Shown in pieces: positions 1-64,000 of a stretch of DNA of 64,000 nt. The first letter of the stretch is position 1; every line of letters starts with the position of its first letter. The translations under genes were made by a program, and so were the position numbers. The notes beneath the pieces were generated by a model. It was not told the origin of the DNA. It was given only the letters and a program-made list of their open reading frames with translations, and did no database searches. Origin of the DNA: Cephalotus follicularis (taxonomy: Eukaryota; Streptophyta; Magnoliopsida; Oxalidales; Cephalotaceae); NCBI GenBank assembly GCA_001972305.1, contig BDDD01001638.1:1-64000 (forward strand), in the 5' to 3' direction.

Positions 1-2018
1 TTGTGCAGCTTCGGGACGAACCTCGGGGAGTTGCTGTGACCTGTTGGATACGAAAAGGGGTGGACTTTCCTGTTCCTAACGTGGGACAAGAGGTAGGGGA
101 AAGCCATGACTGCATCTCAAGTTATTATCCATGCTTAGTCTATGATTTTGAGTGTATTTTATGCATGATTCTTGAACTGTTTTGGTTACTGGTTTGATGC
201 CATGACATGTTAGGTATGTGTTAAGTATCTGCATGTTGGTTTCTTGCCATGTTTACCTGTTGTTGTGCATGATTGTGGAATGTTAAAGTTACTGTTTGAT
301 AAGTCGTGAGGTAGAAGACGATACTGTTGGAAATGACGTCGACTTCTTTTAGAATAACGTCGACGCTATTATGTATATACACTATCGTTTTGAGGATCCA
401 GACCCTAAAACGTAGACTCCTTTTTATTTACATCGACGTCTTTTATGTTTTAACTCGACACTGACTGAGAAGGATCGACTTCCTTGGGAAGACATCGACA
501 CCAGGCTGTTTACCTGGATTCTGTTGAAAAGGCATCGACGCCTTTTAGTTGGACATCGACGCCTTTTCGATGATACGCTGTCGTTTAAGGTCCCTTCTGT
601 AGAGGAACAAGCTGACACTGAGGACCTGGATTTTGACGCATGACTCAAAGACATCGACGTCTTTGGGAAAGACGTCGACGTCTTTGGGAAAGACGTCGAC
701 GTCTTTGCTACTGTTTGAAGATCTCTTCACCGGATGATACGAAACGATCCCAATTCCTATTGGGGTGCATTTGAGCATATGTATGCATTGTATATGTACT
801 GTATACTGCCTGATTGTGTACCGTTTGGGTGTTGGTTATAATTTCTAATGTATTAACACTTTAGAAATAAATACATGTGTTCGGAATAAGATATTTTGGG
901 TACAAATTATGTATTGACCAAATAAAATATTTTCAACCGAACCAGTAACGATTTACACTACTGAAACTGTACTGATATTTTCTACAGGAAATACCTATTT
1001 TCAAATGTGTCACCTTTGTAAACATTTTGGAAATAACCCGACTGATGTGGATCAAATCGATCACTACTGTTTACTGTACTGTACTGCCTGAATTCATTGG
1101 TTGCTCTATGAATTGCTATGTGATTGTGCTTGAACCACTAGTTGCATGGCGGGGACTGCCAGCGCCGACTAGTGGAGGGTTGACCTAGGAGCATGGAGTA
1201 TGGCTGGGTAACTCACTGTACTGTTGCCTCGTTCGGTTGCCTAATGTAGGGGCCGGAGTGGGAGTGTAGCGTGGGGCCAGGAGTTGGCGGCGCTACACAT
1301 ACTGCCTGTTGTAGTCCTATGTGGACATCCTGACTGTTGTGGTCCTATGCGGACATACTGTACTGTACTGTTTACTGGTCCTTTACGGACATTCCTGTGA
1401 TTGTTGACGTAGCCCTGGCCGGGTTACTACTGCACTGTTACTGTATACATATATTGTTATATATGTAAAACTGATATTTTACTGTACCGATTATACGTAT
1501 TTTCATATATGTATAAACTGAGTCCTCACTGCACTGCATCATTTATGCATTCATGTCATGACATTCACTGATTTTAATCTTGAGCTGCTGTTATGCTTTA
1601 GCCAAGTGAGGACAACGGCTAACCCCCTACTTTTCAGATTGATGCGTGGACTGGCTAGACGGATATGGGCGATGATCCAGTTGTTGTTTTCTTCATTTTA
1701 CTTCTCCTGTTGTGCATTAAACCTGTTGTGGTTATGTTTTTAAGTTGTACTGTTATTTTGGTTCTGTTCTTAAAAGAATTCAAACTTGTATTGTTTTTCA
1801 CGCTCCGTTTTATGGGCGGTTAACTGTATTGGACCTACTGGACTAGCGTGTGGTATGGGACACACGTTACGGTTTGCAGCTTATGGTTTTGAGCTTCCGC
1901 AACAGTTGTACCTTGTTAAAGGTTTAAGTTTTAAATTTTACGGTTTTGCATGAGCTGTATTATATGTTAGTTGCCTTTACCGCTTTAATGCTGCGTTTAT
2001 TGTAAACGGGGTGTGACA
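1..2018 (+). mobile_element. Tekay-like Ty3/gypsy LTR, 3' part
   Basis: Seen: the segment ends in AACGGGGTGTGACA at 2005-2018, the same LTR 3' end found on elements A (20481, 51424) and B (reverse, 26071 and 47716). It also shares the middle module with them: a GTCGAC palindrome cluster (338-710), then two copies of a GGCCAGGAGTTGG-like motif (near 1185 and 1275). Inference: this is either the 3' LTR of an element lying left of the window or a solo LTR. The sequence right after it is not a primer-binding site, which rules out a 5' LTR of an element extending right. By alignment with complete relatives (about 2.8 kb) some 850 bases lie off the left edge. No coding capacity is expected in it. 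Short reading frames here are chance. Confidence 0.85.
338..710. repeat. GTCGAC palindrome cluster, GACGTC-arm type
   Basis: At least eight sites built on GTCGAC or a one-base variant. Two are perfect 18-bp palindromes, AAAGACGTCGACGTCTTT at 668-685 and 689-706, preceded by a near copy at 647-664. The three are exactly 21 bp apart. Others lie near 340, 357, 430, 493, 535 and 553. The cluster corresponds in position to the inner cluster of the related complete LTRs (see 60330-60660). Confidence 0.85.
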
Positions 2019-3017
2019 GGTTCACTCCCCAAATTCACTAGGGTTCACTCCCCTATTACAATTGAAGTATAAAATGTATTGTTTGAAGCTAAACCTCTCA
2101 CAGGTTGGATATTACAAGATACTAGCTCAATTTAGTGAGAACAAGAAAATAGCTTAAAATATAACAAGAAAAGCTCTTTGAATGTGATTTGATCTTTTGT
2201 ATGTTTGTTTTGCTTGATGATGTTTTGCACTTGTTGTTCCTCTTGTTCTCAGAGTTTTCAGTCTTCCTTTTATAGCCATAAAAGGTTTGTAGCCGTTGCT
2301 TGATTTGTGGAGGCTTTTGATTAATAAAACAGTAATCTGTGATTTTTATTTCTGCTGATATAAAGACGTCGACTTCTTCCAGAAAGGCGTCGATGTCTTT
2401 GTAACTGATAGCCGTTATGGTGCTTGAAGTAGCCGTTCCATGTTTCCCGGTTATTGTCTATTTAAAAAGGTGTTGACTTCTTTTCAGAAAGCGTCGATGT
2501 CTTTTCTGGGTAATCTCCAAGAATTTAGACTTTGAGTAACTCGTCGACTTCTTCTTTAATACTCGATGTGTTTTCTGGGAAATCCATGTTTCTCTAGTAA
2601 GACGTCGATGTCCACTGAAAGGCGTCGATGTCTTTAGTACGGACGTCGATGTCTTTGTCTTTAGAAGTCGATGTCATTGCATGAAAATGTTCTGTAACTC
2701 TGGTACCCAAAGACGTCGATGTCTTTGTGTTAGAGGTCGACGTCTTTCGTACGGACGTCGATGTTTTTGCCTTTAGAAGTCGACGTCTTTGTGTGAGATT
2801 GTCCTGTAACTTTAGGCATGAAAGGAGTCGATGTCTTTTATAAAGGAGTCGACTTCTTTCGTACGGACGTCGACTTCTTCCCTGGAAGATCAATGTCTTT
2901 GTCTGCAGATAGTAATTTTGCTTTGGTACTTATTTTGTAATTCCTTGCATATCAAGTAACTTTGTTAGATGCAAATATGTTATCATCAAAACAAGGATTG
3001 GGACTAAATAGTCAACA
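2019..3017 (-). mobile_element. SIRE/Maximus-like copia LTR, partial
   Basis: On the minus strand a sequence starting TGTTGACTATTTAGTCCC at 3017 leads into a TTTTGATGATAACA motif, the usual opening of SIRE/Maximus copia LTRs (family knowledge). The plus-strand boundary at 3017/3018 is exactly where homology between two copies of another element family (3018-3946 and 10900-13280) stops, which supports an insertion point. The left end is cut by the Tekay-like LTR ending at 2018. No coding capacity. It contains a dense GTCGAC palindrome cluster. The lineage rests on LTR-end motifs only. Confidence 0.6.
2365..2900. repeat. GTCGAC palindrome cluster in a copia-like LTR
   Basis: About fifteen sites of the AAAGACGTCGATGTCTTT type, many 21-22 bp apart (for example 2600-2665 and 2708-2780), alternating with AAGTCGACTTC variants. 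The arm type matches the Tekay-like LTR at 1-2018 although the LTR family is unrelated. Confidence 0.8.
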
Positions 3018-3946
3018 ATATGTGTCATGTTTCCCCCGTCATACTTGGCTTCGATCACATCCTAGGGTTTGGATGAATGTCACCCTTAGTATCTCTGTGA
3101 TAGTTATGAATCTATGATCTCACTGAGAGTATCGGTAGACCTCCCATGGGAACCTCTTGTTCCCAGTCCACCTATGCCTGATCAGGACTTTTAAGTCTGC
3201 AATGTACATAGATAAATAGAGCCGGTCACCCTCAGCCCGGGTGTGACAATCCCCTATTGCGCACTGGCCCATAAATCTCAATGTAGCTCCCACAAGACCC
3301 AAAGACAACCTTTTTGCCAGCACCGGGCTAGTGCTGGGGAAGGAAGAAATCAAAGTCAAGCAATCACCGTACAATGCATGATAGCCGTTCAGGTCAAAGG
3401 AGACAATGAAGGCTATAGACCTACTAGTCTTCATAGACAATACACTACCAAGACCGTAGGAATCCTATTGACATTGGGTATTGACTATCCAAATAGGTTT
3501 CCTATTGGTGGGTTTGTTCAGTGTCACGCTCTCTAGCATACATCTCAGATTTAGCTTTAGGGATAAACCCAAATGGCTACGAGATAACCATCCTCCACTG
3601 CTAACCTGGGAGCAAGCTTAACGTGACAAGTATTAACGGTTCATCAATGGCCCAAAGAAAGTGAACCTATGACTTGGAACATTTGTCACAGGGAGTAAGG
3701 ATCTCATTCTCATAGCCCTCTCAGCACGAGATCCAACCCTTTGGATGTGACAGGGCGCTATATGACATACAGTTAATTACGTATAATTATTCTATTCCTT
3801 TTGGTTTGTTGGGATGAGCCACATAGCCTTGCCAATAAAACAAAATGCACATGAAACATAAAAGAAATTCAGATTTGTATTAATCAAGAGTGTATATACA
3901 ACCAACAAGCCATATCGTGGCTTACAGGGACACCCCTAACCTAACA
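3018..3946 (-). mobile_element. Long-LTR element of unknown lineage, 5' part of an LTR
   Basis: Seen: read on the minus strand from 3946, it starts TGTTAGGTTAGGGGTGTCCC and runs roughly 900 bases in alignment with 10900-12000 on the plus strand. Shared stretches include the CATAGGTTCACTTTC-like and CAAACCCTAGG-like blocks. The homology ends sharply at 3018, where the copia-like LTR begins. On its right side the Athila-like 5' leader resumes at 3947. Inference: this is the leading part of an LTR of the same family as the solo LTR at 10900-13280, in opposite orientation. The other end lies outside the window, so no target-site duplication can be checked (candidate right-hand copy CAAAC, 3947-3951). 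Confidence 0.65.
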
Positions 3947-3951
3947 CAAAC

Positions 3952-5450
3952 ATGGCAGACAAACAACCCATCCAAACTCTTCATGATATGTTCTATTCTG
4001 CAAGGACAGCGCAACCATCCTATATCCAGTTCCTTGCACCTTAGGTTAACAGCTTCGAGTTGAAATGCCAGTTCATTGGCATGCTCCCTCACTTTCATGG
4101 TCTGCCAAGTGAGGATGCATATCTCTTCCTTCGTGAGTTCAAGGAGGTATGTGCCATCATAAAACTCCAGCAACTCTCGGATGATGTGATCAAATTACTA
4201 TTTATTAATTTTTCTCTCAAAGATGGAGATAAGAGGTGGCTCTATAGTCTACCCATTGGGTCCATCTCTACATGGGATCAATTCACAGTATCATTCTTAA
4301 AGAAATTTTTTCCACTCCTTGAAACAAATAAGCTTAGGAATGACATTCTCGAATTTCATTAGAGACCCAACGAATCATTTTCTAGGTGTATGGAAATATT
4401 CAAATACCTCCTCTTAGAGTGTCCACATCATGGTTTAAACACTTGGCATTTATGCCAAATCATCTATGAAGGCATCGACTACCAGACCAAGCAATTGGTT
4501 GAGTCAATGTGTCCTGATGGGTTCACCTCGTATAGCGATGAAAACAAGGCTTGGAATTTCCTGCTAGATTTGGGTGAACAAACTAGGGAGTGGGAGTCCA
4601 CTCAAGTAACGAAGAGAGATTTGTCGAGTAAGGGGTACGCTATAGAAGGATAGTGGCTAAGGAGTCACGGTTAGATAGTCTCCTTAAGAGATTATATTCC
4701 ATAGTTAGGGGGCCCGAGGACGTAAATCACATTAATTAGAGCACTCCTATGTGTTCTTGGTGCTAGTCACCAAGTCATTTTTCGAAGAATTCCCGAGCTA
4801 CTATGAAAATCAATACCCTCATGAGAATGTAGCCACTATGAATCAATACAACCCGTATAGTAATACTTATAACCCGAATTGGAAAAATCATCCAAGCTTC
4901 TCATGGAGTCAAGGGCATAACCAATGAGGATCTTTGAATTATTCTGGCCAACCTTCAAACTTCTCTGGGCAACCTTCGAGCTTCTCTGGCTAGTCTACAC
5001 CTTTGCAGAGTTATGAAAGGTTCCCTCAGACTTCCAATAACGTTCATCTTCCCTTTCCACAATAGCCATTTCAAAATCAACAATCACCTGGACTGTTGAA
5101 CCAGCCAATAGATGCTTCTAGGATTTATTCTCTTAAAAATAGCATGGTGCTTCTCATGAGCACTGTGATGACCAGTCAGCATAACACGGAGAAGCAAATT
5201 TCACAGCTCGCTTCTGCTCTACCCGAAGGAGAGAAAGGCAAGACGCCCTCCTAGCCAAACTCGAATCCAAGGTGTACCATGAACTAGCTCGCTCACATCC
5301 AACCGACATCTAATTCGTAAGGCTCCTCTTCTTGCTCGGGCACATCAAAACAAGTTTTTTCCATGAGGAGCGAAAATGAGTTCCAACCAAAGGATCAAAT
5401 GGGTAAGAACCTTTGTTCGAGTCCTCTGTGCACACAAGCAATTGAAGTGA
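3952..5450 (+). pseudogene. Athila-like gag region
   Basis: Would encode the structural protein of the virus-like particle. Recognisable blocks include FHGLPSEDAYLFLREFKEVC (about 4090-4150) and the KRWLYSLPIGSISTWDQFT / SFLKKFFP stretch (about 4230-4320) of the plant Ty3/gypsy retrotransposon gag domain, then a CSWC-type zinc-knuckle area near 4750 and a low-complexity tail rich in N, P, S and Q. The same region is clearer at 54374-55314 in element F. It is broken in several places. A host gene is unlikely because it sits upstream of protease and RT in the right order. Confidence 0.8.
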
Positions 5451-5469
5451 GCAGTTAGTTGACTCCTCT

Positions 5470-6306
5470 GTGCAACCAACAAATTTAAGCTCACAAGAAG
5501 AATCTAGGGAAGAGAAAGAGAAAGAGAAGAAGGAACAACCAGCGGCATTACCCGAGTGTACATATGATCCCCCAATTCCTTTCCCAAAGAGATTTCAAAA
5601 TAAGAAAGCCATAGCAATGGAAAAGAACATAGAAACGTTTAAGCAAGTCCAAATCAACATTCCATTACTGCAAGAAATTACTCAAATATCGTCTTACGCA
5701 AAAGTCCTCAAAGACTTATGCACTCAAAAGAGGGTTACTCAGACTCTGAAAAAGGCTTTTTTGGCAGCGAATATTAGTGCGATTCTTTTGCAACCCATGG
5801 TACAAAAGTATAAAGACACTGGCCACCCAACAATCTCTTGTGTCATCGGCAACACCAAAATTGAACATTCTCTGCTCGACTTAGGAGCAAGTGTGAATTT
5901 GTTGCCATCGTCGGTTTACGAGAAGCTTGGTTTAGGAGAGTTGCGCTTGACCACCATGACTTTGCAACTAGCGGATAGGTCCGTAAAAGTGTTGAGAGGA
6001 AAAATTGAGGATGTGTTAATCAAGGTTGGTGAGTTTTTCTTTCTTGTCGACTTTATCGTTTTAGATACCCAGCCTATTGCGAATATCAATGATCAAATCC
6101 TAGTTATCCTTGGTAGAACATTCCTAGCGACTGATAAATTGTCGAAATGGTCTGATGAAGTTTAGTTTCGAAAACACGTCGGTGGATTTTAGTGTCTTCT
6201 ATTTGGGAAAACATCCATCTGACTTTGATGAAGTGAACGTAATCCATTAAATTCCTGACCACATTGATGCGGTCATTGACTTTGATTTGGATGGAAATTT
6301 CAGTTA
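5470..6306 (+). pseudogene. Athila-like aspartic protease region
   Basis: Retropepsin-type protease that cleaves the Gag-Pol polyprotein. Seen: a charged E/K-rich linker at the start, then LLDLGASVNLLPSSVYEKLG (about 5872-5931), the Athila/Tat form of the catalytic D-(S/T)-G motif region, then LQLADRSVKVLRGKIEDVL and a VILGRTFLAT motif (about 6103-6130) matching the flap and C-terminal helix region. This is the best-preserved coding stretch of the element. A solo LTR is inserted at 6312, shortly downstream of it. Confidence 0.85.
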
Positions 6307-6429
6307 GTGTATGTAATGACCAGAAATTTTGTTGTTAAAGTTATATGGAAATATGGTTGCCATTGTTGAGATTGGCAAATATTTCAAGGGACCCGTGGTA
6401 TGACCCTATGCTCGGGAGGTTCGGGGGTT

Positions 6430-6499
6430 CTGCTCATCGGTGAGCAGACGGGGGGTCCCGCTGCCCGGACAGCGGGCATGGCCACGGGGGCAGCCCCCG
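6430..6499. repeat. Three consecutive GC-rich hairpins
   Basis: Three short inverted repeats in 70 bp: CTGCTCA/TGAGCAG with a TCGG tetraloop (6430-6447), CCCGCTG/CAGCGGG with a 6-base loop (6457-6476), and CGGGGGC/GCCCCCG around a single A (6485-6499). The block (about 6410-6510) is much richer in G+C than the surrounding LTR and is absent from the sister LTR at 62327. Confidence 0.8.
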
Positions 6500-6544
6500 C
6501 GGAAGAAAATCAAAATTCGTTATTTGTTTTAGGCTGGAAATGTC

Positions 6545-6885
6545 TAAAGCGCCGACGGTCCAAGGTAAAGCGGCGACACTTTGAAGGTGACTATCGATGC
6601 TTAGAACCCTCTTGGCGCCGGTTAAAAATAGAGAGTTTTGAACTTGGATAAATTCCTCTAACTGACGACGCTTGGATGAAAGCGGCGACGCTTATTGCAA
6701 CCGACGATGCCCTAAATGTAAGCTTCGATGCTTTGAAGTCAAGCATTGAGGTTGACCTGGACGAGACTTAAAGTGAAGACACTTTGTAGGAAAGCGTCAG
6801 TGCTTTAGTCGAGGAGGAAGTTGAAGAACTCAGAACAAGCCCTTAAGCGGCGACACTTGGAAGTGAAGCGCCGACGCTTTGAACT
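6545..6885. repeat. GTCGAC-like cluster, GCGCCGACGC type
   Basis: About twelve degenerate sites such as AAAGCGCCGACGG, AAAGCGGCGACAC, GAAGCGCCGACGCTTT and AAGCTTCGATGCTTT. They are the positional equivalents of the sites at 62425-62865 in the sister LTR. The core is often GCCGAC or GGCGAC rather than GTCGAC. Confidence 0.65.
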
Positions 6886-8532
6886 GCAGACTAGTTGGCA
6901 AAGTCTAACTTTTTGTCCTTTTGTGAGTTAAATTCATTAAATATGGGACAAGTGTCATGCCAGGGTTTAAAGTGGCCAGATATTTTATGTTTAGATGCCA
7001 AGTGTCACAATTTCATTGGAGAATTTAAGGCACATGGGCTATTTGTGTGGTGACTCATGGGAGAGAGAGGGAGGAGACTTGCTTCCCAAGAAATCTGCCT
7101 ATTTATGGGCATTTGAGAGTTAAGTGTAGCCATTTTGGCTGAGAAAGAAAGTGCTTCTACTGATAGTGAAGTGGAACATTCAAAAGGAGAAGGAGAAAAA
7201 GGAAATGCAAAGTAAAGTAAGGAAATCTAAACCCATTTTTATGAAAGCTTCCCCTATTTTGATTGAAACTATGCAGTAGCTTGTTTTATTCATATCTTTC
7301 TCAATTATTGATGAATTTTAGAATGGTATAATCTTTTATAAACTTCAATATTTCTACTTTAACTGTTATGTGTTATGCTTCTCAAAATTCTATCGAATTC
7401 TCGATGAGAATCCATGTTTCAATTTATTGCTCATGCCACTTTAAAAATTCATAACGGATTCAATTCTCAACCAATTTTTATGAACTTGAGCTTTCTGAAT
7501 TCGTGAATATGTCTACTTTAATGTTTATGTTTTAAGTTTCCTCTGAAAATGTGTATTTCTATATGAATGATCAGTTTTATAAATGTTATGCAAAGCTATT
7601 TTATGAGAGCATTTGAGTTAATTACTCAATTGAAGAGAAATGTTTATGAATTATGAAAGTAATGTTATACAATGATGTTTATGAATGGTTTGAACTGATC
7701 ACTCAAAGTATTAAAGAAATGTTTTATGAAATGATGAATGAACTACCCTTTGATTGCGATCCAAGGGGATTGAATCCGAGATGGATTAATGTTAATGGAG
7801 TGAGATGCTCACGGACATGCATGTGATGTAAGGATAGTAGTTCGGGAGTGCACAATGCCCTGGTGAAGCGGTATAAAAAGGGTTCATTAAGGTTTTATGA
7901 CTGCTATGTTATGTTTTTATGAAATGTTCTAGTTATGAATTTTAACTGGAAAAGAGATGTGTTTTACGAAATGTTCTAGTTATGAGTTTAACTAGAAAAG
8001 TGATATGATGAAATGTGTTTTACAATGAAAACCTTACTGAGCTATTTTGAGCTCATTCCTTTCTATGTTGTTTTCAAATAAAATGTTTTCAGGATAGGAT
8101 TGAATGGAGAATGCGAGCTTTAGATGGAGCTCTTAAGAAGAAGTTTTTTAAAGGAAATGTACTATGCAATAGTGTTTGCAGAAATGCTTTGACATGTAAT
8201 AAGACAATGTTTTCTGATGTAGTATGTGTTGATCCTATGCAAATGTATGAGAATGTTTAATTTATTACATCTTTAGATAAGATGAGAATGTTTAAAGTTT
8301 GGATTCAAGGCTATGTTATATGTTGAAATGCATAAGTTTATGATGTAATGTAGCTTTAGACAAGAGTGCTAAAGGATGTAACGGTTCACCCCATGCAACG
8401 CAACCAATCCTCAAAGTACGCTTTGAGCATTTAGCGGACTTGGGTCGGGGACGTTACAGTGTATGCGCTAATTAGATGATGTAGAATGAGGAGATTCTTT
8501 GATGTATTTAGTATGCAACAATTAGAACCAGT

Positions 8533-10030
8533 GTGCCCCTTTTCCACATTTTTCCTAAGCCATCAATAGAAGAGCCTCTGAAACTTGAGTTAAAGGAATT
8601 TCCCTGTACTCTAAAATATTCATTCATAGGTGAAAACCAAACTCTTCATGTTATTCTATCGTCCAGTCTTACTCCATGTCAGGAAGAGGAAGTTATTCAC
8701 TTACTCAATGAAAAAAAAGAGGCAGTTGGGTGGACTATCGTTGACATGAAGGGAATCATCCATTCTATTTACGAGCATCATATAAATCTCATTGTAGGAT
8801 CTAAGCCTTCTAGAGAACCTCAGAGAAGGGCAAATCTCGTGATGAAAGAAGCCATACAAAAAGAAGTTCTAAAGTGGCTGGACAATGGGATCATTTATCC
8901 CATCTCGGATAGTCCGTGGCTGAATCCAGTCGACGTAGTCCCAAAGAAATCCAGAGTGACGGTAGTGTAGTCCTCATCAAATGAATTAATTATGACTAAG
9001 GTCCAAACTGGATGGAGGATATGTATTGACTATCTCAAGTTGAATACAGCCACCTGGAAGGATCATATTCCCCGTCCTTTTATTGATCAAATGTTGGATA
9101 GGCTGGTTGGCCATGATTATTATTGCTTTCTTGATGGATACTCCAGATATAATCAAATTCCCATCGCCCCCGATGATCAAGAGAATACTACCTTCACATG
9201 CCCCTTTGGCACTTTTGCTTATCAACGCATGCCATTTGGCCTCTGCAATGCTCCTGCGACCATCCAGAGGTGCATGATGAGTATCTTCTCTGATATGGAG
9301 GAGGACTTTCTTGAAGTTTTATGGATGACTTCTCTGTGCATGGTTCTACCTTCTCTGAATGCCTTCATCATTTGAAATTAGTACTCGAAAGAAATAGGGA
9401 GAAGAATTTGGTGCTTAATTGGAAGAAGTGCAATTTCATGGTGAATGAGGGGATTGTGATCGGTCATGTCGTGTCTAAAGAGGGAATTCAGGTGGATAAA
9501 GCCAAGTTGGAAATCATCAAACATTTGCCTCCACCTTGAAATGTGAAGGACATCCAAGCATTCCTCGGATATGCTGGTTTTTATCGAAGGTTCATCAAGG
9601 ATTTTAGCAAGGTGGAGCCTTGACATCGCTCCTAGCGAAAGATCAAAAATTTGTTTTCTCTTACGAGTGCCTTGAAGTTTTTTATCTCTTAAAGAAGGAG
9701 CTCACCTCTGCTCCTATCATTCAAGCATCCATATGGACTGAGCCTTTTGAGATTATGTGTTGTGCGTCTGACCATGTAATAGGAGCTGTTCTCGAGCAGA
9801 GGCTAAATAAATTGCCTCACATCATTTAGCTATGGTCTTTGCACTAGAAAAATTCTGATCGTATCTACTAGGATCACACATCATTGTTTATACTGATCAT
9901 GATGCAATTGGGTATGTAGTGGGCAAAGAAGATGTGAAAGCGCGTCTCATCCATTGGGTTTTGCTACTTCAAGAGTTTAACGTTGAAATTAGGGACAAGA
10001 AAGGGCCTTAGAATTTAGTGGCCAATCATT
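8533..10030 (+). pseudogene. Athila-like reverse transcriptase and RNase H region
   Basis: RT copies element RNA into DNA and RNase H removes the RNA strand. Seen: the RT leader ending near 8920-8960 (NGIIYPISDSPW, VDVVPKKS), the palm region with RICIDYLKLN, FLDGYSRYNQIPIAPDDQENTTFTCPFG and AYQRMPFGLCNAPATIQRCM (about 9010-9280), then GHVVSKEGIQVDKAK (about 9460-9505) and GYAGFYRRFIKDF (about 9567-9605). An RNase H-like part follows to about 10030. It is broken at several places and is continuous with the integrase downstream. Confidence 0.88.
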
Positions 10031-10139
10031 TGGCCCGCCTCCCCAACGCACCAGAGATCAAGGGTCCTATTAATGAGAACTCCCCTGATGTGCATCTAAT
10101 GCGTGTTGAGAGTGAACCATGGAACACGGACATAGTCAA

Positions 10140-10894
10140 TTATCTTGTTACGGGAATCGTACCTTCAAAGTGCTCTGCTCAAGATAATCGTTAGTTTCTC
10201 TCCCAAGTCAAACATTTGTTCTGGGATGATCATCACCTTTTTAAAGCGTGTCCCGACCAAATTATGCGAAGGTGCATTCCTGACCATGAGTGTCGTTCTA
10301 TCCCTTCTTTTTATCAAGACCGGGTTTGTGGTGTCCATTTTGGCCCAACTAAGACGGCGGCCAAAGTTTTACGTTGTAGATTCTATTTGCTGGCTCTTTT
10401 CAAAGATGCTTTTCAATACTGTCAGGCTTGTGCGTCTTGTCAATCGTTAGGCCTGTGACCAAGCGGAATATGATTCCTTTGACTTCGATTTTGACAATAG
10501 AGATTTTTGATGTTTGGGGCATCGATTTCATTGGTCCTTTTCCCAACTCGTTTCGGAATTTATACATCTTGTTTGCTGTTGACGACGTTTCTAAGTGGAT
10601 AGAGGCGATTCCTTGTCGAACTAATGAAAACCCTGTGGTTGTCAAGTTCCTCAAGGAACATATCTTTTCTAGTTTTTGTACCCCACAAGCCATCATCAGA
10701 GATAGGGGTACTCATTTCTACAATCGTTCTTTTGAAGCTCTTATGAAAAGGTATGGGATTACCCACAAACTTCCCACTCCTTACCATCCTCAAACTAGCG
10801 GGCAAGTTGAGGTCTCCAATCGCCAAATTAAGCAATTCCTTGAAAAATAGTCAATCCCAGCAGAAAGGATTGGTCTACTCAACTTGTGGATGCT
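10140..10894 (+). pseudogene. Athila-like integrase, zinc-binding and core domains
   Basis: Inserts element DNA into the genome. Seen: an HHCC-type N-terminal region (about 10215-10445, including [14 protein letters not shown]), then the catalytic core with [13 protein letters not shown] (about 10508-10545), [11 protein letters not shown] (10690-10725) and [16 protein letters not shown] (10786-10832), which contain the D, D and E positions of the DDE site. The core is cut after 10899 by the solo LTR at 10900. The C-terminal part resumes at 13286. It is broken elsewhere as well. Confidence 0.88.
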
Positions 10895-10899
10895 CTTTG

Positions 10900-13280
10900 T
10901 ATTGGAGTAGGGGTGTCCCTACATGCCTCGAAGTGGCTGCACAAATATATATATATGTATGAGATACGCTCCTCATCTTAAGATATCTCTTTAACCCGCG
11001 AGGTGACTGCATGTGTGTATATTACACTCTCTATTTATACAATCTGAATTCCTTTTTGTGTTTTAATGTGCATATTTTGGTAGTTAATGGCAACCCGATA
11101 TATGTATATGCCAACCCATCTTAAATGGATCAGTTGATCACCATGTCAACTGACTACACATATAGTGCCTTGTCGTTCGAGGGGTTAGATCTCATGCCTG
11201 GGAGGTTATGAGAATGAGATTCTTACTCCCTTATGACAAAATGTTCTATGTCATAGGTTCACTTTCTTAGGACAATTGATGAAACACAAAGACTTGCCGT
11301 ATTATGCTTGCCCTATTGTGTGTGGGGGATGGATCATCTCATTACCATTTGGATTTATCCTAAAGCTGATGCAGGGTTCATGTTATAGAGCATGAGACTG
11401 AACAGACCCACCATAGGAAACCTATTTGGAAAGTCATACCTATGTCAATAGGATTCCTATAGACTCGGTAGTGTATAGTCTATGGTGACTAGCAGACCAT
11501 TCGTGGCCTGCGTTGCATCCTTAGACCTGAGTGGTTGGCATGCATTGTGTTGTAACTGCTTGGCTTTTATTTCTGCCTTCCCCATCACTAGCCACGTGCT
11601 TGCAAAAGGGTTATCTTTGGGCCTTGTGGTAGCTTCATTGAGATGTCTGGGCGAGTGCGCAATAAGGAATCGTCACACCCGTATGCAGGGTGATCAACTC
11701 TATAATATATGTGACCGTTACAGACTTAAAATCCTGGCTAGGTGTAGGCGGACTGGAATCGGGTTATTTCGGGGAGGTCCGCTGCTAGTCTCTGTGCGTT
11801 CATAGATTTATATTTATCACGACTTTACCTGTGGGTGACATTATTCCAAACCCTAGGTCACGGTCGGAGCTAAGAATGACGTAGGATACATGACACATAT
11901 GCCGATGACTGGATAAAGCACTGGTTAACCAGTTAAAAGATGATAGACGTGGTTTACACAGATTCGTGGGATGATTGGAAATCATACCGGGGTCATTCTA
12001 ATAGTTGGGGACTATTAGGATGGTCGTATGAAAACACCGGGATGTTCTAAGAAATTTATCATTGTACCGGATTCCAACTAGGCTTTCAGGTCTCACCTGA
12101 TTATTGGAGAAGTGATGCATGCCACACACATGTTAACTTGGTGGAAAATTTAGTTTTAACTAGTATATATTAATTTTACATTAGTGGTTTATTTTTATTT
12201 ACCACCGTATTTTCATATTAATATATTAAGAGAAGCCACAGTGGGAGTATGTTGATACATACGATGCGCGGGGCACATAATAATAAAGAGAGAAACATTA
12301 AAAACTTGGGGATATGTACTTTGACTAAGGTGTTTTATCTTTTTCCACACTTGCGGCGCATGGGCGCGCTACCAAGCGAGAAAAAGAGAGAGGCTGAGCT
12401 CGCTAGGCGAGCTTCCTGGCCGGTGATGACGACGTGAGTGGCACCGGTGGTGGGGGAAGAGAACCTGCATATCCACAATGTGTTCTCCTCTCTCTCCCTC
12501 TCTTTCTCCTCTATTTTCTCTCTTGGGGTGAACCTCTATTTGCTGCCTCCCACTATCGCGACTTCTCTTTCCGCCCCCGGTGGTCTCTGTAGTTGGAGCC
12601 AATCCTTGGCTCCACCTATCTTGATCCTAGATTACGCATTTTACGTTCATTTTTTTGTAGGATTTCCTTTTGTGAGTTGACTCTTCCGAGTAAACTCGTT
12701 ATGAACCTTGGCTTGGCGTTCTGGGCTGAGTCACATCGAGTCTTAGGAAATAGTGCGAAGATCGAGAGCTTGGTGACCTGGGGTGGCACGGCCGATCCAT
12801 GGCGAGTCTCACTGAGTCTGAACTCAGTGAGTCACCTACACTGCCAGCTGCTCCATGGTGTTCCGGGGCACTTCAAGCCGAGTCTCCACCAGCAATGGGT
12901 AGATCGGCAATTTTTGAGTCCGATGATATCCTGGTCAGACGTCAAGAGAGATGGCCGGAATCCGGTAGTGGCTCCGGTGACCGGCAGTTGCTGCTGCAAG
13001 CACATAGCAGCAAAGTGGTGGAGCTGCCAATGTTGGTATGGTTCCTAATCAATTGCATTTATTGTTACCGAATTTTATCCGGTTTGTGAAAGTGGATGTA
13101 TGCTTGACCTTATGTTTAGTTTGATTGAATATTAAACGGTGATCCTTGGCTTTTAGATTATGGTAGTAAGATGTAAGTGTGAACCTGGACTTGCAAGTCT
13201 TGGTGTTTTGAAAAATTAAAATTATACACACTTGCATCCTAGACCAAAAATCGACCGGGGACCCTCCCAGGTTTCCAACA
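10900..13280 (+). mobile_element. Long solo LTR of unknown lineage, TSD CTTTG
   Basis: Seen: it starts TATTGGAGTAGGGGTGTCCC at 10900 and ends GGTTTCCAACA at 13280. The ends are near-perfect inverted repeats (TRTTGGA / TCCAACA), and CTTTG flanks both sides (10895-10899 and 13281-13285). Outside the duplication the integrase coding sequence continues. The first 1.1 kb aligns with 3018-3946 in reverse. About 12250-13280 holds a CT-rich stretch (12480-12530) like an LTR leader. I considered that an inner GTGGGAG-TATGTTG at about 12241 marks a separate LTR start, but the outer ends and TSD are stronger. No coding domain seen. The TGTTG...CAACA ends fit copia-type LTRs, but the lineage is inferred only. 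Confidence 0.85.
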
Positions 13281-13285
13281 CTTTG

Positions 13286-13806
13286 TGCTTATCAGACAGC
13301 CTTCAAGACAAACCTTGGTCAATCTCATTACCGGCTTGTGTATTGTAAAGCTTGTCATCTTTTGGTGGAATTAGAACACAGGGCCTTTTGGGCCACTAAG
13401 CAATTTAATTTTTGATCTTTCCACTGCAGGTAGTCATCGTGCTCTCCAATTATCTGAGTTGGAAGAGATCCAAAATTATGCATATGCCAATGCTATGATA
13501 TCCAAAGAAACGACCAAGGCCTTTCATGATGCACGGATTTTACGAAAAACATTTGAAGTTGGTGATAAGGTTCTTTTGTACAATTCTCGGTTACACATGT
13601 TTCCTGGCAAACTGAGATCTCATTGGGATCGTCGTTATATTTTTAAAACTGTTTTCTCACATGGTGTGTTTGAGATTTGCAAGCTAGGTACTGAAGATTC
13701 TTTCAAGGTAAACGGGCAGCGGTTGAAAACGTTTCTCGAGTTTACATATGCACCAATGGAAGAGGCCATGGACCTTCATGACCCTCTTTATTTTGAGCCT
13801 CCATGA
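13286..13806 (+). pseudogene. Athila-like integrase C-terminal region
   Basis: Continuation of the integrase beyond the solo LTR. It includes FKTNLGQ-like and [14 protein letters not shown] stretches (13305-13405), then LQLSELEEIQNYAYANA, TTKAFHDARILRKTFEVGDK and VNGQRLKTFLEF. The last block is the GPF/Y-like module as it occurs in Athila-type integrases. Pol ends here without a chromodomain. The 13459-13806 stretch is one of the better-kept parts of the element. Confidence 0.87.
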
Positions 13807-15026
13807 CCATATTCGGTAAACCCTACCCCTATTGTTGATAAATTTATTGCATTGTTTCACATTTATTTCTGGATCATTCATTGTTATTTTTATAGTTGAC
13901 TTTTTAGTGCATTGAGGACAATGCAAGATTTAAGTATGGGGGGGAGGGGGGTGAGGGGGTTTAGTACCAAAGTTCATTTTAATTTTAAAAGTAGGAATAA
14001 GTGTTGATGTACTTAGAAATAATAGATAACCCCCAAGGAGAAATAATAAAAATTTTGTTTTCAAGGAAAAGAAAAGGAATACATCTCAATGTAGGAGTTG
14101 TAACTAAAAAACTGAATAAAGAGACCGATCTTTTGTGTCTTCAAAGTTTCATAGATCTTAGTAAGGAGGAGGATAAAGAATTGATGTTCCTGCATATATA
14201 AAAAAAGAGTTAAAACAGAAAACAGAAGAAAATATATCCATTTTACCTCTTTGAATAGAATCTTGGTTTGTAGCCTATTTGATTTGAGTAAGTAAGCCTT
14301 GGGGGTGTTCTACACTTAGTTCCTTAAAGCGAAGTGGCTTGAGAGTAACTGGTGCAAAACTCCCTACATGGGTCTTATAGAAAACTTAAGAGACTAAGAC
14401 ATTGCACGAATTTAAGTTAGTAAAATTTTCATTGATCTCATGTGCAAATTATTTAAAATCAAACACTACTTATCAATTTTGGTGTCTAATGTATGCTCCA
14501 TCCATGTCATTCAAACCAATAGTAGTGGAGGAATGAGTTCAATGATATATAATAAAAAAGGAAAAGAAGAAAAAAAAGTATGTGAGTGCTAAATTTTTTG
14601 TCTTACTCCAAAGTAGGATTTCATGTTACTGAGAATGCATATCTTGATTGGTAAATAGTGTGGAATAACAGAAAAATTCAGTAAAGGATCCTTAATTGAG
14701 ATGTGTTGTGATTCCAGAACTTGGAGCAAGATAATAAAGGTGCCTATGAATTTTTAAGTGGAGATACATTTAACCTGCTAGCAAAGTTATAATGAACTAA
14801 ATTTTGTGTGTTTCTTCGCTGAAAACACTCACAGACACAACTCGTCCACTAGGGACACCTAGGGGTTTAAAGGCTTGTTGCATATGCTAAATGTAATCGT
14901 GATTCCTACGACAGTGAGTTATGATTTTTGTTTTTGTTTTCTATTTTTGTTTTTGCTTTTGTTTTCCTGTTTTAGCATTCCGTTTCATTTACTTGAGGAC
15001 AAGCAACGTTTAGGTATGGGGGTATT
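13807..15026 (+). other. Athila-like 3' non-coding region with two G-rich tracts
   Basis: 1.2 kb between pol and the 3' LTR. It holds a purine/G-rich tract at 13937-13961 after GAGGACAATGCAAG, a motif usual near the Athila polypurine tract, and a second GAGGACAAGCAACG followed by TATGGGGG at 14994-15022, directly before the LTR. The second is the likely plus-strand primer site. The middle is A-rich with only short chance reading frames. No envelope-like coding sequence is recognisable. Confidence 0.6.
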
Positions 15027-16046
15027 TGTTTAGCATAAAAATATGTTATTTTTAATGATTCATTTATTATGTTTTTATGCTTGGAATAGACTACTTTGGG
15101 TTGTTTTGATTGATTTTCAGGTTAAATGAGCCAAATTCTGCATATCTGGATTATTCGCGTCAACACTAATCTTTTTGGCGTCAACGTGCTGCAAGTTGAA
15201 CTTATTGGTGTCAACGCCATTGTCAAGTCGTGAACACAAAAAGTTGTGCAATTTAGATAGAAGGTATAATCGTTAACGCTTTGCAAAGAAAGTGTGAACA
15301 CCTCCTGCCTTCACATTAAAAGCGTTGACGGATTCCTTAAAAGCGTCAACGCTAATAAGGAAAGCGCTGACGGTCCATTAAAAGCGTTGACACTTTAACC
15401 AGACTACCTTCGCTTCCCTGCTTAGTGATATTCAATTCTTTGCTCTGCTCAAATGCCGCAGTATCCAAGTCTGCCATGCATTAAATTCAATGTTCTAATC
15501 AATACGATATCCCATGCTTGATTCCAACTAGCATCTCTAGTCTGCGCCTCAACTATGCTCTGCTCTATTAAGTTTGTATTTCATGTCTTCTCTGCAAGTC
15601 TACCTTCAAAGCATATCATGGTTTGACAAACATCTAAGTCTGGTCTGAGTAATACCCAAGTCTGCTTTGTTAGTCTGATATCTTCTAGTCGACTAGTCTG
15701 CAAGATGGTGCTCTGCATTAATGAAGATGGTATGTATCCCTCATACAAGCTTTGCCATAGCATCATAAAGTGGTGCTCGACAAAGTCTGATTTCACATAC
15801 AAAGCATCAACGTCTTGCTTAATACCGTCAACGCATAACACTCAAGTCTGCTCAATAACGCAAAATTCAAGTAGACACGTAGCGCACCAACGTCTTTACA
15901 TTATTAAAGCGTCAACACCCAGCATCAACACATTGACGCCTACGACGTATCAGGCAGCGAAAATGGAAAGTTTTAGAGTTTTAACAGATTGTAATATTTC
16001 ATTAGGTTAAATTTTATTTCCTTTTCTTTTTATGTGTACTTGTAAG
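15027..16046 (+). mobile_element. 3' LTR of Athila-like element #1, partial
   Basis: It starts TGTTTAGCATAAAAATATG at 15027, right after a G-rich tract, and aligns with 52101-53120, the 5' LTR of element F. The homology stops after TTGTAAG at 16046, so only about the first half of a roughly 1.95-kb LTR remains. It carries two clusters of GCGTTGACGC/GCGTCAACGC sites, at 15160-15390 (with 19-22 bp spacing) and 15800-15950. These are the CpG-decayed form of the GTCGAC motif. Confidence 0.82.
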
Positions 16047-17468
16047 TATTGTGCTTTGATGTATTGTTTGAAGTTTGGATGGTTTTGAGTGTAATTGGAT
16101 TGCACTTGAAGTAATTGTCTTGCATTTGTGAGATTACTCGACGCAAAACTGCATAGTGCATATTTTTTGTGTTCAGGTGATGTAACGCTCCGGTTTTTGC
16201 TGTCCTGATTGAAGGAGCACTGGGTGCTACTTTGAACTTGTAGAGGACTACATTACGAGTATTTCCCAAAAGGGGGAATGTAATTCGGAATTCGTTTGAC
16301 TAGTTTCGTGGACTTGTGAGAATGGTTTGTGCATAACTTGGATTGTGCAAAAATTTTCTATACTTTTATGTGTAGGGTAGTGTCTAGTTGTTCTAGGCCA
16401 TGGCAGCTTTTCTGCAACCACCGTCTAGCTCCAGGACACTCATACATGTAGTCTTGGTAAATGTACATGATTTCTAGTCAACTAACAATTGTTGAAGAAT
16501 GTCTGAATGCATAGGACGCATGATTTGGACTTGAAGTTAAAGTTTGCGTAGTGTAGATTTTTCCTCTTTGAAGCCTGCATAGTGCAGTTTAAGGACACCA
16601 TAATTCTGCATAGTGAAAAATATTGGTATGCCAAAAGTCCTATCAAAAGGGAAACGTAGTTTGTTAACATGGTGTCACACAGTTGTTGTGTATCCGTTGA
16701 TAGTTTTGATCAATACGTTGACGGTCACACAAAGCGTTGACTGTTCTGGCTGAATTATCGATGCTTAATTGGTTCAGGCACTGACGGTTGATTAAAGCCT
16801 TGATAGTTGTACTAAGCGCTGGCGGTTCTTGTAAAACTACAATCGCTTAGAGGGTTAGGGTTGGGTCCTAGCTGCTTTGGATCAAAGCGTCGACAATGGC
16901 ATTGACGCTTTGTGTGTAACCGGCGACGCTTACATCAAATTGTCGCCGCTTTGATAGAGAACAACATTGATTCTAAAAGTTTTGAACTTTTGGGTCAAGG
17001 CACTTTGGGGGTTTATGATCATTGCTTGATTTAGTGGGAGTTAAGCCATTAAACATCCTCTTGAATTAAGTTTTGGAATTAGTCATCGTGAAAGGCACTT
17101 GGTGTATTTAATTAAAGTTCAGATTGGATATATACTTTAATTTTTTTATGCATGACGAGTGGCTTATGGACTAGACCTAGTTTTGATTTTCTTTGTGGAT
17201 GATTATGTCTTTTATTAATTAATGGTTTTAATGGTCTGTAATAAGGTGCTTGCATGCACCGTTTGTTCTCTCTTCTATATCCCCTTTAGAATAGGATCTC
17301 TTCTCATATTTAATTTGTATTCCCTTCTTTAACTATTTGTATGTAATTCATTTGGAATTTAATTGCATTTGTAAAGAAGACTTTTGAAGGAACCATGGAG
17401 AAGAAAGCAAGAGAAGTACAAGACCATTGAAGGACATGTATGCATGGTGCATAATGTAATAGTTAGGT
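16047..17468 (+). other. Unassigned LTR-like debris
   Basis: No coding domain. A possible LTR start, TGTAACGCTCCGG, is at 16181, but I find no matching 3' end. The motif TGCATAGTGCA recurs four times (about 16150-16615). A GTCGAC-type cluster lies at 16700-16960. From 17090 to 17460 the sequence is AT-rich with nothing I recognise. Confidence 0.35.
16700..16960. repeat. GTCGAC-like cluster, GCGTCGACGC/GCGTTGAC type
   Basis: About nine sites such as AAAGCGTTGACTG, AAAGCGTCGACAATGG and CCGGCGACGCTT. They include mixed GTTGAC, GTCGAC and GGCGAC cores, as in the other LTR families of the window. Confidence 0.65.
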
Positions 17469-17641
17469 TGTAAACCCCGAGTCTTGTAGAAACTTTTGTA
17501 CTATGTGATGACGTGCGATCTTGTATGATGGCATGACCTGTGTATGATGATATCATATTTCACTTTCTATGGCTATTTTTGGATAGTGTGGGTTCAATAG
17601 AACCAAAAGGGTAGTTTTGAGATTTTCACCCAAAAGAAGAC

Positions 17642-17651
17642 TATATATATA
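17642..17651 (+). promoter_or_regulatory. TATA box of element D 5' LTR
   Basis: TATATATATA about 175 bp inside the LTR, followed by AGACAGTTCAGCTTCTC and a CT-rich leader. It is conserved in the 3' LTR (57584-57593). Typical layout of an LTR core promoter; function inferred. Confidence 0.6.
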
Positions 17652-18486
17652 GACAGTTCAGCTTCTCATTCAGGCTTTCATCTTCTCACCTCCCATTCAC
17701 TCTCATTCTCTCGCTTCCTATTCAAGAGAGACAGTGAGAGAGGGAGTTAGAGAGATAGAACTCGAATTGGAGCAAGAAAGGAGTCGTTGGACTCGTGGCA
17801 GAGCATAGAACCTGAATGAGGGCTCAGATCTAGGATTCAATTGCAAGTTTTTCCAGATCTGCAAACCCATCCGTTATCGAGACAGGCTCCACATATTATT
17901 GCCTTGAATGAATTGTTTTGTTATGAACGGCTGGATCAGGACTAGATGAATGGGTTAGGGTGATTGACTTGATGAATAATGGATAAAAATAGAAATATGT
18001 GAGAGAATGGAGATTTTGAGGTTAGACACAATTTCTTCTCTCCGCCGAATAGGGACCCACGGATTGGGGTCTAAGGTCTAAAGGTGTTTTCGACTGATAA
18101 TCAACCATTGGAACTTATGGCTTCCTCTGGATCGGACTTTAAATTGTTTATGATTGAAACTGCAAATTATTATCAGTCGTTTTCAATGTTCTGCAAATGC
18201 CACAATGTTGGTGCTTTGCTTAATAGATAACAGTCGATGCCTAGAGCAGTTGTCGACTACAGACCTCAGAGGTAGAAGTCAGACCAGGAGCACAAAAGGT
18301 AAGGCAAATGTAGGCGCTCCGTGCCCTATTCTCTACAAGACACCATGTTTTCAACCCCCCAACTCTTCCTACACGTAATTGAGTTACATGGCAAGCCTCC
18401 TTAAGGCCTTGTGGCCCAGGGAAACCTCTTTTAAACAAAAAATGATTTGCAGATCGATCTATAAGTTATTGAGTGGATCATAATGG

Positions 18487-18730
18487 CTAAGTGATTAAAT
18501 GGATTTCAATCGGGCTAGCACCTTTGTGGGGCTAGTAATTGAATTGTTATTGGCTACAATCTTCGTGGGACTAGTAATCGGATCGTATTGGCTAGAACAT
18601 TTGCGGGTCTAGTAATCGAATTGTTATGGGCTAGAACCTTCGTGGGACTAGTAATCAGATTGAATTGGCTAGAACATTCGTGGGACTAGTAATTGAATTT
18701 TTATCGGCTAGAACCTTCGAGGACTAGTGA
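18487..18730 (+). repeat. 38-41 bp tandem repeat, about six copies
   Basis: Unit GGCTAGAACCTTCGTGGGAC plus TAGTAATCGGATTGTATT, moderately diverged. The same block is at 58455-58680 in the 3' LTR of D. Confidence 0.85.
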
Positions 18731-18744
18731 TCGTATCATTAAAG

Positions 18745-19378
18745 ACCTCGGTACTTGAAGGTAGACCTTCGTGCTGGAAGGCAAGACCTCAGTACTGGAA
18801 GGCGGACCTCAGTGCTCGAAGACAAGACGTCGACACTTGAAGGCAAGCTCTCAGTACTTGAAGGCAAACCTCAATGCTCGAAGCAAAACCCCGATACTTG
18901 AAGGCAGACCTCGATACTTGAAGGCAAGACCTCAGTACTTGAAGGCGGACTTCAGTGCTAGAAGGCAAGACCTCGGTACTTGAAGGCAAACCTCAATGCT
19001 CAAAGGTAGGACCTCGGTACTTGAAGCCAGACCTCGGTACTTGAAGTCAAGACCTCAGTACTAGAAGGCAGACCTCACTGCTCAAAGGCAGGACCTCGGT
19101 ACTTGAAGGCATACCTCAGTACTTCAAGGCAAGACCTTAGTACTTGAGAACAGACCTCAGTGCTAGAAGGCAAGACCTCAGTACTTGAAGGCAAGAACTC
19201 AGTCCTTGAAGGCAGACCTTAGTGCTCGAAGGCAGGACCTCAGTACTTGAAGGCATACCTCAGTACTTGAAGGCAAACCTCAGTGCTCGAAGGGAGAACC
19301 TCGATACTTGAATGCAGACTTCGGTACTTGAAGGCAAGACCTCAGTACTTGAAGGTAGACCTCAGTGCTTGAAGCAAG
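18745..19378 (+). repeat. 21-bp tandem array in D 5' LTR, first part
   Basis: About thirty units of consensus GACCTCGGTACTTGAAGGCA with a period of 20-21 bp and variants at CGGTACTTG / CAGTGCTCG. It continues at 51430-51730 on the other side of element A. A shorter version is at 58690-58937. Both strands show short open frames only because 21 is a multiple of three. Confidence 0.93.
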
Positions 19379-20481
19379 TGTAACAGCCATGATTTCCATT
19401 TAATGTACTATTGTAATTCTTATTGTAATTTCATCATAAATTAATGAGAGTGATGGATTTTCCAATTGATAATGTTTCCCAATTGAGTAAAGAATGTTAG
19501 AGGTCTTAAATGGAATTTAAAACACTGGAAATTGGCTAAAGCGTCGATGCCTAAGAAGTAAGAGTCGACGCCCAAAGAATGTGCGCTTAAATGTAAGTGT
19601 TCAAAGCGTTGACGCCAGAGATAAGCGTCGACACCAATTCATGCACTGAGTTAAGCGTTGACGCCCACAAAATAACCGACGATGCTTAGTGTTGAATCCC
19701 AGACACGTTTAAACACTAACAGAAACATGTGCAAGGGGGAAGGTAAAGGCCAATTTTTAGGAGCCTTAACATCCCAGTTGAGACGTGTTGTGCATGCACC
19801 ACGATTCCCTGACTGAAATGGATGAGAGAATAGGTCAGGTGTGTGCATGCAACATCAGCTGAAGGAAGAGAGGGACACCTGGTACGCCATGCAACCATGT
19901 GGGGTGAAAAAGGAGCCTGGTCATGCATGTGAGTTGGGGAGAATCCATAAAACTCTCCTCTCTTAAGCTCATCAACGGGAGAGAAAGAAGTGAAAGAAAA
20001 ACTCAAAAGAAACAGAGAGGATTGAGAGGAAAAACAGTGAGAAAGCCAGAGGGAAAAGAAGAGATATAGAGAGAGGTTAAACCTCCATTCAGATTCATGC
20101 AGCGGATTGTCAGCATTGGGCTTTGGAGAGCGACTTGGAGTCTTAAATTGTTTTTTTCTTTGGAGAAATGTTAAGTTAGAAATTGTGTAATGGATTATGT
20201 TTTTGGATAATTGTTGAGTATGTACTACTGTAATATTGTATCGAATGTTATTGTCCACGCTCCGTTGAAGGGAAATTAACAATGGTTTGTAATTGTTGTT
20301 GTTAAACAAATTGTAACATGTAGTATGTGATGCATGTTACGTTTTAATTCAGCTTATTTATGAATGCTTCCGCAATGATTTTATATGACTAGGAAAGTTT
20401 TAATTTTCCCATAATTTATGTAAGCTGAATATGGTGTTGATTGCCATGGCCTAAGTGTTGTTATAGAAACGGGGTGTGACA
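19379..20481 (+). mobile_element. Element A 5' LTR
   Basis: Starts TGTAACAGCCATGATTTCC and ends AACGGGGTGTGACA. It has a GCGTCGACGC-type cluster at 19540-19690 and a CATAAAACTCTCC candidate TATA/initiator at about 19946, followed by a purine-rich leader. It is the shorter of A's two LTR copies and lacks the inner palindrome cluster present in the 3' copy. A long reading frame on its minus strand (19716-20309) is chance. Confidence 0.9.
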
Positions 20482-20485
20482 ATAG

Positions 20486-20593
20486 TGGTGTCAGAGCCTA
20501 TATTTAATTATAGGCTATCTTTGGGATACTATCCTTGGCAATCAAATGATTTGATACCGCAACAGTGGTATCAGAGCATATTCCTTATATGCT
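20486..20593 (+). promoter_or_regulatory. Two primer-binding-site motifs, each with an overlapping stem-loop
   Basis: TGGTGTCAGAGCC (20486-20498) and TGGTATCAGAGC (20566-20577) both match the usual plant initiator-Met tRNA primer site. Each ends inside the 5' arm of a hairpin: AGCCTATA/TATAGGCT (20495-20502, 20509-20516) and AGCATAT/ATATGCT (20575-20581, 20587-20593). Element D has the same arrangement at 55668-55691. Confidence 0.75.
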
Positions 20594-20672
20594 TAGCATG
20601 AACAAGTTCCTTTGCAATTAATGAATTGTTTCCTAAAGATGATTACTGACATCTTTCCTTATAGGAAACAAA

Positions 20673-21860
20673 AATGGATTGAAGAAGGAGAAGCGGAAGG
20701 GCTAGAGATGCTGAGGCAAATATACCTCCACGAGCGAATGAAGGGAGAGATTCGTTGGATCGCATTGCTGATTACTTTCAGCAGTAGTTGGCTACTAATT
20801 CGGCTCTTGTAGAGGAGATGCGGTGATACTATGCTCAAGCTCCGCCTAGACACATGGCTCCTGATCATTGTCCACGTGAGGATTGGAATTCGTTTGGAAG
20901 AAATCTGGAGAGATTCATGAGGTAGAATCCTCCTAGTTTGAAGGGAGAGCTTGATGCGTCTGTTGCGGAAAGATGGTTACAAGATCTTGAGAAAATCTTT
21001 GAAGTGATGGACTGCACTTATGAGCAAAATTTGAAGTTTTCCATGTACCGTTTATGGGGAGAGGCCACTCACTGGTGGGAGATCGTCAAGGCAAAGTGGG
21101 AGTCGGTTGGACTCTACATACATGGGAGAGGTTCCAAAGGGAGTATCTTGATACTTATGTACCCCGGATTGAGCAAGAATAGAGATAGACGGAGTTCTTG
21201 GAGTTACGTCAAGGGGAGATGACTGCGGCCGAGTATTAGGCAAGATTTATGGAGCTAGCTAGGCACTCAGCATATCTGGTGGTAAATGAAGAGAAGAAAA
21301 TACAGAGGTTCTTAAAGGGTTTACGACAGGATCTTTGGTCCAGGATTAGGGCCATGGAGTGGGGAACTTTTGTGTAGGTTGCTCAGAAAGCGAGACTGTT
21401 GGATAGCATTTTGAACGAAGACCGTGTAGAGAGGGCTCGTATACGGAAGAGCAATCAAAGTCGTACACAGTCTAGGCCAGCTTCGTCGAAGTGGCAAGGA
21501 AGTGGTTCCCCAACGATATCATCAGAGAATAGATCTCAACAGGCAGCTACCCAGAGTAATCCTCGTCAGGGGAGCGATGAAAGATTTGGAGTCTGTTTCC
21601 ATTATGGTCCTGCGGGCCATCAGCAGAAGGATTGTTGGAAGATGAACGGATTGTGTTTGAGGTGTGGGGAATCTGGTCATTCCATGAAAGATTTCCCAAA
21701 GAGTAAGACGACAGTACTTACGGGGTCGGCGAATAGTAGTGGTGCTGCAACGGGACCTTCACAGAGATGGGATACCAGCAAAGGCATCATGAAAGGTAGA
21801 GTTTTCACCCTCACACAGACAGAAGTTTCGGGGTCTACTTTTGTTGTTTGAGGTACACTG
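20673..21860 (+). pseudogene. Element A gag region
   Basis: Structural protein of the particle. Recognisable: the start MDXRRXR-like context after the leader at 20673, ASVAERWLQDLEKIFEVM (about 20953-21010), YRLWGEATHWWEIVKAKW (about 21046-21100), which is the Ty3 Gag-type domain, then a basic/Ser/Gln-rich stretch and two CCHC-like zinc knuckles (about 21590-21700, including LCLRCGESGHSMKD). The order agrees with elements B, C and D. Broken at several places. Confidence 0.85.
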
Positions 21861-22300
21861 TATGTTTATGGTTTTTCCGAGTGTTGATGGATCCTGGAGC
21901 ATCTCATTCATTTATTTCCTCACGATTTGCATCATGCTTAGATGTAACACCTGACTGTATGCCATATATTTTGGATGTGAGCACACCTGCTAGAGATTCC
22001 ATGTGTACAGATTCGGTGTATAGGAGTTGCAAGATATCCATGGTGGGTATTTCATTATATGCAGACTTGATTGTATTAACCATTCGTGACTTTGATGTCA
22101 TTCTGGGAATCGATTGGCTGTTAGCCCATCATGCTCACATGGACTGCTACAACAAGACAGTGGATTTCAATATGCCCGATGGTACTACCTTCCAGTTTAC
22201 GGGAGACAAGGGATTTTTGATACCGATTATATCATTTATTCGTGTATCAAAGTATCTTGAGAATGAGTGCGAAGGGTATCTAGCTTACGTGATTGATAGC
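21861..22300 (+). pseudogene. Element A aspartic protease region
   Basis: Contains VLMDPGASHSFISSRFAS (about 21882-21935, with the catalytic DPGA/DSG-type motif) and FDVILGIDWLLAHHA (about 22092-22135), the standard C-terminal block of chromovirus retropepsin. It leads directly into RT. Confidence 0.88.
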
Positions 22301-22329
22301 AGGAAGGAGAAAGCTATGAACCTTGAGGA

Positions 22330-23700
22330 AATTCCCATTGTAAATGAATTTCTTGATGTATTTCCTGCATATTTGGTGTCCTTACCGCCGAAGAGGAGTA
22401 TGGAGTTCTTCATCGACCTTGTACCTGGTACAACGCCTATTTCTAAGGCACCGTATAGGATGGCTCCTTCAGAATTGGGAGAGTTGAAACTGTAGTTGAA
22501 AGATTTGATCTAAAAGGGCATTGTTCGACCTAGTGTTTCCCCGTGTGGCGCATCAGTTTTGTTTGTGAAGACGAAGGATGGGTCGATGAGGCTATGTATT
22601 GATTATCGAATGTTGAATAAGGCGACGATCAAGAACAAGTATCCTCTTCCACACATTGAGGAGTTGTTCGATCAATTACAGGGGTTGATAGTATTTTCTA
22701 AACTTTACATGAGGTCAAGTTATCATCAGCTGAGGGTAAGGGAAGGAGACATTGAGAAGACTGCCTTCTGAACACGGTATGGTCATTATGAGTTTATGGT
22801 AATGCCGTTTGGTGTCACCAATGCACCGATAGCATTTATGTTGTTCATGAATGATGTGTTCCGGCCATACCTTGACCAGTTTACGGTAGTGTTCATCGAT
22901 GATATATTGGTATATTCGAGGAACGAGGAACAACATGCGTACCAACTGAGAATAGTTTTACAGATTCTCAGAGAACATGAACTGTATGCCAAATTCGGCA
23001 AGTGCGAATTTTGGCTTGATCATGTGATCATTCTGGGTCACATAGTATCTGGTGAGGGCTTCGCAGTCGATCCGTGAAAGACCGAGGTTGTGAAGGATTG
23101 GCCATGACCGAGGTACGTAGTTTCCTCGGATTGGCAGGGTATTATCAGAGGTTCATTAAAAAAATTTCAAGGATAGCAGTGTCGTTGACATAGTTGACCC
23201 AGAAGAAGACCTTGTTTGTTTGGGATGAGGATTGTGAAGGAAGCTTTTGGGAATTGAAGGACCGATTGGTTTCCATTCCTATCTTGGCAGTACCTAATGG
23301 TAATGAAGATTTTGCAGTGTAGAGTAATGCTTCAGGTAAGGGATTGGGTTGCGTGCTGATGCAACGGGGTAGAGTGATTGCTTATGCTTCAAGAAAACTG
23401 AAGCCATATGAAGAGAATTACCCGACGCATGATCTCGAACTAGCTGCTATTGTGTTTGCTTTTCAGAAATGGAGACACTATTTCTATGGGGCACAGTTTG
23501 AGATATTCACAGATCATAACAGTCTAAAGTACTTGTTCTGCCAGGATGAACTAAATATGAGGCAGCGAAGATGGGTGGATTTCTTCAATGACTATGATTG
23601 TAGCATCCAATACATTCATGGGAAGGCGATTGTTGTTGCTGATGCATTGAGCATTAAAGTAATGATAGCTAGTACGATGGTGTCTCAGTGGAGGATGCTG
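22330..23700 (+). pseudogene. Element A reverse transcriptase and RNase H region
   Basis: RT signature blocks: EFLDVFPAYLVSLPPKR (about 22350-22395), [20 protein letters not shown] (about 22592-22650), [10 protein letters not shown] (about 22798-22828) and [16 protein letters not shown] (about 22890-22940, with the catalytic D-D pair), then an RNase H region with [20 protein letters not shown] and [19 protein letters not shown] (about 23347-23490). Order and motif spacing are those of Tekay-type chromoviruses. Several frame breaks. Confidence 0.9.
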
Positions 23701-23899
23701 GAGGATTTCCAGAAATGGACTCCGTTAGCACGATCACCTGGGGTCTTTGTTTCTAGCATTTGGGCCCAGCCAGCATTGCTTGACAAGATAAAAAGTGCTC
23801 AAGCGTATGATCCCGAATTGCAGGAAATCCTAGAGGCTTTGGAGTCGAGACCTGATTTCCAGGTACATATTGATGATATATTAAGATTTCGGGGATGAG

Positions 23900-25175
23900 T
23901 GTGTCTTCCAGATGATGATAGGTTGAAGAGTGATTTACTTTACGCGGCTCACAAATCTCAGTACAGTATCTATCTAGGTAGCACCAAAATGTATCTGGTC
24001 CAGCATGAAGCAGGAATTTACGGAGTATGTTGCTAAGTGCTTGACTTGCCAGAAGGTCAAGGCCAAACATCAGAGACCGACAGGATTGTTGCAACCATTA
24101 CTAGTCGCAGAGTGGAAGTAGGAACACGTGACTATGGACTTTGTTTCGGGTTTTGCATTGACACAGAATCGTTACAATGCAGTGTGGGTCATTGTTGACA
24201 GACTTACGAAATCAGCTCATTTTCTACCTACGCACGTTATTGATTCAGCGAGCAAGTTGGCTTGGCTATATATAAAAGAGATTGTGAGGCTGCATGGTGT
24301 TCATATTAGTATTGTGTGTGATCGGGACTTGATCTTTACTTCCATCTCTTGGAAGAGATTTCATATAGCCTTTGGGATAAAGCTGAACCTCAACACAGCT
24401 TTTCACCCACAGACAGATGGTCAGTCAAAGCGTACCATCCAGACCTTGGAGGATATGCTCAGAGCCTATGTGATTGACTTTGCTGGTCCTTGGGAAGACC
24501 ACCCTTGATTGAGTTTTTGTACAATAACAACTATCATTTGAGCATTGGTATGGCTCCGTACGAAGCTCTTTACTAACGAAAATGAAGATCGCCTATCTGT
24601 TGGGATGAGGTTGGCGAGTGACCGATGCTTGGATTGGATCTGGTTGAGGAGACTTCTAGAAAAGTCAAGGTGATCAACGAAATATTGCTTGCAGGTCAAA
24701 GTCGGCTGAAGAGTTATGTCGACAGTGTTAAAAGGAGACCTTTGACCTTCGATGTTGGAGATCATGTGTTTTTGAAGGTTTGTCCTTAGAAAGGTGTGCA
24801 AAGATTTGGGAAGAAGGGCAAATTAGCTCCACGCTACATTGGACCCTTTGAGATTTTGGAGAGAGTCGGGGAGGTAGCTTATCAACTCGCTTTGCCTGCT
24901 ACATTGTCGAATGTACATGATGTCTTCCATGTATCAATGTTGCGGGGTTATATCCGAGACCCATCACATGTCTTGGATTATGGCTCAGTTTCTATGCGGG
25001 ATGACTTTTCCTGCGAAGAATTACCTGTGAGGATTTTAGATTGGAAGACACGAGTATTGAGGAACCATACCATTTCTATGATGAAGGTTTAATGGCAGTT
25101 TCATCATCCTGATGAGGCTACCTTGGAGCGCGACGAAGATATCCGCGAACGCTATCCTCAATTGTTTTAGTGATG
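23900..25175 (+). pseudogene. Element A integrase with C-terminal chromodomain
   Basis: Zinc-binding N-terminal region (about 23930-24115, with CLTCQK), catalytic core with [17 protein letters not shown] (24190-24240), VCDRDLIFTS and [20 protein letters not shown] (24400-24460), a GPF/Y-type module [20 protein letters not shown] (24817-24876), then a chromodomain-like tail (about 25030-25170) with RILDWKTRVLRNHTISMMKV and WQFHHPDEATLE-like blocks. The chromodomain places A among plant chromoviruses, which target heterochromatin (family knowledge). Broken. Confidence 0.88.
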
Positions 25176-25215
25176 TTTAAATTTCAGGATGAATTTTCTT
25201 TGAACGAAGGATGGA

Positions 25216-26070
25216 TGTAACGCCCAGGATTTCCATTAAATGTACTGTTGTAACTCTCATTGTAATTTCATCATAAATTAATGACAATGATGGATTTTCC
25301 AATTGATAATGTTGCCCAATTGAGTAAAGAATGTTAAAGGTGTTAATGGAATTTCAAACACTGGAAATTGGCGAAAGCGTAGATGCCTAAGAAGTAAGCG
25401 TCGATACCCAAAGAATGCAACGCGCACTTAAATGTAAGTGTTCAAAGCGTTGGCGCCAGAGATAAGTGTCCACGACAATGCATGCGTTGAGTTAAATGTC
25501 GTCGCCCACGAAATAACCGGTGGCGCTTAGTGTCGAATCCCAGACATGTTTAAACACTGACATAAAACATGTGCAAGGGGGCAGGGAAAGGCCACTTTGC
25601 AGGCGCCTTAACATGCCGGTTGAGACATGTTGTGCATGCACCACGATTCCCTGACCTTCCATGACCGAAATGGAAGAGAGAACATGCTAGGTGTGTGTAT
25701 GCAACATCAGCTGGAGGAAGAGAGAGACACCTATTGCGCCATGCAACCAGGTGGGATGAAAGAGGGAGTCTGGTCTTGCATATGAGTTGGGGACAATCCA
25801 TAAAACTCTCCTCTCTTCAGCTCATCAAAGGGGAGAGAAAGAAGAGAAAGAAAAACACAAAAGAAACAGAAAGGATTGAGAGGAAAAACAGTGAGAAAAC
25901 CAGAGGGAAAAGGAGAGAGATAGAGAGAGGTTAAACCGCCATTGTTGGACCAAGCTTGGAGCTTCCCGCGAACTTGGATTAGAGCTACTGTGACCGGACC
26001 TGGGAAGCATGGAGAAGCTACTGTTCGGACTTAAAGAGGTGGACTTTCAATTCATAACTTGGAATCAAAG
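25216..26070 (+). mobile_element. Element A 3' LTR, first segment
   Basis: Starts TGTAACGCCCAGGATTTCC after a purine-rich stretch (25203-25215). Outer palindrome cluster at 25375-25535. A CATAAAACTCTCC candidate promoter at about 25798 is followed by a purine-rich leader, then the conserved GAGGTGGACTTTC box near 26037. Element B is inserted at 26071. Confidence 0.9.
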
Positions 26071-27369
26071 TGTCACACCCCGTTTCCGATAAACAACATT
26101 TAAGTGGTAAAAGCAATCAACATAACATTATCCAGCTTATGCAATTTTAAGAATAAATTAAAACCTTTCAAACCATATCGAATCTTACGGAAGTATTATA
26201 TAAATAATCTGAATTTAACTCGTATCACGCATCCCATACTACGTGATACCAAATTGTTCAATAACAATACCCAACATCATCGTTGATTGCCCTCAAACGG
26301 AGCGTGAGTAATAATACAAAACATAATACAATACGATATCCCAATTAAAATATCCATCAACCATGATAAACATATTATCATGAGTACAGTAATATCAAAT
26401 AAAATAAAACATTATCCGGTTACAAAATATAAGAGAGGACGTTTCAGTCTACCTTTCAATCCAAAGTGCGTGCAACCATAGTACCCGCAGCTTCAATCTA
26501 AAATAGTAGGGGGTTAGCCTTTGTCCTCACTCGGCTAAGTAGTAAAGTCATAAGTGTAATTCAGGATTAAAGATAATGCATGTTATGTAATGTATGCAAT
26601 CGTGGATGCAATATATAGTATCCGATAATAATACATATATATTGGTCTATATACATGTATAACTGCCAATAGAGCAAACATGCCAATTGGCTACAATCCA
26701 ACAATCCAATTTCAAGGCTACGAAGGCACCGCCAACTCCTGGCCCAGACACTCTACTCCTCACTCTAGCCACCACTCTCCGGATGACTCGAAGCAAGTAA
26801 CAATCCAAAGTCATTAGCACAGCGGCTAAGTGACAACAACATGGGTTCCTCCCACCAACTCCTGGCCCCAAGAGTTTAACCCGCATATTAGCGTTAGTGG
26901 AGACTCCACCACCTCGACTAATACGGTACAATCCAATCACAATCCAATTCAAGTCATTTATAAAAATAAATACTTGAAAACATATATATTTATCAAAATA
27001 TATAACGATCCATTTTCCAAGTAAAATATGCATTATAAAATACTTAACAACCTATTTATTCAAAATATGTAATGATATTTTTTAAACTGACTGTTTATTC
27101 AAAACATCCTTCAATCCCATTTTAAAACTGCATTTCGGTTTGAACATAATAGTTTATACAAAATAATGATTTGCAATAAATCATGTATGCAACTCCCTAA
27201 AAATTATAATTCATTTTTAAAGCAATAACAATCTAATTCGATCCATAATCCAGACCCAATACAATGCAAGTGCAATGCAATTATATGCTCAAACGTGCTT
27301 ATAGTCATATCTAGAGTCGTTTCGGAGTTAACGGGTCCATTTCGGGTCAAACCAACCAAAACAGGAGGA

Positions 27370-27780
27370 TAAGCGTCGACGCTTATCCTCAGGGCATCGA
27401 CTCTTATGTCCTCTAGGCGTCAACGTTTCATACGCTAAAATCCCAGGCGCAGCAAAACCACAGGCGTCGATTCTTTACCATAGCGTTGACGGTTAAGTGA
27501 TAACAGGCGTTCATCACTTCAACCAGTCTCAAACCAAGGGAGAAATACATCCCCAAACGTTCATGAAATCCGAGATACATTCCATATAGGTGTAGTACGC
27601 ACAACAGGTCACATTTCATGCAACCAAAATGCCAAACCATGAACTAGTCATGCAATCCACAAGTGAACAATTACAGTTATGCAAATGTTCAACTAAGGCA
27701 TCGACGTTTTCGTTAAGCGTCGACGTCTATTACCTTAACACATGAGGGCATCGACGCTTATAACGTGAGCATCAACGCTT
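27370..27780. repeat. Inner GTCGAC cluster of B 3' LTR
   Basis: About ten sites of the AAGCGTCGACGCTT type or decayed forms, for example near 27373, 27396, 27416, 27466, 27700, 27717 and 27750. The arm type is identical to that of the outer cluster 1 kb away. Confidence 0.82.
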
Positions 27781-28559
27781 AGGTAGTCCAATGCAGGCAT
27801 TGTCATCATCCCACGCAAACCAGGTGTCATCATCCCACGCAAACCAAGGGAAACAATCCAGATAACATGCAATTCTAGTCCAATATACAGATCAAACTCG
27901 TCATGCATGTTCAGTCTAAGCATAACAGTAGACACGTAACAATCCAGTAGCTCCAACAATCCGAAATTAACATCCAAATCATGCATAACAGCAATGACAA
28001 AACCAGTAACTTTAACCTCAATTTTGCATGTATAAATTCACTATGATCCCATACCTGTAGTTCCAAGTTAGGAACTTGTAAGTCCGCCTCTTTGTGTTCC
28101 CAAAAACCGGTCACAGCAGCCTCAAGGTTCGTCTAGTAGCTGCAATCCACAAGCCCCAAGTGTGGTCCAACAATGGTGTTCAACAATGGAGGAAATCCTG
28201 TCCTCTTTCTCTGTGGTTTTTACTATTTTCCTCTCAATCTTTTCTCTGGTGTGTGAACCGGAGAGAGAGAGGTGAAGAGAGGGACATGTTTTTATCATGG
28301 TTGCATTTGTTTCCATCTGCATAAAAGGCAGAATCCTTTCCTTCTTCGCACGTGGTTACATGGAGCACCAGGTGTCCTCTTCCTTCAGTGACCACTGCAT
28401 GCACCCACCTGGCCCACTTTCTCTTTCATTTCAGTCCTGGCAGGTCAGGGGACCATGGTGCATGTGCAACACGTCTAAATGTCCATGTTATGGCAGCTGA
28501 ATAATTTTCCCAACATGCCCCCTTGCACCATGTTTCTGTCAGCATCAGAACGTGTCTGA

Positions 28560-28735
28560 TACTTGAGGCTAAGCGTCGATGCTTATCTTTAAGCGTCAGC
28601 GCTTATGGAGTTTGTTCTATTGGCATCGACGCTTATCTATTGCGTTGATGTTTAAGCGCTTAAGTTAAACGCGGGTTTCAGTTGCCATGGCGTCGACGCT
28701 TTAACTTATGGCGTCGACGCTTTGGCCCACTACAA
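28560..28735. repeat. Outer GTCGAC cluster of B 3' LTR
   Basis: Eight sites of the same arm type. They include two identical GGCGTCGACGCTTT copies exactly 21 bp apart (about 28690-28725). Confidence 0.85.
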
Positions 28736-28959
28736 CGCCGTTTTGCCTCAAAATGCACCTTTAACATTTCTTTAACAGTCCTCTTTCAAAATTCAACCAT
28801 TAAAAAAGAGAAAACATCATCAAAGCTGGGAATTTCATTATTCTCATTAATTCCATAATAAGATTACATCAGGAATTAAAACATTACATAGTGCGAAAAT
28901 ATCGGGCGTTACATCCACCCCTCCTTCAATGAATTTCATCCTCGAAATTAAAATAACAC

Positions 28960-31297
28960 TAAAATAAATGAGGGTAACACTCTCGGATATCATCCTCACG
29001 TTCCTAAGTGGCCTCATCCGATCGATGGAACTGCCATTGAACCTTTACCATCGAAATGGTTCGGTTCCTCAATACCTACATCTTCCAGTCCATAATCCGC
29101 ACTGACGACTCCTCGCAAGAAAGGTCATCTCGCACAGGAACCGAATCATAATCCAAGACATGTGATGGGACTCGGATATATCTCCTCAGTATAGACACAT
29201 GGAAGACATCGTGCACATTTGACAGTGCATGAGGTAAAGCAAGCTGGTAGGCTACGTCCCCAACTCCTTCCAAAAACTCAAAAGGACCAATATAGCGCAG
29301 AGCTAACTTTCCCTTTTTCCCAAAGCTTTGCACGCCCGACCATGGTGAAACTTTTAAGAGCACATGGTCACCAATATCGAAAGTCAAAGGCCTCCTCTTG
29401 ACACTGTCAACATAGCTCTTCTGCCGGCTTTGTGCCCCAAGTAGCTTCTCCCTGATAACCTTGACCTTCTCGGAAGTCTCCTCTACAAGATCTGACCCAA
29501 GCAATGGTCGCTCACCGACCTCATCCTAACAAATGGGTGATCTACACTTTCTCCCATACAGAGCCTCATATGGTGCCATACAAATACTGGAGTGATAGCT
29601 ATTGTTATATGAAAACTCTATCAGAGGAATATGGTCCTCCCAAGTACGTGCAAAATCGATAACACAGGCGCGAAGCATATCCTCCAAGGTCTGGATGGTA
29701 CGCTCTAACTGCCCATCGGTCTGTGGGTGAAAGGCAATGCTCAGGTTCAGAGTCGTCCCCAAAGCTGTCTGAAACCTCTTCCAAAAGTTGGAAGTGAAGA
29801 TAGAATCTCGGTCGTATACTATGCTCATGGGAACACCGTGCAACCTCACAAACTCCTTGATGTATAAACGAGCCAACTTGCTTGCCGAGTCAGTAACATG
29901 TGTCGGCAGAAAGTGGGCTAATTTTTTAAGTCTATCCACAATGACCCACACTGCATTGTGGCGATTCCCATTCAACGGAAAACCACAAACAAAATCGATC
30001 GTCACATGCTCCCATTTCCACTCTGCCACTAGCAATGGCTGCAATAATCCTGTCGGTCTTTGGAGTTCGGTCTTGAACTGCTGACAAGTTAAACACTTCG
30101 CAACATACTCGGCAATCTCACGTTTCATACCCAACCACTAGTAATCCCGCTTCATGTCATGGTACATCTTGGTGCTACCAGGATGGATACTATACCGAGA
30201 TTTGTGAGCCGCATAGAGTAACTCACTCTTCAATCCGTGTTAATCCGGAAGACACTCCCGTGTCCGAAATCTCAAAATACCATCGACATGTATCCGAAAG
30301 TCAAACTCTGAGTCCAAATTCTCTCGAATCCGCTGCAATTCAGTTTCGTATGCCTGAGCATTCTTTATTTCGTCAAGCAGTGATGGCTGTACCCTAAGGC
30401 TAGCGACAAAAACGCCAAGTGACTGTCTGAATGGAGTCCACCTTTGGAAATCTTCCAACATCTTCCATTGCAATACCATCGTACTGGAAATCATGGCCTT
30501 ACGACTCAAGGCATCAGCGACCACATTAGCTTTCCCAAGATGGTACTGAATGCTGTAGTCAAAATCATTAAAGAACACCACCCATCTTCTTTGCCTCATG
30601 TTCAGTATCCTGACAGAATAGGTACCTCAAGCTCTTATGATGTGTAAAGATCTCAAACTACGCTCCATACAGATAATGCCTCCATTTTTGAAGAGCAAAC
30701 ACAATCGCGGCTAGTTCAAGATCATGCGTCGGGTAGTTCTCCTCATATGGCTTAAGTTTCCGTAAAGCGTAAGCAATCACTCTGCCTCGTTGCATCAGTA
30801 CGCAACCCAATCCTTTAACCGAATCATCACTATAGACTGCAAGGCCCTCATTACAATCAGGTAATGTCAAGATAGGAGCGGAAATCAACCGATCCTTCAG
30901 CTCACAGAAACTAGCCTCACAATCTTCATCCCAGATAAATAAGGTCTTCTTCTGGGTTAGTTTGGTCAAAGGTACAACAATCCTCGAGAAGTTCTGAATG
31001 AACCTCCGGTAATAACCCGCCAAGCCAAGAAAACTGTGCACCTCAGTCACATTCCTTGGTTGCGGCCAATCTCGCACCACCTCAGTCTTTGACGGATCCA
31101 CCATCAAACCCTCTCTAGACACAATGTGGCCAAGAAAGGTCACATGGTCGAGCCAAAACTCACATTTGCCAAACTTGGCATATAGCTGCTGCTCTCTGAG
31201 AACCTGTAAAACTAATCTCAGATGATAGGTGTGCTCTTCCTCTCTCTACGAGTACACCAGTATGTCATCGATGAACACCACCAAAAACTTATCCAGG
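28960..31297 (-). pseudogene. Element B pol, C-terminal part (RT end, RNase H, integrase, chromodomain)
   Basis: Read on the minus strand: [20 protein letters not shown] and [12 protein letters not shown] (about 31030-31143) of RT; RNase H with [20 protein letters not shown] and [19 protein letters not shown] (about 30660-30815); an integrase zinc region (about 30060-30130); the core with [17 protein letters not shown] (about 29890-29950) and [20 protein letters not shown] (about 29680-29740); the module GKLALRYIGPFEFLEGVGDV (about 29250-29310); and chromodomain traces to about 28960. It is nearly collinear with element A. Interrupted at 31303 by a solo LTR. Broken. Confidence 0.9.
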
Positions 31298-32579
31298 TAG
31301 GGTGTCACACCCCATTTCTGATAAACAACATTTAAGTGGCAAAAGCAATCAACATAATATTATCCAGCTTATGCAAATTTACAAATAAATTTAAACCGTT
31401 CAAACCATATCGATTCTTGCGAAAGCATTATATAAATAAACTGACTTTAACGCGTATCATGCATCCCATACTATGTGATACTAAATTGTTCGATAACTAT
31501 ACTCAACATCATCGTCGATTGCCCTCAAACGGAGCGTGAGTAATAATACAAAACAGAATATCCATCAACATCATAAACATACTATCATGAGTACAGTAAT
31601 CCCAAATATAAATAAACATTGTTCATTATCCAGATACAAAATATAAGAGAGGACATCTCAGTCTTCTCTTCAATCCTAAGTGCACGCAACCATAGCACTC
31701 GCAGCATCAATCTGAAATAGTAGGGGGCGAGCGTTTGTCCTCAATCAGCTAAGTAGCAAAGTTTATAAGTGCAATTCGGGATCAAAGATAATGCATATCA
31801 TGTGATGTATGCAATCGTGGATGCAATACATAGTATCCCATATTAATACATATATATGTGTGCGTATACATGTATAACTTCCAATAGAGCAAACATGCCA
31901 ATGGGCTACAATCCAACAATCCAATATGTAGAAAAAATGCTACGAAGACATCGCCATCTCCTGGCCCAGATGCTATACTCCTCTCTCCGGTCTCGACTCC
32001 CGGACAACTCGAAGCAGGCCACAATCCAATGTTACCAGCGTGCAGCTAAGTAACCAATCAAATATGGGTATCCCTAGCCAACTCCTGGCACCTATAGGAA
32101 AACCCGCCATTAACCGGCCATGATAATCTCTGCCACATGACTAACAGCTACAATCCACAATCCAATTCAAGCCATTTATGAAAATAAATACTTGAAAACA
32201 TATATATTTGTCAATATATTAAAAAATCCATTTTCCAAGTAAATTATACATTATAAAATACTTGTAACAACATATTTATTCAAAATATGTAACAATCCTT
32301 TTTAAAATGCATGTCTATTGAAGACATGCTTCAATCCATTTTTAAAACTGCATTTCAGTTTTGAACATAACAGTTTATACAAAATAATGATTTGCAATAA
32401 ATCATGTATGCAACTCCCTAAAAATGATAAATCATTTTTAAAGCAATAACAATCCAATTCATTCCAACAATCCAGTCCTAATACAATGCAAGTGCAATGC
32501 AATCATATGCTCAAACGTGCCTAGAGTCGTTTCGGAGTCAACGGTTCCAATCCGTGTCAAACCAACCAAAACAGGGGGA

Positions 32580-32865
32580 TAAGTGCCGATCATTTCCTTT
32601 AACAGTCGGCTGTTTCCGTGGACAATCGGCTGTTTCACTTTGGCAGTCGACCGTTGTCCTTCAACAGTCGACTGTTTTGGGCGAGTATACATGGGTAGTC
32701 GGCTGATTTTTCTCAACAGTCGACTATTTATACGAACAGTGTACATATAATCTTTCGCTGCCATATCCGGGCAGACTAATGTATGCACAGTCGACTGTTT
32801 TCCTTTAACAGTCGGCTGTGTGCATTGAACAGTCGACTGTTTTACTTCAACAGTCGGCTGTTCTG
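32580..32865. repeat. Inner GTCGAC cluster, CAGTCGACTG-arm type
   Basis: About eleven sites alternating CAGTCGACTGTT with CAGTCGGCTGTT. The first four are 20-21 bp apart (about 32606-32680). AACAGTCGACTGTT is a perfect 14-bp palindrome. Confidence 0.88.
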
Positions 32866-33714
32866 GGAACCAGTAGCATGCAAATAATCCAACTCATGTT
32901 CAACAGATTAACGCAAGCTACTCTATCATAACCATACCACAGAATAATCATCTACAGTCATTTCATGGTCCACAAGACACAACCGCAGTTCATGCATAAC
33001 CTCCGATTCATCATAATACCAGGCAATTGTAAGTCTAGTATTTATGCAATTCAGTTTAATCCTTACTTAAAGCTCAACATGCATGGTTAATCTACATATC
33101 ACAGTAGCCATGCAAACAATCCAGTAATCGAAACAATCCGAATCAACATGCAATTGATGCATAACATTCATGCATGAACATTAACTTAAATACCAATTTT
33201 GCATCTATAAATTTCACTACAATCCCTTACCTTTAGTCCCAAGTTAGGAACTTGAAAGTCCACCTCTTTGTGTTCCAATACCGGGTACAGCAGCTTCAAG
33301 ATTAATACTGTAACTGCAAGCCAGAAGCTCCAATTCCGAGCTTCAAGTGGTTCAACAAATGGAGAATTTCTCTCACTTTCTCCTCTCACAATTTCTCACT
33401 GTGTTTTCCTCTATAATTTCTCTTTGGTTCTTTCTTTCCAGGTGCTGGGTGAGAGAGGTGAAGAGGAGAGCATTTTTTGCAAGAAATTCTCTCTCTCTCT
33501 CTTCTTCAACCCCGTTTCCATGGAACTAAATGCCATTTTCCTCCTCTACAGGCTGTATGCACACACATGTCTATTCCTTTCCCCCATTCGGCCTAAGTGG
33601 TACACAAGTGTCCCATTCTTCTTCTTCTTTGGATGCATGATGCACAGATGTCACTTACTTTCTTCTTGTCAGTTGTTGCATGTGATCTCGTCACATGTTG
33701 AAATTATATAGCAC

Positions 33715-33875
33715 AAACCAGCCGACTGTTCTTCCCCAACAGTCGGCTGTTAACTTGGTCGTTGTACTGCCAGGTGACTTGATAGTCTACCAGTCGGTGG
33801 GTTCATCCCACCAGTCGACTGTTCCACTAAACAGTCTCTCAGTCGACTGTTTTATCATCCAGTCGGTTGTTTGGA
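33715..33875. repeat. Outer GTCGAC cluster, CAGTCGACTG-arm type
   Basis: About seven sites (CAGCCGACTGTT, CAGTCGGCTGTT, CAGTCGACTGTT). They share the arm type of the inner cluster of the same LTR. Confidence 0.85.
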
Positions 33876-34086
33876 GTGTTTTCTTCCGAACATTCAACTT
33901 GTCGCTAGATTTCTCAATATCCTGATTCCTTTTAACACCTTTAACATTTCTTTACTCAAAATCAACATTATAATTGGGAAAACATCGTCAAAGTAAAAAA
34001 TTTCATTATTCTTATTAATTCCATAATAGGATTACATTGAGAATTAAAACATTACATTGTGTAAAAATCTCGGGCGTTACATAGGG

Positions 34087-34810
34087 CCGAAACACATCAT
34101 TCATCAGTGACATGAATGCTTCCGGTGTGTTGGTGACACCAAACGGAATAACCAAGAACTCATAGTGACCATACCTCGTCCGGAAGGCAGTCTTCTCCAC
34201 ATCTCCTTCCCTCACCCTTAGCTAGTGATAACCTCCCCTCAAATCGAGTTTGGAAAACACTCTCGAAGGTTGCAACTGGTCAAACAAATCCTCAATGTGC
34301 GGAAGAGGATACTTGTTCTTAATGGTGGCCTTATTCAACATATGGTAGTCGATGCACCATCCTTTTTTTTCACAAAGAGCACTGGTGTGCCCACGGAGAA
34401 ACACTGGGCCGAACAAAACCCTTATCAATTAGGTCTTGCGACTGTAACTTCAACTCTCATAACTCTGCAGGAGTGATCCAGTAAAGTGCCTTAGAAATAG
34501 GGGTCGTACTAGGTACCAGGTCAATTACAAACTCCATGCTCCTTTTGGGGGGTAAAGACACCAAATCTGCAGGGAACACATCAGGAAATTCATTCGCAAC
34601 AAGAATTTCCTCCAGACTTTTACCTTTCTCCGCTCTTCTATCAATCACATATGCTAGAAACCCTTCACATCCTTTCTCCAGATACCTCAATGCATGAATG
34701 AATGATATATTCAACGTCAAGAACCCTTTGTCTCCCGTGAACTAAAAAGTAGTTCCATCAGGTAGGGAAAGATCCACAGTCTTGTTGTAGCAGTCCATAT
34801 GAGCACGATG
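34087..34810 (-). pseudogene. Element B RT N-terminal part and protease end
   Basis: Minus strand: EFPDVFPADLVSLPPKRSME (about 34540-34600), then [20 protein letters not shown] and [11 protein letters not shown] (about 34225-34355), then [20 protein letters not shown] (about 34150-34215). It continues across the solo LTR into 28960-31297 and across element C into 44873. Broken. Confidence 0.9.
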
Positions 34811-35379
34811 GGCTGTGTCATGCCCCGAACTGTGGGATGGGCCCCACGGCCCAACACGTGGCAATCTGTACATTACATCATTATCATCAACCATAAAAAT
34901 TTAAAGCTTAATAATCATAAATATAAACCATTTATTAAATGTAGGGATATACAGACCCAGTTCGATACATAACAAACACTCTGCTACAAACCAACAAATA
35001 ATACCAATAAATACATAACTATTTCTTGTGAAAACCATCCATTAAACCGCACTGCCGGGGAGGAGGAACTTAAATTATTCTTCATCCTTGATAATGCTAC
35101 GATGTGCCACCACTACCTGTTCATGTACTTGGCCCATTCAAAGAATGGGTCAGCAACCCTGGGGGTTGTGTAGGTTACCACATATACGGCACATACCTGA
35201 GGAACAACCCAAAACAAAGTATAAGAGAAAACAATGCATGCATACCATAATGCAGACCATAAATCATCATATAAAAGTCATCATCCTTTGTCATCGGACT
35301 ACTCTACTCAAGCCATACATATCATTCACATAACAGAGGAGTTTGTCTGGTCATCCTATGGTCTAGTCAACATGTTAGG

Positions 35380-35620
35380 TTCAACCTTAGGCTCACCTGC
35401 CAGTGGAATTCTCCTCCAAGTTCGTCCGCCGAGCGAAATTCGCCCTTTGCTCACCTACTCTAGCGGTTCACCCTTTGGATCACCATCTCTGACGGAATTC
35501 ACCTTTAGCTTCACCATTAAGCGGATTCGCCGGAGGATAACTGACCTCGTGGAGTTCACCCCTTGGGTTCACCTGCTCAGCGGAATTCTCCCCATTTGGG
35601 CTCACCTGCCAGGGACCATC
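35380..35620. repeat. 30-36 bp tandem repeat in C LTR
   Basis: About seven degenerate units around GGTTCACCTGCTCAGCGGAA followed by TTCTCCCCATTTG-like sequence (GAATTC recurs). The equivalent block in the 5' LTR is at about 42700-42935. Confidence 0.8.
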
Positions 35621-35659
35621 TATATATTTCCTTTACTATTTCATTCCTTAAATTTGTTC

Positions 35660-36480
35660 TGGGCATAAAAGAGTGCATGGTGCCTTCCCATGCACAAGGC
35701 CACGTCCTAGCGCATGCATGGCGCATGCAGAGTGGCAATTTGTCACATGAATGCTTGCCAAGGGATGCATGCATATTCATATACAACTCCTTTCCCCGTG
35801 AGCGCATGGAGGGAGTACACGCCAGGGAACAACGCATGCATGTTTGGCTCATGGTAGGGGACAACGCCTATGTTGGGCGCATGCTCGAGTCGTGGCAGGG
35901 AAGGGCTCAGCGCTATCACTTCCTCGGGCTAAAGCAGAGGAAAACCATGATGCGAGCATGGCAGGGAAGAGCCATGGACGGCTCCTCTGGCGTTGGCACA
36001 TGGTAGATGGAACCTCTAGCAAGGCACCACGGGCGCTTACAAGGGGAGAGCTCAGGTGTCATGGCGACTATGGTGCACTATTCTGGAGCATCCTCGGTGG
36101 CAGGGAAGAGGAAATCCAAGCTGTGTGCATGACATGGGAGAGCCATGGACGGCTCCTCAGGCGTCTTCACTTCGGGCGCATAACTCCCCAGGCATCATCT
36201 CCTCGGCACCTCTGGCGCATGTCCCTGACACCTATGGTATGGCTGCTCAGCACCTTGCCACCTCTAGTGCCATTGCAAGGGAGGGATAGGAACCTCAGGC
36301 ATGGCAGTGGCATCTCTGATGTATGACGACAGCTCTTCAGTACCCCTAGCGCATGACACAGTGGCGTCCCAAGAGCACATGGCCCCTCAGCGCATGTTGT
36401 AGGGACATTGGCGCACAACGCTGCATGCCAGTGAATCATGCTTGGGCCATGGATACATCCTCGGGGTGCATGGTGCTCAA
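35660..36480. repeat. GCATG-rich block (RY-like motifs) in C LTR
   Basis: Dense GCATG/CATGC motifs including GCATGCATG-like runs near 35715, 35765 and 35835. The paralogous block in the 5' LTR is at 42990-43830. CATGCA is the core of the plant RY element bound by B3-domain factors (family knowledge). Any function here is inferred. Confidence 0.6.
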
Positions 36481-37389
36481 CACTAACGCTTTCTCAACAC
36501 ATAGTAGGGTGTAAGCATTGTGTGCTGGGGGTATAACAATGGTGCCACTACCATTTGTACAGGATCACTTAAACACACTTCCTAACTTTACTATTCCTCA
36601 CTCATCAATAACCGAACCAGTGTACAACATCTATAATTCAAACACAAACAAAGTACATCAATGAAACATACATAGCAGACACACACACACACAGAAGCTG
36701 GTAGGCACTCGGACAAGAAGCAACCTACCTGGGGAAACAGTTGAAAACGGAGATCGCCCACTTTCTTCTTAAATTATGGATTTCCTTGAAGCTGGGGTCT
36801 GCTACACACCTTTAGCTTGCCAATTTCCTTCTTTGTTGCACAAATCTCTTGCTCCCAGGGCATGGGTATTTATATGTGGAAGTGTAGGGGACATGGGGGC
36901 TTCCTTGAACAGCACCCTTCTTGTCCTCATCTCCCATTTTTGCCAGAATCTGACCCCATCTCCCACTTTCTCACTTCTCTTGATTTCTCTAGAGTAAAAT
37001 GTGCAAGAAATGGCCAAAGTGTGTCCGCCTGTTGCACATCATCATATATACACGTGAGAGAAGGTTGCATAATTGTTTAGACAATTCTTCAATGGATGTA
37101 GGTCAATTCTAAGACTTGCGGCAAGACTTCCATTTTGGGCCTTTTCTCAATCCTTTAATTAAAACCCAGAACGAACATAAATATGCCCAAAGAGAAGAAT
37201 GGCTCTTTTAAGCCCACAATAATAATTTATATTCCAATTTGGCCCAAGAAAAATACTTCTTAATATTTTGGCTCGGCCCAATAGGAAAGAAAGAATTACA
37301 AAGCCCCAATAATAATACTTTTTAATATTTAGGGTTCTTACATCCTCCCCTCCTTACAGAAATCTCATCCCGAGATTTCCTAGGATAAA

Positions 37390-40150
37390 AATAAATTGCG
37401 GTATTTAGCCTGCATATCATCTTCTCTTTCCCAGGTAACTTCTTCCACTCCGTGGTATTGCCACAATACCTTCACCAACAGAATAGTTTTGTTCCTTAGC
37501 TATTTAATTTGTCGGTCGAGAATCTGGATAGGTATCTCTTCGAAACTCATAAGGCAAGTCGATAAGCAACAGTACCCACTCTCTCAAGGATCTCAAAAGG
37601 TCCTATAAAACGGGGGTTAACTTCCCTTTCTTGCCAAACCTCATAATTCCTTTAGTCAGAGAGACTTTAAGGAATACATGATCTCCCACAGCAAACTCCA
37701 ACACTCGCCTATGGTGGTCAGCATAGCTTTTCTGTCTGCTTTGTGCTGTATGGAGTCTTTCCCGAATAACCTTTGCCTTCTCAGTTGTGTCTTGCACAAG
37801 CCTAGGTCCCACAAAACTCTGTTCACCAACTTCAAACCAATAGATTGGGGTTTTGCATTTCCGTCCATAGAGAGCCTCGAACAGGGCCATTCCAATATTG
37901 GTATGAAAACTGTTGTTGTACGAGAACTCCACTAATGGTAGATGGTCTTCCCAGCTACCTCCCCAATCCAAAACACATGCTCGTAGCATGTCTTCCAGAG
38001 TCTGAATGGTCCTCTCAGACTGTCCATCAGTCTAGGGATGGAAAGCTGTGCTGAAATTAAGTTGAGTACCAAAAGCTTCTTATAGTTTTCTCCAAAAGCG
38101 CCAGGTAAAACGGGGGTCTCTATCAGACACCACACTGAGTGGTACTCCATGTAGCCTCACAATTTTAGCAATGTACATATTTGCTAGCCGTGTGAGAGAA
38201 AATCCATCTTGATCGCGAGAAAATGTGCAGATTTAGTAAAGCGGTCAACGATTACCCATATAGCGTCACGGCTATTCCTTGTTCTGGGCAGTCCCAATAC
38301 AACATCCATCGTGATGTGTTCCCATTTCCACTGTGCCACATGCAACGGTTACAATAATCCAGCTGGCCTTTGATGTTCTGCTTTAACATGTAGACATGTC
38401 AAACAGGAAGAAACATACTCAGCTATCTCCTTCTTCATGTTGTTCCACCAATAGCTCAACTTTAGATCTTGGTACATCTTGGTACTTCCCGGATGTACGG
38501 AGAAACTGGAAGGATGTGCTTATGACAACAGTTCATCCTTCAGCTCTTTATCATTAGAAACACATATTCTGCCATGATATTGGATCAATCCATCACCTTG
38601 TATAGAGAAATCCAGTTTCAGTCCTCCATGCTCGCTTAAAGCTATCTTAAGCAGATCTCCATCGTTACTTTGAGCTTCACGGATCTGGTCCATTAACCAT
38701 GGATGGGTCTGAATATGAGCAATGGTTAGGCGGGTAATTGATGACTGAGGGCTTCTGCAACCACATTAGCTTTGCTTGGATGGTACTGTATTTCACACTT
38801 ATAATCATTGAGCAACTCTATCCATCTGCGTTGTCTCATATTCAGGTCCTTCTGTGAGAACAGGTACTTTAAACTCTTGTGATCGGTGTACACCTCGAAC
38901 TTTGTACCATATAGATAATGTCTCCATTTATCCAATGCGAACACTATCGTAGCTAACTCAAGATCGTGAGTTGGATAGTTATCTTCATGGGGCTTTAGCT
39001 TTCTTGAGGCGTATGTGATCACTCTACCATTTTGCCTAAGGACACATCCCAGGTCAGTACCTAATGCGTCACTGTATACTACAAAACCTTCATTGCCCTC
39101 TGGTAAGGCTAGGACTGACGTAGTAGTCAGACGATGCTTTAATTACCAGAAACTCTGTTCGCAAGAATCATCCCAAACAAATGCAACATTCTTCTACGTC
39201 AATCTAGTCAGAGGTGTAGTTATCTTTGAAATCCCTCAACAAACGACGGTAGTATCCTGCGAAGCCAAGAAAGCTTCGGACTTCCGTCACATTCGTTGGT
39301 CGCTTACAGCTCTTCACTGCTTCGATCTTTGTAGGATCTACTGACAATCCTGCGCTGGATATAACATGACCAAGGAATGTTACCTCTGATAACCAGAATT
39401 CACAGTAGCTAAACTTGGCATACAGCTGGTGGTCTCTGAGAGTTCGCAATGCCAAATGCAAATGTTCTACACGCTCTTCCATGGACTTAGAATAAATCAG
39501 GATATCATTAATAAACAACACTATAAACTGATCAAGATATGGACTAAATATCTTATTCATTAAGCTCATAAATGCAGCAGGGGCGTTAGTCACCCCGAAA
39601 GGCATAACCACAAATTCGTAGTGTCCATATCATTATTTGAGAGCAGTCTTTGGAATATCCTCTGCTCTAACTCTGAGCTGGTGATATCCTGATCTTAGAT
39701 CCAGTTTAGAGAACACTGGAGATCCCTTTAGTTGATCAAATAGGTCATCGATGTGCGACAGTGGGTACTTGTTCTTGACTGTCACTTTATTCAACTGCCG
39801 GCAATCGATACACATCCGCAATGATCCGTCTTTCTTCTTAACAAACAAGATCGGTGCTCCCCACAGGGGTACACTGGGTCTAATGAAACCTTTATCCAAC
39901 AATTCTTGCAGTTGTATTTTCAATTTCTTTAACTCAGGAGGGGCCATTTGATAAGGAGCTATCGATATGGGAGCTGTTCCTGGTAGAAGATCTATAGCAA
40001 ACTCCACATCTCTCTCGGGAGGTAAGGACGTTAACTCATCCAAAAACTCGTCCAGGTATTCACAAACCACAGGAACATCCTCCAACTTCGGTATCCATCT
40101 GCCGTCATCCATACCGTGTGCCAGGTAAGCAGCACAACCCTGTCTCAAGA
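37390..40150 (-). pseudogene. Element C pol (RT, RNase H, integrase, chromodomain)
   Basis: Minus strand: RT with [20 protein letters not shown] (about 39960-40030), [20 protein letters not shown] (about 39760-39825), [20 protein letters not shown] (about 39550-39611) and [20 protein letters not shown] (about 39465-39525); RNase H with [20 protein letters not shown] (about 38960-39020) and [20 protein letters not shown] (about 38825-38890); integrase core to about 37930, and [20 protein letters not shown] near 37640-37700; chromodomain traces QILDRQIK and VLWQYHGVEEVTWEREDD (37390-37540). Broken in several places. Confidence 0.9.
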
Positions 40151-40159
40151 GTCTGTCAG

Positions 40160-42060
40160 CCTAGATAGAAGATATCATGGGAACTGGTAGATGCCCTATC
40201 GTCCCTCTGAACTGGAACAGAGACTGCCCTGGCAAATGGAAGGTTACAACCTTCCTGTTATAGTCCACATGTGCATAATGTACTGACAGCCAATCCATAC
40301 TGAGAATCGTATCTAGATCGCCCATCGGCAGCACTATAAGGTCTGCCGGAAGAACATGTCCACAAATCTCGATGACACACGATGTACACACCCAACAGGA
40401 GGTAACCGACTCTCCTACCGGTGTGCTGACCTCTATCACGAAAGGTAAAGGCTCGGGCTCCACATTCATACAACTTATGAAATGAGAGGCAACATATGAA
40501 TGGGATGAGCCTGGACGATTCAAAGTTCGTGCCAAAAACAGAGATATATATACCATACCTCCAATCACTAAGGGTGATCCAGCTGCAGCTCGCTGATGCA
40601 TTGCATATACTCTTCCTTGCACCATAGGCGCCGATCCCATCGGCTGTTTGCCACGGTCTCCTCCTGAACTAGTGCTATCACGGACTTGCTGGAAACTTCC
40701 TTGTGATTGATTCGAACCATGCCCCGTTTGGCCTCCTGTGTTGGATTGGTTCTGAGGACATTCGACAGATTTATGCTCTGGAGCTCCACAAGTCCAACAC
40801 CTACCATTTTTCCACCAGCAGTCATCAGAAGCATGGTTGGTACGTCCACAATGTACACAGGGTTCAACAGACTCCTCTTCATCGTCGACAAGTTTAGAGG
40901 AACCTCCTTGCAAAGCCATCCTTCGCTATCGTCTCCGTCGTGAGTCACGATCCGGTCTTCTTTGCTGAGAACCATGAGATTGTCTTCCCAACCTCGATGG
41001 TCCTGCTAGGCTACCAACACTGCAGAGGGATTCTCCCTGCCTTGGACTGTTGTGATATTTAGACTTGAGAGATTTATTACTACTTCCAAAACTTTTTCTC
41101 GATTGTTCACCAGAAGGGGCAGGTCTCCGTTGGCCTGCTGTATCTCTAAACTCTGGAATCGCTGAGCCAAGGCTTCAACTTCACTTGCCCTGTTAGACAA
41201 CTCAAAGAAGGATCACAAATGTAGGGGCACTAACTTCTATTGAATGTCAGGTTGAAGTCCTCAAAGGAACTTCTTAGCTTTCCTCGAGTCAGTGTTCACC
41301 ATGTAAGGAGCTATCCTTGATAACTCGATGAACTTGGCCCCATATTGGGCCACAGTCATATCTCCTTGTGTCAGGCCTAGAAATTCAGCTTCTCTCTTAT
41401 CAATCTCTACCTCGGGATAGAATCTGTCATTAAACTTTGTTTTAAAGGTATCCCAAGAATATGTCATTCCGGATATCTCCCACTGGGATTCGATCATCTT
41501 CCACCAGTGCCCCGCTTCGCCTTGTAACATGTATGTTGCGAACACAACCTTCTATGAGTCGAAACAATCCATGACACGGAAGATCTTATCCAATTGCATT
41601 AACCATCTCTCAACCGATATACCATCAGGATCTCCTATGAAGGCTGGAGGATTTAACTTCAAGAATCCGATTAGTGGGTTCTCTCATCGTGAAGGTTGGT
41701 CCACTAATCTTCTTGCAGCTTCAGCCCGCCTGGCTGGTCTAACAGCTGATGTTTGTTCATGTACTTGTATTGCACGCTCAGCTGGTACAGCAACAGGTAG
41801 TTGTTCATCTTCATCCGATTGTCGTTGCATAAATTCATGCATTTAACTTATCATAACACGCATTCTCCTCATAAATCCTCTTCGTTCCTCCCTACCAGGA
41901 GTAGCAGGTTCTACTTCTTGAGGTATATTTGCTTCTCCTTGCCCTTCAGCATTTCTATTTGTATGGGTACGCCCAGACGATGGCCTGGACCTCTCTCCTC
42001 ATACGTTTCTACTCCGTCGTCCTTCCATACCGATTCACATAAAAGAACGGGTCAATATCC
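40160..42060 (-). pseudogene. Element C gag and protease region
   Basis: Minus strand: Ty3-type gag domain with MLQGEAGHWWKMIESQWEIS (about 41470-41530) and EAEFLGLTQGDMTVAQYGAK (about 41335-41395); two CCHC zinc knuckles, CVHCGRTNHASDDC and CWTCGAPEHKSVEC (about 40765-40865), that would bind element RNA; then a protease region with SYVASHF and DLIVLPMGDLDTILSMDWLS (about 40270-40500). The gag domain aligns well with that of element D (56140-56690). Broken. Confidence 0.88.
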
Positions 42061-42119
42061 GCACATATATCTTAACTCCACTTGCCAAGGGTCCTATCCA
42101 GAAATATCCAGAATAGTAC

Positions 42120-42132
42120 GGCTCTGATACCA
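42120..42132 (-). promoter_or_regulatory. Primer-binding site of element C
   Basis: TGGTATCAGAGCC on the minus strand, five bases inside the 5' LTR end (TGACA at 42138). It matches the plant initiator-Met tRNA 3' end. Unlike A and D, no clear stem-loop overlaps it. Confidence 0.85.
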
Positions 42133-42137
42133 AAACT

Positions 42138-44872
42138 TGTCACGCCTTGAACCGTGGGAAGGGCCCCATGGCCTGACACGTGGCAATCTATACATTACAT
42201 CATTATCATCAACCGTAAAAATTTAAAGCTTAATAATCATAAATATAAACCATTTATTAAATGTGTGGATACACATACCCAGTTCGATACATAAGAAATA
42301 CTCTGCTACAATCCAGCAAACAATACAAATAATAGATAACAATTTCTTGCGAAAACCATCCATTAAAGTGCACTGCCGAGGAGGAGGAACTTACATTATT
42401 CTTTATCCTTGATACTGCTGCGATGTGCCACCACTACCTGTTCCTGTACCTGGCCCATTCAAAGAATGGGTCAGCAACTCTGGGGGTTGTGTAGGTTACC
42501 ACATATACGGCACATACCAGAGGAACAACCTAAAAAAAAGCAGAGGAGAAAACAATGCATGCATACCATAATGCATACCATAAATCATCATATAAAAGTC
42601 ATCATCCTTTGTCCTCAGACTACTCTACTCAAGCCATACATATCATTCACATTACAAAGGAGTTTGTCCAGTCATCCTATGGTCTGGTCAATATGTTAGG
42701 ATCAACTTTAGGCTCACATGCCCGTGGAATTCTCCTTCAGGTTCACCTGCCGAGCAGAATTCGCCCTTTGATCACCTGCTCTGGTGGTTCACCCTTTGGA
42801 TTACCAGCTCTGACGAAATTCACCTTTAGGTTCACAACTAAGCGGATTCGCCCGAGGATCACCGGCCTCGTGGAGTTCACCCCTTGGGTTCACCTGCTCA
42901 GCAAAATTCTCCCCATTTGGGCTCACCTTCCAGGAACCATCTATATATTTCCTTTACTATTTCATTCCTTAAATGTGTTCTGGGCATGAAAGTGTGCATG
43001 GTGCCTGCCCATGCACAAGACCATGTCCTAGCGCGTGCATGACGCATGCAGAGTGGCAATTCGTCTCATGAATGCTTACCAGGGGACGCATGCATATTTA
43101 TATACAATTCCTTTCCACGTGAGTGCATGCAGGGAGTACACGCCAGGGAACAACGCATGCATAGGATGCATCTTTGGCTCATGGCAGGGGACAACACCTA
43201 CGTTGGTGCATGCTCAGCTCGTGGCAGGGAAGGGCTCAGTGCCGTCACTTGCTCGGGAGAAGGCAGAGGAGAACCATGATGCAATCATGGTAGGGAAGAG
43301 CCATGGAAAACACATCTGGCATTGGCACACGATAGATGGCACCTCTGGCCAGGCACCACAGGGGGCTGACCAGGGGAGAGCTCAGGTGTCATGGCGACTA
43401 TGGCACACTATTCTAGACCATCCTCGGTTGCAGGGAAGTGGAAAGCCATGGTGCATGCATGACAGGGGAGAGACATGGAGGGCTCCCCAGGCACATGGCT
43501 CCCCAGGCATCTTCACCTCGAGCGCATAATTCCCCAGGAGTCATCTCCTCGACACCTCTGGCGCATTGGCCCGGCACCTCTGGTATGGCTTCTCAGCACC
43601 TTGAAACCTAAAGTGCCATTGAAGGGAAGGCTAGGCACCTCGGGCATGGCTGTGGCATCTCGGATGTATGATGACAGCTATTCGGCACCCCTGGCGCATG
43701 ACATAGTGGCATCCCCAGAGCACATTGCTCCTCGACGCATGTTGTAGGGACGTTGGCGCATAGCGCTGCATTCCTGGGAAGCATGTTTGGGCCATGAATA
43801 CATCCTTAGGGTGCATGGCGCTCGACGCTAATGCTCGCTCAACACATAGCAGCGTGTAAGCATTGTGTGTTAGGGGTATAGCAACAACGGCACTATCATT
43901 TGTACAGGATCACTTAAACACACTTCCAAACTTTACTATTCCTCACACATCAATAACAGAACCAGTGTACAACATCTATAATTCAAACACAAACAAGCAA
44001 CAACAATGAAACATACACAGCGGACACACATACACACACACACAAGCTGGTACGCGCTCGAACAAGAAGCAACCTACCCGGGGAAACAGTTGAAAACGGA
44101 GATTGCCCACTTTCTTCTTAAATTCTGGATTTCCTTGAAGTCGGGATCTGCTACACACCTTTAGCTTGCCAATTTCCTTCTTCCTTGCATAAATCTCTTG
44201 CTCCCAGGGCATGGGTATTTATATGTGGAAGTGCATATGACATGGTGGCTTCCTTGAACAGCACCCTTCTTGTCCTCATCTCCCATTTTTGCCAGAATCT
44301 GACCCCATCTCCCACTTTCCCACTTCTGTCGATTTCTCTAGAGTAAAATGTGCAATAAATGGCCAAAGTGTGTCCCCATGTTGCACATCATCATAATACA
44401 TGTGAGAGAAGATTCTAGAATTGTTTAGACAATTCTTCAACAGCACCCTTCTTGTCCTCATCTCCCATTTTTGCCAGAATCTGACCCCATCTCCCACTTT
44501 CTCACTTCTGTCGATTTCTCTAGAGTAAAATGTGCAAGAAATGGCCAAAGTGTGTCCCCATGTTGCACATCATCAAAATACACGTGAGTGAAGATTCTAG
44601 AATTGTTTAGACAATTCTTCAACGGATGCAGGCCAATTCTAAGACTTGGGGCAACACTTCCATTTTGAGCCTTTTCTCAATCCTTTAATTAAATCCCAGA
44701 ACCAACATAAATATGCCCAAAGAGAAGAATGGCTCTTTTAAGCCCATAGTAATAATTTATATTCCAATTTGGCCCAAGAAAAATACTTCTTAAAATTATG
44801 GCTCAACCCAATAGGAAAGAAAGAATTACAAAGCCCCAATAATAATACTTTTTAATATTTAGGGATCTTACA
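42138..44872 (-). mobile_element. Element C 5' LTR
   Basis: Minus strand: TGTAAGATCCCTAAATATT (44872) to CAAGGCGTGACA (42138), 2735 bp. It is collinear with the 3' LTR and differs mainly by a tandem duplication of about 182 bp near its start (44258-44620). GCATG-rich block 42990-43830, (AC)n near 44028-44044. Confidence 0.92.
44258..44620. repeat. 182-bp tandem duplication in C 5' LTR
   Basis: The block starting AACAGCACCCTTCTTGTCCT occurs at about 44258 and again at about 44440, nearly identical, including the CTCTAGAGTAAAATGTGCAA segment. The 3' LTR has it once (from about 36911), so it arose after or during insertion. Confidence 0.9.
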
Positions 44873-46380
44873 GGCTGACAACCAATCCATCCCCGTAATG
44901 ACATCAAAGTCATGGATGGGCAACATAATCAGATCAGCACATAAAGAAATACCCACCATGGATATCTCGTAACCCCGATACACCGAGTCTATATACATGG
45001 AGCCTTTAGTAGGTGTAGTCACATCCAACATATATGTCATGCAATCAGGTGCAACATCTAGGCATGATGCAAATCGTGAGGCAATGAATGAATGAGATGC
45101 TCCAGGATCCATTAACACCCTAGCAAAATAACCATAAACATAGAAGGTACCTCCAACAACAGAAGTTGACTCCGGAACTTCTGCCTGAGTGAGAGTGAAA
45201 ATTCTACCTTTCGCGATACCCTTGCTAGCATCCTCCCGTTGTGACGGCCCATCTACCGTACCACTACTGCTCCCAGGCATAGTAGGTACTGTAGTCTGAC
45301 CTCTTGGACAGTCCTTTGACATATGCCCAACTGTCCCACAGCTCAACCATAACCCGTTCAGCTTCAAGCAATCCTTCTATTGATGCCCAGCATGGCCCCA
45401 ATGAAAACAAGTCCTCGATCTAGCATTACTCCCTTGGCTGGGAGAACCTTGAGAAGCAGTCTGCTGTGACCTGTTCTTTAAGGATTTTGTCAGGGATCCA
45501 CTACCCTGTCACTTTGATGAAGCTGGTCTAGACTGTGCTAGGCTCTGCTTATTCTGTTGGGCACGGGCCTTCTCCGCTCGGTCCTCACTGGATATGCTCT
45601 CCAGTAGTCCCACCTTCTGGGAGACCTCCACAAAAGTACTCAGCTCCATAGCCATGATCCTGGACTGAATATCTTGTCGCAAACCCCTCAGAAACCTCTG
45701 TATCAATTTCTCCTTATCAGGTACCAGATACGGTGAATGTCTGGCCAGTTCCATGAATCTCGCTTGATACTCCGCCACTGTCATTTCCCCTTGTCTCAAC
45801 TCAAGGAGCTTGGTCTCTCTCTGCTCTTGCTCAATCCGAGGCATATAGGTATCAAGAAACTCCCTCTGGAACCTCTCCCAAGTGCTGTCGAGTCCAGCTG
45901 AATCCCACTTTGCTCGGACAATCTCCCACGAGTGGGTGGCCTCTCCCCATAGACGGCACACAACAAACTTTAACTTCTACTTGTCTGCGTAGTGTATCAC
46001 TTTGAAGATTTTCTCCAATTCTTGTAGACATCTCTCTTCAATGGTGGCGTCGAGCTCCCATTGGAAACTGGGTGGATTATGCCGCATGAACCACAAAAGG
46101 TTCCTTCCAAACTGATTACCATCCTCCCATGGGCAATGGTCAGGAGCTCTGTGTCGTGGTCGAGCTTGCGTATAATATTGGCGCATATCCTCCTCATTAG
46201 CCACATTAAAGGCCATCTGCTACTGAAAGTAATCCGTAATACGGGTCATTAGATCCCTCTCATCTTGGGGAACATCGCCCCTCGCAGAACATTGGCCTCC
46301 TCAGGGGCATTTTCTTCAGCAGCCCTAGCTCTAGAACATGTCCTTCTTCTGTCCATCTTTGTTCCTATATGGAAAGATGT
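44873..46380 (-). pseudogene. Element B gag and protease start
   Basis: Minus strand: gag domain with CRLWGEATHSWEIVRAKWDS (about 45900-45961), EFLDTYMPRIEQEQRETKLL and ELRQGEMTVAEYQARFMELA (about 45740-45870); zinc knuckle LWLSCGTVGHMSKDC (about 45310-45355); protease start VLMDPGASHSFIASRFASCL (about 45060-45120) and DFDVITGMDWLS (about 44870-44910). Element C is inserted immediately after. Several breaks. Confidence 0.9.
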
Positions 46381-46501
46381 CATTAGTAATCATCTCAAGG
46401 AAACATTTCATTTATTGCCAAGGAAACTAGCCTAGACAAGTTCCTTATTCAATCATTTAATTGCCAAGGATAGTATCCCAGTTAAGAGTATATGGAATAT
46501 G

Positions 46502-47695
46502 TGTAATACCTTGTTCGTTCGTAAATGTATTTTTTTTTACGGGTTTGTAAATATATTTACGGATTTTATATGTGTTTTTGGGCTTTTAATTTTGTTTAAT
46601 TTTAAAAGTCCGGTTGCCCTATGATCGGGTTTATGTGAATTGTTCGGTATGATATCGGTCCGATATTTGGGTATGTTATGCTATGTTGGGTTTTATAAAT
46701 TCTTATTTTAATCCAAAACTTATTTTATTAAAAATAAATTATTATTCTTTTATTTTAATATTCCTTATTTTTCCTTTTCCTTATTAATTCATTTTATTAT
46801 TATTTCTTTTTATTTCCTTTTCCTATTTTATCATTTTCGACCCTTTTCTCCTACTTCCTTCCACCATCTCCTCCTTTCCAGTAGATTCCTCCTTCCCACC
46901 ATCTGAATTCACATGTTAAGCTTCTCCTTTTCCATTTCAAAATCAAGAAAAGTTCCTCCTTTTCTTCCCTTTTGTCAAATCTTGTCTCCTCCATTCTCCA
47001 TTATTGAGTATCTTGCCATTTTATATGTTGCCCACATCATTCTTGCAAGCTACTGCAGATTCTATCTTGTTAGGGTGTAACAAGCTGCTGTGTAATTCAT
47101 TCATCAAATTCGTAGAGGTAAATTCGATCCTTAGTTGTTCTTCAAGTTGAATTCATTGGGTTTGCTAAGCTTCTCTTTATTTTGGTTTCTTTTGGTCCCT
47201 GTTTTGTTCACAGCAGATTGTGTGTTGGTGTGTTTGTTATTCCTACTGTTTTCTGGGTTCCTTAACATCACTACAGGTCAGTGAATTCGTCCTCTTTAAT
47301 TATAGTTTTGTTTCAATGGCTTACTTTGAGTTTTTGTGCTCATTCTATATCCGTACTGAGGTTTGCTCAGCCGCGTTTTTGTTTCCATGCGGCAGGTTAT
47401 CAGGAGCAAAGGGGCAATGTGTGATGAGAGTGACTCCCATATGTCTGAGGATCATCTAGTAGCTGATCCTTTTATGTTATGTGGTCATAGTGGAACCCGA
47501 TAATTAAACAATGTGTTATTTCAATTTATGACTTTTGGATTTTTGGATAAGTTTCAGTTATGATCAGTTTTTATATGTTATGGATATGCTTTTAACCATC
47601 ACGTTTTTAATAAAGATGAACCTTTTAACATGATATGATCTGTTTAGTTTCGGTATTATGCATTGTGGCGACTCCCACAGATCGGGGGTGTTACA
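46502..47695. mobile_element. Solo LTR, unknown gypsy-like family, TSD ATATG
   Basis: TGTAATACCTTG (46502) to GGGGGTGTTACA (47695), 1194 bp, flanked by ATATG at 46497-46501 and 47696-47700. Inserted between B's primer-binding site and gag. The first half is AT-rich with a pyrimidine-rich tract (46780-46990). No GTCGAC cluster. No other copy in this window. The plus-strand reading TG...CA is assumed; orientation is uncertain. Confidence 0.92.
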
Positions 47696-47715
47696 ATATG
47701 CTTTGATACTACGGT

Positions 47716-49516
47716 TGTCACACCCCGTTTCTGATAAACAACATTTAAGTGGTAAAAGCAATCAACATAACATTATCCAGTTTATGCAATTTTACCAATA
47801 AATAAAAACCTTTCAAACCATATCGAATCTTGCAGAAGCATTATATAAATAAGCTGAATTTAACTCGCATCACGCATCTCATACTACGTGATACCAAATT
47901 ATTCGATAACAATACCCAACATCATCGTCGATTGCCCTCAAACGGAGTGTGAGTAATAATACAAAACATAATACAATACGATATCCCAACTAAAATATCC
48001 ATCAACCATGATAAACATATTATCATGGGTACAGTAATCTCAAATAAAATAAAACATTATCCGGTTACAAAATATAAGAGAGGACGTCTCAGTCTTCCTT
48101 TCAATCCCAAGTGCGTGCAACCATAGTACCCGCAGCATCAATCTGAAATATTAGGGGGTTAGCATTTGTCCTCACTCGGCTAAGTAGTAAAGTCATAAGT
48201 GCAATTCGGGATTAAAGATAATGCATGTCATGTAATGTATCTAATCGTGGATGTAATATATGGTATCCGATAATAATACATATATATTGGTCCATATACA
48301 TGCATAACTGGCAATATAGCAGACATGACAATTAGCTACAATCCAACATTCCAATTTCAAAGCTACGAAGGCGCCGCCAACTCTTGTCCCAGACACTGTA
48401 CTACCCACTCCAGCCACCACTCTCCGGATGACTCGAAGCAGGTCACAATCCAAAGTCATTAGCACGACGGCTAAGCGACAACAACATGGGTTCCTCCCGC
48501 CAACTCCTGGCCCCAAGTGTCTAACTCGCTTATGAGCGTCAGTGGCGACTCCACCACCGCGACTAATACGGCATAATCCAATCACAATCCAATTCAAGTC
48601 ATTTATAAAAAGAAATACTTGAAAAAATATATATTTATCAAAATATAAATTTCCAAGTAAAATATGCATTATAAAATACTTGTAACAACCTATTTATTCA
48701 AAATATGTTACGATTCTTTTTAAACTGCATGTTTATTCAAAACATGCTTCAATCCCATTTTAAAACTGCATTTCGGTTTGAATATAACGGTTTATACAAA
48801 ATAATGATTTTCAATAAATCATGTATGCAACTCCCTAAAAATGATAATTCATTTTTAAAGCAATAACAATCCAATTCGATCCATAATCCAGACCCAATAC
48901 AATGCAAGTGTAATGCAATCATACGCTCAAACGTGCCTAGAGTCGTATCTAGAGTCGTTTCCTAGTTAACGGGTCCAATTCGGGTCAAACCAACCAAAGA
49001 AGGAGGATAAGAGTCGACGTTTATCCTTAGGGCATGGACCCTTATGTTCTCTAAGCTGCAACGTTTCATACGTTAAAATCCTAGGTGTAGCAAAACCACA
49101 GGCATCGACGCTTTACCATAGCATCGACGGTTAAGTGATAACAAGCGTTCATCACTTCAACCAATCTCAAACCAAGGGAGAAATCCATCCCCAAACGTTC
49201 ACGAAATCTGAGATACATTCAATATAGGTGTAGTACGCACAGCATGTCAGATTTCATGCAACCAAAATGCCAAACCATGAACTAGTCATGCAATCCACAA
49301 GTGAACAATTACGGCATCGACGCTTTGCCACAATACAGTGCCGTTTTGCCTCAAAATGCACCTTTAACATTTCTTTAACATTCCTCTTTCAAAATGTAAC
49401 CATTACAAAAGAGAAAACATCATCGAAGTAGGGAATTTAATTATTCTGATTAATTTCATAATAAGATTACATCAGGAATTAAAACATTACATTGTGCAAA
49501 AATCCCGGGCGTTACA
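47716..49516 (-). mobile_element. Element B 5' LTR
   Basis: Minus strand: TGTAACGCCCGGGATTTTTG (49516) to AACGGGGTGTGACA (47716). It aligns with 26071-28913 but is the shorter copy. Inner-type GTCGAC sites at 49010-49135 and one near 49318. A degraded primer-binding motif (GTATCAAAGC on the minus strand) is at 47699-47710. Confidence 0.9.
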
Positions 49517-49759
49517 CAAAGGTAGGGGATTTATACATGCAAATTTGAGTTCAAAGTTAGTGTATGGCCATTAATGAAATGCATGAATTTCATGATTGTT
49601 ATGGATTGATTGGACTGAATGATTGATGGCATGCATACTATGAGTATTGAACTTGCTATCGATGTTCTAATTGAGTGTATATTGAAATGGATTGCATGTT
49701 CTATTGATTGAACTCCCCTTGTATTGCATTAAAACGTGGAAGATGATGTTCTAGACTGT

Positions 49760-50105
49760 GTAACCGTCGACGTTTACAACGGTACCATCGACGCTTTGAC
49801 CTATTATGCGAAGAACACGTACTGGTTTGACGATAAACGTCGACGCTTAGAGATAGTGTCAACGCCCTGTTTGAATAAATGCGTAAGGATGGAAACATGG
49901 ACATTGACGCTTGAGGTCCTACCTCAAAGCATCGACGCCAAAGTGATAAGCGCCGACGCTCAAGGATCCTGACCTTGACGCGTCAATGCCAAAGACAAGT
50001 TTTGACGCGTAGAGTTCTGGATTACGCGTTGACACCAAGGATGGAAGCGTCGATGCTTAGAGGACATAAGCATCAATGCTTATAGGTTAAACGTCAATGC
50101 TTAAG
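49760..50105. repeat. Inner GTCGAC cluster of A 3' LTR
   Basis: About fourteen sites of the GCGTCGACGC type, for example ACCGTCGACG (49761), ACCATCGACGCTT (49783), AAACGTCGACGCTTA (49827), AAGCGCCGACGCT (49948) and AAGCGTCGATGCTTA (50045). Same arm type as the outer cluster at 25375-25535. Confidence 0.82.
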
Positions 50106-50527
50106 CTACTGTTTTCGATAATTTCACTTAGATGACGTGCGTTGACTCTGAAATGATTCTAAATGCATTTGAGCATATGTATGCTTTGCATATCGAACTG
50201 TGGATTGAAATGTGGTTATTTCTAAAAGCATTTATCATTTTAGAAATGCATGCATGATTTTAAAACAAATCACTAGTTTGTACGAAAATGTATAGTTTTT
50301 GAGGAATGGAAAAATGATTTCCAAAATTTGTGAACTGTTTAAAGGATTGTCTATACAATCAAAATGTAGTGTTCAAGTATTTATAACTTATAACGACTTG
50401 AAAATGATTTGATATATATTAAACAAATATATTTGATCAAGTAATTATTTTATAAATTGCTTCAATTGGACTGTGATTGGTATTATTGCCATATTATCTG
50501 CATGGCGGAGGTTGCCATGGATGGCTA

Positions 50528-50934
50528 GTGGCAGGGTTGGCCCTAGGGGCCAGGAGATGGCTGGGGGTACCCACTATGATTACTTAGCCGCCGTGCTAGT
50601 AACTTGTACTGTTGAACTGCTTCGACCCGACCGGAGACGAGGCTGAAGTAAGGAGTGCGACGTTGGGGCAGGAGATGGTAACACTTTCATATGTACTATC
50701 AGGTTACATCAATAGAACCAACAATCCTGTCCCCCAAAGGACCAGACAATCCAAACAGCACATACGAAAGCGTCACCATCTCCTGGCCCCAACATCGCAC
50801 TCCCTACTTAAGCCCCATCTCCGGTCGGCTCGAAGCAGGTCAACAGTACAGGTTACTAGCACGATGGCTAAGTAATCGCAGTGGGTATCCCCAGCCATCT
50901 CCTGGCCCCTAGGGCCCCTGCTACTGCATCACTG
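50528..50934. repeat. Large inverted repeat (arms about 168 bp) in A 3' LTR
   Basis: The left arm, 50528-50695, is nearly the reverse complement of 50763-50934, with a 67-base spacer. Both arms carry the CCAGGAGATGG module twice. Related LTRs (1-2018, B, 59011-61865) have this module once and in one orientation, so it was duplicated in inverted form here. It could fold into a long hairpin. Confidence 0.9.
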
Positions 50935-51429
50935 TGCATTCATTCATGACATTCATTATCATTGGACTCGAAATTTACTTATCTTTTCTCTACTTAACCG
51001 AGTGAGGACAGTGGCTCACACCCTACAATTTCATATTGATGCAGCGGATTGTCACCGTCGGGCTTTGGAGAGCAATTTGGAGTCTTAAATTGTATTTTTC
51101 TTTGGAGAAATGTTAAGTTGGATATTGTGTAATGGATTATGTTTTTGAATAATTGTTTAGTATGGACTACTGTATTGTTGTATTGAATGTTATTGTCCAT
51201 CCTTCGTTTAAGGTCAATTAACAATGGTTTATAATTTGTTGTTGTCAAACAAATTGTAACATGTAGTATGGGATGCATGTTACGTTTTAATTCAGCTTAT
51301 TTATGAATTCTTCCGCTATGATTTTATATGACTTGGAAAGTTTTAATTTTCCCATAATTTATGTAAGCTGAATATCGTGTTGATTTCCATGACCTAAGTG
51401 TTGTTATAGAAATGAGGTATGACAACAGG

Positions 51430-51730
51430 ACCTCAATACTTGAAGACAAACCTCGGTACTTGAAGACAAACCTCGGTACTTGAAGGAAGGCAGACCTCAG
51501 TGGTCGAAGGTAGGACCTTGGTACTTGATGGCAGACCTCGGTACTTGAAGGCAAGACCTAAGTACTTGAAGGCAGACCTCAATGCTCGAAGGTAAGACCT
51601 CGGTACTTGAAGGTAGACCTCGATACTTGAAGGCAAGACCTCAGTACTTGAAGGTAGACCTCAGTGCTCGAAGGCAGGACCTCGGTACTTGAAGGCAGAC
51701 CTTGGTGCTTGAAAGCAGACCTCTATGGCC
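51430..51730 (+). repeat. 21-bp tandem array in D 5' LTR, second part
   Basis: About fourteen units of GACCTCGGTACTTGAAGGCA-type sequence continuing the array at 18745-19378 beyond element A. This is direct evidence that A inserted into the array. Confidence 0.9.
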
Positions 51731-52100
51731 ATAGCTTTTAATCGACATTATTAAGCTCTGACGAGATAGTCCACTCCTGATTTTCACTATATCCTGGGGA
51801 TTAAGGAGGCAACCGCTAAGTCTGATGGAGAGATAACTTGCCAGACCCACTTTCTGGATGGACCCAAGGGACACTGACCCCTTGTAACTTTGAATAATCC
51901 AGACTACCTAGTGTGCTTCAGTACTAAAGATACTAGCATTAAGGGGCAGGAAAATCAAACCAATGTTGTATCGTCTCAATCCACTGCGACACTAGTAGTA
52001 CGTAGATGATGGTGGAGGAGGCCGAGGAATGCTTCTCTGCTACCTCGAGTCGAGGAGGCCGGGCGGCGCTTATGCTTGCTGAATCCTGTGCCTGCGACAC
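51731..52100 (+). other. Probable D 5' LTR continuation, no gene
   Basis: No domain or repeat is recognised. It lies between the 21-bp array and the Athila-like fragment F. D's 3' LTR is cut before this point, so membership in the LTR is inferred from position alone. It includes a GC-rich stretch GAGGAGGCCGGGCGGCG near 52045-52062. Confidence 0.4.
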
Positions 52101-55100
52101 TATTTAGCATAAAAATATGTTGTTTTTAAGGAATTATTTATTATCTTTTTATGGTTGGAAAAGACTACTTTGGGTTGTTTTGATTGATTTTCAGGTTAAA
52201 CAGACCAAATTCTGCATATCTGGATTATTGGTGTCAACACCAATCTTATTCGCATCAATGTGCTGTAAGTTGAACATATTGGCGTCAATGCCATCCTCAA
52301 GTCGTCAACCCCAAAAGTTGTGGAATTTAGACAAAAGGTATAATCGTTAACGCTTTGCAAAGAAAGTGTCAACGCCTATTGCCTTTACATTCAAAGCATC
52401 GATGAATTCATTAAAAGCATCGACGCTTATAAGGAAAGTGTTGATGGTCCATTAAAAGCGTTGACGCTTTAACCAGACTAGCTTTGCTTCTCTGCTCAGC
52501 GCTATTCCATTCTTTACTCTCTCAAATGCTGCAATATCCAAGTCTGCCCTACATTAAATTCAATGGTTTGATCAATACGATATCCCATGCTCGGATCCGA
52601 CTAGCATCTCTTGTATTCACCTCAAGTATGTTATGCACTATTAAGTCCACATTTCATGTCTTCTCTACAAGTCTACCTCCAAAGCATATCATGGTTTGAC
52701 AAACATCCATGTATGGTCTGACTAATACCCAAGTCTGTTTTGTTAGTCTGATATATGCTAGTTGGGCAGTCTACAAGATGGTGCTCTGCATTAATGAAGA
52801 TGGTCTATACTCCTTATAGAAGCTCTGCCTTGGCGTCATAAAGTGGTGCTTAGCAAAGTCTGATTTCAAATACAAAGTGGTGGCGCCTTGCTCAATATCG
52901 TCGACGCTTAACACTCAAGTTTGCTCAATAACGCAAAATTCAAGTTGACGCGTAGCGCACCAACATCTTTACATTATTAAAGCATCAACACGTCGACGCC
53001 TACGACGTATCAGGCAGTAAAAATGGAAAGTTTTAGAGTTTTTAACAGATTGTAATAATTTCATTAAATACCATAATTAGGTTAGATTTTATTTCCTTTT
53101 ATTTTTATGCATATTTGTAAGTGTAAATAGAAGAGGAAGGCCACAAAAACAATATACAAGCTGTAGATAAGCTTGGGATAGGCTACACAGTTGCCTCCTC
53201 TTTCTTCTAGTTTTTACAGTTTTTATTCAATATTTTCTAGCTAACCTTTCAAGTTTTTTAGGGTTAGAACAAAGCCATTTGATGTATTAATAAAACTCCA
53301 GTAATGAAAGTCCCTGAACCTTTGATTTGTTCTTCAATTTTCTGACATCTGCCACACTTTGTATGTCTGATTAAAATCCACATACAATTTGTCTGTGAAG
53401 AAGAATTTTTCTAAATGAATGATGCTTACACGAAATCAATGGATGTCTACTCATACTGTTTGTCACGTTGAACACACTCCGTATAACATAGCATGTCTAC
53501 TAATACGGTTTGTCAATCAACTCACACTCTGCATCGACCTAGCATGACTACTCATACGATTTGTCATCACAATTACACTTCGTATTGACTTAGCAGCTAT
53601 TGATTACCAAGGTTTTATCAATCAAGTAAGTGAGTTCTCAATATAATCTACGGTGAGTTTCTATCCCCTAAAATTGATTTTATCTTGCATATCTTATCAA
53701 GCTCTATTTCTTATTTTGTTAATTATTAGTTTGCATGCTTTAATTTTTCTTTTTGTTGATCCATTACGCATAACCGTCGATGCCTTGTGATAAGTGTCGA
53801 CGTTTTTGTTGCTTTCAATTATCAACGTTGATGCCTTCCTTCATAGTGTTGACGCTTACAACCTCTGTTTAGTTTAGTTTATTTTTGCATGTTTAAGAGT
53901 AGATTTTGATAATAAACCTCAATTTTTCACACTTCGCCTAGGTTGAATAGATTAGAACTGATTTAACTTGTTTCCTAGCGTTCGACCCGTTACTGCACAA
54001 CCGTGCACTTACGGTATAAATTTAATTCTTTTCAAAATTTGTGACCAAGTTTTGGGGGTCGTTACCGGGGAAACAACGTTTTAGATTAGTTTTAATTTAT
54101 TTAATTGACTCATAGTATTTCTAACCAGTTCAAACTTAGTTAATCAGGATTCCTTTGCATAAACTATGATTAAAAAAAAAAAACTGCTTTAACTCATGGG
54201 CGGTCTGCATGAGTGGTCTGATTTAGTTTATGACTGATTGGGCACGTGGTCCAAATAATCGACTTGAGCGAATTAATCAACAAGCAAACATGATGGACGA
54301 ATGACCAATCCAAACTTCTCGCGATAAGTTCTATCCTGCAAGGATAGCGCAACCATCATGTATCCAGTTGCCTTCACCTTAGGGTAACAACTTCGAGTTG
54401 AAATCCTGGTTCATTAGCATGCTCCCTCACTTTCATGGTCTTCCAAATGACGATGCATATCTCTTCCTTCGTGAGTTTGAGAAGGTATGTGCCCTCATGA
54501 AAGTCCATCAACTCTCGGATGATGGGATCAAATTGCGATTTATTAATTTTTCTCTCAAAGATGGAGCTAAGAGGTGGCTCTATAATTTGCCCATTGGGTC
54601 CATGTCTACATGGGATCAATTCACAGTATCGTTCTTCAATAAATTCGTTCCTTTCCCTAAAACCAATAAGCTTAGGAATGACATTCTCCAGTTTCGTCAG
54701 AGAAATGTATGGTAAGATTCAAAGACCCCCTCTTAATGTGTCCTCATCATGGTTTAAACACTTGGAATTTATGCCAAATCATCTATGAAGGCATCGACTA
54801 CAAGACCAAGCAATTGGTCGAGTCAATGTGTCCTAATGGGTTCACCTCGTATAGCGATGAAAATGAGTCTTAGAATTTCCTACTAGATTTGGGTGACGAA
54901 CTAGGGAGTGGGAGTCCACTCAAGTAATGGAGAGAGCTTTGCCAAGTAAGGGGTACTTTATAGAAGGATCAGTGGCTAAGGAGGCACAGTTAGATAGTCT
55001 CCTTAAGAGATTAGGGTTGATAGTTAGGGTACCCAAGCACCCAAATCACATTAATCAGAGCACTCCTATGTGCTCTTGGTGCCAGTCACCAAGTCATGAT

Positions 55101-55314
55101 TTTGAAGAGTGCCCAAGCTATTATGAAAATCAATACCCTCTTGAGAATGTAGCCACTATGAGTCAATACAACCCGTATAGTAATACTTATAATATGGATT
55201 TGATAAATTATCCAAACTTCTCATGGAGTCAAGGGCAAAACCAAAGAGGATCTTTGAATTATTCTAACCAACCTTCAAACTTCTCTAGGCAGCTTTTGAG
55301 CTTCTCTGGCCAGT
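52101..55314 (+). mobile_element. Element F: Athila-like #2, truncated (5' LTR, primer site, gag)
   Basis: 5' LTR 52101-54047 (TATTTAGCATAAAAATATG... to GTGACCA), then GGGGGTCGTTACCGGGGAA at about 54053-54072, a degraded form of the TGGCGCCGTTGCCGGGGA primer site usual for Athila-type elements. The gag region is 54290-55314. The sequence then changes abruptly to D's LTR end, so the rest of the element is missing. It aligns with element #1 both in the LTR (15027-16046) and in gag (3952-4990). Motif clusters at 52225-52470, 52875-53010 and 53770-53860. No TSD recognised (left flank GACAC). Confidence 0.85.
54290..55314 (+). pseudogene. Element F gag region
   Basis: Contains LPHFHGLPNDDAYLFLREFE (about 54422-54480), INFSLKDGAKRWLYNLPIGS and STWDQFTVSFFNKFVPF (about 54540-54655), then a CCHC-like CSWCQSPSHDFEEC (about 55070-55112), followed by an N/S/Q-rich tail. 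It is collinear with 3952-4990. Broken and truncated. Confidence 0.85.
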
Positions 55315-55661
55315 ACAGGTGATGCATCAAAGTGCTCATATGGGCCAGATTACAGAGAAAGGCTTCATCAGTACTGCAATTCCTACTATTTATACCTACT
55401 TGTGTAAAAGACTTGATGTATGAGAATGTTTGTAAATCACCTATATTGACTTGCCAGCTTGTGGCATTACTTGAGATATAAGGTGTGATATATATATTTG
55501 GGGTTTATCCACGCGAGATATTTGAATGGTTACTTAGGCATGCATGATCCTGATTTGACGTTTTAAGTTTATAGCATATTTTGGATGATGAATATTGATG
55601 TGTATGGACGGCATGTCACGTGTCGGACTGTGGGGTCCTCCTCATGGTTCGGCGTGTGACA
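55315..55661 (+). mobile_element. Element D 5' LTR, final segment
   Basis: Ends GTCACGTGTCGGACTGTGGG...CGGCGTGTGACA at 55661. This end resembles the minus-strand end of element C's LTR (CACGTGTTGGGCCGTGGGGC...GGGGCATGACA). Directly followed by a primer-binding site. Confidence 0.7.
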
Positions 55662-55667
55662 GTTTGG

Positions 55668-55691
55668 TGGTATCATAGCATAAGCTATGCT
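55668..55691 (+). promoter_or_regulatory. Primer-binding site of D with overlapping stem-loop
   Basis: TGGTATCATAGC (55668-55679), one base off the initiator-Met primer motif. Its last bases are the 5' arm of AGCATA/TATGCT (55677-55682, 55686-55691), as in element A. Confidence 0.7.
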
Positions 55692-55825
55692 GGTTATGTT
55701 AGGATAAGATCCTTGGCTTTTGGAATAAACTGTTGTGAATAAGAGTATTGATTACTTCAATTATTTTGGAGTCACGGATCTGACAAGTGGATATCTTCCC
55801 CTTTTCTCTTATATAAGGTAGGTAT

Positions 55826-57040
55826 GGAAGGTCGTCGTGGGAGAACTATAAGGGGAGCTAGAGCGGGGCCATCGACTAGACATACCTGAGCCAATAGAGG
55901 TGTTAAAGAACAGGGAGAAGCAAATGTGGACCAAGAAATAGAATTTGTTGCTCCTGCTCAAGAGGAGCCCATAGATTATTTAAGGGAGATGCATGCCATG
56001 ATTACCCAATTGAATGAATTTATGCAGCGACAAGTGGTTGCAGCAGAGCAAACCCCTACTGCAAGACCAGCTAGGCGTGCAGAAGCAGTGGAAAGACCAA
56101 TTGATCGGACTGCACATAGGGATGATCCCTTGATCATATTTTTGAAGTTAAATTCTCTAGCTTTTACAGGGGACTCTGATGTTGTTGCCGCTGAGAGATG
56201 GTTGATGCAGTTGGGGAAAATCTTCAGGGTCATGGAATGTTCAGACTCGCAGAGGGTTGCTTTTGCCACTTATATGCTGCAGGGTGAAGCAGAGCATTGG
56301 TGGAGGATGGTTGATGTCTCATGGGTGGAATCAGGGATAGCAAATTCCTGGGACATGTTTGTAACAAAGTTCAATGTGAAGTACTTTCCCAAGGCTGAAG
56401 TTGACCGAAAGGCGGCCGAATTTCTTGGCCAAACGCAAGGCAGCATGACAATGGCCCAGTACGAGGCCAAGTTTATTGATTTGGTGAGGATAGCTCTGCA
56501 TATGGTGTGTAAGGAAACAAGGAAGGCCAAGAGGTTTCTTGGTGGGCTTAGAGCAGATATTACAAAGAACCTAATGCCTCTACGATTGAGATCCTTCTTT
56601 GAGTTGGCTAGCAGCGCCAGAGATGTTGAGTTGGTATCAGAACAAATACGTAATTTAAGGATCCAGTCTAGTAGCAGTAGGCCTGCTTCGTGAGTTTGGC
56701 AGTCAAGGAGGAGCTCTAGAGTAGTAATAAATTCCAAAGGCTAGGAAACAGCAACCCAAGTCAGGGTGGCTCACCTTAGAGCATCCCACTCCACCTAGTT
56801 TTTCAGAACAAAGGGAACAGTTCAGAGGCTCACAGTAGAAGCATAGGGGCCAGGGCTCTCAGTAGAGGAGCCAGGGGACACAGTGAGGCCATTCTAGACT
56901 TTTCAGTTGTGGTAGTCAAGCTCCTTTTGAGTCATGAGTGCATTGTCAACGCACTAATCGCACATCTGTTGATTTTTGGTGGAAGGCTGGCAAGTGCATT
57001 ATCTGTGGAGCTCTAAACCATATGGCTAGGAATTGTCCTC
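55826..57040 (+). pseudogene. Element D gag region
   Basis: The start MEGRRGRTIRG follows the leader at 55826. The gag domain runs about 56130-56690 with VVAAERWLMQLGKIFRVMEC, MLQGEAEHWWRMVDVSWVES, EFLGQTQGSMTMAQYEAKFI and KRFLGGLRADI. A CCHC knuckle, CIICGALNHMARNC, lies at about 56998-57040. The closest relative here is element C's gag. The central 770 bases are well kept; the rest is broken. No protease, RT or integrase follows. Confidence 0.85.
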
Positions 57041-57411
57041 ATAATAGGATTGGCACAGGGTATACGCATAGTCAGGTTCAGGGTCGACCCTGGGGAGGTT
57101 CTTAGCATATCACTGGTCCTAGAAAGCAGTATCAGGGCCACCTTAGTACTGATTCGCGACCTACAGTGAGAGGAGATTGTGGTAAACAGCCTATGGGGTC
57201 GACACCTACAGTGCAGAATAGAGTTTATACTATAGATCCAAGGCCTATAGCGGGATTACCTTTAATTGTTAGAGGTACAGAACAAGAACATCGCCTTGGT
57301 TAAAGTTTTATGGTGATATCACGGGCTTGAGGAAGATATAAGAGCATTGTACCCCCCACAAGTTTCGACCTTAGGGAATCTCAGGACGAGATTTCTTGAA
57401 GGAGGGGAGGA
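57041..57411 (+). other. Element D internal tail and purine tract, no pol
   Basis: Gag C-terminal and linker traces (NRVYTI near 57217), then a short region resembling the pol end (CACAAGTTTCGACCTTAGGG near 57356), and GAAGGAGGGGAGGA (57398-57411) as polypurine tract before the 3' LTR. Confidence 0.65.
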
Positions 57412-58937
57412 TGTAAGCCCTGAGTCTTGTATAAGCCGTTGTACTATGTGATGACGTGCAATCTTGTATGATGGAATGACCTGTGTATGATGCTATCATA
57501 TTTTACTTTCCATGGCTTTTTCTGGGTAGAGTGGGTTCAATAGAACTAAAAGAGTCGTTTTGAGATTTTCACTCAAAAGAAGTCTATATATATAGACAGT
57601 TCAACTTCTCATTCATGCTTTCATCTTCTTACCTCCCGTTCACTCTCATTCTCTTCCTTCCTGTTCTAGAGAGACAGTGAGAGAGAGAGTTAGAGAGAGA
57701 AATCTCAGATTTGAGCAAGGAAGGAATCGTTGGACTCATGATAGAGCATAGAACCTGAAGGAGGGGTTAGATCTAGGATTCAACTGCCAGTTCTTCCAGA
57801 TATGTAAACCCAACTATTATTGAGGTAGGCTCTGCATATTGCTGCCTGGAATGAATTGTATTGTTATGAACTGCTAGATCCAGACTAGATGAATGGGTTA
57901 GGGTGATTGACTTGATAAATAAGGGATACAAATAGAAATCTGAGAGAGAATCGACATTTTGAGGTTAGACCCCTTTTCTTCTCTCCTCCAAATACGGATC
58001 CACGAGTTGGGGTCTAAGGTCTAAAGTGGTTTTCACCTGATAATCGACCATTGGAACTTACGGCTTCCTCTGGATTGAACATTAAATGGTTTTGGATTGA
58101 AACTGCAAATTGTTATCAGTCGTTTTCAACTTTCTACAAAGTCCACAACGTTCATGCTTTGCTTAAGAGATAAAAGTCGATGCCTGGAGTAGTTGTCGAC
58201 TTCAGACATTAAAGGTAGAGGCCAGATCTGGAGCAAAGGAGCTAAGGTAGAGCTCGAGAAACTAAGGTAGACCTCAGTGCCCAGTACCTTGTTCTCTACA
58301 AAACACCATGTTTTCAACCCCCCATCTATTCCTATAGTCAATTGAGTTCCATGGGAAGCCTCCCTAAGGCCTTGTGGCTTAGGGAAACCTGTTTTAAACC
58401 ATAATCGATTTGCATATCGATCTATAAGTGATTAAGTGGATCATAATGGCTAAGTGATTGAGTGGATTTCAATCGGGCAAGAACCTTCGTGAGACTATTA
58501 ATTAAATTTTTATTCGCTAGAACCTTCATGGGACTAGTAATCGGATTGTATTGGCTAGAATCTTCGTGGGACTAGTAATCGGATTGTATTGGCTATAACC
58601 TTCGTGGGAATAGTAATCGGATTGTATTGGCTAGAACCTTCGTGGGACTAGTAATTGAATTGTTTTGGGGACTATTAATCGTATCATTAAAGACCTTAGT
58701 ACTTGAAGGCCGACCTCAATGCTTGAAGGCATACCTTAGTACTCGTAGGCAGACCTCGGTGCTCGAAGGCGAGACTTCGGTACCTGTAAGGCAGACCTCG
58801 GTACTTGAAGTCAATACCTCAGTACTTTGAGGCAGACCTCAGTGATCGAAGGCAAGACCTCGGTACTTCATGGCAGACCTCGATACTTGAAGGCAAGACC
58901 TTAGTACTTGAAGGCAGAGCTCAGTGCTTGAAGGCTA
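57412..58937 (+). mobile_element. Element D 3' LTR, partial
   Basis: Starts TGTAAGCCCTGAGTC. TATA box 57584-57593, 38-bp repeats 58455-58680, 21-bp array 58690-58937 (about twelve units). It stops abruptly at a minus-strand RT fragment, so its 3' end is missing. Confidence 0.85.
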
Positions 58938-60324
58938 TGAACTTGAGTAGCGTTCTTCGGTTGTGGCCAATTCACAATACTCTCAATCTTTGAATGATCC
59001 ACTGATAATCTGTCACAGTCCATTTCGGTAAGACAACATTAAAGCGGTAAGACAATTTACATATAAATTCAGCTCATGAAAGTACCATAAAATTTAAACT
59101 TTTCAAAGCTACATGAGTTGCGGAAGCATAAAATTCATAAGCTGGAGAAACGTAACGTGCATCCCATACTGCACGCTACCCAATACAAGTCCATCATATT
59201 AATAGACCTCAAACGGAGCGTGATCACAGTACATTATTAATTTCCATCATTAACAAACCCATAAGTATGGTACATTAATAGTCCTTAAACAAAACCCGGT
59301 TTATTACAAAACAGGAGAATAAGAAAAACCAAGAACAAAACAACATAACAACTTGTTCTTCGTCCATGCTAGTCCAACCGGTCCACTACATCAATCTGTA
59401 AAGTAGGGGGTTAGCCTTTGTCGTCACTCAGCTAAGTCATAAAAGTAGCTCGGGATTAACATTAAATGCATGTCATGTAATGTATGTATAAATGATGCAG
59501 TGCAGGAAGCACCAGTTTATATATATATATATGAGAAATATATATATTTTAGCAGTACAGTAAAATAACAGTGGGTACATATATATACGAAAACATATGT
59601 ATGCAAGAACAGTACAGTCGTAACCCGACCAGGGTTACATCAACAGACACAGTAATGTCCGAAAAGGACCAACAGGCAGTATAGTATGTCCATAAAGGAC
59701 CACAACATTCAGGTAGTATGTGTAACGCCTCCAACTCCTGGCCCCACGCTACACTCCCACTTCGGTCCCTACTCTAGACAACCAAGAGAGGCAACAGTAC
59801 AGTACAGTGAGTCACCCAGCCAACTCCTGGCCCCTAGGTCAACCCTACCACTAGTCGGCGCTGGCAGCCTCCGCCATGCAACTAGTGGCTCAAGCACAAC
59901 CACAATGAATTCACAGAGCAAGCAGTAAATCAAACAGTAGAGAGTGCAGTAATAGTACAATAGTGATCGTTTAGATGGACAACATGCAGTTCATTTCAAA
60001 ATGTTTCGAAGGTCATAAACATTTGGAATATGCATGTTCAGTAATAGAAAATACTTTTAAACAGTTTCAATAAGCGGAATTTGCTTTCCCAAAATGCTCA
60101 AAAATATAATAACGTTTATCTTATATTTTCGTGTTCAACATAGTAGTTTCAACTTATCTGAACATTTCTACAGTAACGATACTTACAAATCATAATCAAT
60201 TTGTAGACAGTCAAGAACAGGTAGTAAATAGTGCATATGCAATGCATACAAATGCTCAAATGCACCCTAAAAGGAATCCGGATCGTTTCGCATCGTTAAA
60301 TAAGGAAACCTCCAAACAGTACCA

Positions 60325-60660
60325 AAAGACTTCGATGTCCATTAAAAAGTGTCGATGTCTTTATCCATCAAAGTCCATGTCCAAGTCCTTAGTGTCAGCG
60401 TTTCCTACTGTTTAAAGACGTCGATGTCCATTTTATACGCATCGACGCTCAAGGTCTGGAACCTTAAAACGTCAGCGTATTGCTTATGGCGTCGACACGT
60501 TAGGGTAGGAACCCCAGGCATCGATGTGTAATACGTCAAAACCCAAACATATAGCCTAAGGCGTCGATGTCTTTGCAAGGAAGTCGATCTATTTCACATC
60601 AGTAACAAAAAAAATAACCCAAAGACGTCAATGTACTTAAAAGGCGTCGACGTTTTTCGA
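60325..60660. repeat. Inner GTCGAC cluster, GACGTCGATGTC-arm type
   Basis: About eleven sites, for example AAGACTTCGATGTCC and AAGTGTCGATGTCTTT 21 bp apart (60327-60362), AAAGACGTCGATGTCC (60414-60429) and AAAGGCGTCGACGTTTTT (60640-60657). Confidence 0.82.
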
Positions 60661-61218
60661 GTAGTAGTCATCTTCTTCCTCACGACATAACAGACAGTAA
60701 CCATTACAACCCATAATCATGCAAAACAACATGAAATCAAGGTAGGGAACCAACATGCAGATACATATCACATGTCTAGCATAACATGGCATCGATCAAG
60801 TGACCAAAATCAATTCAATAATCATGCAATTCACACACCAAACCGTAGTCCATGCATGAACATTAATCTCAAGATTACAGTTATGTCTTCCCCTACCTTT
60901 TGTTCCAAGTTAGGAACTTGAAAGTCCACATCTTTGCGTTCCAAACTTGTCACAACAGGCCCTCCAGGTCCGTCCCGTTGTTGCAAGCCACCAGTTCCAA
61001 GTTCCAAGCTCCAAGCTCCAACCAAGTTCAACAATGGTGGTTTTGGGCTTTCTCTCCTTAACTTTCTGTTTTCTTACCCTCACTGTGTTTCTCTCAAGCC
61101 TCTGGTTCTTTCCCAATCAGTAACAGTCAAAGGTAAGAGGTGAAGGCTATATTTTATGCAACCCATGTTCGTTTCTTCTTCCTCTGTGTTTTTGTTGCAG
61201 GTCACATGTGTCTAGGAC

Positions 61219-61238
61219 ACCCCCCCCCCCCCACCCCT
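61219..61238 (+). repeat. Poly-C tract
   Basis: A run of about 14 C followed by A and more C, inside the solo LTR at 59011-61865. A simple slippage-prone tract. Confidence 0.8.
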
Positions 61239-61524
61239 GCATGTAATAGCTGGGCTCGTTTCTCAGTCCTTGTCTCAGCCCTCACGCTAGACAATGCCAT
61301 ATTCCTTCTAACCGTCCATTGCATGCACATATGTCCCTCCCTTCTTTGCAGTTGTTGCATGTTCATACCCATGCCACACTTGTCCTCACAACTTCAGTCA
61401 TGCAGGTCATGGAGTCATATGCATGCTCAACACGTCCCATTTCATGCCTCAAGGCGCCTGCAAAAGGCCCTAATTAGATTCCCCTTGCACGTTATTTTGT
61501 CAGTAGAGTAACGTGCCTGACATT

Positions 61525-61690
61525 CGATGTTTACGTATTGACGTCTTTTCAAAGACGTCGACGTCTTCTCCCTGTTTACATAAGGGCGATGATGTCCTCG
61601 CCCACATTGACGTGCATGTGCATGCAGTTACGTGCACTCTTTTGCATCAAGGACGTCGATGTGTTTAGAAAGGCGTCGACGCATTTCCTC
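61525..61690. repeat. Outer GTCGAC cluster, GACGTCGACGTC-arm type
   Basis: Five or six sites including AAAGACGTCGACGTCTT (about 61551-61567), AAGGACGTCGATGTG and AAAGGCGTCGACGC. Same arms as the inner cluster. Confidence 0.8.
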
Positions 61691-62326
61691 AAAAACAACG
61701 TCATTTTACCCCTTTTAACATTCCTTTAACATTTTACTCTAAAATTTAACATTGTTGGAGTTTGGAAAACATCATCAAAGTCTAGGAAGTCCATCACTTT
61801 ATTAATTCCGCAATAAGACACATTACATTGTGAAATTACAACATAGGAAAATCTCAGGTTTTACATAATCCATCACTAGACACAATATGACCAAGGAAAG
61901 TCACACGATCTAGCCAAAATTCACATTTACTAGATTTAGCAAATAATTTTTCTTTCAATAGAGTTTGCAACACAATACTCAGATGCTGCCTATGCTCCTT
62001 AATGCTCTTCGAATATATCAGAATGTCGTCTAAAAAGACCACTACAAACTGATCCAGATAGGGTTGAAATATCTGGTTCATTAAACACATGAATGCTGCA
62101 GGGGCATTCATCAATCCAAATGGAAGTTTCAGTAACTCATAGTGTCCATATATGGTTCAAAAAGCAGTCTTCTAAATATCAACCTTATGAATCCTCAATA
62201 GATTATAACTTGCCCTCAAGTCAAGTTTAGAGATCACAGTTGAGCCTTGTAGTTGATCGAAGAACTTCTCAATGGGTGGAAGAGGATACTTGTTCTTCAC
62301 TATCACTTGATTCAACAATCGATAGT

Positions 62327-64000
62327 TGTAATGACTAGAAATTTTGAATGATAATGTTAAGGAGTACGTTCTTCTACTTGGTACCTTGTTTACGTCATGT
62401 GTTATGTTGAAAACATCATTTACAGGGGATAAAGCATCGACGGTGTAGTTTAAGCGTCAACGCTTAGCCTTAACCGTCGAAATGGATGCTTCATACGTCG
62501 ACAGGGCAAGACAAAGTAACCTAAGTGCTGATGGTTTATTAAAGCAGTGACACTTTGAAGGTAAACCATTAACGCTTGGACATCTTCTAACACCTGTTAA
62601 AAATAGGGGGTTTTCAACTTGGACAAACTCCTCTAACAGACAACGCTTCGACGAAATTGGCAGCCCTTGGTCGTAACCGATGACGCCCTAAATGTAAGCT
62701 TCGACGCTTTGAAGTCAAGTATTTTAGTTGACCTAGAAGAGTTTGGAAAGCGGTGATGCTTTAAAGTGAAGCGTCAGCGCTTTGACCGGATAGGAAATTG
62801 AAGAACTCAGAACAAGCCCGTAAGCGGCAACGCTTGAAAGTGAAGCGCCGACGCTTTTGACTATAGACCAGTTGCCAAATCTAACTTTTTTTCTTTTAGT
62901 GAGTAAATTAATATTAATAAGAAGACAAGTGTCAATCTAGGGAGAGAGGAGACCAGATATTTATGTTGGTTTGCCAAGTGTCACCATTTGATAGGTATAA
63001 TTAAGCACATGGGCAACTCAAGGAGGTGACTCATAAGAGAGAGGGATAAACTTTCTCCCCAAGTAACTCACCCTATACATGCATGTTTGTGGCTTTAATT
63101 CAGTTAGTTTAGCTGAGAAGAGAGTGTTGTCTGTTGAGATTGACGAGGAGAATTCAGTAAGAGAAGGAGAAAAGGAAATCAAACCAAAATAAGGAAAATT
63201 CAATACCTATTTTTATCAAAGTTCCTCTGTTATTTTCTAAGATTTTATTGTGGATTGTTTTATTCACATATTTCCCATTTCTTGATGAAATTTTGAATTG
63301 TTTAATGTTTTGGAAACTTTAATATGTCTCCTGCAATTGTTTTGTTTTGTACTTTTCAAAATTCTATCGAACTTGTGATGAGAATCCATGTTTCATTTTA
63401 CTGCTCATGTGTTCAAAATTCTATCGAATTTGTGATGAGAATTCATGTTTCATTTTACTGCTCATGTGTTGCTGATATATGAAACTAGTGACTTTAAAAA
63501 ATTCATAACAGTTTCATCTCTCAGTCGAATCTTATGAACTTTAGCTTTTTGTATTTTTTGAGATGTCTACTTTAACTTCACTGTTTTATGTTTTCTCTGA
63601 AAATGATTACTTCTATATGAAATATAAGATTTAGAAATGTTATGCAAAACTGTTTTACGAATTTATTTGAGTTAATTACTCAAATGAAGAGAATTGCTTT
63701 ATGAATTGTGAAAGGAAATGAAATGAACCACTCTTGGATTGCGATCCAAGGGGAATGAATCCGAGATGGATTAATGTTAATGGAGCGATATGCTCACAGA
63801 CATGCATGTGATGTAAGGATAGTAATCGGGGAGTGCGCAATGCCCCGGTGAAGCGGAGTGAAAGGGTTCATTAAGTTTATAAACTTTAAATGTTATGAAA
63901 TGTTCTGGTTATGTCTTATAACTAGAAAATGGAATGCGATAAAGTATGTTTACTATGAACAACCTTTCCGGGCTATTTAAAGCTCATTCCTTTCAATGTT
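62327..64000 (+). mobile_element. LTR, same family as the solo LTR at 6312, runs off the window
   Basis: Starts TGTAATGACTAGAAATTTTG and stays collinear with 6312-8050 to the window end. It has a palindrome cluster at 62425-62865, a GGGAGAG-rich leader area (62940-63060) and the conserved GGATTGCGATCCAAGGGGA block (63736-63755, compare 7752-7772). It interrupts RT fragment G. Solo LTR or 5' LTR cannot be decided. No coding domain. Confidence 0.85.
62425..62865. repeat. GTCGAC-like cluster in the 62327 LTR
   Basis: About thirteen sites (AAAGCATCGACGG, AAGCGTCAACGCTTA, AACCGTCGAAATGG, GAAGCGCCGACGCTTT). Equivalent in position to 6545-6885. Confidence 0.7.

Follow-up and report, generated by a model that had tools for sequence, protein, structure and literature searches.

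The GTCGAC-centred palindromes that cluster in LTRs of this window (the whole 64,000-nucleotide stretch of Cephalotus follicularis DNA analysed) belong to longer units, dyads of 16-18 bp that are common to several LTR lineages and are arrayed at the helical pitch of DNA. The units come with three types of arms, AAAGAC-GTCGAC-GTCTTT, AAAGC-GTCGAC-GCTTT and AACA-GTCGAC-TGTT (denoted AC, GC and CA, respectively). As judged from the sequence, there is about an even chance that the clusters act like enhancers, as arrays of sites for a DNA-binding factor of the host that several LTR lineages exploit. The relevant features are as follows.

1..2018, plus strand: 3' part of the Tekay-like LTR T3a, ending with GGGGTGTGACA at 2018; cluster at 338-700; 9 AC-type matches
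647-707, plus strand: about three (2.9 copies) head-to-tail 21-bp units AAAGACGTCGACGTCTTTGGG of T3a
2019..3017, minus strand: SIRE-like LTR with a 112-bp duplication, abutting T3a at 2019 and probably interrupted by T3a; cluster at 2368-2874; 16 AC-type matches
2267-2274 (sense 744), minus strand: TATAAAAG (TATA) of the SIRE-like LTR; the cluster, at sense 144-645, is upstream
sense 176, minus strand: second TATAAAAG of the SIRE-like LTR, inside the cluster
6312..7953, plus strand: copy 1 of the 6312/62327 family, LTR-like start at 6312; 8 GC-type units at 6546-6880 with cores such as GGCGAC/GCCGAC; spacings 21, 112, 40, 51, 21, 53, 21
15027..16046, plus strand: Athila-like LTR, copy 1; GC-type units at 15159-15396 and 15801-15916, mostly of the GTTGAC/GTCAAC forms
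16047..17468, plus strand: LTR debris; GC-type units at 16717-16952
19379..20487, plus strand: 5' LTR of Tekay-like element I; core sites at 19543-19662; primer-binding-site-like TGGTGTCAGAGC at 20486
26071..28914, minus strand: LTR A of Tekay-like element II; clusters at 27375-27755 and 28575-28718; the centre of a perfect 26-bp palindrome lies between 27377 and 27378
31303..34081, minus strand: solo Tekay-like LTR nested in pol of element II; 13 CA-type matches; CA-type units AACAGTCGACTGTT (also AACAGTCGGCTGTT) at 32537-32858 and 33721-33847
34816..37342, minus strand: family C LTR, negative control; 0 units of any arm type
42138..44872, minus strand: second family C LTR, negative control; 0 units of any arm type
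47716..49516, minus strand: LTR B of element II, paired with A at 92% identity over 1606 bp and shorter than A by about 1 kb; core sites at 49013-49321
49517..51428, plus strand: fragment of a Tekay-like LTR, a relative of element I; core sites at 49658-50146
52101..54045 (right end estimated), plus strand: Athila-like LTR, copy 2; units at 52233-52465, 52900-52997 and 53771-53853
59011..61865, minus strand: Tekay-like LTR T3b; clusters at 60351-60796 and 61557-61680
62327..63929, plus strand: copy 2 of the 6312/62327 family; 8 GC-type units at 62431-62857; spacings 20, 90, 154, 52, 21, 53, 21

The enrichment of GTCGAC in LTR clusters, on which the earlier note was based, is borne out by the counts, all of which come from a single 64-kb window with many related copies in it: the hexamer occurs 45 times against 5.9 expected under an order-1 Markov model (7.1 under order 2), ranks first among the 64 palindromic 6-mers by the order-1 ratio, and in 33 of the 45 cases is located inside ten motif-bearing LTR intervals. 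The order-4 expectation is 33.5 because that model absorbs the motif itself. Compared with 200 dinucleotide shuffles of each region, GTCGAC is found 4 times against 0.28 in T3a, 6 against 0.23 in the SIRE-like LTR, 2 against 0.06 in 19379-20487, 4 against 0.20 in LTR A, 7 against 0.17 in the solo LTR (along with GTCGGC/GCCGAC, 6 against 0.32), 2 against 0.19 in 49517-51428 (p 0.035), 2 against 0.05 in 52101-53122 and 4 against 0.28 in T3b. On the core alone, the signal is weaker in LTR B (1 against 0.09, p 0.09), 15027-16046 (1 against 0.11, p 0.11), 16047-17468 (1 against 0.16), 62327-63929 (1 against 0.13) and 6312-7953 (0 against 0.09). The regions described as motif-free, namely the two C LTRs, 46502-47695 and 10900-13280, indeed contain 0 GTCGAC each. 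Two non-LTR regions are slightly high as well (17469-19378, 2 against 0.23, and 54285-57407, 2 against 0.14; p 0.015 each). The top seven 6-mers in the comparison of motif-bearing regions with the rest are CGTCGA (77 vs 6), AGCGTC, AAGCGT, CGACGC, GACGTC, ACGTCG and GTCGAC.

The extended consensuses which, like the motif-bearing regions, were picked after inspection of the data, yield 130 (overlapping) matches with 111 distinct centres in the whole window. Of these matches, 127 fall in the 24,819 motif-bearing bases and 3 in the other 39,181, whereas shuffled sequence (10 shuffles for each region and consensus) gives an expectation of 0 to 0.3. GTCGAC is enriched in the AC, GC Tekay-like, GC Athila-like and CA groups and is not enriched in the 6312/62327 group. 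The two copies of that family contain 0 and 1 GTCGAC hexamers but 8 units of the extended dyad each. GACGTC cleared the filter in the AC group only (21 vs 0.8). Intact units of the GC and AC types contain three CpGs each. The forms GTTGAC and GTCAAC, which had been attributed to CpG decay, are indeed abundant in 15027-16046 (8 vs 0.58); decay predicts equal numbers of the two classes of variants, whereas CATCGACG/CGTCGATG are found 29 times and TGTCGACG/CGTCGACA 5 times (p 4e-5, with the kinship of tandem copies ignored), so that it accounts for only a part of the variants, and simple decay from a single ancestral core is an incomplete explanation.

After masking of the motif, a blastn search (word 7, E 1e-4) detects no matches among the Tekay-like, SIRE-like and Athila-like LTRs, the 6312/62327 family and the 16047 debris, in agreement with the claim that the families sharing the motif lack other LTR homology. 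The seven Tekay-like intervals are mutually alignable (20 of 21 pairs, 59-91%) and accordingly count as one lineage. The lineage names are partly our assumption; in particular, we take the 2019-3017 LTR to be SIRE and the 15027/52101 LTRs to be Athila. A search for an Athila primer-site string gave no match. A protein search with gag yields 6 proteins, of which the best named one comes from Colocasia (36% identity); with RNase H, 8000 candidates were scored, and the named proteins among the 120 listed of 7931 hits are from Tanacetum, Cephalotus, Coffea and others. In line with a motif of plant origin, an 18-base pattern has no exact match in viral_contigs, where no relative of the RNase H of element I was confirmed either, and a 31-base pattern has no exact match in genome_contigs. 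The solo-LTR array translated as a protein query gives 20 candidates, none at E <= 1.

Sharing of the motif could also result from transfer of a block between lineages, whether through recombination, through gene conversion or through a template switch in the course of reverse transcription. T3 and the SIRE-like LTR, for which the spread of the motif between elements envisaged in the earlier note may apply, share the AC type; the unmasked SIRE-like LTR aligns with T3a (80% over 66 bp) and T3b (75% over 67 bp), and T3a adjoins it in the window. However, this alignment vanishes once the units are masked, as does any other match across lineages. Furthermore, the three arm types and the differing cores do not look like copies of one block, and the two central linker positions (7-8 of 15) show between-family identity at the background level (0.21-0.24; within families, 0.27-0.30). 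Block transfer thus appears quite unlikely as the general explanation.

The helical pitch of the array, which is new relative to the earlier reading, holds in most lineages taken singly. Among the spacings of extended units, 44 of 84 are 19-22 bp, and those outside this range are phased at ~10.2 bp (p 0.0007, n=39; p 0.0047, n=33 in the non-redundant set), and the phasing persists when spacings close to multiples of 21 are set aside (p 0.006, n=30; p 0.025, n=25 in the non-redundant set). Thus, the sites lie on the same face of the helix. For core-only sites, 39 of 81 spacings are 19-22 bp, and the first phase test of the remainder gave p 0.03 and 0.09 only. By lineage, core sites 19-22 bp apart make up 8/26 in T3, 10/16 in the SIRE-like, 4/20 in the Athila-like, 11/30 in the GC-type Tekay-like, 6/15 in the CA-type solo and 2/4 in the debris; the single-lineage p values range from 0.00025 (the test floor) to 0.0043, with 0/18 in the controls. 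The 6312/62327 family, at 1/7 (p 0.16), is not significant in the core-only test.

A periodicity of this kind could arise if slippage in a fast-evolving part of the LTR produced and spread palindromic 21-bp units without selection, that is, if the arrays were a functionless minisatellite. Alignments of related LTRs indeed stop at the clusters (A/solo at 27379/32589; T3a/T3b between 351 and 668), the head-to-tail units at 647-707 are recent, the SIRE-like LTR carries its 112-bp duplication, and, within families, the linker positions beside the centre agree more often than background (0.61 at position 6, 0.41 and 0.47 at positions 9-10), so that some duplication is likely. Nevertheless, slippage leaves unexplained the same motif in LTRs that show no other similarity, the pitch maintained despite randomised central linkers, and the spacings at odd multiples of the turn, which makes an origin without selection improbable.

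The reading that we favor is that the clusters would be cis-regulatory arrays in the upstream part of the LTRs, in which each unit would be a dyad site bound by a single sequence-specific host factor acting as a dimer, or by a small number of closely related paralogues. Such a factor would recognise the GTCGAC-centred dyad with a half site of roughly CGACGCTTT or a variant thereof, and neighbouring dimers would occupy the same helix face two turns apart, possibly in a cooperative manner. Unrelated lineages are proposed to have evolved or kept the arrays because the factor helps to transcribe them, by activation or chromatin opening. In the SIRE-like LTR, the cluster is upstream of the TATA string at sense 744, although the other of the two such strings lies within the array, and the TATA box of the Tekay-like LTRs is not clear, both of which are points against this reading. 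Another adverse point is that the arms differ between the AC, GC and CA groups more than one fixed factor should tolerate.

The suggestion, made originally from the sharing of the motif, that some factor recognises it is still the best reading, with the extended dyad and the pitch now added; the candidates for this factor are low-probability guesses. DREB/CBF-type AP2 proteins prefer (G/A)(C/T)CGAC, which fits GTCGAC, ATCGAC and GCCGAC, so that one of these might be involved. An equally speculative candidate would be a bZIP of the FD/group-A kind: in one report (PMC13360168), motif mutation and ChIP show that the FT promoter of Arabidopsis has two elements, a GTCGAC motif and a GACGTC C-box, at which FD is present and through which it acts. 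The six-base core is the same, and the AC type has two GACGTC boxes overlapping it; the FD sites described there, however, are single, reside in a host gene and mediate FT repression, whereas the present sites are dyads of 16-18 bp that form arrays within LTRs.

Inducible LTR enhancers with host-factor sites repeated in U3, upstream of the TATA box, include the heat-shock elements of ONSEN and the repeated U3 boxes of Tnt1. Such motifs are known from single families, whereas here the same motif recurs, at a two-turn pitch, in several lineages without other similarity. A report on palindromic integration-site preference (PMC6911290) likewise connects palindromes with nested LTR elements but deals with short palindromes at insertion points, a weak effect and LTRs that are not commonly targeted, unlike the resident arrays inside LTRs described here. 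No report of this array was found in the literature searched, which included motif strings in full text and in which subscription journals were mostly outside the scope.

The arrays might instead be targets of a sequence-specific anti-silencing or silencing factor, possibly encoded by another transposon, by analogy with VANC of the Arabidopsis VANDAL elements. As described in two papers (PMC5735166, PMC10398659), VANC targets share this anatomy, being short non-coding motifs in tandem-like arrays that differ between related elements, and one VANC motif is found also in the unrelated element AT9TSD1. LTR A and the solo LTR, which belong to one lineage and are 80% identical over 1259 masked bases, likewise differ in their arms (GC and CA type, respectively), and the three CpGs of intact GC and AC units are compatible with a role in chromatin. 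However, the VANC motifs described there, YAGTATTAY, AGTTGTCC and AGTTGTAC, do not resemble GTCGAC, for which a binder, FD, is documented among host transcription factors in the source cited above. VANDALs are also DNA transposons with their own binding protein, and the word palindrome is not used in the paper on them (PMC5735166), whereas the present arrays consist of dyads spaced by the helical pitch and reside in LTRs of several retrotransposon lineages that are unrelated to each other. An anti-silencing or silencing factor of this kind is an unlikely explanation.

The control regions of plant LTR families are usually regarded as private to each family. A phased dyad shared by LTRs that are otherwise dissimilar would point to one switch, transcriptional or epigenetic, common to much of the transposon load of a large genome. 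The 21-bp array would also be a concrete probe for fishing out the factor, and the pitch predicts that a half-turn insertion abolishes activity and a full-turn insertion does not. A bolder version, which we consider possible but rather doubtful, is that one dimeric factor, host or transposon-encoded, with cooperative two-turn-phased binding was recruited independently by about five unrelated LTR lineages, gypsy and, if our SIRE label is right, copia, in one genome. Arm switching with the core and pitch kept would then reflect a continuing contest over factor recognition and a control code shared among competing transposons.

Finally, the palindromes could act through structure rather than sequence, as RNA hairpins or DNA cruciforms. 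RNA folding of two clusters exceeds that of dinucleotide shuffles (z -5.13 and -5.10), but any palindrome array would give such scores. ATCGAC, a form in which the central dyad is broken, is common, with 21 occurrences against 2.0 in the AC group and 14 against 2.7 in the GC Tekay-like group, and the window contains no Rfam match at the gathering score. Arm-by-arm pairing around TCGA exceeds permuted pairing only within T3 (p 0.004) and the Athila-like LTRs (p 0.0065), with no excess in the SIRE-like (p 0.69), TI (0.37), A/B (0.36), solo (0.16), 62327 (0.50) and 16047 (0.33) sets; this result weighs against the favored host-factor reading, too. Hence a structural role appears extremely improbable. 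Dyads counted as strict, with 7 or all 8 of the 8 arm positions paired, outnumber those in shuffles in T3a, the SIRE-like LTR, the solo LTR, 49517-51428, 52101-53122, T3b and 62327, and do not in A, B, 19379-20487 and 15027-16046, which indicates that most units are imperfect, as originally described. Generic palindromicity does not account for the pattern either: strict dyads beyond the motif have mostly A+T-rich or mixed cores without a family pattern. An excess of strict dyads is observed also in 10900-13280 (5 vs 1.18) and 37343-42137 (6 vs 1.75).

The window consists of nested plant LTR retrotransposons. Pfam matches at E <= 0.01 are found in 12 of the 20 open frames scanned, and 10 of these 12 reach the curated cut-off (aspartyl protease, reverse transcriptase, RNase H, integrase and retrotransposon gag domains); none of the matches in the 20 frames is to a copia-specific domain, and a tRNA gene search of the window found no such gene. 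Self-alignment delineates the following features:

LTRs and elements identified by self-alignment
26071-28914, element on the minus strand: LTR A of the Tekay-like element II
47716-49516, element on the minus strand: LTR B of element II
31303-34081: solo LTR, within the pol gene of element II
34816-44872: family-C element, nested inside element II

The LTR at 2019-3017 and those at 15027 and 52101 are taken to be SIRE-like and Athila-like, respectively; a search of the window for an Athila primer-site string was negative. Met-type primer-like strings adjoin the ends of the LTRs in elements I, C and II, although such strings number 6 in the whole window against 4.8 expected, a total not above chance. 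About 1 kb of LTR A (27675-28705) is missing from its partner LTR B (47716-49516), so that part of the motif region has been removed in B. The family-C element (34816-44872), with a pol akin to that of element I, a primer-like site by the LTR and no LTR motif units, contains in one LTR a 182-bp head-to-tail duplication (44253-44623, 97% identical) with a single counterpart copy at 36904-37085 in the other.

GTCGAC occurs 45 times, compared to 5.9 (order-1) or 7.1 (order-2) expected; this and all other counts come from one 64-kb window with many related copies. The motif clusters described in the earlier note are real, with enrichment in most of the LTRs it named, and 33 of the 45 occurrences fall within ten motif-bearing LTR intervals. 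When each region is compared with 200 dinucleotide shuffles, support from the core alone is weak for LTR B, the first Athila-like copy (15027-16046), the debris at 16047-17468 and the 6312/62327 family (6312-7953 and 62327-63929), and the count is slightly high also in 17469-19378 and 54285-57407 (2 each, p 0.015). GTCGAC is completely absent from the family-C LTRs, 46502-47695 and 10900-13280. In a 6-mer ranking of motif-bearing versus other regions, the top seven words are all parts of the GTCGAC motif.

The repeat unit is longer than GTCGAC, and aligned contexts show three arm types:

Arm types of the extended unit, from context alignment
AAAGAC-GTCGAC-GTCTTT, AC type: T3 (the Tekay-like LTRs T3a, 1-2018, and T3b, 59011-61865) and SIRE-like LTRs
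AAAGC-GTCGAC-GCTTT, GC type: Tekay-like elements I and II, Athila-like LTRs, 6312/62327 family, 16047 debris
AACA-GTCGAC-TGTT, CA type: solo LTR

GC-type matches occur also in the AC-group LTRs (5, 6 and 3), AC-type matches in LTR A and the second Athila-like copy (2 each), and CA-type matches, 13 of which are in the solo LTR, once each in the SIRE-like LTR and the debris. Allowing up to 4/16 or 5/18 mismatches to the extended consensus, there are 73 GC-type matches inside the motif-bearing regions (24,819 of the 64,000 bases) and 2 outside, 39 and 1 of the AC type, and 15 and 0 of the CA type, with 111 distinct unit centres, as one site can fit two consensuses; given that the consensuses and regions were picked after the data had been seen, the contrast with shuffles, in which 0 to 0.3 extended units are expected per region, is weightier than the absolute counts. 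In the nearly GTCGAC-free 6312/62327 family, each copy carries 8 units whose cores include GGCGAC and GCCGAC, and the conserved half site therefore appears to be CGACGCTTT. The CpG decay proposed in the earlier note for the variant cores accounts for only part of them: CATCGACG/CGTCGATG number 29 versus 5 for TGTCGACG/CGTCGACA, a ratio inflated by related tandem copies.

Strict dyads (at least 7 of 8 arm pairs) exceed shuffles in T3a, T3b, the SIRE-like LTR, the solo LTR, 49517-51428, the second Athila-like copy and 62327, and are not above shuffles in A, B, element I and the first Athila-like copy. Structure-based explanations of the palindrome arrays are weak: the folding z-scores of two clusters, about -5, follow from the sequences being palindromic, arm pairing is above permutation only in the T3 and Athila-like LTRs, and no Rfam family reaches the gathering score in the window.

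After masking of all units together with 8 bases of flank, an alignment at E 1e-4 remains for 20 of the 21 pairs among the Tekay-like LTRs (T3a, T3b, A, B, solo, 19379-20487 and 49517-51428), so these seven LTRs form one lineage, as had been proposed. The SIRE-like, Athila-like, 6312/62327 and debris groups have no masked match to any other group at E 1e-4, in agreement with the view that these families share no other LTR homology; without masking, the sole between-group link is that of the SIRE-like LTR to T3, via the motif itself. LTR A (GC) and the solo LTR (CA) differ in arm type despite 80% identity over 1259 masked bases, and the A/solo and T3a/T3b alignments stop at the clusters. The family-C interior aligns with element I at 65-67%, yet the C LTRs (34816-37342 and 42138-44872) lack any unit; motif presence thus varies among related elements, and family C, with its motif-free LTRs, is a natural comparison.

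Successive core sites 10-110 bp apart are spaced by 19-22 bp in 41 of 90 cases; without the duplicate copies (B and the second Athila-like copy), the numbers are 39 of 81, with exactly 21 bp in 27. In tests per lineage against a null with a jitter of at most 60 bp in site position, this preference is upheld for the T3, SIRE-like, Athila-like, GC Tekay-like, CA solo and debris sequences (p 0.00025-0.0043), is marginal in the 17469/57408 tandem region (2/9, p 0.013) and is not significant for the 6312/62327 core sites (1/7, p 0.16); the controls have 0/18. Among the extended-unit spacings of 10-120 bp, 44 of 84 are 19-22 bp. For the 39 longer ones, the best-fitting period is 10.20 bp (p 0.0007, or 0.0047 for the 33 non-redundant ones), and 10.15 bp still fits the 30 of them that lie away from multiples of 21 (p 0.006, or 0.025 for the 25 non-redundant ones); the phase was less marked in an earlier test on core sites alone (p 0.03 and 0.09). 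In the 15-base linkers of 21-bp pairs, the within-family match at positions 7-8 is 0.27-0.30 and the between-family match 0.21-0.24, and the higher within-family match at positions 6, 9 and 10 (0.61, 0.41 and 0.47) arises partly because the arms extend into the linker. The pitch is largely preserved where linker sequence is not, so tandem duplication alone is an insufficient explanation.

In the SIRE-like LTR, the array spans sense 144-645 and is followed by TATAAAAG at 744, with a second TATAAAAG within the array at 176. In the A, solo and T3b LTRs (about 2.8 kb each), the units fall into two clusters, one at sense 186-356 and the other at 1070-1540, with no sites downstream in A and two each in solo and T3b. 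The unit-free stretch between the clusters of these LTRs (26071-28914, 31303-34081 and 59011-61865) is 766-868 bp long.

Repeated dyads on one helix face, located in the upstream part of the LTR and common to unrelated elements, give the clusters the anatomy of an array to which a putative dimeric factor would bind cooperatively. In the FT promoter work covered by PMC13360168, the bZIP protein FD is a documented plant GTCGAC binder, mutation of the GTCGAC motif derepresses the reporter and lowers FD occupancy, and FD also binds a GACGTC C-box. The AC-type unit contains this C-box word twice. The core variants GTCGAC, ATCGAC and GCCGAC would also fit a DREB/CBF-type binding preference. The closest functional precedent for the array is a VANC-like anti-silencing role (PMC5735166, PMC10398659); activation and anti-silencing roles are not separable on sequence alone.

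A separate tandem array of 20/21-bp subunits with a 41-bp period (AAGACCTCAGTACTTGAAGGC), which includes the palindrome AGTACT and also has a pitch of about two helical turns, is present at 18742-19378, 51427-51723 and 58690-58935; it adjoins the LTR ends 19379 and 51428 and stops about 75 bp before 59011. The 41-bp arrays in the two copies of the 17465/57408 family are directly preceded by 38-bp tandem repeats (GGCTAGAACCTTCGTGGGACTAGTAATCGGATTG...), at 18513-18733 and 58476-58668.
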